Positions 1 through 64,000 of a DNA stretch of 64,000 bases are shown here, piece after piece. The stretch is from contig CM060984.1 in NCBI GenBank assembly GCA_030765065.1, positions 84,283,988 to 84,347,987 of the forward strand. Direction: 5' to 3'. A program made the translations under genes and the position numbers. The notes under the pieces were generated by a model. It was not told where the DNA came from. It saw only the letters and a list, made by a program, of their open reading frames with translations, and made no database searches. Numbering within the stretch: the stretch's first letter is position 1; the number at the start of each line of letters is the position of its first letter. Source of the stretch: Deroplatys truncata (taxonomy: Eukaryota; Arthropoda; Insecta; Mantodea; Mantidae).

Positions 1-1140
1 AGTGTAGATGCAGCCCTTGATGCACACTTTACAAACTGTAAAATATTGCTTTGTGTGGCAAATATTCCTAAGTAACTGGCAAAAGGTTTTCGACAGAGAA
101 GCAAATGACCTGGATCTAATGCATTAAAATCCATAAGCGCTAGTAGGATTCGAACTCAGCAAAATTCGGAGATACTAACAACCTCATCAGCAGGAATATC
201 ACAATGGATGTGACCTGTCGTATGGCAATTGACATGTAGGAAATAAGCAAACAGCCAGTAGCTTAAATGAAAGTAAACAATGGACAATGGAGAAGCGTGC
301 GGAATGCTGATGAGAGCTCTTTTGCAAAAGAACAGACAATTGCCTGGGAACAATCGAAACGCGAGGCATCAAAGACATTCTACGGCTGCGTACAATCAAG
401 TGCATGCCAGAAATCACACGTGGATTTGGTTCCAAATGTTTTGAAGTGCCGCTAGACTACGAAATCTTTACTTATTCAGGAATGTAGACAGGAGTGTTCA
501 CGGAATTAGCAAAATAACACCAGAAAGTATGCCAGTGATCTGAGAGAAAAAAAAATGGTGCATCCTTGGCTTACGAAACTCCCACAGTCACTCAGAAACG
601 TGAAGCGTTGTGAAATTAAAGATTTATGATAATGAAGAGGAATATAAAAAAAAACATCAGGAAGCGCAAGAAAAATAAAACCTTAGACAATTGCTGAAGA
701 AACAACCAAAATAATTGTAATATTCAGTTCTTAGAATATCAATATCATTCTTCATTGTTCATACACAGGTAAGTAAACGTGAAAAGGTTTTGTTTGCAGT
801 AACCTACTACTATGTCCAGTTAGTTTTAGAGCTATGCCTTCATTAATGCTTGAGTTATCATTGCGTATGACCACTCCATTTCAAGTTAATGAGGAGCATA
901 CAAAAGGATAGAATGTATTTAAATTAGCGAAATTATGAGACGGTGAAAGCACCTCACGAATGTAAAATCTTTTCTGTAAACATGCAATAAATAACGGTGG
1001 GCTTTGTCAGTTTGAACCTGCTCGTTTACGCAATTTAACCGATTTAGCTTACTTAGCTAGACTACAGTTTGTTTCAGTTTTATTTTCTCCAAGGGTAGGC
1101 AAGAGTAGGTAGAACCTAGCAGTAAAGACTGCATTATGGG
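1..1140. other. Unassigned AT-rich stretch
   Basis: I see no convincing gene or recognisable element. Open frames are short (up to about 78 codons), overlap on opposite strands and show no known motif. Confidence 0.5.
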
Positions 1141-1144
1141 ATCC

Positions 1145-1295
1145 CCGGCTTAAAAAAAATGCATTTTTAGAAAAACGTCTGTGAAATAACAAATTTGGTA
1201 TTTCATTTTACTACCTTCCAAGAACACAATAAGATTTTCAAGAAAATCCTCCACTGTAAATTACGCTTTACATGGGAAAATATCCCATACATAAT
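1145..1295 (+). repeat. Old fragment of the ACTTTCTC family
   Basis: The order of short matches fits the middle of the family: a GCATTTTTAGAAAA block, GTCTGTG, AATTTGGTATTT, a CCTTCCAAGAA block, TTTTCAAGAAAATCC and CTTTACATGG. The microsatellite is essentially gone and both ends are missing, so this is a strongly diverged internal piece. From 1300 to about 1860 nothing else is recognised. Confidence 0.5.
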
Positions 1296-2439
1296 TGTTT
1301 GGATTGAGAGGTCTTCAAAACATATATGTCCGTTAAATATGCAATTTTTGGTGGGATAAAATATATTCTTTACTACTACAAGTAGGGGGTAGAAACAGTA
1401 AATATTCCTATCACGCCAGGTCACTGTTTTCTATTAAGCTACATATAATCTTTGGGCTTGTGACGTCACACTGAAAAAGTGTGTATTAACTATTTAATAA
1501 TTCTAATTTCTTTCCAAGCATTTAGTAAACAGTTTGAAATCCCATCTGTTTAAAAAGATTCAGCTGCTGAGAGTGTCATACTCTGTCTACTGCTTACAAA
1601 GCGATGAATGGATTTGGAAATGCTTCGAGGTTTTCTTGTCCTGTCCAAGATTGCCAGGCAACCAGCAACACAGGATTTAGTTATTTCCTTCCCGTCATTT
1701 GGAGCTAGCGTCCCATCACTCTATAGTCTACAATGAACCTACGGCAATGCGATTTGTGTGAATTTATACTTAAAGAGAATTTGCAGCGTATTCGCTGATA
1801 ATGTTTGGTTTTTGCTACACAGTTCATTTGGTTCCTCAAATTGCAACCATCTAATTTTTATTGCTAACTATTCTGTCCTCATTTGGAGCTGATCAGTATA
1901 ATGCAAGTATTAAAAATATACCTCTTAAGGACATTATTGGGACAAATGGAGAACTAATTTTAAATCAGATTGGGAGAATTTTAAGATATTTTGTCAGTTT
2001 TAATATAATAAGAATAGAAAATATCCTTTTTTTAAACACAAAGAGATTCATCAATCTACATGGGCTGCAAGTGGATTAAGATCTATTATTTATTATTTTA
2101 TTGCTAATGAAAAACTAGCTAAATTATTTCGAGATGTAAGTGTTCTGTGAAGTTGTGATGCTGGCACAGATCACTTTCTTTTAAGAGGAAAGGTTGATCT
2201 TAAAACAACATGGTATAAACCAAATAGAACAAGGAAACAAATAAAACAAATGAGATGGAAAAGCAACCTTCTAAACGAGGCATCAGTAAGAGTACTATAT
2301 TAATCTAGAACAGAGCTGTATATGGAATAGAAACCTGTCAGCGAGCATATAGAAGAATGGACAAGTTTTAAGAAATAATAGAAAAAACCGCTTTTGAAAT
2401 GTTAGGCAAAAGAGAATTACGAAGGAAGAACAAAGGATT

Positions 2440-2485
2440 ATATATATACATATATATGTATATACATATATATAATATATATATA
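2440..2485. repeat. TA-rich microsatellite inside the LINE
   Basis: An imperfect TA/TATG tract interrupts the linker between the endonuclease and reverse transcriptase remains. It is probably a post-insertion expansion. Confidence 0.8.
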
Positions 2486-3931
2486 AGGGACAGCCTACAG
2501 AATAATGAAGCAATTGAATAAAAATGAAAAATATATAGCAAATTTACAAATATTAGATTGCAATATATGGCTCTAATATTGCAAAGATCTAAGGAATAAT
2601 TACGACCATGAAGAAATAGAACGAGAAGTACTTGAGAATACATTCAAAACTGAAAGAGATAACCTAGAATTATTAGAATTAGAACAAGCCCTAAATAATT
2701 AAAAAAATTAAAAAGCTCCAGGACCAGATAGAATAAATACAGAATTATTGAAATACTTACCCAAAGGAATGAAATATAGATTATTAAGTATTTTAAATCA
2801 ATGCTGGCAACAAAAGAAAATACCAGAAGAGTGGAAAATTTCATTAATTGTGCCCATATTTAAAAAAGGGGGAAAAACCAAGCCGGAAAACTACAGAGGA
2901 ATTAGTTTGTTAAATAGCGCTTACAAATTATGTGCTAAAAATTTAAATCAGAGGGTTGTAACATTATTGAAACAATACTCTTAGAAGAACAGACAGGGTT
3001 TAGGCTAGGAAGGTCATGCACCGATAATATATTTATAATTAAACAAATAATAGAAAAGAGGAGAGAGTTTGCCGCCCAACGTAAATAATATTTATATATC
3101 TTATAAAGGCATTTGACAGAGTAAAAATAGGAAAAATATGGGAGATAATGAGTAATAGAGGAATACCATATCTTATTGTGCAGATATTTAAATAAATATA
3201 TGTGTTCAAAGATATGTATTAAACAAAACAAAAAATGGGAATTTTAATACAGCAGATATTAATATCGGAGTAAGACAAGGATGTAGTACATCACCCACTT
3301 TATTTAATTTATATTTAGGCAATGCAATCCGTGAATGGAAATAGCGGCTAAATATCTTAAATATAACTTCGGATTATAGTAGCAAGCATTTTGTAATGAC
3401 ACACCTCTATGCTGATGACCAGGTAATCATTTCTAATAACGAAGATACGCTACAAAGAGCATTATATGAACTAATAAAACAGTTCTAATTATAAGTTATA
3501 TATATAAAAAAATAAAACTAGATCCATGGCTTTTCACGGAACCCATCCGTTGAGATGTAAACTTGTATTAGATAATAATATAATTCAACACGTAAAGACA
3601 TTTAAATTTTTAGGATCTTCAGCATCATATATTAAAGAAGCAGATATTGGAACTAAAATAGAAAGTTTATCAAAAATTTGCGGAACCATTAAAATAACTT
3701 TAAAAAATAAAGTGAGAAAAGATATAATGATGACGTTCTATAAAACCAAGGCAGTTGCAGTTGCTCTATATAGTAGCCAAACCTGAACAATGGCAAATAG
3801 AAATAAAAGCAGACTACGGGCAGCGGAAATGAGATTTTTAAGAACAGTATTAGGAGTCACTAAAATAGAATAAAGAATGATGGCATAAGAAAACAATTAA
3901 GGATCTATAGCCTAAATGAAGAAATAGAACA

Positions 3932-4728
3932 TGAGGCAGTATTTTATATCACAACACTGAATGCCAGAGTGATGGTAATGTAAATTAACATTATTGTATG
4001 ACAATGATTTTAGATGTTTGTTAGCCATAAGCATTGTTAGGAAATAAGTTTACACGGCCTCACTGAATCTGACAATAGAGTGGGTAACAATGAAGCGAGG
4101 GGGTGAGTTGTTTATCACTAAAAAGAGACAAACAAATGACGTCAGGGTAGCGTGAATTTCTTTAGAAATGGAGGGAATATCTTCCCTAGAGCATATGTGT
4201 TTGTAATTGTGATTGGCTGACAAAACAGACGCTAATGTTGGCGCGATTTGGTAACCAATAGTAGCTCTATTATAATGTTTAGGCATTTCGGGGTGAGGGA
4301 GTATAAATTCTTGAGCCAAAAGCAAATATCGCGCAGTTCTACAGAATCATTCACGAGGTACACATCACGCAGTTCTCAGCAATCTCTCGCGAGGGGCACA
4401 TCACGCAGTTCTACAGAATCATTCACGAGGTACACATCACGCAGTTCTCAGCAATCTCTCGCGAGGTACACATCACGCAGTTCTAAGAAATCTCTCGTCA
4501 GGTACACATCACGCAGTCTTAAAGAATCATTCGTGAGATACACATCACGCAGTTTTATCGAATCATTCGCGAGGTACACGTCGCGCAGTCTTGAAGAATC
4601 TATCGTGAAGTGCACATAATACAGTTTGGAAGTATCTCTCGTGTCGTAAAGTTAGTTACAAAATGTGAAGTACGCGACAACTATTACGACACTAAAACAA
4701 TAACAGGCGCCCAGTAAATAAAATAACA
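3932..4728 (+). mobile_element. Solo-LTR-like fossil inserted in the LINE
   Basis: This segment of about 797 bp interrupts the C-terminal part of the LINE reading between EEIE and a later RQKW. It begins TG (TGAGGCAGTA) and ends CA (AAAATAACA), as LTRs do. It is flanked by AGAACA on the left and CGAACA on the right, a likely 6-bp target duplication with one mismatch. A TATA-like motif (GTATAAATTC at about 4300) sits where an LTR promoter would be, just before a tandem repeat block. No internal retroelement genes are present. The LTR reading is inference. Another kind of insertion with a chance TG..CA boundary remains possible. Confidence 0.45.
4328..4640 (+). repeat. 36-bp minisatellite, about 8.5 units
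   Basis: Units of 36 bp begin CGCAGTTCT and end ACACATCA. They alternate between two main versions in the first four units and then diverge. The period is a multiple of three, so one frame stays open and reads as 12-residue Ser/Arg/Thr repeats (TSRSSTESFTRY-like). That open frame is best explained by the unit length rather than by a gene. The block lies directly downstream of the TATA-like motif of the solo-LTR-like segment. Confidence 0.9.
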
Positions 4729-4925
4729 CGAACAGATTACTGCGACAAACAGGACAGACAAAAGTGGCTAGAACACGTAGAGAGAAGGAATGAGGAACGC
4801 TATGCAAGGAAAATACTCTATTACATACCTAAAAGAAAACGAAATGTCGGAAGACCCAAGAAACGATGGATAAATCAATAAATTAAAATTTGGAACACCG
4901 ACAAGCCTTGGAAAAGTTTAATGCT

Positions 4926-4964
4926 TGGAGGAGGAGGAGGAGGAGGAGGAGGAGGAGGAGGAGG
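4926..4964 (+). repeat. (GGA)n tract at the LINE 3' end
   Basis: A pure GGA run of about 13 units follows the LINE C-terminus immediately. Many LINE families end in a short tandem repeat instead of poly(A), so I read this as the element's 3' tail. Confidence 0.8.
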
Positions 4965-5149
4965 AGAACTATCCTGTTGCCAGGATAAGTTATTTATTGT
5001 TACAGATAACCTCCTTTTTGGGTGATGTGTTTTTTCCATTTACTTACCATCTATTATTACATGCCTGAAAGTCGATTTTCTCCATTTCTTGCAACGTACC
5101 TAAACCAGTCACCTCTTTTTACTATTTTTGAAGCCATTAGATGCGACTC

Positions 5150-5640
5150 ATAACAGACATAAGCTTTCAATATTTTTACTATTATAGACTGTAATATAGT
5201 CATTTTGTTATACTTTTGCCATTTGAGCCTCTCCTCTTTCATTACTTATGCTTTTATTCCTTAATATGCATTTATTTCGCACATATTGATTTTCACATTA
5301 GCATACCAGGAAAAACTAGCTGAATGAACTACTTTTTCTTCATTTCATTCTCATCTAACCACCTTTAAATTTACCATATGCTTGAGTATATCGGCCTAAT
5401 TTAGATGTATAAGGAACCAAAGAAAGAAACTAACTGTTCCACCATGATAGCAACTTTTTAATATTTTTCCAATATCAGTCGAAAGTAATCGATGGCAATG
5501 AACTTTCGTGCCTCGACTTCAATCGATCTGGTGTTTATTGAGAACAAAGTTGTTAATGGAAGAGACATTTTTTGCAGCATTTTCAAGGTTGGTGGCCAGT
5601 CATTTTGATATTTAGCCAGTTGTTCATAATAAAATAAAAA
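5150..5640 (+). repeat. Dispersed repeat Z, copy 1
   Basis: This stretch is homologous, in inverted orientation, to 32510-33060. Shared blocks include GATTTTCACATTAGCATACC, CCATGATAGC, a TTTCGTG...TCGAC block and GCCAG.CATTTTGATA. On the minus strand both copies read a similar broken frame (AIDYYR-like, then a Tyr-His-Gly-Gly stretch), so it may derive from a coding element that I do not recognise. Confidence 0.65.
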
Positions 5641-5677
5641 TTAATTTAATTATCATCGATCTCCGAAAAATTATATG

Positions 5678-5716
<39 letters not shown>

Positions 5717-7565
5717 CTGCATTTTATGTCCATAACAGAATTTAATTTTCAAACTTTTCCTCGATTCTATTATAAGCCACTTACCACCTTTATTTCGAGT
5801 GTATCACTACAATATTTAAAACAACAGGCTTTTGTTTACGTTGAAAAGTCCGAAGAGGTTTTCTGCCTTGATTTTGGCCAAATGTTTTAAAAGTGAAACA
5901 GATACCAAAGCTATAACACTCAAAATTTTGTTTCCACAAACTAGTGTGCTCACAGTGCAATACGTTTTAATGGGCTACCATTTCCCTTTGGATGCCTAGT
6001 ATAAAGTATGAATTTATGATGTGTTTGGTTCTGAAAGAATTTATATTAACATCCATGGCACGACTGTTTAACATTGTTATTACTGATATTAGCTGTTATT
6101 GCAGTATGTACCCAGTGATTCTTTCGCAGTAATATAGCAGAGGTACAGTATTCAATTCGAGTATGCTGTAAATATACTGAATGACTAATTTCTGAGGTAA
6201 TTACAATAGACTTTTTCGACAGTTGGGTACGGAATGTTACAATCTTGCCGATAATGAGAAAGCTGCGGAAAAACTGGTTTGCTTTAAACATGTCTTCTTT
6301 TGCGTTTTTCTCCACCATGCAGTTTTTAAACGCATAAGCTGTTCTTTGCGTATCAGATTTGGCTCAATTTTAATGAAAAAAAGTTATCCTTGTTTTGTTT
6401 TTCATAAGCCTGTTCGTAACACTATTTTTTTGTAATGTTATTGGTTCGGACAAAAATATTTTAGTCATTGAAAATTTACGATATTTTATTTAAAAAATGT
6501 GAAGGAAATAATACTTTATATCTTAATACGTAAATATACGATTTAAAACTGATCCTATACTTTTAAGCTTAAAAAAAAAAACGTTATTATTGCTCTATTT
6601 CAAATTTTAAGAAGTCTTCAAATTTCTATTAATATTTTGTATTAAAGTTTTATAACATGATTAATATCTTAGAAAGTTATTAAATAAACTGCAATTTTAC
6701 ACATGAGTTATGTTAATCATAATAAACATGTCTGCAAATGTTAAACTAAATAACTTTTATTCCACTCCTTGAGAGGCTTAAGCTCATTTAACAAAAAGCA
6801 AAGAAATCGAGCCATTTAGAGTGCATGCAATGCTAGAACTGAAGAAATCAAACTTTGAAACGATCTTGCTGTTGTTTCCGGATTCTTGCATTCTCGCACT
6901 GTGACAACACAATTCTCCCACACTTCTTGGTTCAGAAGTGACTGCTCCTGTGTATGGTTTTTAAATAGCAATTATTATCAGTGTCTAAAAATTAAAATGT
7001 TTTTATGCGTCACTCTGTATAGGACTAAAAGCATCATCATTAGAAAATTTCGGTTTGCATTTGTAAAATTCTATTAAGATGCACGGAACCAATTTCCCAT
7101 TGTTACAACTACAACTCTTTCCTCTTTAATATATGTGCATGTATTCTTTCTAACGTCTGTCCTCTGGAATGACTATTAGCTGGAACGGCGTTATCTGTGC
7201 GATCCAATTACTGACCATTCTCAACTACATTTCACTTCCGGTACCAGAAGGGTGAATCTTCCCCAACTCATCCGCCAAAGGAAGTGAGCAAGAAAATATG
7301 TACAAGCGCTAGACGCCATGGCGAGAATTAATCCAATATGTGCTTTTTAAAGAGTAGACAAGCAATAAACTCTGGGAAGATAAATTACTTTTTATACCTA
7401 CTACATGCATCATGAAGTAGGCAATAGTTTTTACGCAACTGTGTAGGAAAGTGAGTATTTCAGGACGAGTAAGATGAGACCGAAATACCGAAAGGAGTCA
7501 TGAAAAAAATAAAACTTTCATGCAGATACGTACAATATTTTCTTTCGTGCTATGTCGAAATACTT
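5641..7565. other. Unassigned AT-rich stretch with a (TA)n tract
   Basis: A (TA)n microsatellite lies at about 5678-5714. The longest open frames, 90 codons on the minus strand at 6046-6318 and 70 codons on the plus strand overlapping it, show no motif I recognise. No element ends were found. Confidence 0.5.
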
Positions 7566-7569
7566 TATA

Positions 7570-8671
7570 CAGAATGTTCGTAAATTCTCCTTATAAACTT
7601 TTAGGGCTTGTTGAGGGGAATGAATAGATAATGTCCGGAAACCTACCGTTTCCATGCTACAACCATGCGAAAACAGGGTTTCGAAGTGACCACGTTTACT
7701 TAAGTACTTTAGTTATGCAGTTCTACTTTTCTTGCAATTCAACTCGTTAGGTAATACTATTAAAGAAATACACAGGAAACTTAATCAATTTTCGCAAACA
7801 CTTTTGTTTATAGTTAAACTTAAATACTTTTTTTTCTTTCTTTCTTCCTCACAGGAAGGTTACCTTCTGGTTCACTACAAACCATTAGGAAATAATATCT
7901 AAGAAAGCAAATTTAATCATGCCTTTACAAATATTTTCGTTTACAGTTAAACTGAACAATCTGTATTTGTCTTCATCACAGGCTCTTTGGCACTCTAAAA
8001 AGATTAAATTGAGTTTTATTTATGGACGCTCTTTAACTTCCGTGGTCCTTAGTGTCCCATTCTTTATTGGGCGTGAAAGATGTAATTTTGCTCAGAGACC
8101 TCTTTATCAGGCTTGAGGTTCTTTTACGTGCCGTAAATCTACGACACGGAACCACCGGCTTTACTTTCCTTCCGAAGGAAGCCATGCTAAGGATTTTTAC
8201 GCCCGAAAAAATCCATCGTCCTCCGCCGGATTTGAACCCGCGACCTAGGGACCTAAAGGCCAGCATGGTAATCACTACACCACGGAGGACGACTGTTTGG
8301 CACTCTGATCCGCTATAACTCCGGTTCAATGTGTTGTTGCGAATAGTGTTCTGGTAAAGTCTCTCCATCACTCCTGGTAACTCTGCAATTTGTTGTGCAA
8401 GGAACACAATTTATGCCAAAATTTCTTTCTCTGATTCTATAGGGTTCAAACCAGGGCAGAGAGGTAGGTTAGAGGTCAAATGACATCACCTGATCGTCTG
8501 ACGTAAACCCCGCTCGTCGTGACTAGCCGGTTGCATACCAGGCAAACCGACATGAAATTGTTATAGCACAGAGGTGGTACATTTCCGGACATGGGTTCCT
8601 GTTCAAAATATGATCTATTCAGTCCCCTCCACAAGTCCTAAAAGTTTTTAAGGGGAATTTCCGAACATTCT
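7570..8671. mobile_element. Non-autonomous TIR transposon, Tc1/mariner type
   Basis: The ends are long inverted repeats of about 65 bp. The left end reads CAGAATGTTCGTAAATTC and continues through ACTTTTAGGGCTTGT; the right end, reverse complemented, reads CAGAATGTTCGGAAATTC and ACTTTTAGGACTTGT. Both sides abut TA dinucleotides, as expected for the Tc1/mariner superfamily. No transposase is visible inside. The interior holds an imperfect tandem duplication (about 7778-7860 and 7911-7985, each ending in a pyrimidine tract plus CACAGG) and a SINE on the minus strand at 7997-8295. Confidence 0.7.
7997..8295 (-). mobile_element. tRNA-derived SINE family 1, full length
   Basis: On the minus strand it begins GTCGTCCTCCGTGG. 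It carries a tRNA-like pol III promoter (box A around TGTAGTGATT, box B GCGGGTTCAAATCC), followed by a conserved body (GGCTTCCTTCGGAAGG, CGTGTCGTAGATTTACGG, CACGTAAAAGAACC) and an AATAAAACTCAATTT tail. It is flanked by an exact 11-bp target duplication, TTTGGCACTCT, at 7986-7996 and 8296-8306. The length of 299 bp matches copy 15816-16110. It lies inside the TIR element 7570-8671. Confidence 0.92.
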
Positions 8672-8869
8672 GTATATTTGTTAAATATTGTACTGCATAT
8701 TATGTTGGACATGGACGCAGTCATATGTTTCAGTGCTCATTGCTGGGCCAACAGTTATAACTATTGTTGGAGTCCGGAAAATAACTAAATGGAAACGTGC
8801 AATTTGATGTACTGATTTAGAGACGGAAATACATGAAATTCCAGATAGTATGAAACAAAATAAGGTATT

Positions 8870-9145
8870 AGCGAGCGAATTCGCTGTTTCCAGACGAGGT
8901 ATAAGCCCTGCGTGGATACGGAATGAGTCCACTAAATCTTTTGCGTATGCGTACGTGATGCATAGAATAATGTTTAATAAAAGCTCTCTAAATTATACGA
9001 TCATTTAAAGTTAGTTTATAATATGTATGATTTAAACAAATGACTGTTTCTCGAAATTTGTTCTTTACATTTGCTACTCTATGTTGTAGAGTAATAAGTT
9101 AGTATCAAAAGAAAACAAAGATTAAATAAAAGGGTTAATTACAAC
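8870..9145 (+). repeat. Dispersed repeat X, copy 1
   Basis: This stretch is homologous in inverted orientation to 16520-16790. Shared blocks include CTGTTTCC.GACGAGG, GAGTCCACTAAA, CTCTAAATTAT, a TACTCTA.GT.TTGTAG block and AGTAAATAAAAG-like sequence. Family is unknown. Confidence 0.6.
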
Positions 9146-9174
9146 TAAAAATGTCACGTTTTCATTAAAAAGTA

Positions 9175-10974
9175 TTACTTTCTCTACTACGTATAGTAAG
9201 TAGGGGAAGTATTGTATTCCACCCAAAAATTCGATACCGAGATTTCACAGGAAATACATGTTTTGAGACCCCCTGAATCCAAAAAAAGCATTTTTGGAAA
9301 TATGTCCATGTGTGTGTCTGTGTGTCTGTGAACAGCATAACTCAGAAATGAACAGTCGGATAAACACCAAACTTGGTATTTAGGTTCAGTATCTTCCAGA
9401 GATGCGACTCGAAGGTTTTCATGGAAATCACCCCACCCCAGATTACCCTTTACATGGAACATTTTTCGAAAATTTTAATTTTCTCAAAAATGGCTCTAAT
9501 GATTTTGATTAAAATATCATATGTTTAAGATATTTTTATGACAAATAAAATGTATATTTTGAATTTTCTGGGAATGTCTCCAAAAGTATTCTTCATTGTG
9601 AACGACTTTTGCGTAACTGGTAAACCATAAGAGATAGACAAAATTTTATTACACAAAAAATGTAGATCGCGTTAAAATATACAATTTATGTCATGTACAT
9701 TTTTTTAGTTGAGTGAACCATTTTCGAGATATTGCTTGTTATTCCCTTAAATTTTTCAATACTTTTTTACTTTCTCTACTACGTACAGTAAGTAGGGGAA
9801 GTATTGCATTCCACCCAAAAATTCGATACCGAGATTTCACCGGAAATACATGTTTTGAGACCTCCTGAATCCAAAAAAAGCATTTTTGGAAACATGTCCG
9901 TGTGTGTGTCTGTGTGTGTGTGTGTCTGTGTGTGTGTGTGTCTGTGTGTCTGTGTGTGTGTGAACAGCATAACTCAAAAACGAACAGTCGGATAAACACC
10001 AAACTTGGTATTTAGGTTCAGTATCTTCCAGAGATGCGACACGAAGGTTTTCAAGAAAATCCCCCCACCCCAGACTACCCTTTACATGGAACATTTTTCG
10101 AAAATTTTAATTTTCTCAAAAATGGCTCTAACGATTTTGATGAAAATATCATATGTTTAAGATAATATCATGAGAAATGAAATGTATATCTCGAATTTTC
10201 TGGGAATGTCTCCAAAAGTATTCTTCATTCTGAACGACTTTTGCATAACTGGTAAACTATAAGAGATAGACAAAATTTTACTACACAAAAAATATAGATC
10301 GCGTTAAAATACACAACTTATGTCATATACATTTCTTTTGTTGAGTGAACCGTTTTCGAGATATTGCTTGTTATTTCCTTAAATTTTGCAATACTTATAC
10401 TTTTTCTCAAATTCGTTATTCATTTTTTTATGTCCTGGACATGCAAAGAGAATGGAATGCGCCACATAGCAACCAGCGTTAAAATATTTGACTATCGCTT
10501 AAAAGCTACCATATTCCCCTTGCATCTACAAGAAAATTACCAATAAGATTGACATTTCGATATCTCGATTAACATGAATCATATGGAGAATAGGCGTTTG
10601 TAAAATTAGATTGTACAAGAGTAGAGAAAGTCATGTGAGTGTAACACATCAGATTTTTTTTCTCAAATGGGAATTCGTTATTCATTTCTTTGTCTTGGAT
10701 ATGCAAAGAGTATTAATCTGTGGCAAAGGGAATGGTGCTGCACCTAGCAACCAGCTATTAAGAGATATGTATGTGCTTAAAGGCTACTGTATTTCTATAT
10801 TGCCCTTGTAAATATATATTCCCCTTACATCTACAAGAAACTTAGCAATAAGATAGAGTCTGCAAATGTTTATATCTCAATTAACATGAAGTAGATGGAG
10901 AATAAGCGTTTGTAAAAATAGTTTGTACAAGGGTGAAGGAAGTCATGTGAGTGTAACACATCAGATATTTTTTT
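9175..10974 (+). mobile_element. ACTTTCTC-family element, L type, split by a nested copy
   Basis: The element starts at ACTTTCTCTACTACG after a short T run and is interrupted at 9768-10660 by another copy. It resumes at 10661 (TCTCAAATGGGAATTC) and ends at CATCAGAT plus a T tract. The joined parts total about 907 bp. It carries the L-type tail (TCTTGGATATGCAAAGAG, AGCTATTAAGAGATATG). The internal microsatellite is short. It is non-coding. Confidence 0.88.
9768..10660 (+). mobile_element. ACTTTCTC-family element, S type, nested in the L copy
   Basis: A complete copy of about 893 bp with the S-type tail (TCCTGGACATGCAAAGAG, AATATTTGACTATCGC). It has a longer (TG)n/TCTG microsatellite at about 9900-9962. 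The L copy continues without loss on both sides, in a T run. No target duplication is seen beyond the Ts. Confidence 0.92.
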
Positions 10975-11416
10975 CCTATTTATAGGAAACATAGGAATAT
11001 GAATTTCGTTTGCAAGCAACGATACGCACGAAGCCCTTTATTTATCAAAAGTTAGTTTTGTAAAAATACGAGTGAGGGAATTTCAATCCGAGCCAGAAGC
11101 ACTGGTTTGCAACGGCGCTGTGTTGATTGCTATGCCTCTAAGATTGCTATAACGACAAAGTCTAATAAGCACCTGTTTTGGAGAGCGTTTACTAAAACTG
11201 ATTTATTAATCTTGCACCTTACTTATCGCAACTATGTCAAAAAACATAATTTTACAGCCTAAAAATCTATAATTGAATGATCATAGAAACCATAAAGTAT
11301 CCAAGTATGCTAAGGAACTACAATTAATTCCAATTGACAATTATTTGGCAGGCTTCCAGCGTTGCTTTTAGATAAACATGGATTATTATTTACTTGGGTT
11401 GTGGATTTTAGGTCCC
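10975..11416. other. Unassigned stretch with a weak tRNA-like segment
   Basis: At about 11085-11155 the minus strand shows a weak box A/box B pair (box B GGCTCGGATTGAAATTC) that may be an old SINE head. Nothing else is recognised. Confidence 0.3.
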
Positions 11417-11650
11417 GGATATAACACCGGTGTCCACTCAGCATCGTGAGGTAAGCGAGGAGCTGCGATAGGCAGCGGTCCTGGCTTCATAGCCAAATTT
11501 TAGGCTAGGGGATGCGTGATGCTGGCCACATCACATCCCCGTATCGGTTGGATCATCGCCCACCTCTGCTTTGCGCACGTGGGCGTGAGGCCGGCATCAA
11601 GCTGACAGACCCACGTCCTTCGCCACTGTAGCGCCGGAGGATTTATTTAT
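11417..11650 (+). mobile_element. SINE-like repeat family 3, copy 1
   Basis: This GC-richer segment contains GGGGATGCGTGATG, GGCCACATCAC, GTATCGGTTG, ATCGCCCACCTCTGC and GTGGGCGTGAGGCC, and ends GGAGGATTTATTTATTTAT. The same blocks occur in reverse at 31835-32001. The ATTT-repeat tail and compact size suggest a SINE. No clear pol III boxes were found. Confidence 0.65.
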
Positions 11651-12330
11651 TTATCTTCCAAAATGCGGTACGAAGACTTTTTAAGAAAATCCCCCTATCC
11701 CCAAATACCTTTTACGTGGAACATTTTTCGTAATTCTTTGTTTTCTAAAAATTCCTCTACCGAATTTGATTAAAATGCCATATATTAAAGACATTTACAT
11801 TAAAAATAAGATGTATATCTTGAATTTTCTGGGTGTAGCCTATGAAGTCTTCTTCACTGAGTAGCAATTTTGTATTTTCTTGTATAAGTGGTAAACGTTA
11901 AGCAATAGACGAAAGCGTTCTATGCAAAAAAAGAAAAGCATACCTTTTTAAAACACAAATTATTCGAAATAATATTTTTTTGCGGCATAAGCCGTTTCTT
12001 AAATAGCTATTATTAGTGGTTAGAATTGTTCATTACTGGCCATTCCTTTGAAGTGCTGTCAACGTTCAGTTGTGTCTCGGGATTGCATGGAAATAGTATG
12101 GAATTTTAAGGCCAGCATATAGCATCAAGTTCTTGAACATTTGACTATCGCTGTTCCCTTTGTATCTATAACGAAATGTTTAATGTAACTATTTCTGCAA
12201 AGGTTTATTTGGATTAAACTGCACTAGGTTGAAAAATAAGCTTTCTAAGAATAGTTTGTATTCCCCACCAATAAATAATAAAGGGTAGAGAAAGTTATAT
12301 GAATGTACCACATCAGCAATTTTTTTTTGC
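11651..12330 (+). repeat. Old ACTTTCTC-family copy, 5' part missing
   Basis: It begins directly after the SINE-like tail at the CTTCCAAAATGCGGTACGAAG block. It runs through the AATTTTCTGGG and TTGACTATCGC blocks and ends GGTAGAGAAAGTTATATG then ACCACATCAG plus T tract. Divergence is much higher than in the young copies. 12331-12458 holds nothing recognisable. Confidence 0.75.
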
Positions 12331-12458
12331 ATAGAGTTGTTTTCGAATTGAGGATTTAGTAATATCTGCAGTATTTCTAATTGTGCCAAAACACCAAGCA
12401 TACCAATGGTTAATGCTAATTGTACTGAATCAATAAAGCTCAAAAGCGTTCTATTTTT

Positions 12459-13368
12459 TACTTTCTCTACTACGTATAGTAAGTAGGGGAAGTATTGTTT
12501 TCCACCCAAAAATTCGATACCGAGATTTCACCGGAAATACATGTTTTGAGACACCCTGAATCCAAAAGAAGCATTTTTGGAAACATGTCCGTATGTGTGT
12601 CTGTGTGTCTGTGTGTCTGTGAACAGCATAACTCAGAAACGAACAGTCGGATAAACACCAAACTTGGTATTTGGGTTCAGTATCTTCCAGAGATGCGACT
12701 CGAAGGTTTTCAAGAAAATCCCCCCACACCAGATTACCGTTTACATGGAAGATTTTTCGGAAATTTTAATTTTCTCAAAAATGGCTCTAACGGTTTTGAT
12801 TAAAATATCATATGTTTAAGATATTTTTATGACAAATAAAATGTATATCTTGAATTTTCTGGGAATGTCTCCAAAAGTATTCTTCATTGTGAACGACTTT
12901 TGCATAACTGGTAAACCATAAGAGATAGACAAAAGTTTACTACACAAAAAATGTAGATCGCGTTAAAATACATAATTTATGTCATACATCTTTTTTATTG
13001 AGTGAACCATTTTCGAGATATTGCTTGTTATTTCCTTAAATTTTTCAATACTTATTTTCTCAAATCGGAATTCGTTCTTCATTTTTTTGTCTTGGATATG
13101 CAAAGAGTATTAATCTGTGGCAAAGGGAATGGTGCTGCAACTAGCAACTAGCTATTAAGAGATATGTATGTGCTTAAAGGCTACTGTATTTCCAAATTGT
13201 CCTTCTAAATATAAATTCCCCTTACATATACAAGAAAATTAGCAATAAGATACAGTATGCAAATGTTTATCTCGATTAACATGAAGTAGATGGAGAATAA
13301 GCGTTTGTAGACATAGTTTGTACAAGAATAGAGAAAGTCATGTGAGTGTAACACATCAGATTTTTTTT
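12459..13368 (+). mobile_element. ACTTTCTC-family element, L type
   Basis: A complete, uninterrupted copy of about 910 bp, running from ACTTTCTCTACTACG after six Ts to CACATCAGA plus T tract. It shows the internal TCTG/TG microsatellite and the L-type tail. It serves well as the empty-site reference for the nested insertions. Confidence 0.93.
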
Positions 13369-14551
13369 AAACAACTCCGGAGGATGGTGAAACTGATCGA
13401 TCTTATGGTTGGCCGTAGCTTTGCATAAAAGATAGATTTAAATTAACACTTTCATGTGTTGCAATGCATTATTTTAATTGTAATATAACCTTATTACATG
13501 TCACTTGGGTTTACCCTTCTTAAAAGCCTAGTGAGATAGCTACAGCTAAGTTATTTCCCTTCGTAAGCAACTATTCAACGAGCAATTGTGTTGCAAAATT
13601 GAAGGTACTTAAAATTCCGTGTAAAGGGAAACCACAGACAAACTTCTTACGTTGGTAGCTTGCACAAGCGATATAAAAATGAGATTATCTGATATTCCGA
13701 AGATCATGATGTAAGATAGCACTGAAGGAAACATTAAAGATTCCAGGGTAAAAATGGAAGTTTCACTTGAAGACATCCGGGCTTGAAACGCTTTTCTCAC
13801 TTGGGTACACATGAAACTTCAGTAATTATATGACAGAACATTTAAAAGTACACGAAGAGGCGTAACAAAAAAACTACCACTTCCGTCAGATGAATTAATG
13901 CGTACTTGTTCAAGTGCGTTGTACATGTACGCTTTAATGTCGATCCGCTCCTTAGATACGAGAAATATTCCAAAAATATCATGGGAGCCTAATGAGACAC
14001 CCTTCACTTCCGGCGAACATCTTCTGATAAAAATGTAAATTGCTTGACAAAATAGAGCTCAGTGGGAAACTATATTTTGGGGTGGGATCGCAAGGAAACA
14101 TGCTAGAGCATGCAGTTTGCGTAATATAAATGACCAGTTATTGCCGAAATACAAGTCAAATTAGTATTTCACTACCACATCGTTACAACTAAATTTTGAG
14201 AGTGATTTTGGAGAAATAGCTGATATTAACTGTTATGATGCGCTACCATGTAGCCAAAATATATGACCTTTTTTAACTTGTTTACTAAATGTTCTTTATG
14301 ACAATGGCTTGTCGGTCTGTTAAGGAGCCGAAAAGTAATACTTGAGTGGCCTAGACTACTAAAGTCGTCATAGCGGTATTTTAAACAAAATCAAATCAAC
14401 GCCGTCTGAATCCATATTCGTACGTAGCCTACGACGGCAATGATAACACCATAGCAACTTTACCAGGGTTTAATACAGGGTACTTGATTATGAACAACAA
14501 ACATAAGTGAACATTGTTATATTATGTATATCTGAAACACTTCACAAAAAC
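13369..14551. other. Unassigned unique-looking stretch
   Basis: The minus strand has two adjacent open frames in different phases (13819-14007, 62 codons; 13609-13812, 67 codons). Neither contains a motif I recognise. A decayed exon cannot be excluded, but splice signals are not convincing. Confidence 0.4.
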
Positions 14552-15447
14552 AAAAAATCTGATGTGTTACACTCTCATGACTTTCTCTACTCTTGTACAA
14601 ACTATTTTACAAACGCTTATCCTCCATCTACTTCATGTTAATCGAGATAAACATTTGCAGAGTCTATCTTATTGCTAATTTTCTTGTAGATGTAAGGGGA
14701 ATATATATTTACAAGGGCAATATAGAAATACAGTAGCCTTTAAGCACATACATATCTCTTAATAGCTGGTTGCTAGGTGCAGCACCATTCCTTTGCCACA
14801 GATTAATACTCTTTACATATCCAAGACAAAAAATGAATAACGAATTCCCATTTGAGAGAATAAGTATTGAAAAATATAAGGGAATAACAAGCAATATCTT
14901 GAAAATGGTTCACTCAACAAAAAAAATGTGTATGGCATAAATTGTGTATTTTAACGCGGTCTACATTTTTTGTGTAGTAAAATTTTGTCTATCTCTTATA
15001 GTTTACCAGTTATGCAAAAGTCATTCACAATGAAGAATACTTTTGGTGACATTCCCAGAAAATTCAAGATATACATTTTGTTTGTCATGAAAATATCTTA
15101 AACATATGATATTTTAATCAAAATCGTTAAGAGCCATTTCGAGAAAATTAAAATTTTCGAAAAATGTTCCATGTAAAGGGTACTCTGTGGTGGGGAATTT
15201 TGTTGAAAACCTTCGTGTCGCATCTCTGGAAGATACTGAACCTAAATACCAAGTTTGGTGTATATCCGACTGTTCATTTCTGAGTTATGCTGTTCACAGA
15301 CACACACACACACACGGACATGTTTCCAAAAAAAATTTGGGATTCAGGGGTCTCAAAACATGTATTTCCAGTGAAATCTCGGTATCGAATTTTAGGGTGG
15401 AATACAATACTTCCCCTACTTACTATACGTAGTAGAGAAAGTAAAAA
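14552..15447 (-). mobile_element. ACTTTCTC-family element, L type
   Basis: A complete minus-strand copy. On the plus strand it reads AATCTGATGTGTTACAC at the left and CTATACGTAGTAGAGAAAGT at the right. The L-type tail and a short CA-rich microsatellite are present. It is slightly more diverged than the other L copies. Confidence 0.92.
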
Positions 15448-15599
15448 TTTATTTCGCAACATGGAAATTAAAATTTCAGTTGTTAGCAAATCTGAAACTA
15501 TTTTCCGAAAACAAAATCCACCACGTTCTTCGGACATTTGCTGTGACTACAGATACCTACACGTGTCGCAGGTATGATGCCACGCCCTGAAATACCCTC

Positions 15600-15804
15600 G
15601 ATGGAGGGTACTTCTCCCAAATTCAGTTTTGAATCTTTCTTTTTCCTTCCTATTCTTTTCTTTCTTCTTTCTTTCCGTTGATCGTTCAACGTGCCCTTCA
15701 GCAATAGAATCCTGCCAGGGTCGTCCACGTTGAATGAGGTTTTTACCAGGTTTTCCTCCATCCTCATAAATGGCAAATACCGGAGGTACCCTAAGCTTAG
15801 GCCT
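15600..15804 (-). repeat. Dispersed repeat Y, host of a SINE
   Basis: The flanks of the SINE at 15816 (15710-15804 and 16122-16155) match 34335-34485: ATCCTGC, CTCATAAATGG.AAAT, AGGTACC and TATCATTTAATT-type blocks. The part at 15625-15735 also resembles 32490-32590. The minus strand has scattered open frames that look like a decayed coding element, which I cannot name. Confidence 0.5.
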
Positions 15805-15815
15805 GGAACATTTCA

Positions 15816-16110
15816 GTCGTCCTCCGTGGACTGGTGGTACCGTGCTAGCCTCTAGTTCCCAAGGTCGCGGGTTCAAACCCGGCGGAGGGCGATGGATTTT
15901 TTCGGGCGTAAAAATCGTTAGCACGGCTTCCTTCGGAAGGGAAGTAAAGCCGGTGGTCCCGTGTCGTAGATTTACGGCACGTAAAAGAACCTCAAGCCTG
16001 ATAAAGAGGCCTCTGAGCAAAATTACAGGTGTTTCACGCCCAATATAGAATAGGACGCTAAGAACCATAGTAGTTAAAGAGCGTCCATAAATAAAACTCA
16101 ATTTTTTTTT
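15816..16110 (+). mobile_element. tRNA-derived SINE family 1, full length
   Basis: It begins GTCGTCCTCCGTGG and has box B GGTCGCGGGTTCAAACCC, the same body as the 7997 copy (CTTCCTTCGGAAGG, GTGTCGTAGATTTACGG) and the tail ATAAATAAAACTCAATTT followed by Ts. Target duplications GGAACATTTCA (15805-15815) and GGAACGTTTCA (16111-16121) differ at one base. The related repeat at 34335-34485 shows the uninterrupted site. Confidence 0.92.
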
Positions 16111-16159
16111 GGAACGTTTCATTCGTAATTTCCTTTCCCAATTATCATTTAATTCAGGT

Positions 16160-16519
16160 GTCACCACGTGTAATGTCTGCAGTAAGAAGGGGTGTTAAAC
16201 ACTACCTACAAAAAAGTTTCAGATACTTTGCTATTAATTGGAGCAAAGTAAGATCTTGTGGGACAAATCCAGAGAATCAACAGAATCTCGTTCCACTACG
16301 ACGCAAAATCTTTGTATCAGAAAGTGTAATGGTTAAAGGTTACCGTTATCTTAAATATCTAGAATTCTTCTCTTCTACGAGCTCCAAATTACCAAACGTT
16401 AGAGCTACTTTCATCATGAGGTAGATGCATTGTAAATCTCGCTTATAAACTTATTCGTTTCCTCCATAGAAAAAAACCCAAATTCATTTTTGTTTCGTGT
16501 CCTTGCGAATTGGTTTCAG
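16160..16519. other. Unassigned stretch
   Basis: An 88-codon plus-strand frame (16158-16424) has no recognisable motif. Nothing else is seen. Confidence 0.4.
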
Positions 16520-16790
16520 AAAAGCGATTAACTCTTTTATTTACTGTTTAGTTTGTTTTGTTAGTAACTTGTTACTACAAGACGTAGAGTAAGAAATGTA
16601 ATGAACATTGACAGTCATTTGTTTCCTGAATTTAGAATATCTAACGTATAACTTTAAATTACTCATAATTTAGAGTGTTTCTACTAAAAACTATTATATG
16701 CACTACGTATGCAAAAGCTTTAGTGGACTCTTCCCGTGTTTTAGACTCGGCTTATGCCTCGTCCGGAAACAGTGAAATGCTGGAGGATTC
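16520..16790 (-). repeat. Dispersed repeat X, copy 2
   Basis: Inverted counterpart of 8870-9145, sharing the GTTTCCGGACGAGGCATAAG-like block, GAGTCCACTAAAG and AGTAAATAAAAG. Both copies lack visible TIRs or a tail, so the class stays open. Confidence 0.6.
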
Positions 16791-16954
16791 AGCACTGCAG
16801 TCTATTCCGCCTATTTGATCTCCAGGAGGGGAATGGGGTGAAGAAGCAGAGAGGGCGGTAGTGGGACCATGCAGAAGGAGACCCTAACATTTCCAGATTA
16901 TGTAACTTCTCAACGCCAATTTTATCCGCAAGCAAAGGGTTCCCCTAAGCCAAA

Positions 16955-17440
16955 AGAACGGGTAGGCCTACGCGGTAGAGTCTGAGACTCTCACTTGTGA
17001 GACCCCGGGTTAGATTCCCTGACCTTGGTTTTTGTCATGGTTTTCCCACTTTTCTTGTCCATCATACCTCTGATCTTATAGGGCTGCTGGGCAAATCGAG
17101 ATGGACGGTGGTGAGCGGCGTATGCACTTTGAGGAGAGAACTTTTCTACCTGACATTGAACCTTCTGTCCTTGCGGTTAGGGCATGCTCAGGATGCTCAG
17201 CCTGGAAACGTTAAGTGCCCCACTGCACTGTACCTGCCGGCAAATGCGGCGCCCTTCGTACTCGCTCGCTTCATCCCTTCCTCCCGTATGCTGAAATCCT
17301 CCGCTTCCCGATCCCGATCCCCAAAGCCGTCCCTATCCAGACGGACAGCTTCGAACTGGAAATTCTGTGCCAGACGCCAAGAGAAACTTTTCCTCAGAGC
17401 ACCGCAATACGCCGGGAGGGGGGGGCTTAACTTCGTAAAT
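16955..17440 (+). mobile_element. Probable tRNA-headed SINE, GC-rich
   Basis: The head has a box A-like CGCGGTAGAGTCTGAGAC and a box B-like CCCCGGGTTAGATTCCC at the spacing expected of a tRNA-derived promoter. A GC-rich body of about 400 bp follows, ending in a G run. Composition contrasts sharply with the AT-rich surroundings. No target duplication was found, so the ends are approximate. A 178-codon frame crossing it is most likely incidental. Confidence 0.5.
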
Positions 17441-17954
17441 AAACTGACTGTTCAAAAACAATTAAATAAAATAAAAATTAAAATTATGGTCCATTTATAC
17501 AGCTCCAAAATAAGTCTTCCAATTTTGCACTAACACCGCTCCAGAATTTTCATAACTGGCTCCAAAAATTTATCGTCGAGTGTTGGCGTTATTACAGTAC
17601 GATGCGTTACAAGTACGTAATTGATACGCTACATTTCCGCTTTCTTCCAAAAAGTCTTTCGGCAAATCAGATTTAATTATGCTATTAGGCTCTTGCGATA
17701 CACATGCGAAAGATACATAATCCAAGATGCCATTTTCGAACATATCATCTTTAACGTTTAGGAAACTGATGCTACGACGACCAAGGTGATGCTAGTCGTT
17801 GTGAATACACTTGATGTGATTTTAAACAGTGACTTAGAACCTGGTATTTTTGGAACTGGAACGGTCGAATCTGTTACTCAACAATAACTAATTTTCTCAC
17901 CTTACAAAAAAGTGTGCTAATAACTCATTGTATAAATAATACAAGTATACAGTT
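17441..17954. other. Unassigned AT-rich stretch
   Basis: Nothing recognisable beyond A-rich sequence directly after the GC-rich segment, which could be its tail. Confidence 0.4.
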
Positions 17955-18540
17955 TGAATTTCTCAATACTTATGTCCTTTATAATATGCTGTAACTATTC
18001 AGGTGTTTTTCACGATACAATGAAATTTCGAAGGCCAGCATTTAGCAATCCATTTTAAACATTTGACTGTGTTTCGGTTTGCTGTATACTCTTAAATGCG
18101 AGACCTGATTTTGAAGTAAGTATCAATGGTTTTTAAAAAAATAGCAGAACATAATTTTATAAATACTTTATTATCATTCATTACCTTACATCTTACACTT
18201 CTTCTCCACATAGTCACCGCCGTTATTCAGGCACTTGTAACGGAAAACCAATTTTTGTATCGTTCACAGCTCCGCCTGGCTCCGAATGATTGGAGGACGT
18301 GATCGCGCATGCTAAAATCGCGACTGCAGCGACAAGGTATTAAAACGGTACTAGTTTAAAAACACTCCTCGTATCTAAAAACAAATTTATGATTAAACTG
18401 TTTCTGCAAATGTTTATCTGGATTAACATTAAGTAGATATTTTATGAGAATAGTTTGTGGAAGTTTATATAAAAATAAACGATAATGGGTAGAGAGAGGC
18501 ATGTGACGATAACGCATCAGGCTATTTTATAGCATCTCGG
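17955..18540 (+). repeat. Old ACTTTCTC-family copy, interrupted
   Basis: The 3' half of an old copy is visible: TTTCTCAATACTTATG, GGCCAGCATTTAGC and CATTTGACTG, then after an insertion at 18125-18378 CTGCAAATGTTTATCTGG, and the end GGTAGAGAGAGGCATGTG plus GCATCAG. The 5' half is missing. Confidence 0.7.
18125..18378 (-). mobile_element. Mariner deletion derivative (MITE-like)
   Basis: On the minus strand it reads a short, clear mariner transposase C-terminus, KCLNNGGDYVEK, followed by KCKM and a stop. Only the last part of the transposase remains. The ends are related inverted repeats (right end, reverse complemented, GAGTGTTTTTAAACTAG; left end TGGTTTTTAAAAAAATAG). It lies within an old ACTTTCTC copy that continues on both sides. 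Confidence 0.75.
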
Positions 18541-18823
18541 GAATGTAACTTGTAAAAAGAATGAAATCCTCCGTCATTGGTACTTCTAAGTCCCCTTGTG
18601 TAACAATTATACCTATTGAGAACCATAGAGATATGACAGGTGGGACATTATTACGGGTGGTGATTTTTCTTAAATCAGGAATTTAGCGTTTCTTAGCATT
18701 TATAAATTTGTAATTTAGCATGTAGAAGAAACACTGAACTGACAAACAGGTAATGTCTTTTGACATTCGTTAATGTAAAATTAAAATCTAATTTATGAAG
18801 ATTTAGTAAATTGCGCGCTTTTT

Positions 18824-19775
18824 TACTTTCTCTATTACGTATAGTAAGTAGGGGAAGTATTGCATTCCACCCAAAAATTCGATACCGAGATTTCACCGGA
18901 AATACATGTTTTGAGACCCCCTGAATCCAAAAAAAGCATTTTTGGAAACATGTCCGTGTGTGTGTCTGTGTATCTGTCTGATGGTGTGTGTGTGTGTGTG
19001 TGTGTGCGTGTGTGTGTGTCTGTCTGCCTGTGAACAGCATAACTCAGAAACGAACAGTCGGATAAACACCCAACTTGGTATTTAGGTTCAGTATCTTCCA
19101 GAAATGCAACACGAAGGTTTTCAAGAATATCCCCCCACCCCAGAGTACCTTTACATGGAACATTTTTCGAAAAATTTAATTTTCTCAAAAATGGCTCTAA
19201 CGATTTTGATTAAAATATGTTTAAGATATTTTCATGACAAATAAAATGTATATCCTGAATTTTCTGGGAATGTCTCCAAAAGTATTCTTCATTGTGAACG
19301 ACTTTTGCATAACTGGTAAACCATAAGAGATAGACAAAATGTTACTACACAAAAAATGTAGATCGCGTTAAAACACACAATTTATGTCATATACATTTGT
19401 TTTGTTGAGTGAACCATTTTCGAGATATCGCTTGTTATTCCTTTAAATTTTCCAATACTTATTTTCTCAAATGGGAATTCGTTACTCATTTTTTTGTCTT
19501 GGATATGCAAAGAGTATTAATCTGTGGCAAAGAGAATGGTGCTGCACCTAGCAACCAGCTATTAAGAGATATGTATGTGCTTAAAGGCTACTGTTTTTCT
19601 ATATTGCCCTTGTAAATATATATTCCCCTTACATCTACAAGAAAATTAGCAATAAGATAGAGTCTGCAAATGTTTATCTCGATTAACATGAAGTAGATGG
19701 AGAATAAGCGTTTGTAAAAATAGTTTGTACAAGAGTAGAGAAAGTCATGTGAGTGTAACATATCAGATTTTTTTT
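18824..19775 (+). mobile_element. ACTTTCTC-family element, L type
   Basis: A complete copy of about 952 bp, the longest here because its microsatellite (about 18955-19030) is expanded and mixed (TGTG, TCTG, TGCG). It starts after six Ts and ends CATATCAGA plus T tract. L-type tail. Confidence 0.93.
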
Positions 19776-20334
19776 AAGTTAATATAGGTTAAGGCAACAC
19801 AGAGAAAACCATAATTGATAGGGGCTAAAGCATAACACTGAAGAAAAGGAGTTATGATGCAAAATCAGAATAATAAACAGACAATACACAAGATTAACTC
19901 AAATAATACAAGCTCATACATCAATAACACCGTTGAATGAAATTATAGAACATATGTTACTCAACATTTTGTTGTCATTCCTGGTCTCCGGTCATTAAAT
20001 TTAATTGTACTTGCTGAAATGCTTTCAGTATGTGCTCTATAGGTTGATTCCAAATACACTGCAGAAGTGGTTAAGCAAAATTTGGGTATTATAGCTTAGC
20101 AGTCAACAGCTTTTGCAAGTAGTCTACATCTTTATTTTTCCTGTGTAGCTTTTATACCAGCCTGGAATGAATTCATATGCTTTAAATAAAATCCATATTA
20201 ATAATTCGAAAAAGTGGGACATTTCTTTTATTTTCACTTAAATCTTCAAATCTATCATCTACACTCGACCATCGGTGACAGGTTTAAACAGTTTACCAAC
20301 TTCTTTGGAGAGAGGAAAAAAATTCATTTTCTTC
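19776..20334. other. Unassigned AT-rich stretch
   Basis: No gene or element recognised. Confidence 0.4.
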
Positions 20335-20530
20335 CATGCAACTGCTCATCCTTATCTTGCACTTAAGCTTTTCACATTCACGTGACTTTCTCTATTCTCT
20401 ATCCCTTATCAATGGGTATACAAATTACTCTTGCGCTTTATTTTCCTATCTACATAATTTTAATCGAGATAAACCTTTTGCCGGAAATATCTGCATTACA
20501 TATTTCGTTATAGGTACAAAGGGAATAATG

Positions 20531-20989
20531 GAAAGGTAGAATCAGATGACTGAAAAATTCAATGCCATAGCCGGGATTTGAACCTCGGATCTCCCGGTCT
20601 CCGTCCGGTTGCTCTAACCACTGAGCTACCATGGCAACATACCGACACGACATTAAATTCTCCAGCTGATTCGCATTTTTCCCGGTAAACCACAAGGAGA
20701 TCTCAAATTATATTGAGATGTCATACCCCAATGGCGACTTACATTCATTGTAAGTACTTTAAGTCCCGGGCTTTATAGTTGCAACCGCTATTAGGTCAAT
20801 TAATGGAATTAATTGTTCTTTCACACAAGCCGTGTGTTGGACAGGGTTGGAAGTCGTTAGAGCAACCGGACGGAGACCGGGAGATCCGTGGTTCAAATCC
20901 CGGCTATGGCATTGAATTTTTCAGTCATCTGATTCTACCTTTCAACCCTGTCCAACACACGGCTTGTGTGAAAGAACAATTAATTCCAT
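20531..20989. mobile_element. Fold-back SINE (family 2) insertion with exact target duplication
   Basis: The 459-bp insertion is bounded by an exact 14-bp duplication CAAAGGGAATAATG at 20517-20530 and 20990-21003. It contains two SINE family 2 copies in opposite orientation. The left one (minus strand, tRNA-like head 20564-20635) is followed by an unrelated middle. The right one (plus strand, head about 20850-20915) is cut within its D arm. The right tail (20943-20989) is a perfect 47-bp inverted repeat of 20803-20849. The whole therefore went in as one unit or was rearranged after insertion. Confidence 0.85.
20564..20635 (-). repeat. tRNA-like head of SINE family 2
   Basis: The 72-nt segment starts GCCATGG and ends CTATGGC, pairing as a 7-bp acceptor stem with one G-U. 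It has a GCTC/GAGC D stem, a CCGG/CCGG anticodon stem and box B GGTTCAAATCC. The T stem pairs poorly and loop position 33 is C rather than U. I therefore call it a SINE promoter, not a functional tRNA gene. Confidence 0.85.
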
Positions 20990-21240
20990 CAAAGGGAATA
21001 ATGATTGTCAAATATTTTAGAACAGGACGCTATATGCTGGCCTTAAAATTCCATACTCTTTCTACGGCATCGCGAGAAATAACTGAAAATCTATAGACTT
21101 TAAATGAATATCTAAGTACTGAACAATTCGAACCATTAATAACGGATACCTTGGAAATGTCTGATGCCACAAAATAGTTATTTGAAGTGAGTTGTGCGTT
21201 TTAAACAGATCTAAATTTTTTGTGCAGTACGTTTTAGCCT

Positions 21241-21687
21241 ATCACTTAAAATACCACATATTAAAGATATTTACATGACAAATAGAATGTATATCTTGAA
21301 TTTTCTGGAAATAGCCAGTTAAGTCCTTTCTATTCGAAACGAAATTTATATAACTTTGCATAACTAGCAAATGTTAAGCCATAAACGAAAATATACTACA
21401 AAAGAAACACATAGGTGGTTTATTTAAACGTTTTTATTTGGGGGAGGGCATCGCCGTTTTCGATATATTCGTTATTAATGGTTAGAATTGTTGAACACCC
21501 TATCATTCTTTCAAAGCCCGGAAGATATTCAGTTGTTCCTCGCGATATCATGGAAATAGTATGGAATACTATATAATGTCCAGTTCTTAAACATTTTGAC
21601 TATCGCTATTCCCCTTTGCATTTATAATGAAATGTGTAGTGTACTTACTTCTGCAAATATTTGTCTCGTTTAAAATGAAACAGATAG
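21241..21687 (+). repeat. Old ACTTTCTC-family fragment
   Basis: It reads plus-strand from the ACATGACAAATAGAATG block through ATCTTGAATTTTCTGG, GTTTTCGATATATTCG and TTGACTATCGC to CTGCAAATATTTGTC. Its missing 3' end coincides with insertion of the young copy at 21688. The two old copies meet head-on at about 21240. Confidence 0.7.
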
Positions 21688-22548
21688 AAAAAAAATCTGA
21701 TGTGTTACACTCACATAACTTTCTCTACTCTTGTACAACCTAACTTTACAAACGCTTATTCTCCATATTCTTCATGTTAATCGAGATATCGAGATGTCAA
21801 TCTTATTGGTAATTTTCTTGTAGATGCAAGGAAAATATGGTAGCTTTTAAGCGATAGTCAAATATTTTAACGCTAGTTGCTATGTGACGCATTCCATTCT
21901 CTTTGCATGTCCAGGACATAAAAAAAATGAATAACGCATTTGAGAAAAAGTATAAGTATTGGAAAATTTAAGGAAATAACAAGCAATATCTCGAAAACTG
22001 TTCACTCAACAAAAGAAATGTATATGACATAAGTTGTGTATTTTAACGCGATCTACATTTTTTGTGTAGTAAAATTTTGTCTATCTCTTATGGTTTACCA
22101 GTTATGCAAAAGTCGTTCACAATGAAGAATACTTTTGGAGACATTCCCAGAAAATTCGAGATATACATTTTATTTGTCATGAAAATATCTTAAACATATG
22201 ATATTTTAATCAAAATCGTTAGAGCCATTTTTGAGAAAATTAAAATTTTCGAAAAATGTTCCATGTAAAGGGTAATCTGGGGTGGGGGGATTTTCTTGAA
22301 AACCTTCGTGTCGCATCTCTGGAAGATACTGAACCTAAATACCAAGTTTGGTGTTTATCCGACTGTTCAATTTTGAGTTATGCTGTTCACAGACACACAG
22401 ACAGACACACACACGGACATGTTTCCAAAAATGCTTTTTTTGGATTCAGGGGGTCTCAAAACGTGTATTTCCGGTGAAATCTCGGTATCGAATTTTTGGG
22501 TGGAATGCAATACTTCCCCTACTTACTATACGTAGTAGAGAAAGTAAA
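21688..22548 (-). mobile_element. ACTTTCTC-family element, S type
   Basis: A complete minus-strand copy of about 860 bp. It has the S-type tail GCGATAGTCAAATATTTTAA and CATTCTCTTTGCATGTCC, and a short CA microsatellite. Ends are AATCTGATGTGTTAC at the left and CGTAGTAGAGAAAGT at the right. Confidence 0.93.
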
Positions 22549-23134
22549 AATGCTCACAATCAGTTATATATTGCCTGTTTAACCATGCAGTCTCCTTTGC
22601 AACATTTTCTCTCGCCAGCTACATAAACGCTTGTATTCTTTGTGTCAAAGGTTGTGCTCTCTAAATGAGTTATCGCGTATTTGGAATGCACGCAAGCGAG
22701 GTATTCATTGGTTTTCATATCAGAAATCATTACGTTGTATTGTATCGGGGAACACATCGCTTTATCCCTGATGTCTGCGATGATCAAGCGATTTGTACCC
22801 TGTTCAGGATGAACTGCATTGAAATCAATCAGCTATATATACATGGTTCGGCGATCTTCCCTCAAACAGGCCACCGTGTGTTTCTTTTCTTTCAGCTGCA
22901 TCGTCAAGGTAACACCGGCCTCTGCAGGTGGTTGCTTCTTTATTAATAGAACACTTGCTTTCGTCTGAAAGATCCCTCAACCGAGAATGTTTCTGTTGTA
23001 ACAGTAAGGAACAAAACTGACATTTTTTTTTTCTTTTTCGTTTTCAAGAAATGTAGGCGATTGCAAGGATAGCTGCCAAATTCCCTCACCATTTTTGTCA
23101 TTTTTATCGACAGTGCGACTCCGAAATCAAAAAG
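22549..23134. other. Unassigned unique-looking stretch
   Basis: Two overlapping open frames occur on opposite strands (22665-22946 plus, 93 codons; 22560-22787 minus, 75 codons). Neither has a motif I can name, and one may shadow the other. No splice or promoter signal decides between them. Confidence 0.4.
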
Positions 23135-23985
23135 AGAAAAAGATTTGATGTATTACATTTACATGTCTTTCTCTACCCACCTTCTAGATACTATTCTTAC
23201 AAAACCTTATTTTTCTATCTACTCCATGTTAATCCGTATAGTTTCATTATGCATTCCAAATTAAGTATATGGCGGATACAGGATGCCGAAGCGATAAGCA
23301 AATCTTTAAAAGCGGGTCGGTGTATGCTGGCTTTGAAATTCCTCTCTTTGCGAAAAATAACTGAATAGTGACAGTACTAACAAATTGTTATTGAAAAACT
23401 CAAACCAATAACTGAAAATATCTCGGAAACTGCCGATGCTACAAAAAAGTTATTTGAAACAAACTGCGTGGTTTAAAGGGACATACATGTTTTGTGTACT
23501 AAGTTTTTGTCTTTAATGGTTTGCTAGTTGTATAAAATTACATAACATTAATTCTGAATGAAGGGGACTTCACCGACTATTCAAACGAAATTCAATATTT
23601 ATATTTTATCAATCATGTAAATATCTTACATATGCGTTATTTTAATCATAATCGTTAGACATTTTACATGCAAAGGGAAGCATGGTATGGGAAAATTTCT
23701 TAAAAATCTTTATGTCGCTTCTTTAAAAGGTGCTGAACTTAAATACGAAGTGTAGTATCTATTCCACTTTTGGATTTATTTATGCTGTTAATATACAGAG
23801 ACAGACACGCTCTCGCTCTCACACTCATTCTCACTCCCCTCATACAAGGAATTTTTTCTAAAAATCCTTTTTTTCAGAGAGTCTCAAAAGATGTATTTCT
23901 ATGAAATCTCCATGATGAATTTTTAGTTGGAATACGTACTTTCTCTATCTACTATAGGTAGGTGCTAGAGAAAGTAAAAAATCTG
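23135..23985 (-). repeat. Old ACTTTCTC-family copy
   Basis: It runs from GATTTGATGTATTACA on the left to GGTGCTAGAGAAAGT on the right and keeps the full order of family blocks. The microsatellite has become ACACGCTCTCGCTCTC-like. Both ends are recognisable. Confidence 0.8.
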
Positions 23986-24246
23986 AATTTTTATAGCTAA
24001 ATTTACTACATAAAACAGAAAATCATATTTTATAAGACTGAAGTGTATATAAAAGTCGTTTCTAGGCTGACTTCAAGTGGCCGATTTGTTGATGTACACA
24101 TTGTAAAGTAGCGGTTGCATAAGCATGTGTTTCACGAAGAGAGAGTCTGTCGGGATATAGCAGATAGTCTACAGTATACATTTTAAAGGCTTATTAACAA
24201 GGGTTAATTGGTTCTCATCATTTTTTCAGTGCATACCTCATCACCA

Positions 24247-25042
24247 CGCGTATGGGTTTTAGTAAGTAAACAGAGCAATCGTGTTGCCGCACGAGGTATA
24301 GGTTACGTTGGGTATTGTGATGGACACAATCCTCCCCAACGCAACCTCCACAGTCACGTTGCGGCTGTTTCATATATTCGATACATATATATTTAAAACA
24401 TCATGTTAAACAACCTGCAATTCAATGAAACACAAGGAACATGCGACATTATTAGAAAGGAACAATGGGGAAAGTGGACTTTCAACCTCCTCAACTCCAA
24501 ACTATGATGGCATGTTGCATGGTAGCTCAGTGGTTAGAGCAACCGTACGGAGACCGGGAGATCTGTGGTTCAAATCCCGGCTATGGCATTGAGTTGGCAG
24601 TCACCTGATTCTACCTTTCCAACCCTGTCCAACACACGGCTTGTGTGGAAGAACAATTAATTTCATTATGATCAAAATGTTTCGAGGATGTGTGTCATTC
24701 GCTAATAAGAGGGGATATTTTTTTAAAAATTTACATCTTTCCATGTAAAAGAAATGCAATCTAACTCAGATTTCTGTGTATTAATGCCTTAATCAAATCA
24801 TAAGATAACTTTAAACTACACTCAATAGTTAAACATACGTTGCTGTTTTCCCTTTCAATACTCCTTAACCCTGGCCTACCGGCTATCGAAGTAGGGTTTA
24901 ATGCCTTCAAACTGTATATCATATTTTGTTAACAGAGAACACGGCAAGGCCACAAGTGCTTCCACCTACTCTCGCCACCAACCCTTAGTGTGTTTCTAAC
25001 TTGATGGTTTACTTACTGAAACCCCTCTGCCCGCTTATCGCA
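24247..25042 (+). mobile_element. TIR element (inverted pair member 1)
   Basis: The left end reads GGTTTTAGTAAGTAAACAGA. The right end, reverse complemented, reads GCGGGCAGAGGGGTTTCAG followed by TAAGTAAACC, giving related TIRs of about 30 bp. The element aligns along its length with the reverse complement of 40322-41050. No transposase is visible, so it is non-autonomous. The superfamily is not decided: the CAGAGGGG start would suit hAT, but no 8-bp duplication was found. A SINE at 24510-24666 interrupts it. Confidence 0.65.
24510..24666 (+). mobile_element. tRNA-derived SINE family 2, complete
   Basis: The 157-bp element has a tRNA-like head (GCATGGTAGCTCAGTGG to CGGCTATGGC) and a body of about 75 bp ending CGGCTTGTGTGG, AAGAACAATTAATTT. 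The flanking duplication is TATGAT (24504-24509 and 24667-24672). The homologous repeat at 40322-41050 lacks this segment, which independently confirms the insertion. Confidence 0.9.
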
Positions 25043-25719
25043 GGTTACTAAAATCAGAGAATTACAGTGTGACCCATGGCAACACCGGATTTTACTGCAC
25101 TATAAGAACACGCTGCATGTTCTCTAGACGAGCGCTGAGGACTCTGCTCCAAGCATGTCTCACAGTTTCAATATCTTCTGGTGTTATAACAATGAATAAA
25201 TGACTTGCTGAGTTATTTATCCTTTTATAAAAACATATCCCTGAATATATTCTAAAACTGGATGTCCGCAACATTACTGTATACATGCCAACAATAATGT
25301 GAAACATTGCAATAAAGACGAAATACTCTATGAAGTAATAACACGTAATTAAAAAATTCCACGACGAAAGCACAATATTCAGCGGTCCATTATTTCATTT
25401 ACATTAAACAGGCATACCTACTTTAAGAAAACGTTAAACGAATGCGCTACTAGCATAACCTATACTGATGGCCATTGGAGTAATCTTGATGTGTATAAGC
25501 ACTTATAACGCAATGAAGTCTTTAACATTTGAGATCGCCTCAGAGGTTTACCGGGATACTTGAATCAGACGAGGTTTGTTGCACGAGCAGACATCTCGCA
25601 ATGATAGATCAAGCGATTAAAGCTTGGCATAGAATCGTCTAAACGGTTGTACAGAGCTTTAAAAAATTGATATTAACAAAACAATACAATTTGTAGCAAA
25701 GGCACTAAAACAGAAAACG
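25043..25719. other. Unassigned stretch
   Basis: A 93-codon minus-strand frame (25092-25373) has no recognised motif. No element ends were found. Confidence 0.4.
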
Positions 25720-26345
25720 AAAAAAAAAATAATGTGTTACATTTATGTGAGTTTCTTTAATCACTATCGTGTACTTTAACTTTCGTTACAACTTAAGTGT
25801 TATGATTAGAATAAGTATTTCGTTCCAACAATTCGTTAGAGATTTCACCGAAAATACACGCTTTGAGGCTCCCTGAATCCAAAAAAGAATTTCTTACGAA
25901 AAGGTCAGCGTGCGAGCAGCACAACTCAAAAACGAAAGGTCGGTTAAACACCAAACTTGGTATTTATGTTCAAAGCAAAGATGCGACACGAAAATTTTCA
26001 AGAGAAACCCTTAATCTAAACTACCCTTTAAATGAAATTTCCTTTTCTCAAAGAACATAAAAGTGGTAGTAACAATTTTTATGAAAATACCATAAGTTTA
26101 AGATAATTGTTTGACAAATGAAATGTATATCTTGAATTTTCTGAGAATACTTCTGAAGTCATCTTGATTCTGAATAGATTTTGTATAATTGTTAAACCGT
26201 AAGAGATAGACAGAATCTTAGCATACAAAAACATGTAGATATCGTTAAAGGACACAGTTTATGTGAAATAAAATTTCTTGTGTGTTAACCATTTCTGAGA
26301 AGTTCTTTGCTATTGGTTTAAATTTTGAATTCTTATATTTTTTAT
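25720..26345 (+). repeat. Old ACTTTCTC-family remains
   Basis: A short minus-strand terminal piece (TAATGTGTTACATTTATGTG, about 25729-25790) is followed by a plus-strand body from TTCGTTAGAGATTTCACCG to the TTTCTGAGAAGTTC block. The usual microsatellite has been lost. Confidence 0.65.
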
Positions 26346-26820
26346 TTTCTAATACTTACCTACAGAAGTTACTGTAATCCACCTAAAAATTCGATATCGC
26401 GATTTCACCGGATACATACCTTTTGTGATTGTTAGACTAAAAAGAAAAACAGAAGCATCTTAGAGAAAGTTTCACGTGTATGTAGGTGTGTCTTGAATAG
26501 CATAACTCAAAAAACGAAACGTCGGTTAAAATATCAAACATGGTATTTAAGTTCAGCATCTTCTAAGGATGTGACAAGGATTTTTAAGGAAGTTTACGAG
26601 GAAAATTTTGGGTTACTTTTGATTTTCTCAAAAATGGCTCTAATCAATTTTGTTTAAAATTTGTACGGCTAATAAAATGCATAGCTTGAATTTTCTCCGA
26701 ATATGCTGTGAAGTCCTCTTCATTCGGAATGAATTTTGTAGAATTTTGTATAACTGGTAAACCATAAGAGACAGGAAAGGCTTATGACACAAGTAGGTGC
26801 TGGAGAAAGTAAAAATCCAT
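26346..26820 (+). repeat. Old ACTTTCTC-family copy, truncated
   Basis: It begins ACTTACCTACAG then CCACCTAAAAATTCGATATC and keeps the microsatellite remnant GTATGTAGGTGTG. It breaks off after ACCATAAGAGACAGG and joins an inverted terminal motif GGAGAAAGTAAAAAT. From 26821 to 27494 nothing is recognised. Confidence 0.65.
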
Positions 26821-27494
26821 ATTTCTATCATTCTTTAACAAGTTCCACGATGCATTGACCTAAACGCCCAATCAAATTTAATAAATTATGGCGAGACTGC
26901 CATTACTGTTAGTAATTTAGAAGGGGAATTTTGTGCAGGCCTTAAGAGAAATGTGTGTTGAAGACTTGAGGTAACCAGAGCCGAGGTAAAGTAGAGCCAG
27001 CATGCGTGTAGCTTGGTTTCGTCGCGGTCACCGAGCACGCACTGTGCGTGGCGATACAGGGCTGCCACACTAACTAAACATAATTACATATGTGTATTTT
27101 CCTCAAACTCTAACTCAAATTTGCATTATTGCAACGAACAGAACTCAAGTTTGAATAAAATTTGAAATTTAATGGTTTTACTATCACTGTTTAAAAAACT
27201 CTACTCTATGTTTTAAATGTAACTGTGAATTAGTTAAAGTGTTTCAATAATCCTTGAAACATACTGCCATGCGATAAGATGGTAAAACTACTAAAATCTT
27301 CTTTTTTGCAAGGGAAATTCGTTTAAATATTTGTCGTAGACTGTTCTCCCACTAAAAACATATATATTTCCATGTTTACGTTGTAAATATTAATATTATG
27401 AGTAAAGAAGGATTCGTTCACTAACCTTGATAAATTAAAATTCGCTTCGTACGCACAACTAATGACATTTTCAACATTTTCAGCGCCTTTTATT

Positions 27495-28245
27495 ACCTTT
27501 TACTTTATCTAGCATCTACAGTAAGTAGAAAAAGTGTTGTAATTTCAACCAAACATTTGCAGTCGAGATTTTACCTGTGTATGTTTAGAGCCCCCCTGAA
27601 TCCAAAACAAGTTTTGTGAGTATGTGAGAGATGTATATGTAACTCAAAAACCAAAAGCCGATAAACAGCACCAAACTTCCTCTTTACGTTCAGTATCTTT
27701 CAAAAATGCGACACAAAATTTTCCAAGGAAATCTCTTATTTTTTTTCAAAAAAGTCTGAATAGTTTTACTAAAATACCATATATTTAAGATATTTACATG
27801 ACAAATAAAATGCATATATTGAATTTACTGGGAGTAGCCTGTAAACTTCTCTTCACTGGGAGGGCATTTTCTACAATTTTGTGTAACTGATAAAAACGAT
27901 AATGTGCAAAAATGTAAACTTCTTTAAAACACAATTTGTTTCAAACATCTTTTTATATGGCATTAGATTTTTCCAAGATATCCGCTACTATTAATTTGAA
28001 TCGTTCAGAAGTTTTGTCGTTTTTAAAATGCTGTCGTTATTCAATTATTTTTCGCGATGTCATGGTAAGAATGGGAATTTCAAACCTAACTTTTAAACAT
28101 CTGACTATCGATTCGGTTCTTGTATCTACAACAAAATGTATAAGAAACCATTTCTGTATAAATAAGCTTTCGTAATAATAGTATATAAAGGTCATACAAA
28201 AATACACGATAGCGTGCAGAGAAAGGCATGTAAATGTAACAATCC
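27495..28245 (+). repeat. Old ACTTTCTC-family copy
   Basis: It starts ACTTTATCTAGCATCTACAG and ends GCAGAGAAAGGCATGTAAAT plus GTAACAATCCGA. The middle blocks are in order but strongly diverged. It abuts a second old copy starting at 28254. Confidence 0.75.
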
Positions 28246-28390
28246 GACTTGTTTACTTTCTCTACGCTCACTTGTAAAAGTAGAGCAAATATATTCCTAT
28301 CAAAAATTCGATATAAATATTTCAGCAGAAACTGCGTTTTGAGCTCTCTGATTAATATGTTCTAAAGAATTTTAGAACGAGGTCCTTGTT

Positions 28391-28393
<3 letters not shown>

Positions 28394-28456
<63 letters not shown>
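28394..28456 (+). repeat. (TG)n microsatellite
   Basis: About 30 uninterrupted TG units at the usual microsatellite position of the family. It is the longest pure tract in the window although the host copy is old, so expansion continued after insertion. Confidence 0.95.
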
Positions 28457-28459
<3 letters not shown>

Positions 28460-28875
28460 AAGAACACAACTCAAAAATGACCGATAAATGCCAAACTTGG
28501 TATATTTAAGTGCAGGTCTCTCAACGATGCTACCCGAAGATTTTCAAAAAAATCCTCCTCCCCAAATGTATACGTTACATGGAAAATGTTTCATCATTTT
28601 CTATTTCTCCAAAAAAGCTAACGATTCAGACTACTGAAAACTTCTGTATAAGTTGTAACCGTAAGAGCTAAACAAAAACTTACTGCACAAAAAATGTAGA
28701 TCTCATTAAAACGTTATTTATGTCATAAATACTCAGTGTATAGACAGTTCCTAGATATGTTGCATTGAATTTTCAAATATTTTATACTTTTTAGCCGTGC
28801 TAAGTCAGCGCTTGTTTCTTTCTCCAGATGTCATGCAAAGAGTATGAAATTTCAAAGAATAGTTCGTAGAAACTA

Positions 28876-29522
28876 TAGAGGGCACAAAAGTATTCGTCTT
28901 CACTTTAAAATATTCCAGCAGCCAAATTAATGGAGATAAAATTCTCAATTTTAATACACATAAAGAAAAAATGCTATTAATTTTACGGGTTTTTGCATTT
29001 TTCAAAATCTTTCATTTTATTAGTTTTATATAGTTTTGAAAATTGCACCGAATTTCAACCTTTTCATCTGTAGCGTTTACAAAATTATTTTATATTCATT
29101 TAGTAGCGCAATTCTTTCAGTATACTACATGATATTCCCATGGAGTATGATTTAAACTGGAGGAGAAATAAATTTGTGAAGTCGTAAAATTTGAGGCGCT
29201 AATGAGGAAAAACGTTAAAAATCCCCGACTTTAACATTTTATTCTTCATACAAACGAAGCAAAATCAGGTATCGCACAAAAAATCTCTCTATTTAATGTA
29301 TGAGAAACAATTCTGTAAACACCATGTATAAAAAATTGAAAAATCTATATATTTTTCAAACAATTGTACAAACTAATAATATGCAAGATAATTAAAACTG
29401 TCAAAACAAATAAACTGTAATACTATTTGTTCTTCCTGTCTATTAAAAATGAGAATTTTATCTTAATTAATTTGGCTTCTGGAATTTTCAAAACTGCATA
29501 CGAACACATTCGTCCGCCTCTG
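28876..29522. mobile_element. Non-autonomous TIR element, Tc1/mariner type
   Basis: Long imperfect terminal inverted repeats of about 85 bp. The left end holds GTATTCGTC, CAGCCAAATTAATGG and GATAAAATTCTCAATTTTAA; the right end, reverse complemented, holds CAGAGGCGGACGAATGTG, GAAGCCAAATTAATT and GATAAAATTCTCATTTTTAA. Both sides abut TA. No coding frame. It sits within an old ACTTTCTC copy. Confidence 0.7.
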
Positions 29523-29585
29523 TATATATAAATAAACGATAGTGGATAGAGAAAGTCAGGTGAATGTAACGCATTAGTGTTTCCA

Positions 29586-30134
29586 AATTCGTATAATGTG
29601 AAAGCAGTATTGGCTACTAGAGTGTAATAATGGGTATAACCGTAAAACCAACAACATAGTAATACAAGTGACCAAGGCAGGTTTTAGATTAATTTTCCAC
29701 TTTCGAAGTCCACATCGCTGAGCCTGGCATTTGCATGACTTACTAAGCTCTGAAAACTCTTCCATAACACAATTACTGCCGGATTCCACAAGGAGAAATT
29801 AAGAACGGATACACCGCCATCTACGTAACGCATTCTTTCTCCTGCATTCTTCCAAAGTGGTGAAAATGGGCAAACATGCGTTCACCCAAGTGGGATAGCA
29901 TCCGGGAAGAAAGTGCTGATTATATTACGGCTCCATTTGCATTGTGTGTAGTTAAGTCGTTTGATAACACGAATGGAGAAGTTTTAGGGCTTCATAAATA
30001 CATTTTGTAGGTGCATTTTCTTAGGACAGGATTGTTTTTGAGAACATTGAGTGGGCGTTACAAAATTAATGGGCATGTTAATTGCAACGTTAAAGTTATT
30101 TACTATATGATCGGGTTGAAAGTCAGAAGATACT
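29586..30134. other. Unassigned stretch with a weak minus-strand frame
   Basis: The minus-strand frame at 29574-29789 reads SCKCQAQRCGLRKWKIN, which vaguely recalls Cys-rich orphan domains found beside transposon-derived genes. Several expected cysteines are absent and the match is too weak to name. Confidence 0.3.
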
Positions 30135-30440
30135 TCATTCTAGCACCTACCTTAACAGGTAGAGGAAGCATTTTATTCCACCCAAAAATTCTATATCGAG
30201 ATTTTTCCGGAAATACATGTTTTGGGGCTCACTGAATCAAAAAGGGCATGCATGCGTGCGTGTGCGAGTGCGTGCGTGTGCATGTGCGTGTGCGTGTGCG
30301 TGTGCGTGTGCGTGTGTGTACGTGTGTGTGTAAACGCAAAGACGAAGTGCCGGATAAGTACAAAACTGGATATTTAAGTTCAGTATTTGCCAAACAGACT
30401 ACGGGAGGACTTTCAAGATAAGGCTTAAGCAGGAGAGAGA
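30135..30440 (+). repeat. Old ACTTTCTC-family 5' fragment
   Basis: It starts near TCTAGCACCTACC and has CATTTTATTCCACCC, a recognisable TTTCCGGAAATACATG and a TGCG/TG microsatellite at about 30244-30330. It stops after the GTACAAAACTGG block. Confidence 0.75.
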
Positions 30441-31407
30441 GTAAAAACCTGAGGAATTACTTTGATATGACTAACCACTCTTAAACTATTCTTACAAAGG
30501 CTTATTCTTCCACTTATTTCATGTTAAACGTTTGTAAAAATGTTTACATTGCAAATTTCTCTGCTTTAACTGATTGTCAAATCTTTAAAAGCAGTCTCTA
30601 AAGTAACTCTCAAAAGTATTTTATAGGAGCTGTTTCAATGATCAATGTTTTTTCCTGCAGAATGAATAAAAATAAACTGTTGATTCAGACAGAAGAATGC
30701 TTGACCTCGCCACGGTTACATGTAGTGGATGTTGATGACAGGAAGACATACAACTTATCAGTAACTTTAATTCCCTACCATTTAATAAGTAACTTGTGCA
30801 TGTTTAAAGAAATAAATACACTAACATATATAAAGAAACGCTAATTTAAGTGATTGTAACACCTTCATTTGCTTATAGCAATGCCGAAAATGAAGGAATA
30901 TTCAACTGATTCAAGACAAACTGTAATAATATCAATAAAAACCAGATTCATTCCTGTGTTACAAAGGTGTCTCACAACAGCTTGTGAGTGTTTGGTGTCA
31001 CTTCAGAAAGGATGAGGGACGGTAGACAACAATATCGGAAGTGGTCGGTCCAGGAAAGTAACTGTAACAGAACAAAGAATAATTCGTAGGCAATCAGTGG
31101 CTGATTCTAAAAAGCCAGCTTGAGCAATACGTGATGATCTTGAGGAAAAGTATGGGGTAAACATTCACGTTTCGACAGTGAAACGTCGATTAGCATCCGA
31201 TGATCTCAATGGCAGGCGAGCCTTTCGGAAATCTCGTTAGTAACAATAGAAAGGCCAGACTTCAGTTGCTAAGAAGTAAGCAACATGGACCACTGATGAC
31301 CGGCCAAAATTCTCTGGAGTGATGAAACTAAATTCAATCTGTTCTCATCAAATGGGATAAGCTATGCCTGAAGGCCGACCAACAAGAGAAATGACCAGAT
31401 ACCTACC

Positions 31408-31710
31408 ATGAATCATGGAGAAGATAGCATCATGATGTGGGTTTTTTTTTCACGAAGCAGTGTTGGTTTTCAGGTCAAAATTGATGGAACAATGGACAGG
31501 CTGAATTTCAATATGATTTCTCATGAAAGACCAAATATGGCACGCAATTGGAAGTTTCAACACAATAATCCTAAGCACGCATCTGGCCATGTCAACGAAG
31601 TTTTGCAGAAGCATAGGATTACAGTTTTAGAGTGGCGAAGTCAAAGTCTGAACTTTAACACAATTGAGTACCGTTGGAAGATACTGGATAGATGTTTGGC
31701 ACTACACTAA
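31408..31710 (+). pseudogene. Tc1 transposase catalytic-domain remnant
   Basis: The open 100-codon stretch begins MNHGEDSIMMWVFFS, matching the Tc1 block HGGGSVMVWGCFS. It covers the second half of the DDE domain: DGTMD, a FQHN.PKHA block and EW..QS.N.N.IE. The second acidic catalytic position is Asn, so this part cannot be catalytic as it stands. Confidence 0.85.
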
Positions 31711-31834
31711 TAGGAAAGAGCACACAGCACTATGTTATGTGTGGAGAAATATTCCACAGGTGCCTTGTTGATTAAATGCCATCAAGATGTGCTGCAGTCA
31801 TTAAAGCAAAAAGCTATATAACCAAGTGTTAAAA

Positions 31835-32001
31835 TAAATCCTGTGGCGTTACAGCACGCGACGGCTACAACCCGGCTGTCGGCCTCACGCCCACTTACAC
31901 ACGGCAGAGGTGGGCGATCATTCAACCGATACACATAGGTGATGTGGTCAACATCACGCATCCCCCAGGCAGAATGTCGGCTCACGAGGCCAGATGCAAC
32001 T
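31835..32001 (-). mobile_element. SINE-like repeat family 3, copy 2
   Basis: Reverse of the 11417 repeat: GGGGGATGCGTGATGTTGAC, GTATCGGTTGAATGATCGCC and GTGGGCGTGAGGCC, with a GGATTTATTTT tail. The flanks AAGTGTTAA and AAGTATTAA look like a target duplication with one mismatch. It lies inside the Tc1 element, so it is younger than that insertion. Confidence 0.75.
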
Positions 32002-32407
32002 AAGTATTAAGCCAAGAAAATCAGAAGTCATAGTTTGTTTGTTATTTTGCTTTTGTTTTGTTTTCCAAAATACTTTTAAAGGGCATAATTGTTATGTTAG
32101 TTTTTATTAATGACTAAGCGTATTTAAATTTTACATCTAAGGAAAAATATGTATTGCAGTCTTAGTATGTTTGTTTTATTTCAATTGGATTGCCATATCT
32201 AAATAGATTTGTTTCTGCATTTATTATCTCTACAAAATACTTTTGAACGTTACTGAACATGATGGCTTTGAAATTCCATGTCTCTTACATGACCAACAGG
32301 AAAAAAATGAATAGTGACTTAGTACTTCAAAAAAGTATAAAGTATTGAAAATGCAACCCAATAACAAACAATATTATTAATACCACAAAGAAAGAAAGAA
32401 AAAAAGA

Positions 32408-32476
32408 AATATTTGAGCCCGCGACCTCGGGTAACAAAGCCTTGCATGGTAATTATTAGACCACGGAGGACGACCA
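32408..32476 (-). mobile_element. SINE family 1 head fragment
   Basis: On the minus strand it reads GGTCGTCCTCCGTGGTC to GGTCGCGGGCTCAAATA, the tRNA-like head of family 1. The body is absent. Confidence 0.7.
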
Positions 32477-32509
32477 TTCTTCTTGTTCCTCTTTTCTTTT
32501 CCTTCTTTG

Positions 32510-33060
32510 CTTTTTTCCACCCTTTCCTTTCTTAGTTGCCCTTTAACAACTGTTTCAAGTATCAAAATGTCTGGCCAGTGTCCATCTTAAAAATACTGTT
32601 TACGAATACCCGTTCTATGACCAAATTCATTTTCAATAAACAACATATCGAATGAGGTCGAGACACGAAAGCTCATTGCAATCGATTACTATCGCATGCT
32701 TGCAAAAATATTTAGAAGTGGCTATCATGGCGGAAAACTTTAAGAGTTAGTAATTGAAGAGGCATGGCAAATAGAACGTGTTTTTTTGTTTCTTTTTTTT
32801 TGGTTCCTAATAAATCCAAATAGAGAGCCTTTGGTATATGGTGCTTAGATAGAATGAAATGAAGCTCATTCGAATAATTTCACCTGGTATGCTAATGTGA
32901 AAATCAATACGAGTATGATGCGAAAATTAAATGCACATTTATAAATAAAAATAGAAGTAAACAACCAGAAAAGACTGAAATGGTAAAAAGGATTATATTC
33001 ATGCCGATCATAATAAAAAGCATTAGAAGCTTTTTACCACCGTAATATGAGTAACGCAAA
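32510..33060 (-). repeat. Dispersed repeat Z, copy 2
   Basis: Inverted counterpart of 5150-5640, sharing GATTTTCACATTAGCATACC, CCATGATAGCCACTT and GGCCAGACATTTTGATAC (as read on the minus strand). Confidence 0.65.
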
Positions 33061-33302
33061 AATAGCAAAAGAAGTGAGTATGTTATTTTGGCTGAAACGA
33101 ATACGGTTTTCCCAACTGAAAAGTTGGGAAAAGCAACTTCTCAGGCATGTCATGATAGATGACGTTCATAAAAGAAACATGATCACCTAAAAAAAGTTGA
33201 AGTTATGTAATTTCTGTTAATACACTTAAAACACATGCCACGCGTATATGTAAAGCTGCAACGCACAGTTTTAGCTAGAAGTTCAAGCTCACGAGGTGAT
33301 GG

Positions 33303-33310
33303 TTATAAAA
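33303..33310 (+). promoter_or_regulatory. TATA-like motif
   Basis: TTATAAAA lies about 30 bp before the candidate ATG at 33340. That would leave almost no 5' UTR, so either the true promoter is further upstream or the match is chance. Confidence 0.25.
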
Positions 33311-33339
33311 CAATTTTTGTACCAAAGATCGACATTATA

Positions 33340-33569
33340 ATGAAGCTGGCATTCAGAATTGTGTCAGTTGTTATTTGTTTCGCTTTGCAACACCTGTATA
33401 TTGGTGCGAATGTTGGTAAGTGACAAGAGAATGCTTTGTTTGTGGAGGCTATTATCTTACCGACAGACACGGAACTGCTTTTCTGTACAAACACTGGCGT
33501 CATGTTGACGACAGGTGCCGAAGCTGAAACGCCATGGACCACCTCTTGCACTGCAGCACGGATAATAGG
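33340..33569 (+). CDS. Candidate secreted-protein gene, first two exons
   Basis: The ATG at 33340 opens a textbook signal peptide: MKLAFR, a hydrophobic core IVSVVICFALQ, then HLYIGANV. The reading runs into TTG|GTAAGT, a strong splice donor at 33416. After a 51-bp gap ending TTACCGACAG (acceptor at 33466) the frame can continue in phase through 33569 (ELLFCTNTG, AETPWTTSC), ending at a second good donor GTATGT. The product would be a small extracellular protein. The family is not recognised and no third exon was identified. The sequence is not repeated elsewhere in the window. Against it: short exons and AT-rich signals that can arise by chance. Confidence 0.35.
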
Positions 33570-33954
33570 GTATGTACAGCCATGTCAGTTAAGGGATACT
33601 GAATATGCATTTATTATGGTATTTCTTTGAACGGTTACACTAAATATTAAAACAAAGAAATGATTACTTAAAACTGAAAACTTTAGCCTTAACATTTTCT
33701 GAGAGCTCAAAGGTCAGAGAAACGCGATATAGTATTTTGTGATACTTTAATGTTTAAAAATAAATCTTTGTTTTGTTATTATTGTTTACTGTAGAGAAAA
33801 TCTTATATTTTCTTTATGAAAATATGTTCTTTTTGTGAGTAAATTTCAAAGGCTAATTAATACGCAATCACAAAATGCATTATGTGAATTTTCACACATG
33901 ACATAATATTTGCAAGTATACATACAAACTACATCAATATTACAAAGAGAGATA
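33570..33954. other. Unassigned stretch
   Basis: No gene or element recognised. If the preceding candidate gene is real this would be intron. Confidence 0.4.
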
Positions 33955-34270
33955 AAGTGAGTGTGTGTCTGTGTGTGTGCGTGCGTGTGTATGTGTGTCT
34001 CTCCAGGGGAATCTCAAAAACCACTGAACCGATTGTAATCTTTCGCGGTTGATAAAAGCACTGTTCCACCTGGTGAACATAGGCTACAAGGGTTCAAAAC
34101 TTTTAGAACCGGTTTTTGGGAGTTTACTCATAATGTCATCCAATTTCAATGCAATGCAGTTTAATTTTGTATCATTGGATATTTCGGCCTTCATTGCGAA
34201 ACCGATGAATGTTTTATTGTATTCTAGCCCTAAAAGAAAAAGGTCGGGTTTAATATTTTTAAATTGGGAG
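33955..34270 (+). repeat. Second microsatellite-associated repeat
   Basis: A (TG)n/GCGTG tract at 33960-34005 is followed by ATCTCAAAAACCACTGAACC, GATTGTAATCTTTCGCGG and CACCTGGTGAACATAGGCTA. Sequences of this kind (TG tract, then CTCAAAAACC..TGAACCGATT) are common dispersed repeats in arthropod genomes. It resembles the ACTTTCTC family in layout but not in sequence ends. Confidence 0.6.
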
Positions 34271-34334
34271 TGAGGGTGTCTATTATGTTACTATTATATA
34301 ATATCACCGATGCAGATGACATGGAATCATGTTG

Positions 34335-34485
34335 TTCGAATCCTGCTAGAATAGTCCTCTCTGAGTGAGCCTTTATTTCCCAGGTTTTTCACAGTGCTCA
34401 TAAATGGTAAATGCCAAGAGGGTACCTAACCTAAATTAAGGCTCTCCTTTCAATATGTCCTTTCCAAAATATCATTTAATTGCAT
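34335..34485 (+). repeat. Dispersed repeat Y, uninterrupted copy
   Basis: Matches the flanks of the SINE at 15816-16110 (CTCATAAATGGTAAATGCC, GGGTACCTAACC, TATCATTTAATTGCATC) and lacks the SINE. Confidence 0.6.
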
Positions 34486-35239
34486 CGATCAGCAGTGCAC
34501 TGAGATCCTTTTTGTACGACTATGACCGCCTCGTAGTAAATGACTCACTTACCACACTTGTTCCGTAATATACTGTTATTCTATTCAATGTAGAAATTAC
34601 AATATTTTGATTAATTATTAGAATATATACTAAAGTTTTATAGGTAGGCATACCGTTCATTTCAAAACTTAAGTATTTTAATGTTGTGCTGCTTTACTTT
34701 CTGCGAGTTAGGCATTGAAAGCTTTGAAAATTAGATTATGCAAAGAGAAAATTTCTATTATAAACTTCTTCTTTGCGCAAGGATTTAAAAAGTCTGAAGT
34801 GTTCAAGTGCGACGTAATTTATATTCTGTATTACTTTGAAGTTATTACTCTGTTGAACTATACAATATTACGACACGCTTTTCCAGGTATATGCTGGTAA
34901 ACATAGTGCTAGAACAGCCACTTAAGCATAAAGTGCAGCGAGGACATTTAATGTTGGCCTATGGAAAATAATAATGTTAAGTGGAACCGAACATCAGATT
35001 AATTTACCTCGCGTGGGGTTGGAGATTTCAACGCTGGTATATAACAGGAACTATGTATACGTGACAACCTTCCTTTCCGAAGTGCTACAAATCGAATAGG
35101 AGGTGCGCCAGGAAGCAACACTGCGCGGAAGGAGAGGATGCAGAAAGCAGTAATTAAAAAGGTGAAGAGGAGCTGAACCAAGTGTAATGACTGCGCTAAC
35201 ATCATCAGCGAGCACAAGTTGTCCTAACGAGAAGATCGT
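34486..35239. other. Unassigned stretch
   Basis: Short overlapping frames only. No motif recognised. Confidence 0.4.
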
Positions 35240-36968
35240 GTTATACGAGTACATTCTTCCAAAAATTTATTTTCCTACCTCATATTAATCCAGATAAATG
35301 CTTCCAGGACTAGTTTCATTACAAATTTCGTTGCAGATACAAAGAGATGAAGCGAAGTTAAGTCTTTAAAAAGCAGGTCGCTGTATGCTGGCCTTAAAAA
35401 TACTCTTTCCATAAGATCGCGAGAAATAAAAGAATGGGGATCATTTAAAAAATCTGATGTGTTACACTCACATGACTTTCTCTACTCTTGTACAAACTAT
35501 TTATACAAACGCTTATTCTCCATCTACTTCATCTTAATCGAGATAAACATTTGCAGAGTCTATCTTATTGCTAATTTTCTTGTAGATGTAAGGGGAATAT
35601 ATATTTACAAGGGCAATTTGGAAATACAGTAGCCTTTAAGCACATACATATCTCTTAATAGCTGGTTGCTAGGTGCAGCACCATTCCCTTTCCCACAGAT
35701 TAATACTCTTTGCATATCCAAGACAAAAAAATGAATAACGAATTCCCATTTTAGAAAATAAGTATTGAAAAATTTAAGGGAATAGCAAGTAATATCTCGA
35801 AAATGGTTCACTCAACAAAAAAAATGTATATGACGTAAATTGTGTATTTTAACGCGATCTACATTTTTTGTGTAGTAAAAGTTTGTCTATCTCTTATGGT
35901 TTACCAGTTATGCAGAAGTCGTTCACAATGAAGAATACTTTTGGAGACATTCCCAGAAAATTCAAGATATACATTTTATTTGTAATGAAAATACCTTAAA
36001 CATACGATATTTTAATCAAGATCGTTAGAGCCATTTTTGGGAAAATTAAAATTTCGAAAAATCTTGCATGTAAAGGGTAATCTGGGGTGGGGGGAATTTT
36101 CTAGAAAAGCTTTGTGTCGCATCTCTGGAAGAACTGAACCTAAATACCAAGTTTGGTGTTTATCCGAGCGTTCGTTTCTGAGTTAGCTGTTCACAGACAG
36201 ACACACAGACACACACACACACGGACATGTTTCCAAAAATTCTATTTTTGGATTCAGGGGGTCTCAAAACATGTATTTCCGGTGAAATCTCGGTATCGAA
36301 TTTTTGGGTGGAATACAATACTTCCCCTACTTACTATACGTAGTAGAGAAAGTAAAAATGACAAGAGTAATTAAAAATACCAACCAATAACAAATATGTC
36401 GGAAATAGTTGGTGCCACAAAACTATATTGAGATAACTGTGTGTTTTAAAGAGATGTAAACTTTTTTGCTTAATAACCTTTTGCCAATCACTTATGGTTT
36501 ACCCATTACATCAAATTACACAAAATTCATTCCGAATGAAGAAAACTTGAGAGCCTCTTTTCAGAAAATTCAAGATGTCTATTCTGTTACACATACAAAC
36601 CTCTTAAAACATATTTTAACCAAAATCATAATAACTATTTATGAAAAAATAAAAAATCAGGAAAATGTTCCATCTAAAGAGTAACTTAGAATGGGGAATT
36701 TTCTTTAAAACCTTCATGTTCTGTCCTAGGAAGATGCTGAACTTAAATACTAAGTTTGTTAGTTATCCGGCTTTTCGTTTTTGGGCTATGCTATTCACAC
36801 ATACACTCACAAACACACACATACACCAAAAGGACCGTTTTCTAAAATTATCTTTCTGAATTCAGAGGAATTGAAAGATGTCTTTCCGATGAAATGTTGA
36901 TATTTATCTTTTGGGCGGAATGTTACATTTCCTCGGATTGTAGGTAGGTGCTAAAGAAAGTAAAAACC
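35240..36968 (-). repeat. Old ACTTTCTC-family copy split by a young one
   Basis: The left part (35240-35446) has ATTTTCCTACCTCATATTAA, GATAAATGCTTCC and TGTATGCTGGCCTTAAAA. The right part (36358-36968) resumes with AATACCAACCAATAAC and runs to GGTAGGTGCTAAAGAAAGT. The young copy 35447-36357 sits exactly between. Confidence 0.8.
35447..36357 (-). mobile_element. ACTTTCTC-family element, L type, nested
   Basis: A complete minus-strand copy of about 910 bp with L-type tail, running from AATCTGATGTGTTAC to TACGTAGTAGAGAAAGT and inserted within an older copy of the same family. It has a CAGACACA-type microsatellite. Confidence 0.93.
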
Positions 36969-37149
36969 GAACCATTAGAAAATGTTCAAACTTTCGGACA
37001 CAAGTCTACTTAAGACATTTATTTACGGAAGGGATTTGTCATAAAATCGTGGAATGAAAAATACAGAAAACGTAGTTACTAGTTTCAAAGTGGTACAGAG
37101 TACCCAAATTGGCCACCAAATAATGTATTTAAATTGCAGAGACTTATAG

Positions 37150-38060
37150 TAATTGACTAGAATGCACCATCCTGATTTCAGGGGAAATACATGTTTTTAG
37201 GTACCCTGAATAAAACAGAACCAATTTTTGGGAAAACGTACGTTTGTGTGTTGCGCGCGTGTGTGTGTGTGTGTCCGTATGTCTTTGAAAATAGCATAAT
37301 TAACAAGGAAAGGTCGGATAATCACCAAACTTGGTATTTATGATCGCCATCTTCCAAGGATATGACATGAAGATGCCCACAAAAATGTCCCACGTTACAC
37401 TACCTTTACATGGAAAACCTTTTGTATTTTTTATTTTTTGACGAATCTAACGATTTTATTAAAACACCACATTACGTTTAAAATATTTGCATGGCTTATA
37501 AAATGTATAACCTGAATTTTCTGAGAAGGTCCTCTGAGGTCCTCTTTACTAGGAATACCTTTTTTATAATTTTATATCACAGGCAAACCATAAGAGATTG
37601 AGAAAAAGTTACTACAAAAACGTAGATCTATTTAAAATACACAATTTATTTCAAATAACTTATTTGTGCCATCAGCCTTTTCCGAGATATTCTTTATTGG
37701 ACATTGATTTAATTTTTTCAATACCATCGCTTTTAGAAATGATGTCACCGTTTAGTTGTTTCTTTCGATGTCATGGAAAGAATATATAATATTAAGGCCA
37801 GCATATATAGACATCGTTTTTAAATATTTGACTATCGACTCAGTTTCCTATAACTCCCTTGCACCTGCAACGACATGTGTAATGAAACTAGTTCTGCAAA
37901 CATTTATCTCTATTAACACTATGTAGTTAGAAAGATAAGCTTTTGCTAGAATAGTTTGTAAGTATTAATTAGCCTTTGTAAAAATATTTTGTAGAAGAGC
38001 CATAAAAGTAAATGAATGAGACTAGAGAAAGTTATTTGATTGTAACATAAGATTTTCTTT
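37150..38060 (+). repeat. Old ACTTTCTC-family copy
   Basis: From CTGATTTCAGGGGAAATACA through a (TG)n tract at about 37258-37273 and AAACTTGGTATTTATG to the end ACTAGAGAAAGTTATTTGAT. The extreme 5' end is not recognisable. Confidence 0.75.
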
Positions 38061-38064
38061 TTTA

Positions 38065-38735
38065 TGTCTTATCCTACAATGGCTTCTATCTCAGCAATTT
38101 CAAGGCAAATTTCGGCTCGAAGTGCATGAAATATCCCGCTAGCGGGAGTATTATGGTATACAATATTTTTCGCTTGTTAGGGTTTGTGAAATGCTTTAGA
38201 AAACAAAATTTGTAAAAGAATACAAAACCATATATATGAGTCGCGTGTTTGTTTATTTATTATTATTTTCTTAATTCTATAGTGGGTACATAAAGTGTGT
38301 TGGATCGAACGATTCATACATGTTAACTAGGTCAGCTCGTGAATTTCGGCGGTTTTAAGAAATTCCCGGTTGTAGACGTTTCAAGTAGTAAAACATGTCA
38401 TAATTTGTTTAATTTCAGAAAACTGTAAATATCCAGTCTATGAAATAAAAAGCACGTAGGGAAAAATAGATGAAACTGATCATTGTTTGCTAAATTCTCC
38501 TAAAAATAGCTTCATCTTGCACAAGTGGGAATTTTATATATGTCTATGAAAAACGCTACTGAACTTTTGCTCTTAAAGCCATATAAAATAACCGTAGCAT
38601 ATGTGTTCAACCAGTAACTCCCGTATGCAGGCGCATATTTTGCAAGTGGATTCTGGAAAATGCTACAATGGATAACTATACCAACATTTAATATTCTTCT
38701 TCCGCATCCATGCTCATCAAAACAATAGTTACTAC
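38065..38735. other. Unassigned AT-rich stretch
   Basis: No gene or element recognised. It may include the 5' part of the decayed transposon that follows. Confidence 0.4.
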
Positions 38736-38739
38736 AGTG

Positions 38740-39180
38740 TTGTTAACTTCACTTCACCCTTGAAGTGTCCCTCCATGACAAAAATATATTGCGTGCCATC
38801 AGTGGTGCAAGAATCACAGGACCCATTCCATCCCGCCGATTGCAGACGATCAGATGATTCCGTTACTTATGTGGACATGATATTAATACCATTTTTTTCA
38901 GGGAACTAACTAACATGGAGTGTTATTACGCATTTTTTCAACAGGACTTTAGGCACTACTCACGTAATTCTACGAGAGAAACTCACAAAGTGTTTCCACA
39001 AGACAAAATTATTACCTGGGATTTGTGGCCCCCAAGATTCTCCGATTTATCTATCCGCGCCTATACATGCAAGACCTGAAACGCAATATTCGTCAGGAAA
39101 ATCAAAGTAAACTACAGCGAGTGATGAATCGTTTCTTAAAGAGGCGATAAAAATGTATGTAGAATAAAGGGGGATAGTTT
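38740..39180 (+). pseudogene. Decayed mariner/IS630-type transposase remnant
   Basis: Scattered frames read AISGARITGPI, FFQQD (second catalytic Asp region), the block STRETHKVFPQDKIITWDLW and then PPRFSDLS, in the order known from arthropod transposases with FFQQD.A..HT and LWPPRSPDL motifs. The N-terminal half and TIRs were not found. Stops and frame changes are frequent, so this is an old fossil. Catalytic residues after PPRFSDL are not preserved. Confidence 0.65.
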
Positions 39181-40321
39181 CAATACCTCGTTTCATAATT
39201 TATAAGTAATGAGCTCTTAGATTTTGTTATTATTGTATGGTTTACCTTCCCAGTTCTGAATTCGACCTGTATGCGGCTGACGAGCGCGCGCTCACCCACA
39301 GGAAAAACACCGCGCGGCGCGGAGTATAGCATATCTGATAATCCTGTATATTACCTGCCTGATAAAGAGCTGCATTAGTTTAAAAATTGCTTTTGCGTGT
39401 AGCAGTTTGTGTTCCTATACAATATATTAACATGTTTGAAACAATAATATTCAGCTGTTATTGTAGTGAAATTACTGTTTAAATATAACAATTAAAATTC
39501 TGCCACCGTGGATTAAACATTCAACGCAAAAGACATCCATTTGCTGATTGCACAATTACTGCTAGAGAAATGTCAAAGATATGTACTAAATACTGAAAGG
39601 AGCCTTATGTCAAGCGCGTTTACCGCAGACGCTTTCTTTGATAACCGTATGAGGAAAACGGATAGAGCTGTGTAACAAATCTTCGGTTTCACCTGGCGGC
39701 AAGACGTCAGACTACTGTATGTTTATACAGCACTTCAGTTGTTATCTGTATTGCACCACGTGCTACAGTGCGGGTGGATGCACATTATTTCCAAAGTTAT
39801 ACGTTTCATAATAATTTCATTGTGTCTGTCCTTGGTACGTTTGATAATAACAAGATAGCTGACAAGCAACAACCAGACTTAAATATTATGAGCAATTTGA
39901 TCTGTGTCATTTATTTTCAAAAATGAAATCAATGAGTAATGTTACTTATAGTTATAAACGAAGTCTCCTCCTCCCCCCACATTGTTCATGACTCATGAAT
40001 GTCTGAAATTGTCTACGCAGCTCAAGAGTAGCACCATATAATTACGTAATGTTAGAAGTTCTATAAATGATAAAGTTTAGGCCAACAAGGCTTAAATTGT
40101 ACATCCTTCTAAACATTATAGAGTTTGCTTTGCCTTATTAAGAAAAGGCTACTTTACCTTACTTCCTTTAACACGTGTCCAGTTCTACGTCAGCACCAAG
40201 TCGCAGTAGATGAACCCACTCGCAACTGCAAATAAGGAAAATAAAGTAATTAATCAAAATCTCTAGTTTTCTTTACTTCATCTTTTGAAAGTTACCTTAT
40301 TACTTTACTCTTAGTATGCAT
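39181..40321. other. Unassigned stretch
   Basis: A short CG-rich patch lies at about 39270-39330 (GCGCGCGC, CGCGCGGCGCGG). No gene or element is recognised. The patch could be the decayed end of an element or a small CpG-rich remnant. Confidence 0.35.
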
Positions 40322-41050
40322 TATTACTAGCAGAGGGGTTTTAATAAGTAAACCATCAAGTTAGAAACGCACCGAGGGTTGGTGGCGAGGAAAAGTGACT
40401 GCGACCTTGCATTGTTCTCTGTAAAACAATATGATGCAGGGTTGAAGGCACTGCACCCTGCTTCGCAAACAGGTAAATCAGGATAAAGGAGTATTAGAAG
40501 AAAGAAAACAATGTATCTTTAGCTATTGATACTGTTCAGTTGGTTTATTAAAGCTAAGAAACAACCATTACAAAAGCTGCGCATTTTTAAAGCAATATCC
40601 GCTCATATTAGAGAGCGGCAGAGATCCTGCAAAAAGTCTGATCTGTAGTTTAGACTGAAGAATTTGAAGGTCCATTTTTCACATTGTTCCTTTGTAATAA
40701 TGCCACATGTTCCCTGTGTTTCATTGAATTAGTGTTGTTTAACGTGATGTTTAAACGTCTTTTGAGCTACATGTTTCATCTGATAGCTTCTCCATCTTTG
40801 CTGACGCGTTCTCTGCTACATTCTGCCACAAATGATGCTAATTTGGATGTATAAACTCTTTTTTGCTTTATTTATATTACCACTGTTCTTCACTGCTGTA
40901 TATTATGCAGCGAATAAATGGATCAGTCGCAACGAAACTAGCTGCTGGGGCGAGGAACGTATCCGTTACAGTACATGATGTCACATATACTCTATGCGGT
41001 AACAGGGTTGCTCTGTTTACTTACTAAAACCTCTCTGCCTGCTTATTACT
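40322..41050 (-). mobile_element. TIR element (inverted pair member 2)
   Basis: Aligns in reverse with 24247-25042. Left end GCAGAGGGGTTTTAATAAGT; right end, reverse complemented, GCAGAGAGGTTTTAGTAAGT followed by AAACAGAGC. It lacks the SINE found in the other copy and so provides its empty site. It has no coding frame. Confidence 0.65.
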
Positions 41051-41104
41051 TTCGACCAATAAAACAGAAATATGTGTTAAATTTAAACCAATCATAAACA
41101 TCTG

Positions 41105-41650
41105 TCACTCTCAGTTTATCATTTTTTCTTTCTCTAGCACCTACATACAGTACTTACAGCTAGTGTGGCGTTCCACTTAAAATGTTGAAATCCAAAATGT
41201 ATATTTTGAGGCTCCCTGAATAAAAAATAATCATTCTTAGAAAATCCTTTGTGTATGTCTCTCCGTCGACAGCATAACTGAAAAAACCTAAAGTGAGGCA
41301 TTCACGTGACCTTCTCTACCCTCTATGGTTTACTAGTGCGTATACAAATTATTCTTATTCAACTTATTACTTTCTCTACTACATATAGTAAGCAGGGAGA
41401 GTATTGCATTCCACCCAAAAATTCTATGTCGAAATTTCACCGAAAATGTATGTTTTGAGGCCCCCTGAATCCACAAAAGGAATTTTTAGAAAAAAATCCC
41501 TGTGCGTGTGAGTGCTTGTGTGTGTGGTAGGGCCCAAGATAACTCAAAAACGAAAAGTCGGATAAGTACCAAACTTGGAATTTAAGTTCAGTATTTTCCA
41601 AGGATGCAATACGAAGCTTTTCAAGAATATCTCCCCACCCCAAGCTACAC
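41105..41650 (+). repeat. Old ACTTTCTC-family fragments
   Basis: A first 5' fragment (about 41128-41300) starts TTTCTCTAGCACCTAC. A short inverted terminal piece follows at about 41300-41365. A second, better copy starts ACTTTCTCTACTACATATAG at 41370 and continues to the ATCTCCCCACCCC block at about 41640, where a LINE fragment interrupts it. Confidence 0.75.
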
Positions 41651-42178
41651 CTTGACCTTGAAGTGGTGAGAACCAAACTGCCTACATCTGATGGAATTGG
41701 TCTCACTATTAACAGCGTTCTGCGGTGGAGACATTGAGTCACAAGTTGGTGGATTTGCCGTCGTACGCCCAATATGGGACTGGATATATGGACGCATAGG
41801 AGTGATTTGTAGTGGCGTGCAGATGTTTCCACGGGAGGTCTATCTGAATCTCGAATTCAAGCACGGTGACAAGAAACAGACAGATGCCCTTACTTGGTTC
41901 ATCTTTGCCACCTATTTTTGGGTACTAAAAGTTGGGGACGCAGTGAATCTACAGGCCTTCCAGAGATTTATCCGGAAGGAACGCTGGGAGTTGGACAAAA
42001 GGACCACTTTGGCCTTGGATCTCCCGCATTTAAGGAAGCTCTAAGTGTCCCCTGCAGGAGGGCATATGCTAAGAATAGGGATAAGAAGAAGAAACAAAAG
42101 AGATCTATCCTTCTTGTGTAGTAGTTTCTATATTCTCCTAAAACCTATCCCAAAATAAAGTAAATAAATAAATAAATT
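41651..42178 (+). mobile_element. LINE 3' fragment with (TAAA)n tail
   Basis: The frame from about 41751 to 42041 reads VRPIWDWIYGRIGV, FPREVYLNLEFKHGDKKQTD and then WFIFATYFWVL and FQRFIRKERWEL. It resembles the region downstream of reverse transcriptase in some LINE proteins (a Trp-rich stretch ending in a basic tail). It ends with AAATAAATAAATAAATT, a typical LINE tail. No reverse transcriptase is included, so it is 5'-truncated. The clade is not assigned. Confidence 0.55.
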
Positions 42179-42279
42179 GCACAGAACTTAAAAAAACATT
42201 AACCTTGGTAGAGAACTGCCATTCAATTATCCAGGCCCGCCTGTAAAAAATAAAAAAATAAAAAATAAATTAAAAAAGT

Positions 42280-42415
42280 TGATTTTCATTATCTTGATGT
42301 GTTAAAAAATTTTCTTGAAGCATTAACCATTTCCCAGATATCCACTATTAATGGTTTGATTTTCAGAAAAAAAAAGTCTCCCAACCGGAAGCTTAACAGT
42401 GACTATTTTTCATTG
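42280..42415 (+). repeat. Old ACTTTCTC-family fragment
   Basis: TGAAGCATTAACCATTTCCC, AGATATCCACTATTAATGG and GTGACTATTTTTCATTGC follow the order of the old family between its CATTTCC-GAGATAT block and the tail. It may continue the 41370 copy beyond the LINE fragment. Confidence 0.55.
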
Positions 42416-44870
42416 CTTTTTCCGGCCGACAGCAACACTCTTCTACTTGGAGATCTTAACTGTAAGCACTCCTCATAGGGTTGTCACTCTACTAATCATA
42501 ATGGCCGACGTATCTACAATATGTTGAATATGTGTGGATTATCCACCCTAGCTCCTACGGAACCTACTTACTATCCAACAATCCACTGTCCGCTCCCGAT
42601 ATTCTTGATATTGAGATTTACAGAAATTTACATCTTCCAGCATTTGTAACCACCTTAGCAGAACTTGATTCCGATCTTTGCACAGTCTTGTTTGTTTTTC
42701 AAATCACTCCCAACATACTTCCCATAGTTCCAAGACTTATTAATGGTTACGTAAAATGGAATCTATTTCATACTCATCTAGGCTCAACATTATATGCAGC
42801 GTATTCCCTTCCCACTAGGGCAGATATTGATGCTGCCGCTCCGCACTACACGGACACTATAAGTCACTGCGTGCGCATTTCTACTAGCTAATTAAAGCGG
42901 CACCAGTTAGCCCCTTCCTTAAGTTTGCCATCCTACATCCTAACCGTGAAAACAATAGTGTTCATCGACGACAATGGTAACAGGAAAGACTGGTCAAAAA
43001 CGACATGGATTAGCACGTTTCGTGAAAGCTTAACTCGAGCGCCATCGCTTTGACACCTATCAACGTCAGCTAGCAAGCATTTCACCGCATGTTCACACTC
43101 TATGAGATTCTACGAGACGACTTCTTCGCGAGTCAATTGTTATGCCAGCTCTTTCTATTGGTAATGGTCTTGTAACAGAAGTTAAAGATAAACGTGGCAT
43201 TCTTGTTTCCCACTACGAACAGACATTCACTACAAATCCGCCTTTATTTGATGCTACTATTAGAGATGTTGAACAAGAACTCTATGCTCTTTGACATCGA
43301 CCCACTGATCCACGCAAAATCTTCTTCACAACCCCCAGAAAACTACGTATTTGATTCGATGTCCTCCTCTTAAAAATCTCCAGAGCACGATCTGCTACCT
43401 AATGCAGCCCTTAAAAACCTGAAAGTAAAGCACTTGCTTACTTATCATACATCTTGAATGCCTTAAGTTACTTTCCACACAATCGAAGTATGCTAACATC
43501 ATAATGTTCCTTAAACCAAACAAGTCTAAAAATCTTCCTGGCAGTTATCGTGCAATTAGTTTATTACCGACGTTATCCAAACTCTTTGAAGAGCTGTCAC
43601 AAACTCGATATCAGGACAGCATAATTTCAGACTTCCACTTCGGATTCCGTTCTAAGCATTCTACTTCGCATCAGCTGTTACGTTTTGCTCAAACAATTGT
43701 CCATGGTTTTGAAAATCGTCAGCACACAAAGGCCCTGTTCCTAGATGTAGCACAGACCTTCGATAAAGTATGGGACGATGGCTTAATCCTCAAGCTCTAT
43801 CGTATCAGCCCTCCACAATATCTACTCACTACCATCTGCAATTCTCTACCAAAACGCACCTTTGTAGTTTGTATTGGTGGTATTCAGTCGTCTCGGCGTT
43901 CTATTAAAGCAAGAGTTTCACAGCGGTCGATGCTCGCTATCTTCGTCAGCCAAGATGTTCCAACCCACATCTATGATCTTCCTGTCTTGACCCCTACTAT
44001 CAGAGCTTTATACGCCAACGATAGTTTTATTCTATTCACGCGCAGCACAATTCAAGCTTCTCTTAATCGTCTCGCAGAGTGATCTTACGCTTGGAGAATA
44101 CTTCTTAAACCGAAAAAACTGAGGCTAAGATATTTCCCTTAGGACGTATCACTTACCCTGCATATTCATAATAAACAAATCCCTGGCTACCTTCTACAAC
44201 TCCTGTCAAGTATCTTAGAGTAGTGCTGGATACTAAAGTCACTTGGCACGCCCATATCGAATGCTTTATTTCATTAGCATCCGGAAAACGTTCTAAACCC
44301 TATCCACTGTTTCATAAACACACGCCTGTTGCTCTTGAATGCTCTCTTCTACTTTACAAATCTCTAGTTCAACCCATCCTCAAATATGCTTCCCAGGTAT
44401 GGGGCACTGCTAGGGACATTCATCTCCACCGTCTTCAAGTGCTCCAAAACAGATTCCTGAGAATCACTTCTAATGCTCCTTGGTTTGTCAGGAACCAGCA
44501 GCTACAACAAGAACTCGGTCTCCTTTCGCCAGTTTATACGTAAGCTCGCCTCTCGCTTCTTCTCACACTTGCCAGACCTTTCAAGAGCTGCGACGTAAAC
44601 ATAGGCCCATCAGCCCTCACGCCTGAAGAGACGACTACCATAGGTTCTCCTAATCAGTAACTCCGATCACTAACTGCACTAATTTTCCTCTGAGAATCGC
44701 TTTTAATCACTACGAGTATGTAATATTTATCCATATTTCATAGTTAACAGGAGCCACTTTGGTCTTCGTTGAATGTTGATAATCATTTATTGTATTATAC
44801 TGTTCACATAGATCTGTAAAACTTGTATGCTGATCGATAATAATTAGTTAAAATGGAAAAAGAAAATATA
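42416..44870 (+). mobile_element. Jockey-like LINE, 5'-truncated and decayed
   Basis: The first part reads the end of an APE endonuclease: LLLGDLNCKH, NHNGRRIYNML, EPTYYP and DILDIEIYRNLHLP followed by ELDSD. The reverse transcriptase follows at about 43504-44082: FLKPNKSKNLPGSYRAISLL, FGFRSKHSTSHQLLRF, ALFLDVAQTFDKVWDDGL, and ALYAND where YADD is usual, so the active-site Asp is altered. The C-terminal part at 44223-44543 (TWHAHIE, VQPILKYASQVWG, HRLQVLQNRFLR) completes the protein. The layout matches Jockey-clade proteins. Multiple stops and frame changes separate the parts. The 3' untranslated part is assumed to run to about 44870. Confidence 0.82.
43504..44082 (+). pseudogene. Jockey-like reverse transcriptase fragment
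   Basis: A 192-codon open stretch covering RT motifs from the PNYRPISLLP-like block (PGSYRAISLLPTLSKLFEEL) to the altered YADD box (YANDSFILF). It is the longest intact coding stretch of a retroelement in the window, but it is only a part of the enzyme. Confidence 0.88.
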
Positions 44871-45690
44871 AAATAGAGAAAGCCAATTAGTAATTTTACT
44901 ACACTACTCCAATGTTGACTTAAATTATTTCGATCGTGAAACAATATAATTGAATCTTACTTGACTTCATAACCTCCACGTTTGTAAATACTAATACGTA
45001 TATAAATCATATTTATATTGATATGAACGCGCCGACGGCAAGTTTTCATTGTTCTCCACTCAATAGATGCAACTAGGGAGAAATGGGAGTAGTTTTATTC
45101 TGGTAATTTTATTTTTACCGCAGCTCTTGAAATTGGAACAAAGTTCGTTCCGATTCGTGCAGGTTTTTTTTCTGTTTTCCTTTCCTTGATCTGTCAGTAT
45201 AGCTGTTATCATTTTTTGTCCAAACAAGCGCATCTCTAAGCCAGTCTTGTGTTGAAGTAAATTTCGATATTGACACATGTACAAAGGGTAATACGCCAAC
45301 AAAATCATAATTCTCCAATAAGTGTTTTTATACTGCATGGGAAGGATTGATATATTAGCGCTTCTTTAAATTAGAAGACATTTAAATCAAGATATGTGAG
45401 AGTATGAATAATGACTAAGGTTTATTATCGTATCAAATTTTAAATCTCAACATTTAAGCTGCCTTGATTCATTAAGGTACTTGTACTCGCCATGACGAAC
45501 GATTAAGTTATACTGTCAGTCAATATACGGACATAGCTAGTACCATACGGTATAAGGGATTGACCCCGGTTGTTGAACAAGCACTTAAAATTTTAATTAG
45601 CAACATAAACCAATTTTTATATCAGCACGATTCAATGCATTCGAATGCAAATCAACACGCTGATATTTCAGATGCTTGGATGCTCTTTTT
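44871..45690. other. Unassigned AT-rich stretch
   Basis: A 92-codon minus-strand frame (45060-45338) overlaps a second frame of 67 codons. Neither has a known motif. Confidence 0.4.
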
Positions 45691-46582
45691 TACTTTCTTT
45701 ACTACGTATAGTAAGTAGGGGAAGTATTGTATTCCACCCAAAAATTCGATACAGAGATTTCACCGGAAATATATGTTTTGAGACCCCCTGAATCCAAAAA
45801 AAAGCATTTTGGAAACATGTCCGTGTGTGTGTCTGTGTGTCTATCTGTCTGTGAACAGCATAACTCAGAAACGAACCCAAACTTGGTATTTAGGTTCAGT
45901 ATCTTCCAAGGATGCGACACGAAGGTTTTCAAGAAAATCCCCCCACCCCAGATTACCCTTTACATGGAACATTTTTCGACTAGTTTAATTTTCTCAAAAA
46001 TGCCTAACGATTTTGATTAAGATATGTTTAAGATATTTTCATGACAAATAAAATGTATATCTTGAATTTTCTGGGAATGTCTCCAAAAGTATTCTCCATT
46101 GTGAACGACTTTTGCATAACTGGTAAACCATAAGAGATAGACAAAATTTTACTACACAAAAACTGTAGATCGCGTTAAAATTCACAATTTATGTCATATA
46201 CAGTGTTTTTGTTGAGTAAACCATTTTCGAGATATTGCTTGTTATTCCCTTAAAGTTTTCAATACTTATTTTCTAAAATGGGAATTCGTTATTCATTTTT
46301 TTGTCTTGGATATGCAAAGAGTATTAATCTGTGGGAAAGGGAATGGTGCTGCACCTAGCTACCAGCTATTAAGAGATATGTATGTGCTTAAAGGCTACTG
46401 TATTTCTATATTGCCCTTGTAAATATATATTCCCCTTACATCTACAAGAAAATTAGCAACAAGACAGAGTCGGCAAATGTTTATCTCGATTAACATGAAG
46501 TAGATGGAGAATAAGCGTTTGTAAAAATAGTTTGTACAGGAGTAGAGAAAGTGATGTGAGTGTAACACATCAGATTTTTTTT
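45691..46582 (+). mobile_element. ACTTTCTC-family element, L type
   Basis: A complete copy of about 892 bp starting after six Ts (ACTTTCTTTACTACG) and ending CACATCAGA plus T tract, with L-type tail. It lacks a few bases around the AACGAACC block compared with other copies. Confidence 0.92.
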
Positions 46583-48259
46583 CAAATGACGTGATAGTGT
46601 TGCTCAGTTAATCACAAAGTTAATTTACTGCTTTAAACAGCCGTTTTATCACAATGTTAATAAGAGTTCTAACAACAAAATTACAGCCCTACTATATCGA
46701 AATTTTGCTTCTTCACGTTACTCCGTTAGATCATGAATGAATGATCATCAAATATCTTTGGTGGTCAGGTGCAAAATTTTCATGGGGATGACTCGCACCA
46801 CTGTATTTTGCGAGGAATAACTTATATCCCAAATATATTTGCACAAGGAAAGTATACTAGTATCGGTGATAAGTACAGGCAGCTATTGTACGAGCATCTG
46901 CAGAGAATAGCAATGGCCGAATAGGCTTAATGTCTTCAATTAGTAACCTACAGCAAGAAGAAATCCGCTACCACCGTCAAGAAAACGGTGACGTAGCAAA
47001 TGAAATATTTCTAGAGTAAGATTAGGCTTTTTTGGTCTAATCCTGAAAATGATGACGATTATGATGATACTTTCAACCGGTTCTGAGCGATTTGGCAAAT
47101 ACACATCGCTCTGGAACATAAGAATGTAATAAGTGCCGCAGTAATTTTTCTAACTACTAAAGTGGTTAACTTCAAAGAGTTGTAAACAAAGCCAGTGACA
47201 AGGAAGCACCTCATTGGCTTTTGAGCTTACTAGAACGTTTTCCGCTTAGCATGTGATTTCTTCTTCTGCATAAAACAGTTCTGTTCACATCGTAATATTT
47301 TGTCGTTATTCTTCACCAGAGAAATTGTAAAAGCCCATTATTGTAACAGTTCAATTCATAAAACAAAACATGTTCGTTCGAATTCACTTATAACTAACTG
47401 AACCGTTATAGCAGACGTTTTATGAAGCTATGCGCAGACGCTGTAGTCCGTTCCGGTTCCCAGACTAGCCGTCAGTGTAATCCTTGTCACGTGGTGTATA
47501 TGTTTAGAACATATTAATTTGGAGTGACATGGCTGAGAATCCTCCGCCTTTTTGGAGAAATATAAACCACGGAAAACGGTTAAACGTGGTAATAAAATGA
47601 TTGTGTTAAACGTTTTTAACCAAATCTGCGAAAAGTACCGAATTTTAATCGACAATGAATATGTTTAGCTGTTGTTTAGCAATAACTGAATTTCGTTGTT
47701 AGCGATGCAGAAGTATTGCTCGGATTGTTTGTTTTCTGTATTATTTTCTTATCTACGATGCTCATCATTTTCTTAACTCGTTGACCCAAAAAGTTTAAAG
47801 CAAAAATGGTGTACTGACATTAGTAATTAAACGAATGATTTCTGAAACCTTAAGTTAAGAGTGGTTTAATCCAGTGCCTTTAATCACAGATGGAACAGTA
47901 GATAGGTGGAGTGTCGAACTGTTCAGGTATCACTTTTATTTGTCTGTGCTTAGTATTATATACTAGAAGTTTAGGATGTAAGGTAAAATATCGGAATAGG
48001 ACGTATAAAATGTTTAAAAGCTAATGTCCCCCAAGCTGCGGAATGTGCCTATTCCCACGCTGTCTGGAGCAATTTCCTCTCGCGGGTACTTAGTTCCCGT
48101 CATCCCTGCGTTTGTTGCTGCCATGTGCTCGGCGGAGTGATACATTAACATTTGTTTACTTCTACTTTGAACTTAGACTGAAACTGGTATAGTATCCGAT
48201 ATTTATATACAGAATATCTTATGTACATTCACGTGACTTTATCTACCCACTGCGCTTAT
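46583..48259. other. Unassigned unique-looking stretch
   Basis: The longest stretch without a recognised element. A 75-codon minus-strand frame (47428-47655) has no motif. Nothing else is seen. Confidence 0.45.
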
Positions 48260-49089
48260 TACTTTCTCTACTGCATTCCAGCCAAAAATTCGATACCGAG
48301 ATTTCACCGGAAATACATGTTTTGAAGTGCCATGATTTCAAATAAAGAATTTCTGGGAAACACATACATGTGTGTGTGTGTCTGTGAACATTGTAACTCA
48401 AAAACGAAAAGTCGGATAAACACCAAACTTTGTATTTGGGTTTAGTACCTTCCAACAATACGAGACAATGATTTTCAAAAAAATCCCCCCGCTCTATACT
48501 TCCCTTTACATGTAACATTTTTCGTAAGTTTTGAATTTCTAAAAAATGGTTATAACGGCTTTGATTATAATATAATATGTTTAAGATGTTTTTATGAAAT
48601 GTATATCTTGGATTTTCTGGGAATGTCCCCAAAAGTCCTTTTCATTCTGAATGTCTTTTGCATAACTAGTAAACCGTAAGAGATGCACAAAATTTACTCC
48701 CCAAAAAATGTAGATCTCGTTAAAACACGTAATTTATGTCATTTACATTTTTTTTTGTCGAATGAACCATTTCCGAGATATTTGTTATTTGTTCTAATTT
48801 GTCAATATCTTACTTTTCCTCAAATAGTAATTCGTTCTTCTTCTTTTTTTTTGTCTGTCCTAGACATGCAAAGAGAATGAAATGCTCCACGTGGCAACCA
48901 ACTCTTAAATGGTTTGACTGTCTCTTAAAGCCTACCATATTTCCCTTGCACCTACAAGACAATTAGCAATCAGATATATTTGCAAATGTTTATATAGATT
49001 AAGATAATTAGATGCAGAATAAGCGTTTGTAAAAATAGTTTGTACAAGAGTAGAAAAAGTCATTTGAGTGCAACACATCAGATTTTTTT
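48260..49089 (+). mobile_element. ACTTTCTC-family element, diverged, S-like tail
   Basis: It starts ACTTTCTCTACTGCATTCCA, lacking the GTATAGTAAGTAGG segment, and ends AAAAGTCATTTGAGTGCAAC plus CACATCAGA. The tail has CTAGACATGCAAAGAGAATG and GTTTGACTGTCTC, close to the S type. It is intermediate in age. Confidence 0.88.
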
Positions 49090-49805
49090 ATTGCTGTTCT
49101 ATGAACTATTCTTAAGTTTCTTTTTCTATTCACTTCGCGTTAATCGAGATAAACGTTTGCAGAAATGTATCATTACGTTTCTTGTAGACACGGGACATAG
49201 GAAGTTGAAGCGTTGGGCGCATATTTAAAAAGTGGCTTGCTGTGTAATGCGTTTAAATCCCAGACTTTGCGAGAAACAAAAGACGGTGAACCAGGCACTT
49301 CAAAAACTACTGTGTTATACTTTCTAAGCAAGAGCAACGAGTATCTTGGAAACGGTTAATGCCACGATGAAATTTATTAGGCATAAATAGCATGTTTTAT
49401 CGTATTTACATACTTCCTGTAATAATTTTTGTCTATCTCTTCGGTTTACAGATACAGAGATATGCAACATTCATTTGGAATGTAGAGTACTTCACAGACA
49501 ATTCAAGATATGCGTTTTAGTGGTCATAGGAATATCTTAAACGCACATTTTAATCAAACTTTTTAAGAGACTTTTCAAGAAATTAAAAGTCATGAAAACG
49601 TTTCATGTAAACGGTAGTTTGGTGGGAAGACTTTCTTGAAAATCTTCGTGTCGCTTCCGTTGGAATATGCTGAACAGAAACAGCATATTACATATTTTCA
49701 TTCAGAGTTTTCAAAATGTATGTTTCCGGTGAAATGTTTCAATTTGTGAACGAAATACAATATAGGCAATTTGGTTATTTACTACAGGTAAGTGGTAGAG
49801 ATGTG
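49090..49805 (-). repeat. Old ACTTTCTC-family copy
   Basis: Directly abuts the previous element. Blocks in reverse order: GCGTTAATCGAGATAAACG, TTTGTCTATCTC, AATATCTTAAACGCACATTT, CTTGAAAATCTTCGTGTCGC, TTTCCGGTGAAATG and GTAAGTGGTAGAG. Confidence 0.7.
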
Positions 49806-50504
49806 CAGATGTGTTGCATTAATTTAGAATAATGCAACACGTATATTTCATTTGTCTTACATCTTGTGGTATATGTTTAAGTAGAACACGCCTGCGAAAC
49901 CCGTCATGTACGTAGACAGCCGCTTTCCTTGCACCTCCGTCCCCCGCACGAGCCAAAAGATAGCGGTGGAGAGACCATGGCACCCGCAGCCGCTTTTAAC
50001 GGTAATGTCTTACTAGCAAATGGCGGAAATTGCACGCTGATAGCTGAAGGATAACAGAAGATATCAGGCCGGAGTGCTTGGGGGAAAATTCGTTTCACAA
50101 CAGATTGGATAAAGGACTAGCAGCGACCTCATTACTTTATCTGGTACTTCAAAGGACATGTACAACATATCACAAGAATGCACTATTTCCTTAATCTATT
50201 AACCCACAAGGTGATTTCTTTTAAATGAAACTGTGGAAAGAAGGTTTGTTAGATTCAAATGTATGACATTCATTTTAAGACATTCAATCTTATGGAGTTG
50301 GAGAAAAACAATTTGTTAAATTGGGTCTTTTGTATGGCTTTATCTAATCGAGTTGGAGATGTGGCTTTATTAATAGCAATTTCATGAATATTAAATTTTG
50401 CAATGGTCCATAAGTATTCCTTTAATGCGATTGATTAGTTTAGTAAAATACATCAGGGTATATCAGGGTATTCTTGTTAACAACGATTTTCCCTTCAGAT
50501 ACAC
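49806..50504. other. Unassigned stretch
   Basis: A small GC-richer patch at 49930-50050 contains a 25-codon frame with an ideal start context (ACCATGG at 49975). It is too short to support a gene. Confidence 0.35.
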
Positions 50505-50625
50505 GAAAGAAACTGATGTGATACATTCACATGACTTTCTCTCCACCAAGTTCATACATCTGTTACATATTACGCTATTTATTTAAAAAGTAGTTCTCTA
50601 TCCACGTTACGTTAGATACTCACCA
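50505..50625 (-). repeat. ACTTTCTC-family terminal fragment
   Basis: Reads AAACTGATGTGATACATTCA, CATGACTTTCTC and CTATCCACGTTACGTTAG, the minus-strand 3' terminus of an old copy, next to the start of the copy at 50633. Confidence 0.65.
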
Positions 50626-51089
50626 CATATTTTTACTTTCTCTGCTATGTAGGGAAAGTAGGTGTATTGCATTCCACTCAAAAATTCCATACGCAAATTT
50701 CACCGGAAATACATGTTTTGAGGCGCTCTGAATCCAAATAAGGCATTTCTGAAACATGTCCATGTGCGTATGTGTGTCTGTGAACAGCATAACTCAAAAA
50801 CGAAAAGTGGGATAAATATCAAACTAGGTATTTGAATTTAGTATCTTCCAAGGACGTGACCCAAAGATTTTCAAGAAAATTTCTCCACCCCTACTACCCT
50901 TTACGTGGAATATTTTTCGAAAATTTGATTTTCTCAAAAATGGCTAACGATTTTGATTAAAATATCACATGTTTAAGTTATTTTCATGGCAAATAAAATG
51001 TATATCTTGACTTTTCTAGGGGATGTCCCCAAAAGTCCTCTTCATACTGAATGATTTTTGCATAACTGGTAAACCGTAAGAGATTATTA

Positions 51090-52380
51090 CGAGGGGCACT
51101 ATTTATATTTTGAGCCTGATAATTAAAACAAAGTAATTTCTGATTGAAAACTGCTTTATTGTTTTTCAAAATATTCTCCTTTATGTTCAATACACTGTTG
51201 CATCCGTTTGAACCATTTGTCAAAGCATTTATTCCAGTCTTCTTGAGACACCTCCAAAACATGGTTTTTGAAAGCATCAACGGCTTCTTCTGCCAATGGA
51301 AATAGTTGTCCACGCAATTTATTCTTGATGTTCGGGAACAAAAAGAAGTCATTGGGTGCCAAATCAGGACTGTATGGCGGATGACCCATCAATTCGATTT
51401 TTTGAGCCTTCAAATACTCTGTTGTTAGACGAGATGTGTGTGCGCTCGCATTGTCTTGATGAAGAACGATTCTACGGTTCTTGTTGGTTTCCCTTTCTTC
51501 ACCGAAGACTTCCGGCAAACAAATGGTTGTGTACCATTCGGCATTGACCGTTTTACGTTCCTCTAAAAACACTGTTGCCACATGGTCAGTTTTGCTGAAA
51601 AAGCAGGCGACCATTTGCTTCGAAGTGCTTCAAGTGCGAACGACTTTTGTTGGATTTGCTTCATCTTGAAACACCCATACAGTCGACTGCTGTTTACGTT
51701 CCGGCTCATACGCATAAATCCATGATTCGTCACCTGTTACAATCTTATATACGTCTTTGAGGCACCGCCATTGAATTTCTTGAGCATTTTTGTACACCAA
51801 TCGATACGAGCATGTTTTTAAGATTGCATCAAATCATGTAGGATTCAACGAGAGTAAACCTTTTTAACGACTAAATAATCATGCAATATTTTATATATGT
51901 TGGTGGAAGTAATGCCTAGGGTTGCCACAATCTCACAATATATCGCATGACGATCGTTCATTATTAGTTTTTGCACAGCATCAATGTTTTCTGGCACAAC
52001 AACTGATTTTGAACGACCATCACGAACTTCATCATTGAGCGAATGGCGGCCACGATTAAATTCGTATTACCAGCGTTTCACAGTGGCAAAAGATGGAACT
52101 TCGTCGCCAAATGTGGAAGTTAGTTGATCGATGCACTCTTGTCTTGATAATCCACGTCGAAAGTTGTAATAAATCATTGCACGAACATTTTCACGAGTTA
52201 ATTCCAGGTTTTTGTTGACATACAAATTTCAAGTTAGTGTAAACAAAACAAATGACGCTCTATTGACAAAATATTTGAAGTAGATTATGGTCAAAAACAT
52301 CAAACTTTCCATTGGAAACGTCAGTTGGCACCTACAACATTCAGGGTTGGCAAGGCTCAAAATATAAGTAGTGCCCCTCG
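51090..52380 (-). mobile_element. Mariner transposon, TIRs preserved, transposase broken
   Basis: The 1291-bp element has TIRs of about 28 bp with one mismatch (CGAGGGGCACTA, then TTATATTTTGAGCCT). TA duplications lie at 51088-51089 and 52381-52382. On the minus strand the N-terminal part reads REN-VRAMIYYNFRRGLSRQ, TFGDEVPSFATVKRW, ARIDWCTKML and a GDESW-like block in shifted frames with stops. The C-terminal half is open. Subfamily is not assigned. Confidence 0.95.
51156..51614 (-). pseudogene. Mariner transposase C-terminal half
   Basis: A 152-codon open stretch carries LHQDNASAHTS and HPPYSPDLAPNDFFLFP. The two Asp residues are separated by 34 residues, the D34D spacing of mariner. The C-terminus reads KCFDKWFKRMQQCIEHKGEYF. 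The first catalytic Asp lies upstream (GDESW) in a different frame, so the enzyme is not complete. Confidence 0.93.
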
Positions 52381-53039
52381 TACACAAAAAATGTAGATCT
52401 CGTTAAAACACACAATTTATGACATTACGTTGTTTTTCGAGTGAACCATTTCCGTGATATTCCTTTTTATTTGTTTAAATTTTCCAATACTTATACGTTT
52501 TCTCAAATAGGAATTTGTTATTCTTTTTCTTTATGTCCCGGACATGCAACGAGAACAAAGAAGAATGAATACTCCATATAGCAACCAGCTCTTAAAAGAT
52601 TTGATTATCGCTTAAAGTCTACCATATTCCCCTTGTGCCTACAAGAAAATTAGCAATAAAATAGTTTCTGCAAACGTTGATCTCGATTAGCATGAAGTAG
52701 ATGGAGAATAAGCGTCTGTAAAGATAGTTTGTACAAGAATAGAGAAACTCATGTGAGTGTAACACATCAGATTTTTTCTTCTTAGGAATGATTTCAAATT
52801 AGGGAGAGAAAAGACATGAATTGCAAACTTTCAAGCATGTCCGTTATGTGACGCTTAGAACATTTCAACATATTTCTATTTCAACATAGAATATTTAAAA
52901 AAAACATTTGACACAAATATTATACCTAAATGAGCTCTATATTCTTCCTCAAGTAGGCTGTCTACCTTGTTATACAACATTATACAGAATTCAGCCACAC
53001 GAAGTTCACAGGATATCATAAAAAATATAATATATAAAA

Positions 53040-53370
53040 TATAACTCTCGTTTCAATATATTGGGCATGTGATATTTTAATTAAAATCGTTAGAGCCGTT
53101 TATGAGAAAATAAAACATTAGGAAATATTTTCCAAAGAATAGGTCTTTTGGAGAAAGGAGATTTTCAAAATCTTCGTGACGCATCCCTGGAAGATTTTGA
53201 ACTTAAACCAAGTTTGGTATTTAACCGACTTGTTGATTTTGAGTTATACTATATGCATGCACATATTACGGATCTTTTTATAAAAACGAAATTTTGGGGC
53301 TCAGGGGATGCGGCAAAATTTCAATATCGAATTTTTTATCTGCTAGTTGTAAGTGGTAGAGAACACACAA
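53040..53370 (-). repeat. Old ACTTTCTC-family fragment
   Basis: Reads GATATTTTAATTAAAATCG, TTAGAGCCGTTTATGAGAAA, TTTCAAAATCTTCGTGACGC and CAAGTTTGGTATTTAACCGA in reverse-copy order. 52778-53039 shows nothing recognisable. Confidence 0.7.
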
Positions 53371-53494
53371 ATTATAGGAATATAGTAACTTATGTAATGA
53401 TGGAAGAGTACGATAATGGAGAAAAGATTCAGAGGGAACGTCGTATTTTTGTGGAGTGACCTCACTATCTCCACGTGATGTAAAACTCTCTTTC

Positions 53495-53860
53495 TAGTTG
53501 AAGTTTTTGTCTCTACAGCAGGAAATTATCTGGAAGCGCATGGAAGAAGAAATAGCAAGAATAGCAAGAATGAAGAAAAAAACACAGGAAGGAAACGCAG
53601 TAACAGAAGAAATATGGAACGGAAGAAACTTTGGAGACTGCAGCACTACTTAATGGAAGCGCTGACAAAAGTTTAGAGGCTTCTGCCAAAAAGTTTTCTT
53701 GCGAGTGGAGTTGCCCAGTAGATAACGGACATGTGGAAGACTCGGTTCTCGTTCCACTGGGCACGTTCCTTGGGAAAGTCCCCCAACTTCCGGGACATGC
53801 TCCGGCGAGCAGGGAGCAAGACGGACACGAGCCAGGGGAGACCAAACATTACCCTATTTT
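53495..53860 (+). other. GC-rich insert with a possible exon
   Basis: A pyrimidine-rich acceptor (TTTTTGTCTCTACAG ending at about 53520) precedes a charged open stretch (MEEEIARIARMKKKTQ). A GC-rich block at 53690-53850 has a different open frame. Composition differs from the surroundings. I recognise no family, and an unknown repeat is as likely as an exon. Confidence 0.25.
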
Positions 53861-54039
53861 TAATTATCTTCGAATTTACAAACTTAGATATGCATTTTCT
53901 AGGATAATTTTTAAATATCTATTTATAAGCGAGAATTTTATGAAATCTAACGTGGAATACACCATAAAAGTAACATGAGTTATTCTCGCAAACACAAACA
54001 CGAGTAGCACAGCAAGATTTTAAACGGGGGGGATTCTTG

Positions 54040-54480
54040 AAGAAAGAAGTAAAAATATGATTGTGTTACATTCATACGACTTTCTCTAGCCATTACAATT
54101 TATTCTCATATAGCTTCTATAAGCTATTTTTGTAAAAGCTTATTAGCATTGCATTCCACAAAAAAAAAATCCGTATCGAGACTTCACCGGAAATGCATAT
54201 TTTGAGGCCCCTCTGAATAAAAAAAAAAGCATTTTTAGAAAAAGTTCCGTATGTATTTCTGTAAAGAACCTAACTCATACACGAATGGTCGAAAAATACC
54301 TAACCCCAACTACCATTTACATGGAAAATTTTTTGAAATTTTTTATATCCTATAAATGATTTTGATTAAAGTACCATATCTTAAATATATTTACATGACA
54401 GAAATATATCTTGAATTTACTGGGAATAGCCTGTGATGTCATTCGGAAAGAATTTTATACAAGGTAGACCATTTAAGTTG
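54040..54480 (+). repeat. Old ACTTTCTC-family remains
   Basis: A minus-strand end fragment (GATTGTGTTACATTCATACG, 54059-54135) meets a plus-strand copy from GCATTGCATTCCAC with GAGACTTCACCGGAAATGC and CCCTCTGAATAAA. It continues to ATCTTGAATTTACTGGG and breaks at the hairpin element that follows. Confidence 0.7.
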
Positions 54481-54518
54481 GGACTATACAATATCTCCAA
54501 AACTAAGCGTTGTAGGAA

Positions 54519-54766
54519 GAAATGTCTTGAATAAAAGTTGTTTGATATTATGGGGCAAGGCAAATGCCATTAGTCATGTTTTGTTTGGAGTCGTTATGAT
54601 GGCATTTTAGGGTCAATTTAATCCAATTTAATTTAGGGTTCCAATTTAAAAAAATTAGATTAGACCCTAAAATGACTATCATAACGTCCTCCAAACAGTA
54701 AAACACGACTAATGGCATTTACTTTCCCCCATAATATCAAGCAACTTTTATTCAAGACGTTTCTTT
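54519..54766. repeat. Large imperfect hairpin (fold-back repeat)
   Basis: Two arms of about 110 bp are inverted copies. The left arm has GTCTTGAATAAAAGTTGTTT, GATATTATGGGG, AATGCCATTAGTC and CATTTTAGGGTC; the right arm has the same blocks in reverse with few differences. The centre is a short AT-rich loop at about 54636-54650. This is the shape of a snap-back MITE. Flanking duplications were not identified. Confidence 0.8.
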
Positions 54767-55389
54767 CTATTATGAGATACTTATGGGCCTGTAAGGCAGA
54801 TGGTGACTTACTTGAAGGGACAACCCTGGAGATCTGTTAATAAACATGGGGAGGAGGTTGAATGAAGGTGATGCACCACCCGAGTTCATTCCGCGGAACG
54901 AAAATATTCCGTTTGATAATGTCAACTTACAAGTAGTATTACTTACTAACCAACACTGACAGACATTTTTTGTTTTATTTCATTTTGATTTTTCTGTCAT
55001 CCGTGTTCTCTGAGATATCCGAAGAATGCTGAATATATTCGACTGGAGCCAGCAGTTACTTTAAGTTTGCAGAGAGCTATAACTTCCAACTTGAGCTGCA
55101 GATTACAGTTCTGTTACACGACATTAACTAACAGCTACTTGTATCCCTGTACTTTAAAACACTTAACTTCACCTTACTACATATATTCATCCTAGTCAAG
55201 AGAGAAGCAGTGAAACAGTTGCATAACCCCTTCACTGTTGCACCGCCACTGTTTTGTTCAGTTCTTTCTGCGCGATTATATAGCATGTGTATTTTAAGTC
55301 TGCAGTTAAGTGAATGTGGTCATGACTTCAACCGATTGCACAGCAACACATACAGGAACTTAACCGCGCAATGTCATTTTAGTATTCAG
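54767..55389. other. Unassigned stretch
   Basis: A 77-codon frame at 55210-55443 runs into the SINE head and has no motif. Nothing else is recognised. Confidence 0.4.
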
Positions 55390-55393
55390 CATC

Positions 55394-55500
55394 TTACTAC
55401 CTCTGTGGTCGAGATGTCAACGTTCTGGCTTCTCGACCCATAGGTCCCGGGTTGATCCCCGTCTGGAGCGGTGAATTCTTCTTTAACCAGATTCATGCCC
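55394..55500 (+). mobile_element. tRNA-headed SINE fragment
   Basis: Box A-like CTGTGGTCGAGATGTC and box B-like AGGTCCCGGGTTGATCCCC are at normal tRNA spacing. A short body reaches the PIF/Harbinger-like element starting at 55509. Confidence 0.65.
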
Positions 55501-55508
55501 TGCCCTCA

Positions 55509-56659
55509 TGGCCGTGTGCACCATCCTCGCTAAACAAACCCTTCAGGGACCTTCAGCTTACCGTGGTAAGAATTTGACCGATATAATCATCGCACAGCGG
55601 TGCACCAATGTTCACCGCAGTTTAGGTGACCGTGGTTACCTGGCAGGCGCTCATCTTGGTTGAGTGCAGCGTTCAATGCAGGTAAACTCTACTGAAAGAC
55701 CCGGATGTACATCGTGTCAACTGTTTTCCACTTGTTCTACCTCTTTGCTGAAGCGCATGCATGTAGCTCAGCGTGCAATGGAGGAAAGCAAAAGTAGACC
55801 CAAGTTTCTGTATTACGTTATTAAATTTAACATCAATTCTTAAGAAAAGATAGAAAGTACAGATATAGAAGCAATTACTTTTAGAATGACACGTGGGAAA
55901 AACTGGCCTTACAATTGATAAGAAAAATATGCTGAACTATTATAGACGCTTTTTATTTCTTTCCACACTGAATAAATTCCAGTTAGCTTAGCCGATATTC
56001 ACTGAAAGACAGACAGAAGAAAAGAGAAAAAAAATACATTATTTCCAAGATTTGAACTCGCAACCTCTTGAATAACAGACGGACACGCTATCCCGACACC
56101 ACGATGGCAACATCAAATTTAAGACTTCGGCACTAATCTTTTCAGGTTACCGGATTCCTATATCTGTTCAATGAACTTAATATTCTTGAAAGTGTAGTAA
56201 TTGCACTAAATTCATTCATTAATCTCCTTATTTCTGCCTTGTTCTTGGAACTCTGTTTCAACTGATATAATTATGATACGTAATGTCATGATGGTGTGGA
56301 TTTTCGTTACGTCTTGGGTCAGGATATTTAAGGCACCTGTCGCACAAACAGATCTTAAAGCATTAAAAACTACAAAGTACATTAAAATAACTTTATCAGG
56401 ATGTATTCACTGGCGAAAATGCAGTGTATATATTCTTTGGGAATTCTAACCTATACGGTTCCGCCATTTTAACATTTCAGCACAAGTAAAGTTGGAAATA
56501 ATCGAAGAAAACCGGCCGTTCATGGCCGGTGAGATTTAACCGCGGTAAAATCCTCGATAAACTTTTACCGGCGTCGATGCACCACAAATGACCGTTCACC
56601 GCGGTAAAGTCCATACTTTACCACGGTAAAATAATGATCGAGAATGATGCACACGGCCA
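55509..56659. mobile_element. Non-autonomous TIR element, PIF/Harbinger-like
   Basis: The ends form inverted repeats: left TGGCCGTGTGCACCATCC, right reverse complemented TGGCCGTGTGCATCATTC (21 bp, two mismatches). A 3-bp duplication TCA flanks it (55506-55508 and 56660-56662), as expected for the PIF/Harbinger superfamily. Near both ends lie repeated palindromic motifs of the type TTTACCGCGGTAAA. There is no transposase frame. A SINE head lies inside on the minus strand. Confidence 0.65.
56035..56110 (-). mobile_element. tRNA-headed SINE fragment inside the TIR element
   Basis: The minus strand reads GTTGCCATCGTGGTGTCGGG with box A, then box B GGTTGCGAGTTCAAATC. The body continues to the left without a clear end. 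Confidence 0.6.
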
Positions 56660-56844
56660 TCAGAGTCTAGAAGTATGAGTGTAGGAGTGAATGTGCGTGT
56701 ATTTCATGATAAAAAGTAACAAGCAACGTTAAGACACCTACAGTTCAGCGAGTGAAAACACCAACGCCATCAGTTGTTTCTCAAGTCAAAGCCTGATGTG
56801 GCTTAGAAGTTACGAGGGGCTATACAAATGAAAGGAAATATTTT

Positions 56845-57660
56845 TGTGTGATCCATTCATACAACTTTCTCAACCCTTATCTTTGTTAGTAGGTATATAA
56901 ATTATTCTTACTAAACCATATTTTCCTACCTACTGCATTTTAATCCAAATAAACCGTTGCAAAACTAGCTGCATTACACATTTCGTTATAGATACAAAGG
57001 GAACAGCGATAGTCAAGTGTTTATGCTGGCCTTAAGATTCCATAGTGTTTCCATGGAATATCGAGAAACAACTCAATGCTTGCAGGACTTTAAGAGAATG
57101 ACCAAGAAATGAAAAATTTGAACCATTAATAACATATATCTCAGAAACAGCTTATGCTACAAAAACGTGTTTTAAATAAATTGTGTGCTTTAAAGAGCTC
57201 TACATTGTTGTGTGGTACGTCTTCGTCTATCGCTTAACGTTTACCGGTTATACTTATAATCCTAGGCTAATCCCAGAAAGGTATAATTTTATTTAACATT
57301 AAATAAAATGGTATTTTAATCAAAATGTTAAAGCCATTTTTTAGAAAATCAAAATTTTGGAAAAATATTCCATGTAAAGTGTATTTGGGGGTGGGAGGAG
57401 TTTCTTGAAAACCTTTGTACCGCATCCTTGAAAGATACTGAACTAAATACCAAGTTTGGTATTTATCCGACTTTTCGTTTTTGAGTTATACTCTTCACTG
57501 ACACACAAGAGACACAAGGACATGTTTCCGAAAATGCTTTATTTGGATTTAGGGAGCCCGAAAACATTTATTGCCGGTGACATCTCGGTATCGAATTTTT
57601 TGGTGGAATGCAATACCTTCTCCACCTACTATATAGATTCGTGGTAGAGAAAGTAAAATA
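56845..57660 (-). repeat. Old ACTTTCTC-family copy
   Basis: Runs from TTTGTGTGATCCATTCATAC and CAACTTTCTC through GCGATAGTCAAGTGTTTATG to GATTCGTGGTAGAGAAAGT. It keeps all blocks in reverse order, with an ACACAAGAGACACAAGG remnant of the microsatellite. Confidence 0.82.
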
Positions 57661-58232
57661 TTCAGTATAACTATCATATTTATCGACAAACTTACGCCAT
57701 ACAATCGAATGTCTTTCCACATGGCTTTCTCTAACAATGACAAATTCACTTATACTCATTGGCTTTTATACTATACCTTACTATTGGTATATTTACTTTC
57801 TGTACTACGTATAGTAAGTACGGGAGTGTGTCTGTTTGTGTGTCTGTGTGTCTACCTGTGAACAGCATAACTCAGAAACGAACAGTCGGATAAACACCAA
57901 ACGTGGTATTTAGGTTCAGTATCTTCCAGAGATGCGACACGAAGGTTTTCAAGAAAATTCCCCCACCCCAGATTACCCTTTACATGGAACATTTTTCGAA
58001 AATTTTAATTTTCTCAAAAATGACTCTTAACGATTTTGATTAAAATATCACATCTTTAAGATGTTTTCATGATAAATAAAATGTATATCTTGAATTTTCT
58101 GGGAATGTCTCCAAAGGTGTTCTTCATTGTGAACGACTTTTGCATAACTGGTAAACAATAAGAGATAGACAATGTTGCAACACAAAAAATGTAGATCGCG
58201 TTAAAATACACAATTTATGTCATAATCATTTT

Positions 58233-59143
58233 TACTTTCTCTACTACGTATCGTAAGTAGGGGAAGTATTGCATTCCACCCAAAAATTCGATACCGAGAT
58301 TTCACCGGAAATACATGTTTTGAGACCTCCTGAATCCTTAAAAAGCATTTTTGGAAACATGTCCGTGTGTGTGTCTGTGTGTGTGTGTGTCTGTGTGTGT
58401 GTGTGTCTGTGTGTGTGTCTGTGTGTGTGTCTGTGTGTGTGTCTGTGAACAGCATAACTCAAAAACGAACAGTCGGAGACGCACCAAACTTGGTATTTAG
58501 GTTCAGTATCTTCCAGAGATGCGACACGAAGGTTTTCAAGAAAATCCCCCCACCCCAGACTACCCTTTACATGGAAGATTTTTCGAAAATTTTAATTTTC
58601 TCAAAAATGGCTCTAACGATTTTGATGAAAATATCATATGTTTAAGATAATGTCATGAGAAATGAAATGTATATCTCCAATTTTCTGGGAATGTCTCCAA
58701 AAGTATTCTTCATTGTGAACGACTTTTGCATAACTGGTAAACCATAAGAGATAGACAAAATTTTACTACACAAAAAATGTAGATCGCGTTAAAATACACA
58801 ACTTATGTCATATACATTTCTTTTGTTGAGTGAACCGTTTTCGAGATATTGCTTGTTATTTCCTTAAATTTTCCAATACTTATACTTTTTCTCAAATACG
58901 TTATTCATTTTTTTATATCCTGACATGCAAAGAGAATGGAATGCGCCACATAGCAACCAGCGTTAAAATATTTGACTATCGCTTAAAAGCTACCATATTC
59001 CGCTTGCATCTACAAGAAAATTACCAATAAGATTGACATCTCGATATCTCGATTAACATGAAGCATATGGAGAATAGGCGTTTGTAAAAATAGATTGTAC
59101 AAGAGTAGAGAAAGTCATGTGAGTGTAACACATCAGATTTTTT
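58233..59143 (+). mobile_element. ACTTTCTC-family element, S type, nested copy 1
   Basis: A complete copy of about 911 bp, from ACTTTCTCTACTACGTATCG to CACATCAGA plus Ts, with a long TG/TCTG microsatellite at about 58365-58445. It lies within the host's TCATTTTTTTGTTGAG block. Confidence 0.93.
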
Positions 59144-59338
59144 TGTTGTTGAGTGAACCATTTTCGAGGTATTCCTTGTTATTCCCTTAAATGTTTCAAT
59201 ACTTTTCTCAAATAGGAATTCGTTATTCATTTTTTTGTCTTGTATATGCAAAGAGTATTAATCTGTGGCAAAGGGAATGGTGCTTCACCTAGCAACCAGC
59301 TATTTAGAGATATGTATGTGCTTAAAGGCTACTGTTTT

Positions 59339-60225
59339 TACTTTCTCTACTACGTATAGTAAGTAGGGGAAGTATTGCATTCCACCCAAAAATTCGATAC
59401 CGAGATTTCACCGGAAATACACGTTTTGAGACCTCCTGAATCCAAAAAAAGCATTTTTGGAAACATGTCCGTGTGTGTGTCTGTGTGTGTCTGTGTGTCT
59501 GTGTGTCTGTGTGTGTGTGTGTGTCTGTGAACAGCATAACTCAAAAACGAACAATCGGATAAGCACCAAACTTGGTATTTAGGTTCAGTATCTTCCAGAG
59601 ATGCGACACGAAGGTTTTCAAGAAAATCCCCCCACCCCAGACTACCCTTTACATGGAAGATTTTTCGAAAATTTTAATTTTCTCAAAAATGGCTCTAACG
59701 ATTTTGATGAAAATATCATATGTTTAGGGTAATGTCATGACAAATGAAACGTATATCTCAAATTTTCTGGGAATGTCTCCAAAAGTATTCTTCATTGTGA
59801 ACGACTTTTGCATAACTGGTAAACCATAAGAGATAGACAAAATTTTACTACACAAAAAATGTAGATCGCGTTAAAATACACAACTTATGTCATATACATT
59901 TCTTTTGTTGAGTGAACCGTTTTCGAGATATTGCTTGTTATTTCCTTAAATTTTCCAATACTTATACTTTTTCTCAAATGCGTTATTCATTTTTTTTATG
60001 TCCTGGACATGCAAAGAGAATGGAATGCGTCACAGCAACCAGCGTTAAAATATTTGACTATCGCTTAAAAGCTACCATATTTTCCTTGCATCTACCAGAA
60101 AATTACCAATAAGATTGACATCTCGATATCTCGATTAACATGAAGCATATGGAGAATAGGCGTTTGTAAAATTAGATTGTACAAGAGTAGAGAAAGTCAT
60201 GTGAGTGTAACACATCAGATTTTTT
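59339..60225 (+). mobile_element. ACTTTCTC-family element, S type, nested copy 2
   Basis: A complete copy of about 887 bp inserted in the host at CTACTGT/TATATTGCCC. It shares the S-type markers ATTTTGATGAAAATATC and TGAACCGTTTTCGAG with copies 9768 and 58233. Confidence 0.93.
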
Positions 60226-60519
60226 GTATATTGCCCTTGTAAATATACATTCCCCTTACATCTACAAGAAAATTAGCAATAAGATAGAGTCTGCAAATGT
60301 TTATCTCGATTAACATGAAGCATATGGAGAATAAGCGTTTGTAAAAATAGTTTGTACAAGGGTAGAGAAAGTCATGTGAGTGTAACACAGCAGATTTTTT
60401 TACCTAGGAATTGTCTCCAAGTATGCAAGAAGGTTACAATATGCGCAAGCAGCATTCAAATGTTTATTGGAGATAATAAGCTGTTGGGATGGAAAGAAAA
60501 GAAAATAGGGAGAAGGGGA

Positions 60520-61010
60520 AAGAATAGCAAATATTTTCCAAGTTGCGACTCATTTTCAAGAAAATTATCTACACCAAACTCTGTTTTACTTGGAAAAAAT
60601 ATACTTATTTTTATTTTCTCAAACGCGGATCCAACGATTTTTATTAAAATCCCGTATGTTTAAGATATTTGTATGACAAAAAGGATACCTTGAATCTTCT
60701 GCGAGTAGCCGTAAAGTCCTCTTTTGTTTGCATAATTTCGTGCAAGTAACAAACCCAAAGAGATAAACAAAAACTTACAATCTCTTAGGTTTGTTAAAGC
60801 ACACAGTCTATGTCAAATTTTTGTATCCCATTACCCTTTCTAGACATTCTTAGCTATTGGTTTGAATTTTCAAACACTTTATACTCATCATTTAATTTCT
60901 CTACCATGTACCTAATAGATAGAGGAAGTATTGCATTGCAACCAAATATTTGATACGCATACTTCATCGAAAATTAATGTTTTGAGGCACCCTGAATACT
61001 ATCTGTATTA
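60520..61010 (+). repeat. Old ACTTTCTC-family fragments
   Basis: The first part reads TGCGACTCATTTTCAAGAAA and CTGTTTTACTTGG to AAACACTTTATACTC. A new start at about 60895 (TTTCTCTACCATGTACC, GGAAGTATTGCATTGC) runs to TTTTGAGGCACCCTGAATA and stops. Confidence 0.72.
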
Positions 61011-61771
61011 GAGCGATTCGGTAACATTTTGTTAAAGTTTAACAAATTCTTAAAGCCGCTAATTGATCGGCATTCTGTAACTTTGTAATAAAAGAAAGTT
61101 TGTTACACAACAGATTCGCATAGACGTCGTTTTAATGCTTCTGAAAGAGGAAAAGCAGGATAGAGGTGTTATTTTAATTATCAAATATGTATTTATTCGT
61201 TTTAGCGTAAAATATAAATGTTACAGATTAGGCCTGAATAAGCAATGCTCCATGTGATAGAATTTGTAAATGATGCTCCCATCATAACTTTTAAAGACGA
61301 ATTTTAATATGAAAATAAATGTAGTGTAATCTCGTGTCGTAATAAAAGTAGGAGTTGTTAATTTAGAACTTTTTAGTTTAAATACAGATGAATCTTGTGT
61401 TTCTTTGCATGCTTCACGAATTTATTTGCTTCACCTTTAGATTAAGGTTAGGAACTGAGTGCTTTTGAGAGCTGTAACATAGTACATCGATAGCTTTCGC
61501 TCCAGAACTACTTTAAGACAACTTCCAATATGCCGAAAGAAGTGGCTGGCAGAAAGCTATTTACCGTTTCTCGTAACCATAGATAATTTATTTTATACTG
61601 ATGCCGCGGAAGAGGAAGAACGTCACAGAAGACAGTCAATTGGGTTATAAAATTATCATTTATTCATTAATAATTTGCGCTTAAAAATAATCCGAAAGAA
61701 AATATTTTTTAGACTGCATGGCCTAAAAGTAGAACTTCTAACACAGAGGGCATCAGCTGAAAACTTTATAT
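61011..61771. other. Unassigned AT-rich stretch
   Basis: No gene or element recognised. Confidence 0.4.
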
Positions 61772-62371
61772 TGTAGCGGACCAGGTTGAGCGCCGAGTAT
61801 TGCATCATATGACGTAAACCAGCGTAAAGTGTGCAAACCAGGTTACCACAACACGACCACGCTAAGGAACGCCGAGTCAGCTCTTCTGTACGTATTTATA
61901 CTACAGGGTTTTCACTCGGTCGAGGGTAATCGATCAGAGAATGATCGAGGGCAATCGATCGTCAGTTGTCAGGAGGGGAGTAATCGATTGTCAGAGGGCA
62001 GTTATGAATGAGTAATTGTCAGGTCAGTTGTTGAATCCGTCGTCGAGACCCCGTACACGAGTCGCCAACGCAACACCAGGTGAACAGGTAAGAATGTATC
62101 TCTTCTATGTTCTGCTTACTTGTCGGGCTTCAGCCCATTCTGAGTGGCCAATGTACTCACTTAAAGTAATAATATAATTTATTGGGTTAATGCTTCCCCT
62201 GTGCATTATTTAAATACCCCCATCCTGGAACGCCACCCTGGCCTACCTACCACCCCAGTACCGACGCATTTCTCCTACCTCTGAGCTACCACCCCCCTAG
62301 TGTAATCACCTACTGCGGGGTTACCACCCCCGGTGGGGTGTTACAATTTGGTGGAGGCGCCGGGTGTTACA
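61772..62371 (+). mobile_element. LTR-retrotransposon fossil, mostly one LTR
   Basis: An LTR-like unit starts TGTAGCGGACCAGG and ends GGTGTTACA at 62345. It is followed by ATTTGGTGGAGGCGCCGGG, which resembles the primer-binding region after an LTR, and a second GTGTTACA end. ATAT flanks both sides (61768-61771 and 62372-62375), a likely target duplication. It contains short repeats around AATCGATC. No internal genes remain, so it is a broken fossil. The duplication is nearly intact, suggesting moderate age. Confidence 0.55.
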
Positions 62372-62683
62372 ATATTATCGTACTTGTGTGATAATATTAA
62401 TTGTGACCAACTTTGGTTTCAATTCCAATCACATGGCAATGATCCTTTGTTCTTGCACATGTTTAATAACTCGAGTTGTTTTGATTAGATTTCACTTTTC
62501 ATTATGTCTTTTTACATGATTAATTTCTCATGCCGCTCATATTTCTCTTCACAAAACAAAGCGACATACTTCAGTTTATCGCAATTCGTTGTAGAGTTAA
62601 CCTATAAGTTATATCGGCAGCATTCTGCTTTCTTTGGTTTAAAGCTTTATTCTTTTATCTACTATAACCTACATAAAGTTTAA

Positions 62684-62794
62684 ATGGCGGAAATTATGAA
62701 TTCAAAAGAAGCTGAAATGGAAGGGCCAGGTGAAATTACAGAAGTAACAGAAACAATAAGACTACAAGTGCAAGTGCAGAAAGCAGTAAAATAA
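62684..62794 (+). CDS. Short open frame, unknown, weak
   Basis: A 36-codon frame (MAEIMNSKEAEMEGPGEI and onward) starts at TAAATGGCGG. It is acidic, without a membrane segment or known motif. It could be a first exon fragment or chance. Confidence 0.15.
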   Translation: MAEIMNSKEAEMEGPGEITEVTETIRLQVQVQKAVK

Positions 62795-63037
62795 TAGCAT
62801 TTAAACGCTTCATTGCCTGGTGTAAGGCAAAACTTGTTGAAAATAATTTCACTTAAAATGACTGCTAGGCAATCAACAAAACATCAAAACATCTGACATC
62901 CCGCTGTTTTAACGTCATTTCTGTTGTTTCAAGAACCACACTCCAAACGTGATCTGTTAGTTACAGGAATCAATATAAAATTATTGATATTTTACAAATT
63001 CGAGCGTTGTTTAAAAAATAGTATATGCTACACGTGT

Positions 63038-63136
63038 TACAAGTGGTTTTATTTTGCTCGTAGGATTGCAAAATGAAGGCCTTCGTTTCGCAAGCATTCC
63101 TGCTAGCAAAATAAAATCCTACTTTTACCACTTGTA
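63038..63136. repeat. Imperfect hairpin of about 100 bp
   Basis: Arms TACAAGTGGTTTTATTTTGC and TCGTAGGATTGC pair with GCATTCCTGCTAGC, AAAATAAAA and CCACTTGTA on the right. The loop is around AATGAAGGCCTTCGTT, itself partly palindromic. It may be a small MITE. Confidence 0.6.
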
Positions 63137-63339
63137 TTATAATCTACTATTAGCTGTAACACCCCTTCCCCAGATAAAACAACTAGTGAAACTAATCTTA
63201 CTTTTCACTACAACCTTCCATTCCACGAATACCTAAAATAATGTGTTTATTATCAAATACCAATAATGATTTTCATTCAAAGATTAAGATGTAAGAACAT
63301 ATCCACAGAACTGAACTAAATCCGAACATTGCCAAATGA

Positions 63340-63850
63340 TGGATAAAATCTAAATTTGTTATTTAAGTTCATATCTTCTAAAGATGCGACACGAAGATTT
63401 TTAAGAAAATCCCTAGCAATCCATATTACCCTATTTTTTTATCAATTTTGATTTTCTCAAAACTGGCTCTATTTAAGATATTTACGTTGCAAAAAATGTA
63501 TAGTTATGAATTTTCTGGGAATTGCTTATAAAGCCTTCTTCATCCGGAAAGAATTTTGAATAACTGGCAAACCATAAGATATAGATAAATGCTAACCGTA
63601 CAATAAATGTTTATTTATTTAAAAGAATATACAAATGTATTTTAAATGACCTTTTATTGTGGGCACCATCAGCTATTTCCGAGATATCCGTTCTTTCTTT
63701 GCCAACTTTCGGTTGCTTCTCATGCGATTTCAAGGCCAGTATATAGCGACCATTTTTAAACATTTGACTATCGCTATCCACTTTGTAACTACAATGAAAT
63801 GTATGATGGAACTATTTATGCAAAATTTTATCTCAATTCAAGATTAAATT
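63340..63850 (+). repeat. Old ACTTTCTC-family fragment
   Basis: Reads TCTAAAGATGCGACACGAAG, TTTTTAAGAAAATCCC, GAATTTTCTGGGAATTGC, CAAACCATAAGATATAG, GGCCAGTATATAGC and TTTGACTATCGC. Both ends are missing. The last 150 bp of the window show nothing recognised. Confidence 0.72.
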
Positions 63851-64000
63851 TCTTTATTGTTTGAAACATGCAGATAACACATATCAATATAGTCGATTCT
63901 TATATAAAGAGTTTTTAAAGTATCTAAATATTTGATAAAGATGTACATCTATATAACTTTATTACCTTGCATACATGTAAGTAAAATAGGCATAATGATT

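Follow-up and report, generated by a model that had tools for sequence, protein, structure and literature searches.

Relation to described systems

As portrayed in the excerpts of PMC4067079 on which we draw, HINE-Mo of Metaseiulus occidentalis has subterminal inverted repeats (subTIRs) of 12–15 bp, a short 3′ palindrome and, in some copies, microsatellites; it inserts into T-rich targets without modification, ends in a variable number of Ts, and shares its ends with an autonomous partner that encodes Rep, helicase and endonuclease. These features recur, the palindrome as a weak 5-bp hairpin, in the repeat family of a 64-kb stretch of the Deroplatys truncata genome (64,000 bases; hereafter the window). 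The same excerpts place HINEs with matched autonomous partners in the mite, Culex and some Drosophila. The subTIRs of HINE-Mo are themselves palindromic, whereas here a separate partial inverted repeat lies at the 5′ side, in the style of DINE-1.

With DINE-1/INE-1 of Drosophila, in the sections of PMC2374699 available to us, the family shares a 5′ part ordered as subTIR, partial inverted repeat and microsatellite within a 5′ block, a 3′ part with a subTIR followed by a stem–loop, and insertion between Ts. It differs in the subTIR (ACTTTCTCTACT compared with ATACCC-like types), the microsatellite (TG/TCTG compared with GTCY-rich) and the hairpin stem (5 bp compared with 7–11 bp). DINE-1 proper was rejected as an identity: the 5′ block aligned to INE-1 block A, an approximate query, with a score of 23, within the range of shuffles that lacked the microsatellite and are thus a rough control (mean 20.1, maximum 31), and the alignment spans the microsatellite start alone.

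Cg_HINE of Crassostrea gigas, as far as extracts of PMC7492417 describe it, is also alike in its subTIR, inverted repeat, microsatellite, 3′ palindrome and oligo-T, and tandem copies with shortened inner units are mentioned there. Cg_HINE carry satellite-like central repeats, of which none were seen here, and in those extracts the authors could relate no autonomous Helentron to them, whereas a partner was found in the present case. When the element strings were sought in literature texts, ACTTTCTCTACT occurred only in four papers, unrelated by title, and the other four strings were absent.

Copies and anatomy of the family

The initial annotation, made from the sequence of the window, had proposed a HINE-like non-coding family with 13 well-kept copies and about two dozen old relatives. 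The repeated family is real, and all 13 copies were recovered, 10 of them uninterrupted and 3 split by later insertions (Table 1). A profile built from the ten uninterrupted copies matched 50 segments at E<1e-3 (21,997 of 64,000 bases) and 46 at E<1e-6 (21,680 bases); 19 of the 46 fall in the thirteen copies and the remaining 27 are older segments, a fair match to "about two dozen". Together these copies and older segments make up one third of the window, and the family extends beyond the range first given for it, at 1175–1385 and 60533–63699. The reversed window, used as a control, gave four matches at E<1e-3, the best at 3.4e-6. With at most one mismatch, ACTTTCTCTACT or its inverse occurs 31 times (mean 0.75, maximum 2 in 20 first-order Markov simulations, both strands) and the 17-nt hairpin 12 times, compared with 0 in simulations.

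The copies lack a coding frame, as had been stated: the longest ATG frame in the ten copies is 38–86 aa and differs in place between them (+126, −560, −683 and others). The copy at 48261 diverges by 17–20.5% from the other nine uninterrupted ones. A search of the window for Rep/helicase motifs by regular expression, a weak test, gave nothing convincing; the Pfam scan of the window covered ten frames. The HINE consensus is 861 bases long, and the exact 38-nt 3′ end occurs 99,739 times in the 4.3-billion-base genome. Exact element strings were absent from the collections of viral contigs and genome contigs.

Table 1. Coordinates of the copies in the window and of the parts of the exemplar copy
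Feature	Position	Strand	Remarks
Complete HINE, young subfamily Y (exemplar)	9769..10653	+	Nested in 9177 copy
5′ subTIR ACTTTCTCTACT, exemplar	9769..9780	+	
Partial inverted repeat AGTAGGGGAAGT by 5′ subTIR	9791..9802	+	10/12 bases Watson–Crick complementary
TG/TCTG microsatellite, exemplar	9900..9962	+	Directly 3′ of CATGTCC
3′ subTIR AGTAGAGAAAGT, exemplar	10620..10631	+	
3′ hairpin ATGTG-AGTGTAA-CACAT	10633..10649	+	Then CAGA, 10650–10653
T8 tract at 3′ boundary, exemplar	10654..10661	+	Left boundary T6
Copy of older-type subfamily O	9177..10965	+	Split by 9769–10653 copy
Complete copy, subfamily O	12460..13360	+	
Complete copy, subfamily O	14558..15442	−	
Complete copy, subfamily O	18825..19767	+	
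Complete copy, subfamily Y	21696..22545	−	
Old relative, example	23146..23975	−	
Old relatives, head-to-tail	27502..28849	+	27502–28241, then 28255 onward
Complete copy, subfamily O	35453..36353	−	
Complete copy, subfamily O	45692..46574	+	
Older complete copy	48261..49082	+	5′ inverted repeat deleted
Split copy	50635..52771	+	Split at 51085–52380 by DNA with transposase-like frame 51156–51629 (minus strand, DDE_3)
Old relative, example	56847..57654	−	
Split copy	57795..60394	+	Split by two Y copies (58234–59137, 59340–60219)
Complete Y copy	58234..59137	+	In T tract of 57795 copy
Complete Y copy	59340..60219	+	In another T tract of 57795 copy

The common layout described at the outset was borne out, with the start, its inverse near the end, the TG/TCTG microsatellite, the small hairpin, CAGA and the T tracts all in place. 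To it we add the partial inverted repeat AGTAGGGGAAGT, ten bases past the 5′ subTIR. The subTIRs are 12 bp long, within the range of about 11–15 bp used for HINEs, and the ends are asymmetric; 22 bp with the hairpin and CAGA lie beyond the internal 3′ subTIR. The elements begin with ACTTTC and stop at CAGA inside T tracts, with 2–6 Ts on the left and 6–8 on the right in 10/10 uninterrupted copies. The hairpin held up in part: where HINEs have a short palindrome of 5–10 bp, a 5-bp stem does stand at a fixed place, but it is weak and not kept in every copy. All five pairs are Watson–Crick in 7/10 uninterrupted copies and in 11/25 3′ ends, both sides of one pair have changed in 2/25 3′ ends, and folded alone the hairpin is no better than shuffles (z −0.22; 88/200 as good).

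The autonomous partner in the same genome

The search for an autonomous Helentron sharing both ends was successful within the same genome. There are at least 152 Helitron_like_N matches (150 of 291 candidates scored), at least 18 of which, among the matches listed, lie in stop-free frames of 2,000 aa or more. At five such loci, ends of the form ACTTTCTCTACTACGTATAGT... at 5′ and ...GTAGAGAAAGTTATGTGAATGTAACACATCAGA-Tn at 3′ stand 9,786–10,158 bp apart; these five Helentrons differ by 0.44–1.23% and have open frames of 2,324–2,441 aa. The Helentron 3′ end is present in 14/14 loci of the group examined, and the HINE and Helentron subTIRs have at least 11 bp in common.

One partner protein (P0001) was translated, and Helitron_like_N (E 1.2e-27) and PIF1 (E 1.9e-28) were matched in it together. 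Its Rep motif VEFQMRGSPHEH, of the Helentron type RGSPH, has the serine of RG(S/L)PHxH, which is Helentron-specific according to the excerpts of PMC4067079, and its helicase gives a match to 7lcc, the Helraiser transposase (E 2.9e-22). A C-terminal Exo_endo_phos_2 (PF14529) scored above the cut-off (E 1.6e-6) in the segment scanned alone, and is absent from the domain list of the whole-protein scan. Together with an N-terminal Herpes_teg_N domain (E 1.3e-8), this predicted C-terminal endonuclease resembles the Helentrons with a tegument-like deubiquitinase described in portions of PMC9741609.

Comparison with one Helentron, A_C5, showed that the first 600–800 bp are common to HINE and Helentron in 10/10 copies (78.8–93.0%; 84.5–93.0% for the Y HINEs) and the last 32–36 bp in 9/10 (90.9–97.0%); the old 48261 copy has no 3′ match to A_C5. 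This is below the >95% identity given in the excerpts of PMC4067079 for the Culex HINE and its partner. Unlike in HINE-Mo, as described there, the partner found is not the source of the 3′ interior: A_C5 has no match for about 200 bp ahead of the 3′ subTIR, and it agrees with only 38/60 of the last 60 bp. A rule quoted from the same source sets the limit for a subfamily at 80% or more over the final 60 bp, and thus HINE and Helentron belong to the same family but to different subfamilies. Judged by this alignment, the HINE did not arise from the Helentron found by deletion alone, and because the 3′ interior is unmatched and the last 60 bp agree so little, a closer partner may exist.

Age layers and insertion into T tracts

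The several age layers proposed for the family were upheld by divergence and nesting: two layers, at 2.5–3.9% and 5.5–7.9%, are consistent with which copy lies inside which. Comparison of the three nested window copies with uninterrupted sisters places their insertions in T tracts, with no duplicated flank beyond the Ts, the empty sites being paralogous and compatible with a T-only duplication. The match at the empty sites is imperfect: one A is lacking next to 9769, GTT is added next to 58234, and C is replaced by G next to 59340. Neither a non-T target duplication nor a partner of another superfamily was seen in the insertions and loci examined.

For 8/10 autonomous units flanked by family sequence, the flanks meet at adjoining profile positions, and six of these eight sit at one and the same T tract; the other two units have less clean flanks, with about 39 bp left unaligned in A_C10 and an intervening HINE in B_C13c. 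This reused internal tract, GTTATTCA-T8, is T6–9 in 31 uninterrupted sites. Next to an insertion, it reads T4 on the left in 12/21 and T5–7 in 9/21, and T7 on the right in 9/12; the 12 left T4 counts are the composite junction described below and probably go back to one event. The family inserts into itself because its copies carry T tracts. Insertion into another copy's terminal T tract also explains the head-to-tail copies in L010; an origin as rolling-circle concatemers was not adopted for such copies, as the two adjacent full copies of L010 belong to different subfamilies.

Probable composite Helentrons

In 13/14 autonomous loci examined, a HINE 5′ module stands ahead of the Helentron, joined by the same T4 in the junction GTTATTCA-T4-ACTTTCTC. 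Divergence is nearly equal in the modules (median 1.1%) and in the first 330 bp of the Helentrons (1.2%), suggesting that the spreading unit is composite, and it looks to consist of a 626–679 bp HINE 5′ module and a Helentron of about 9.8–10.2 kb. Such a unit would start at the HINE 5′ end and stop at the 3′ end of either the Helentron or the HINE. The composite seen in these 13 loci apparently goes back to one event, in which a Helentron landed in a Y-type HINE. We consider it reasonably likely that the autonomous Helentron changed its front end by inserting in its passenger's T8, and that the unit then spread as one.

Tandem 5′ modules could also have arisen by rolling-circle re-initiation, or by slippage that duplicated the Helentron's own 5′ region. 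Tandem Helitrons with 3′-truncated inner copies are reported in the extracts of PMC7492417, and the module and the Helentron front are indeed related, given the similarity of Y HINEs to the Helentron 5′ part. The nesting is also untidy in places, as B_C4c has an O-type first remainder following a Y module, and the L016 array has five tandem 5′ starts compared with three 3′ ends. We nevertheless regard this origin as unlikely. Among 21 complete HINEs compared, the Y HINE at 59340–60219 is the nearest to the modules of 11/13 autonomous Helentrons (1.0–1.8%); B_C10b has a HINE 3′ remainder behind the Helentron, and the 300 bp ahead of its module are free of family sequence; and in A_C5, A_C13 and B_C9b there are as many outer modules as remainders. 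These observations favour insertion into a HINE.

Identity of the short elements

Small, abundant, non-coding elements with 12-bp inverted repeats could be taken for MITEs, that is cut-and-paste derivatives with terminal inverted repeats and a T or TT target duplication, as DINE-1 formerly was (PMC2374699, in part), and the Ts on both sides could formally be a T-only duplication. This is very improbable here, as the 3′ repeat is internal to the hairpin and CAGA, the ends are asymmetric, and the element with the matching ends is one of Rep/helicase/endonuclease type rather than a DDE partner. The 3′ homopolymer of a non-coding element would also suit a SINE-like retroelement with a 3′ tail, but T tracts lie on both sides with no duplicated flank beyond them, the 5′ ends are defined, the ends are common to the Helentron, and neither of the window's two Rfam tRNA matches falls in the thirteen copies; we give this reading hardly any credence. 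A passenger of a canonical Helitron (5′ TC, 3′ CTRR, A/T insertion) might be considered since a second Helitron_like_N group in the genome scores higher. The HINEs, however, are without TC/CTRR ends, in the 10 kb examined at each of L021–L024 of that group the Rep match is not flanked by a pair of HINE-type ends, and the partner that does match has the Helentron motif and the endonuclease, which leaves this origin highly implausible.

The ends shared with a Helentron of long open frame in the same genome, the T-tract insertion and the age layers support the HINE-like interpretation, and we are confident in identifying the repeats as HINEs, the short non-coding passengers of a Helentron that encodes an endonuclease. 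We infer trans-mobilisation by a rolling circle, with roles for the subTIRs and the hairpin. Two signals are most likely read by the Rep/helicase/endonuclease, the 5′ subTIR together with the inverted repeat beside it and the 3′ subTIR together with the hairpin, and any DNA with both would serve as substrate. Rolling-circle replication would copy one strand, which would join into a T tract without target duplication. The low divergence of Y copies and Helentrons points to recent spread.

Significance

The kind of element is already known and the family is very numerous; the composite step is the interesting part. With near-identical partners in long frames and about 100,000 exact HINE 3′ ends, the rules of trans-mobilisation become testable in a natural setting, namely the ends that are required, any part played by the hairpin, and the choice of T tracts. 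Self-nesting would explain simply why one family occupies a third of a 64-kb stretch, and composite Helentrons are a concrete route to a new 5′ end. If this reading is true, T-tract self-targeting would be an end-swapping system, which could keep the passengers and their helper matched.

Copies and anatomy of the HINE family

The initial annotation reported 13 well-kept copies of a dominant HINE-like family and about two dozen old relatives, and both were recovered. The family motifs occur at a frequency far above chance; the 13 copies map as ten uninterrupted and three split by later insertions. A profile of the ten uninterrupted copies matched 46 segments of the window at E < 1e-6 (21,680 of 64,000 bases), 19 being parts of the thirteen copies and 27 older relatives. 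This cut-off follows from the reversed window, in which four matches passed E < 1e-3 and the strongest reached 3.4e-6.

With small variations, the 5′ part of nine of the ten uninterrupted copies consists of a T tract followed by ACTTTCTCTACT, a stretch of ten bases, AGTAGGGGAAGT (in part the inverse of the HINE start ACTTTCTCTACT), about 90 bases, CATGTCCG and a TG/TCTG microsatellite whose length varies strongly between copies. From the microsatellite the 3′ part, also in nine of ten, continues through about 600–700 bases to AGTAGAGAAAGT, one base, the hairpin ATGTG-AGTGTAA-CACAT, CAGA and a T tract. The tenth uninterrupted copy, 48261, is without the 5′ inverted repeat. Folded as DNA, this repeat is somewhat more stable than shuffled sequence, with 4 of 200 shuffles doing as well. 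The 3′ hairpin showed no such advantage: 88 of 200 shuffles did as well when it was folded alone, and 41 of 200 when the subterminal inverted repeat (subTIR) and the T tract were included. All five stem pairs are Watson–Crick in 11 of 25 3′ ends, and two ends (23177 and 56875) carry a both-sided change in one stem pair. Support for the hairpin is therefore positional rather than energetic.

Age layers and empty sites

Several age layers had been proposed, and the copies do separate by divergence. The young subfamily Y (9769, 21696, 58234 and 59340) differs internally by 2.5–3.9%, the older subfamily O (12460, 14558, 18825, 35453 and 45692) by 5.5–7.9%, and copy 48261 lies 17–20.5% from the other nine. 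Three of the four Y copies are nested in O-type copies (9769 in 9177; 58234 and 59340 in 57795), thus nesting order and divergence agree.

Uninterrupted sister copies served as the empty sites of these three; when the flanks were joined, six Ts replaced the T runs. Left and right flanks fit each other at a T tract without any doubled stretch, which upholds the reported insertion into T runs without visible target duplication. The fit is not exact in every letter: one A is absent next to 9769, there is an additional GTT next to 58234, and next to 59340 a G stands in place of a C. The left flanks end in a non-T base plus Ts and the right flanks begin with T; this rules out any duplication that extends past the left T run, while one made of Ts alone would be compatible with the three sites.

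Other features of the window
Feature	Position	Strand	Remarks
Transposase-like frame	51156–51629	minus	DDE_3, E 3e-8; inside DNA splitting HINE copy 50635–52771
Reverse transcriptase-like frame and following frame without Pfam match	43429–44543		RVT_1, E 1.2e-11; probable LINE remnant
36-bp tandem repeat, about 7.6 copies	4328–4600		inside stop-to-stop frame of 127 aa
tRNA-Ser (GGA)	20562–20636	minus	
Weaker tRNA match	24517–24588	plus	

An autonomous Helentron partner

The window (C10:84283988–84347987) belongs to a 4.29 Gb genome of 818 contigs with 152 Helitron_like_N matches (150 of 291 candidates scored); among the matches listed, 18 lie in stop-free frames of at least 2,000 aa. Six of these loci were read in 20 kb, and the ends were read for eight further loci of the same group, seven from the 18 plus B_C9b (frame 1,711 aa). 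Both ends (≤2 mismatches) are present in five of the six, 9,786–10,158 bp apart, and these five differ mutually by 0.44–1.23%. An autonomous partner with the same ends therefore exists, and that this genome holds a Helentron of intact appearance bears out the HINE identity. At the sixth, A_C3, the 3′ end is present and the inner 5′ start was not found; the 3′ end is present in all 14 loci. The one frame translated, from stretch L009 (Helentron A_C5), contains Herpes_teg_N, DUF6570, Helitron_like_N, PIF1 and a C-terminal endonuclease.

The N-terminal Herpes_teg_N domain (L009:1971–2700), a tegument-like deubiquitinase domain, holds QCTSNS and FDPH strings, which we take to be the catalytic ones. 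Tegument-like domains have been described in Helentrons (PMC9741609). Several frames (2261, 2324, 2345, 2387 and 2408 aa) are spaced by multiples of 21 aa, others (e.g. 2372, 2416 and 2441 aa) are off this spacing. A charged segment is repeated within the protein, so the frames likely contain a coding minisatellite.

The Rep motif of the L009 protein has the Helentron form under the rule of PMC4067079. All ten uninterrupted HINEs share their first 600–800 bp with A_C5 (78.8–93.0% identity), and nine share the last 32–36 bp (90.9–97.0%); the HINE consensus matches the Helentron at 31 of the last 33 bp and 38 of the last 60. Judged by sequence, HINE and Helentron form one family, not one subfamily, by the published rule, which for a family takes at least 11 identical subTIR bases (PMC4067079).

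A second group of Helitron_like_N matches (L001–L008 and L021–L024) reaches E 1.5e-54. Internal stops are present in seven of its eight best matches, and no pair of HINE/Helentron ends was found around the Rep match in L021–L024 (10 kb each).

Abundance

The exact 38-base HINE 3′ end occurs 99,739 times genome-wide, its reversed pattern never. With four occurrences against 1.5 expected from genome density, the window is richer than average. Since only four of the 13 well-kept window copies have the exact string, we roughly infer about 300,000 HINE copies. Among the 100 3′-end places listed, 26 belong to a single satellite array at the beginning of contig C1; the 99,739 therefore include copies multiplied by other means. 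This tandem satellite (L047, G000:C1:20400–27400) has a 3,409-bp unit, 98.9% identical between the two compared, with a single complete HINE (about 834 bp) per unit read, and among the matches listed reaches C1:119398.

Drosophila genomes are much smaller than this one. Their DINE-1 block-A hits number 334 to 5,424 per species in the counts from PMC2374699. Helitrons make up 17–22% of assembled morabine grasshopper genomes by the figures in PMC7754599, so there is a precedent for high abundance in insects with large genomes.

Self-nesting and composite Helentrons

The profile was applied to the 300-bp flanks of the 14 autonomous units, shortened to 90 bp on the left of B_C8. Family sequence lies on both sides of ten, and in eight of these the flanks join at adjoining profile positions. 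Six of the eight share a single internal T tract as their site (left match end 634–636, right match start 632–635); the other two, B_C4b and B_C13b, interrupt antisense copies, and at B_C13b some three bases stay unassigned. Less clean are A_C10, with about 39 bp unaligned, and B_C13c, with a HINE in between. A_C4 adjoins a preceding HINE 3′ end, B_C10b is followed by a HINE 3′ remainder and shows no family sequence ahead of the module, and A_C9 and B_C1 have no family sequence within 300 bp on either side. Uninterrupted, the hot-spot tract is T7–8 in Y (15 sites) and T6–9 in O (16 sites). Beside insertions, overlapping loci retained, the left tract is T4 in 12 of 21 and T5–7 in nine, and the right is T7 in nine of 12.

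The 12 left-T4 cases are composite junctions, probably from one event. In 13 of the 14 loci a HINE module (the HINE 5′ part, 626–679 bp) stands directly 5′ of the Helentron start, with the joint GCGTTATTCA-T4. The modules differ from one another by a median of 1.1% (0–2.2%), and the Helentrons that follow differ similarly over their first 330 bp (1.2%, 0–2.7%); for the modules against four outer modules the median is 2.6%, and against 21 complete HINEs 5.2% (nearest 1.0%). The simplest reading is one founding Helentron insertion into a Y HINE, then spread of the pair; B_C10b, still with its HINE remainder, may be close to the founding form. In A_C5, A_C13 and B_C9b there are as many outer modules as remainders. 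At B_C4c the first remainder behind a Y module is O-type, and the L016 array has five tandem 5′ starts against three 3′ ends; neat nesting is therefore not the whole story. Helitron clusters and neighbours are noted in PMC4067079.

Set beside the HINE/DINE-1 features described in PMC4067079, PMC2374699 and PMC7492417, the HINE family is of known type though possibly itself undescribed, very numerous and equipped with a composite autonomous form. It is this composite autonomous Helentron that deserves specialist attention.
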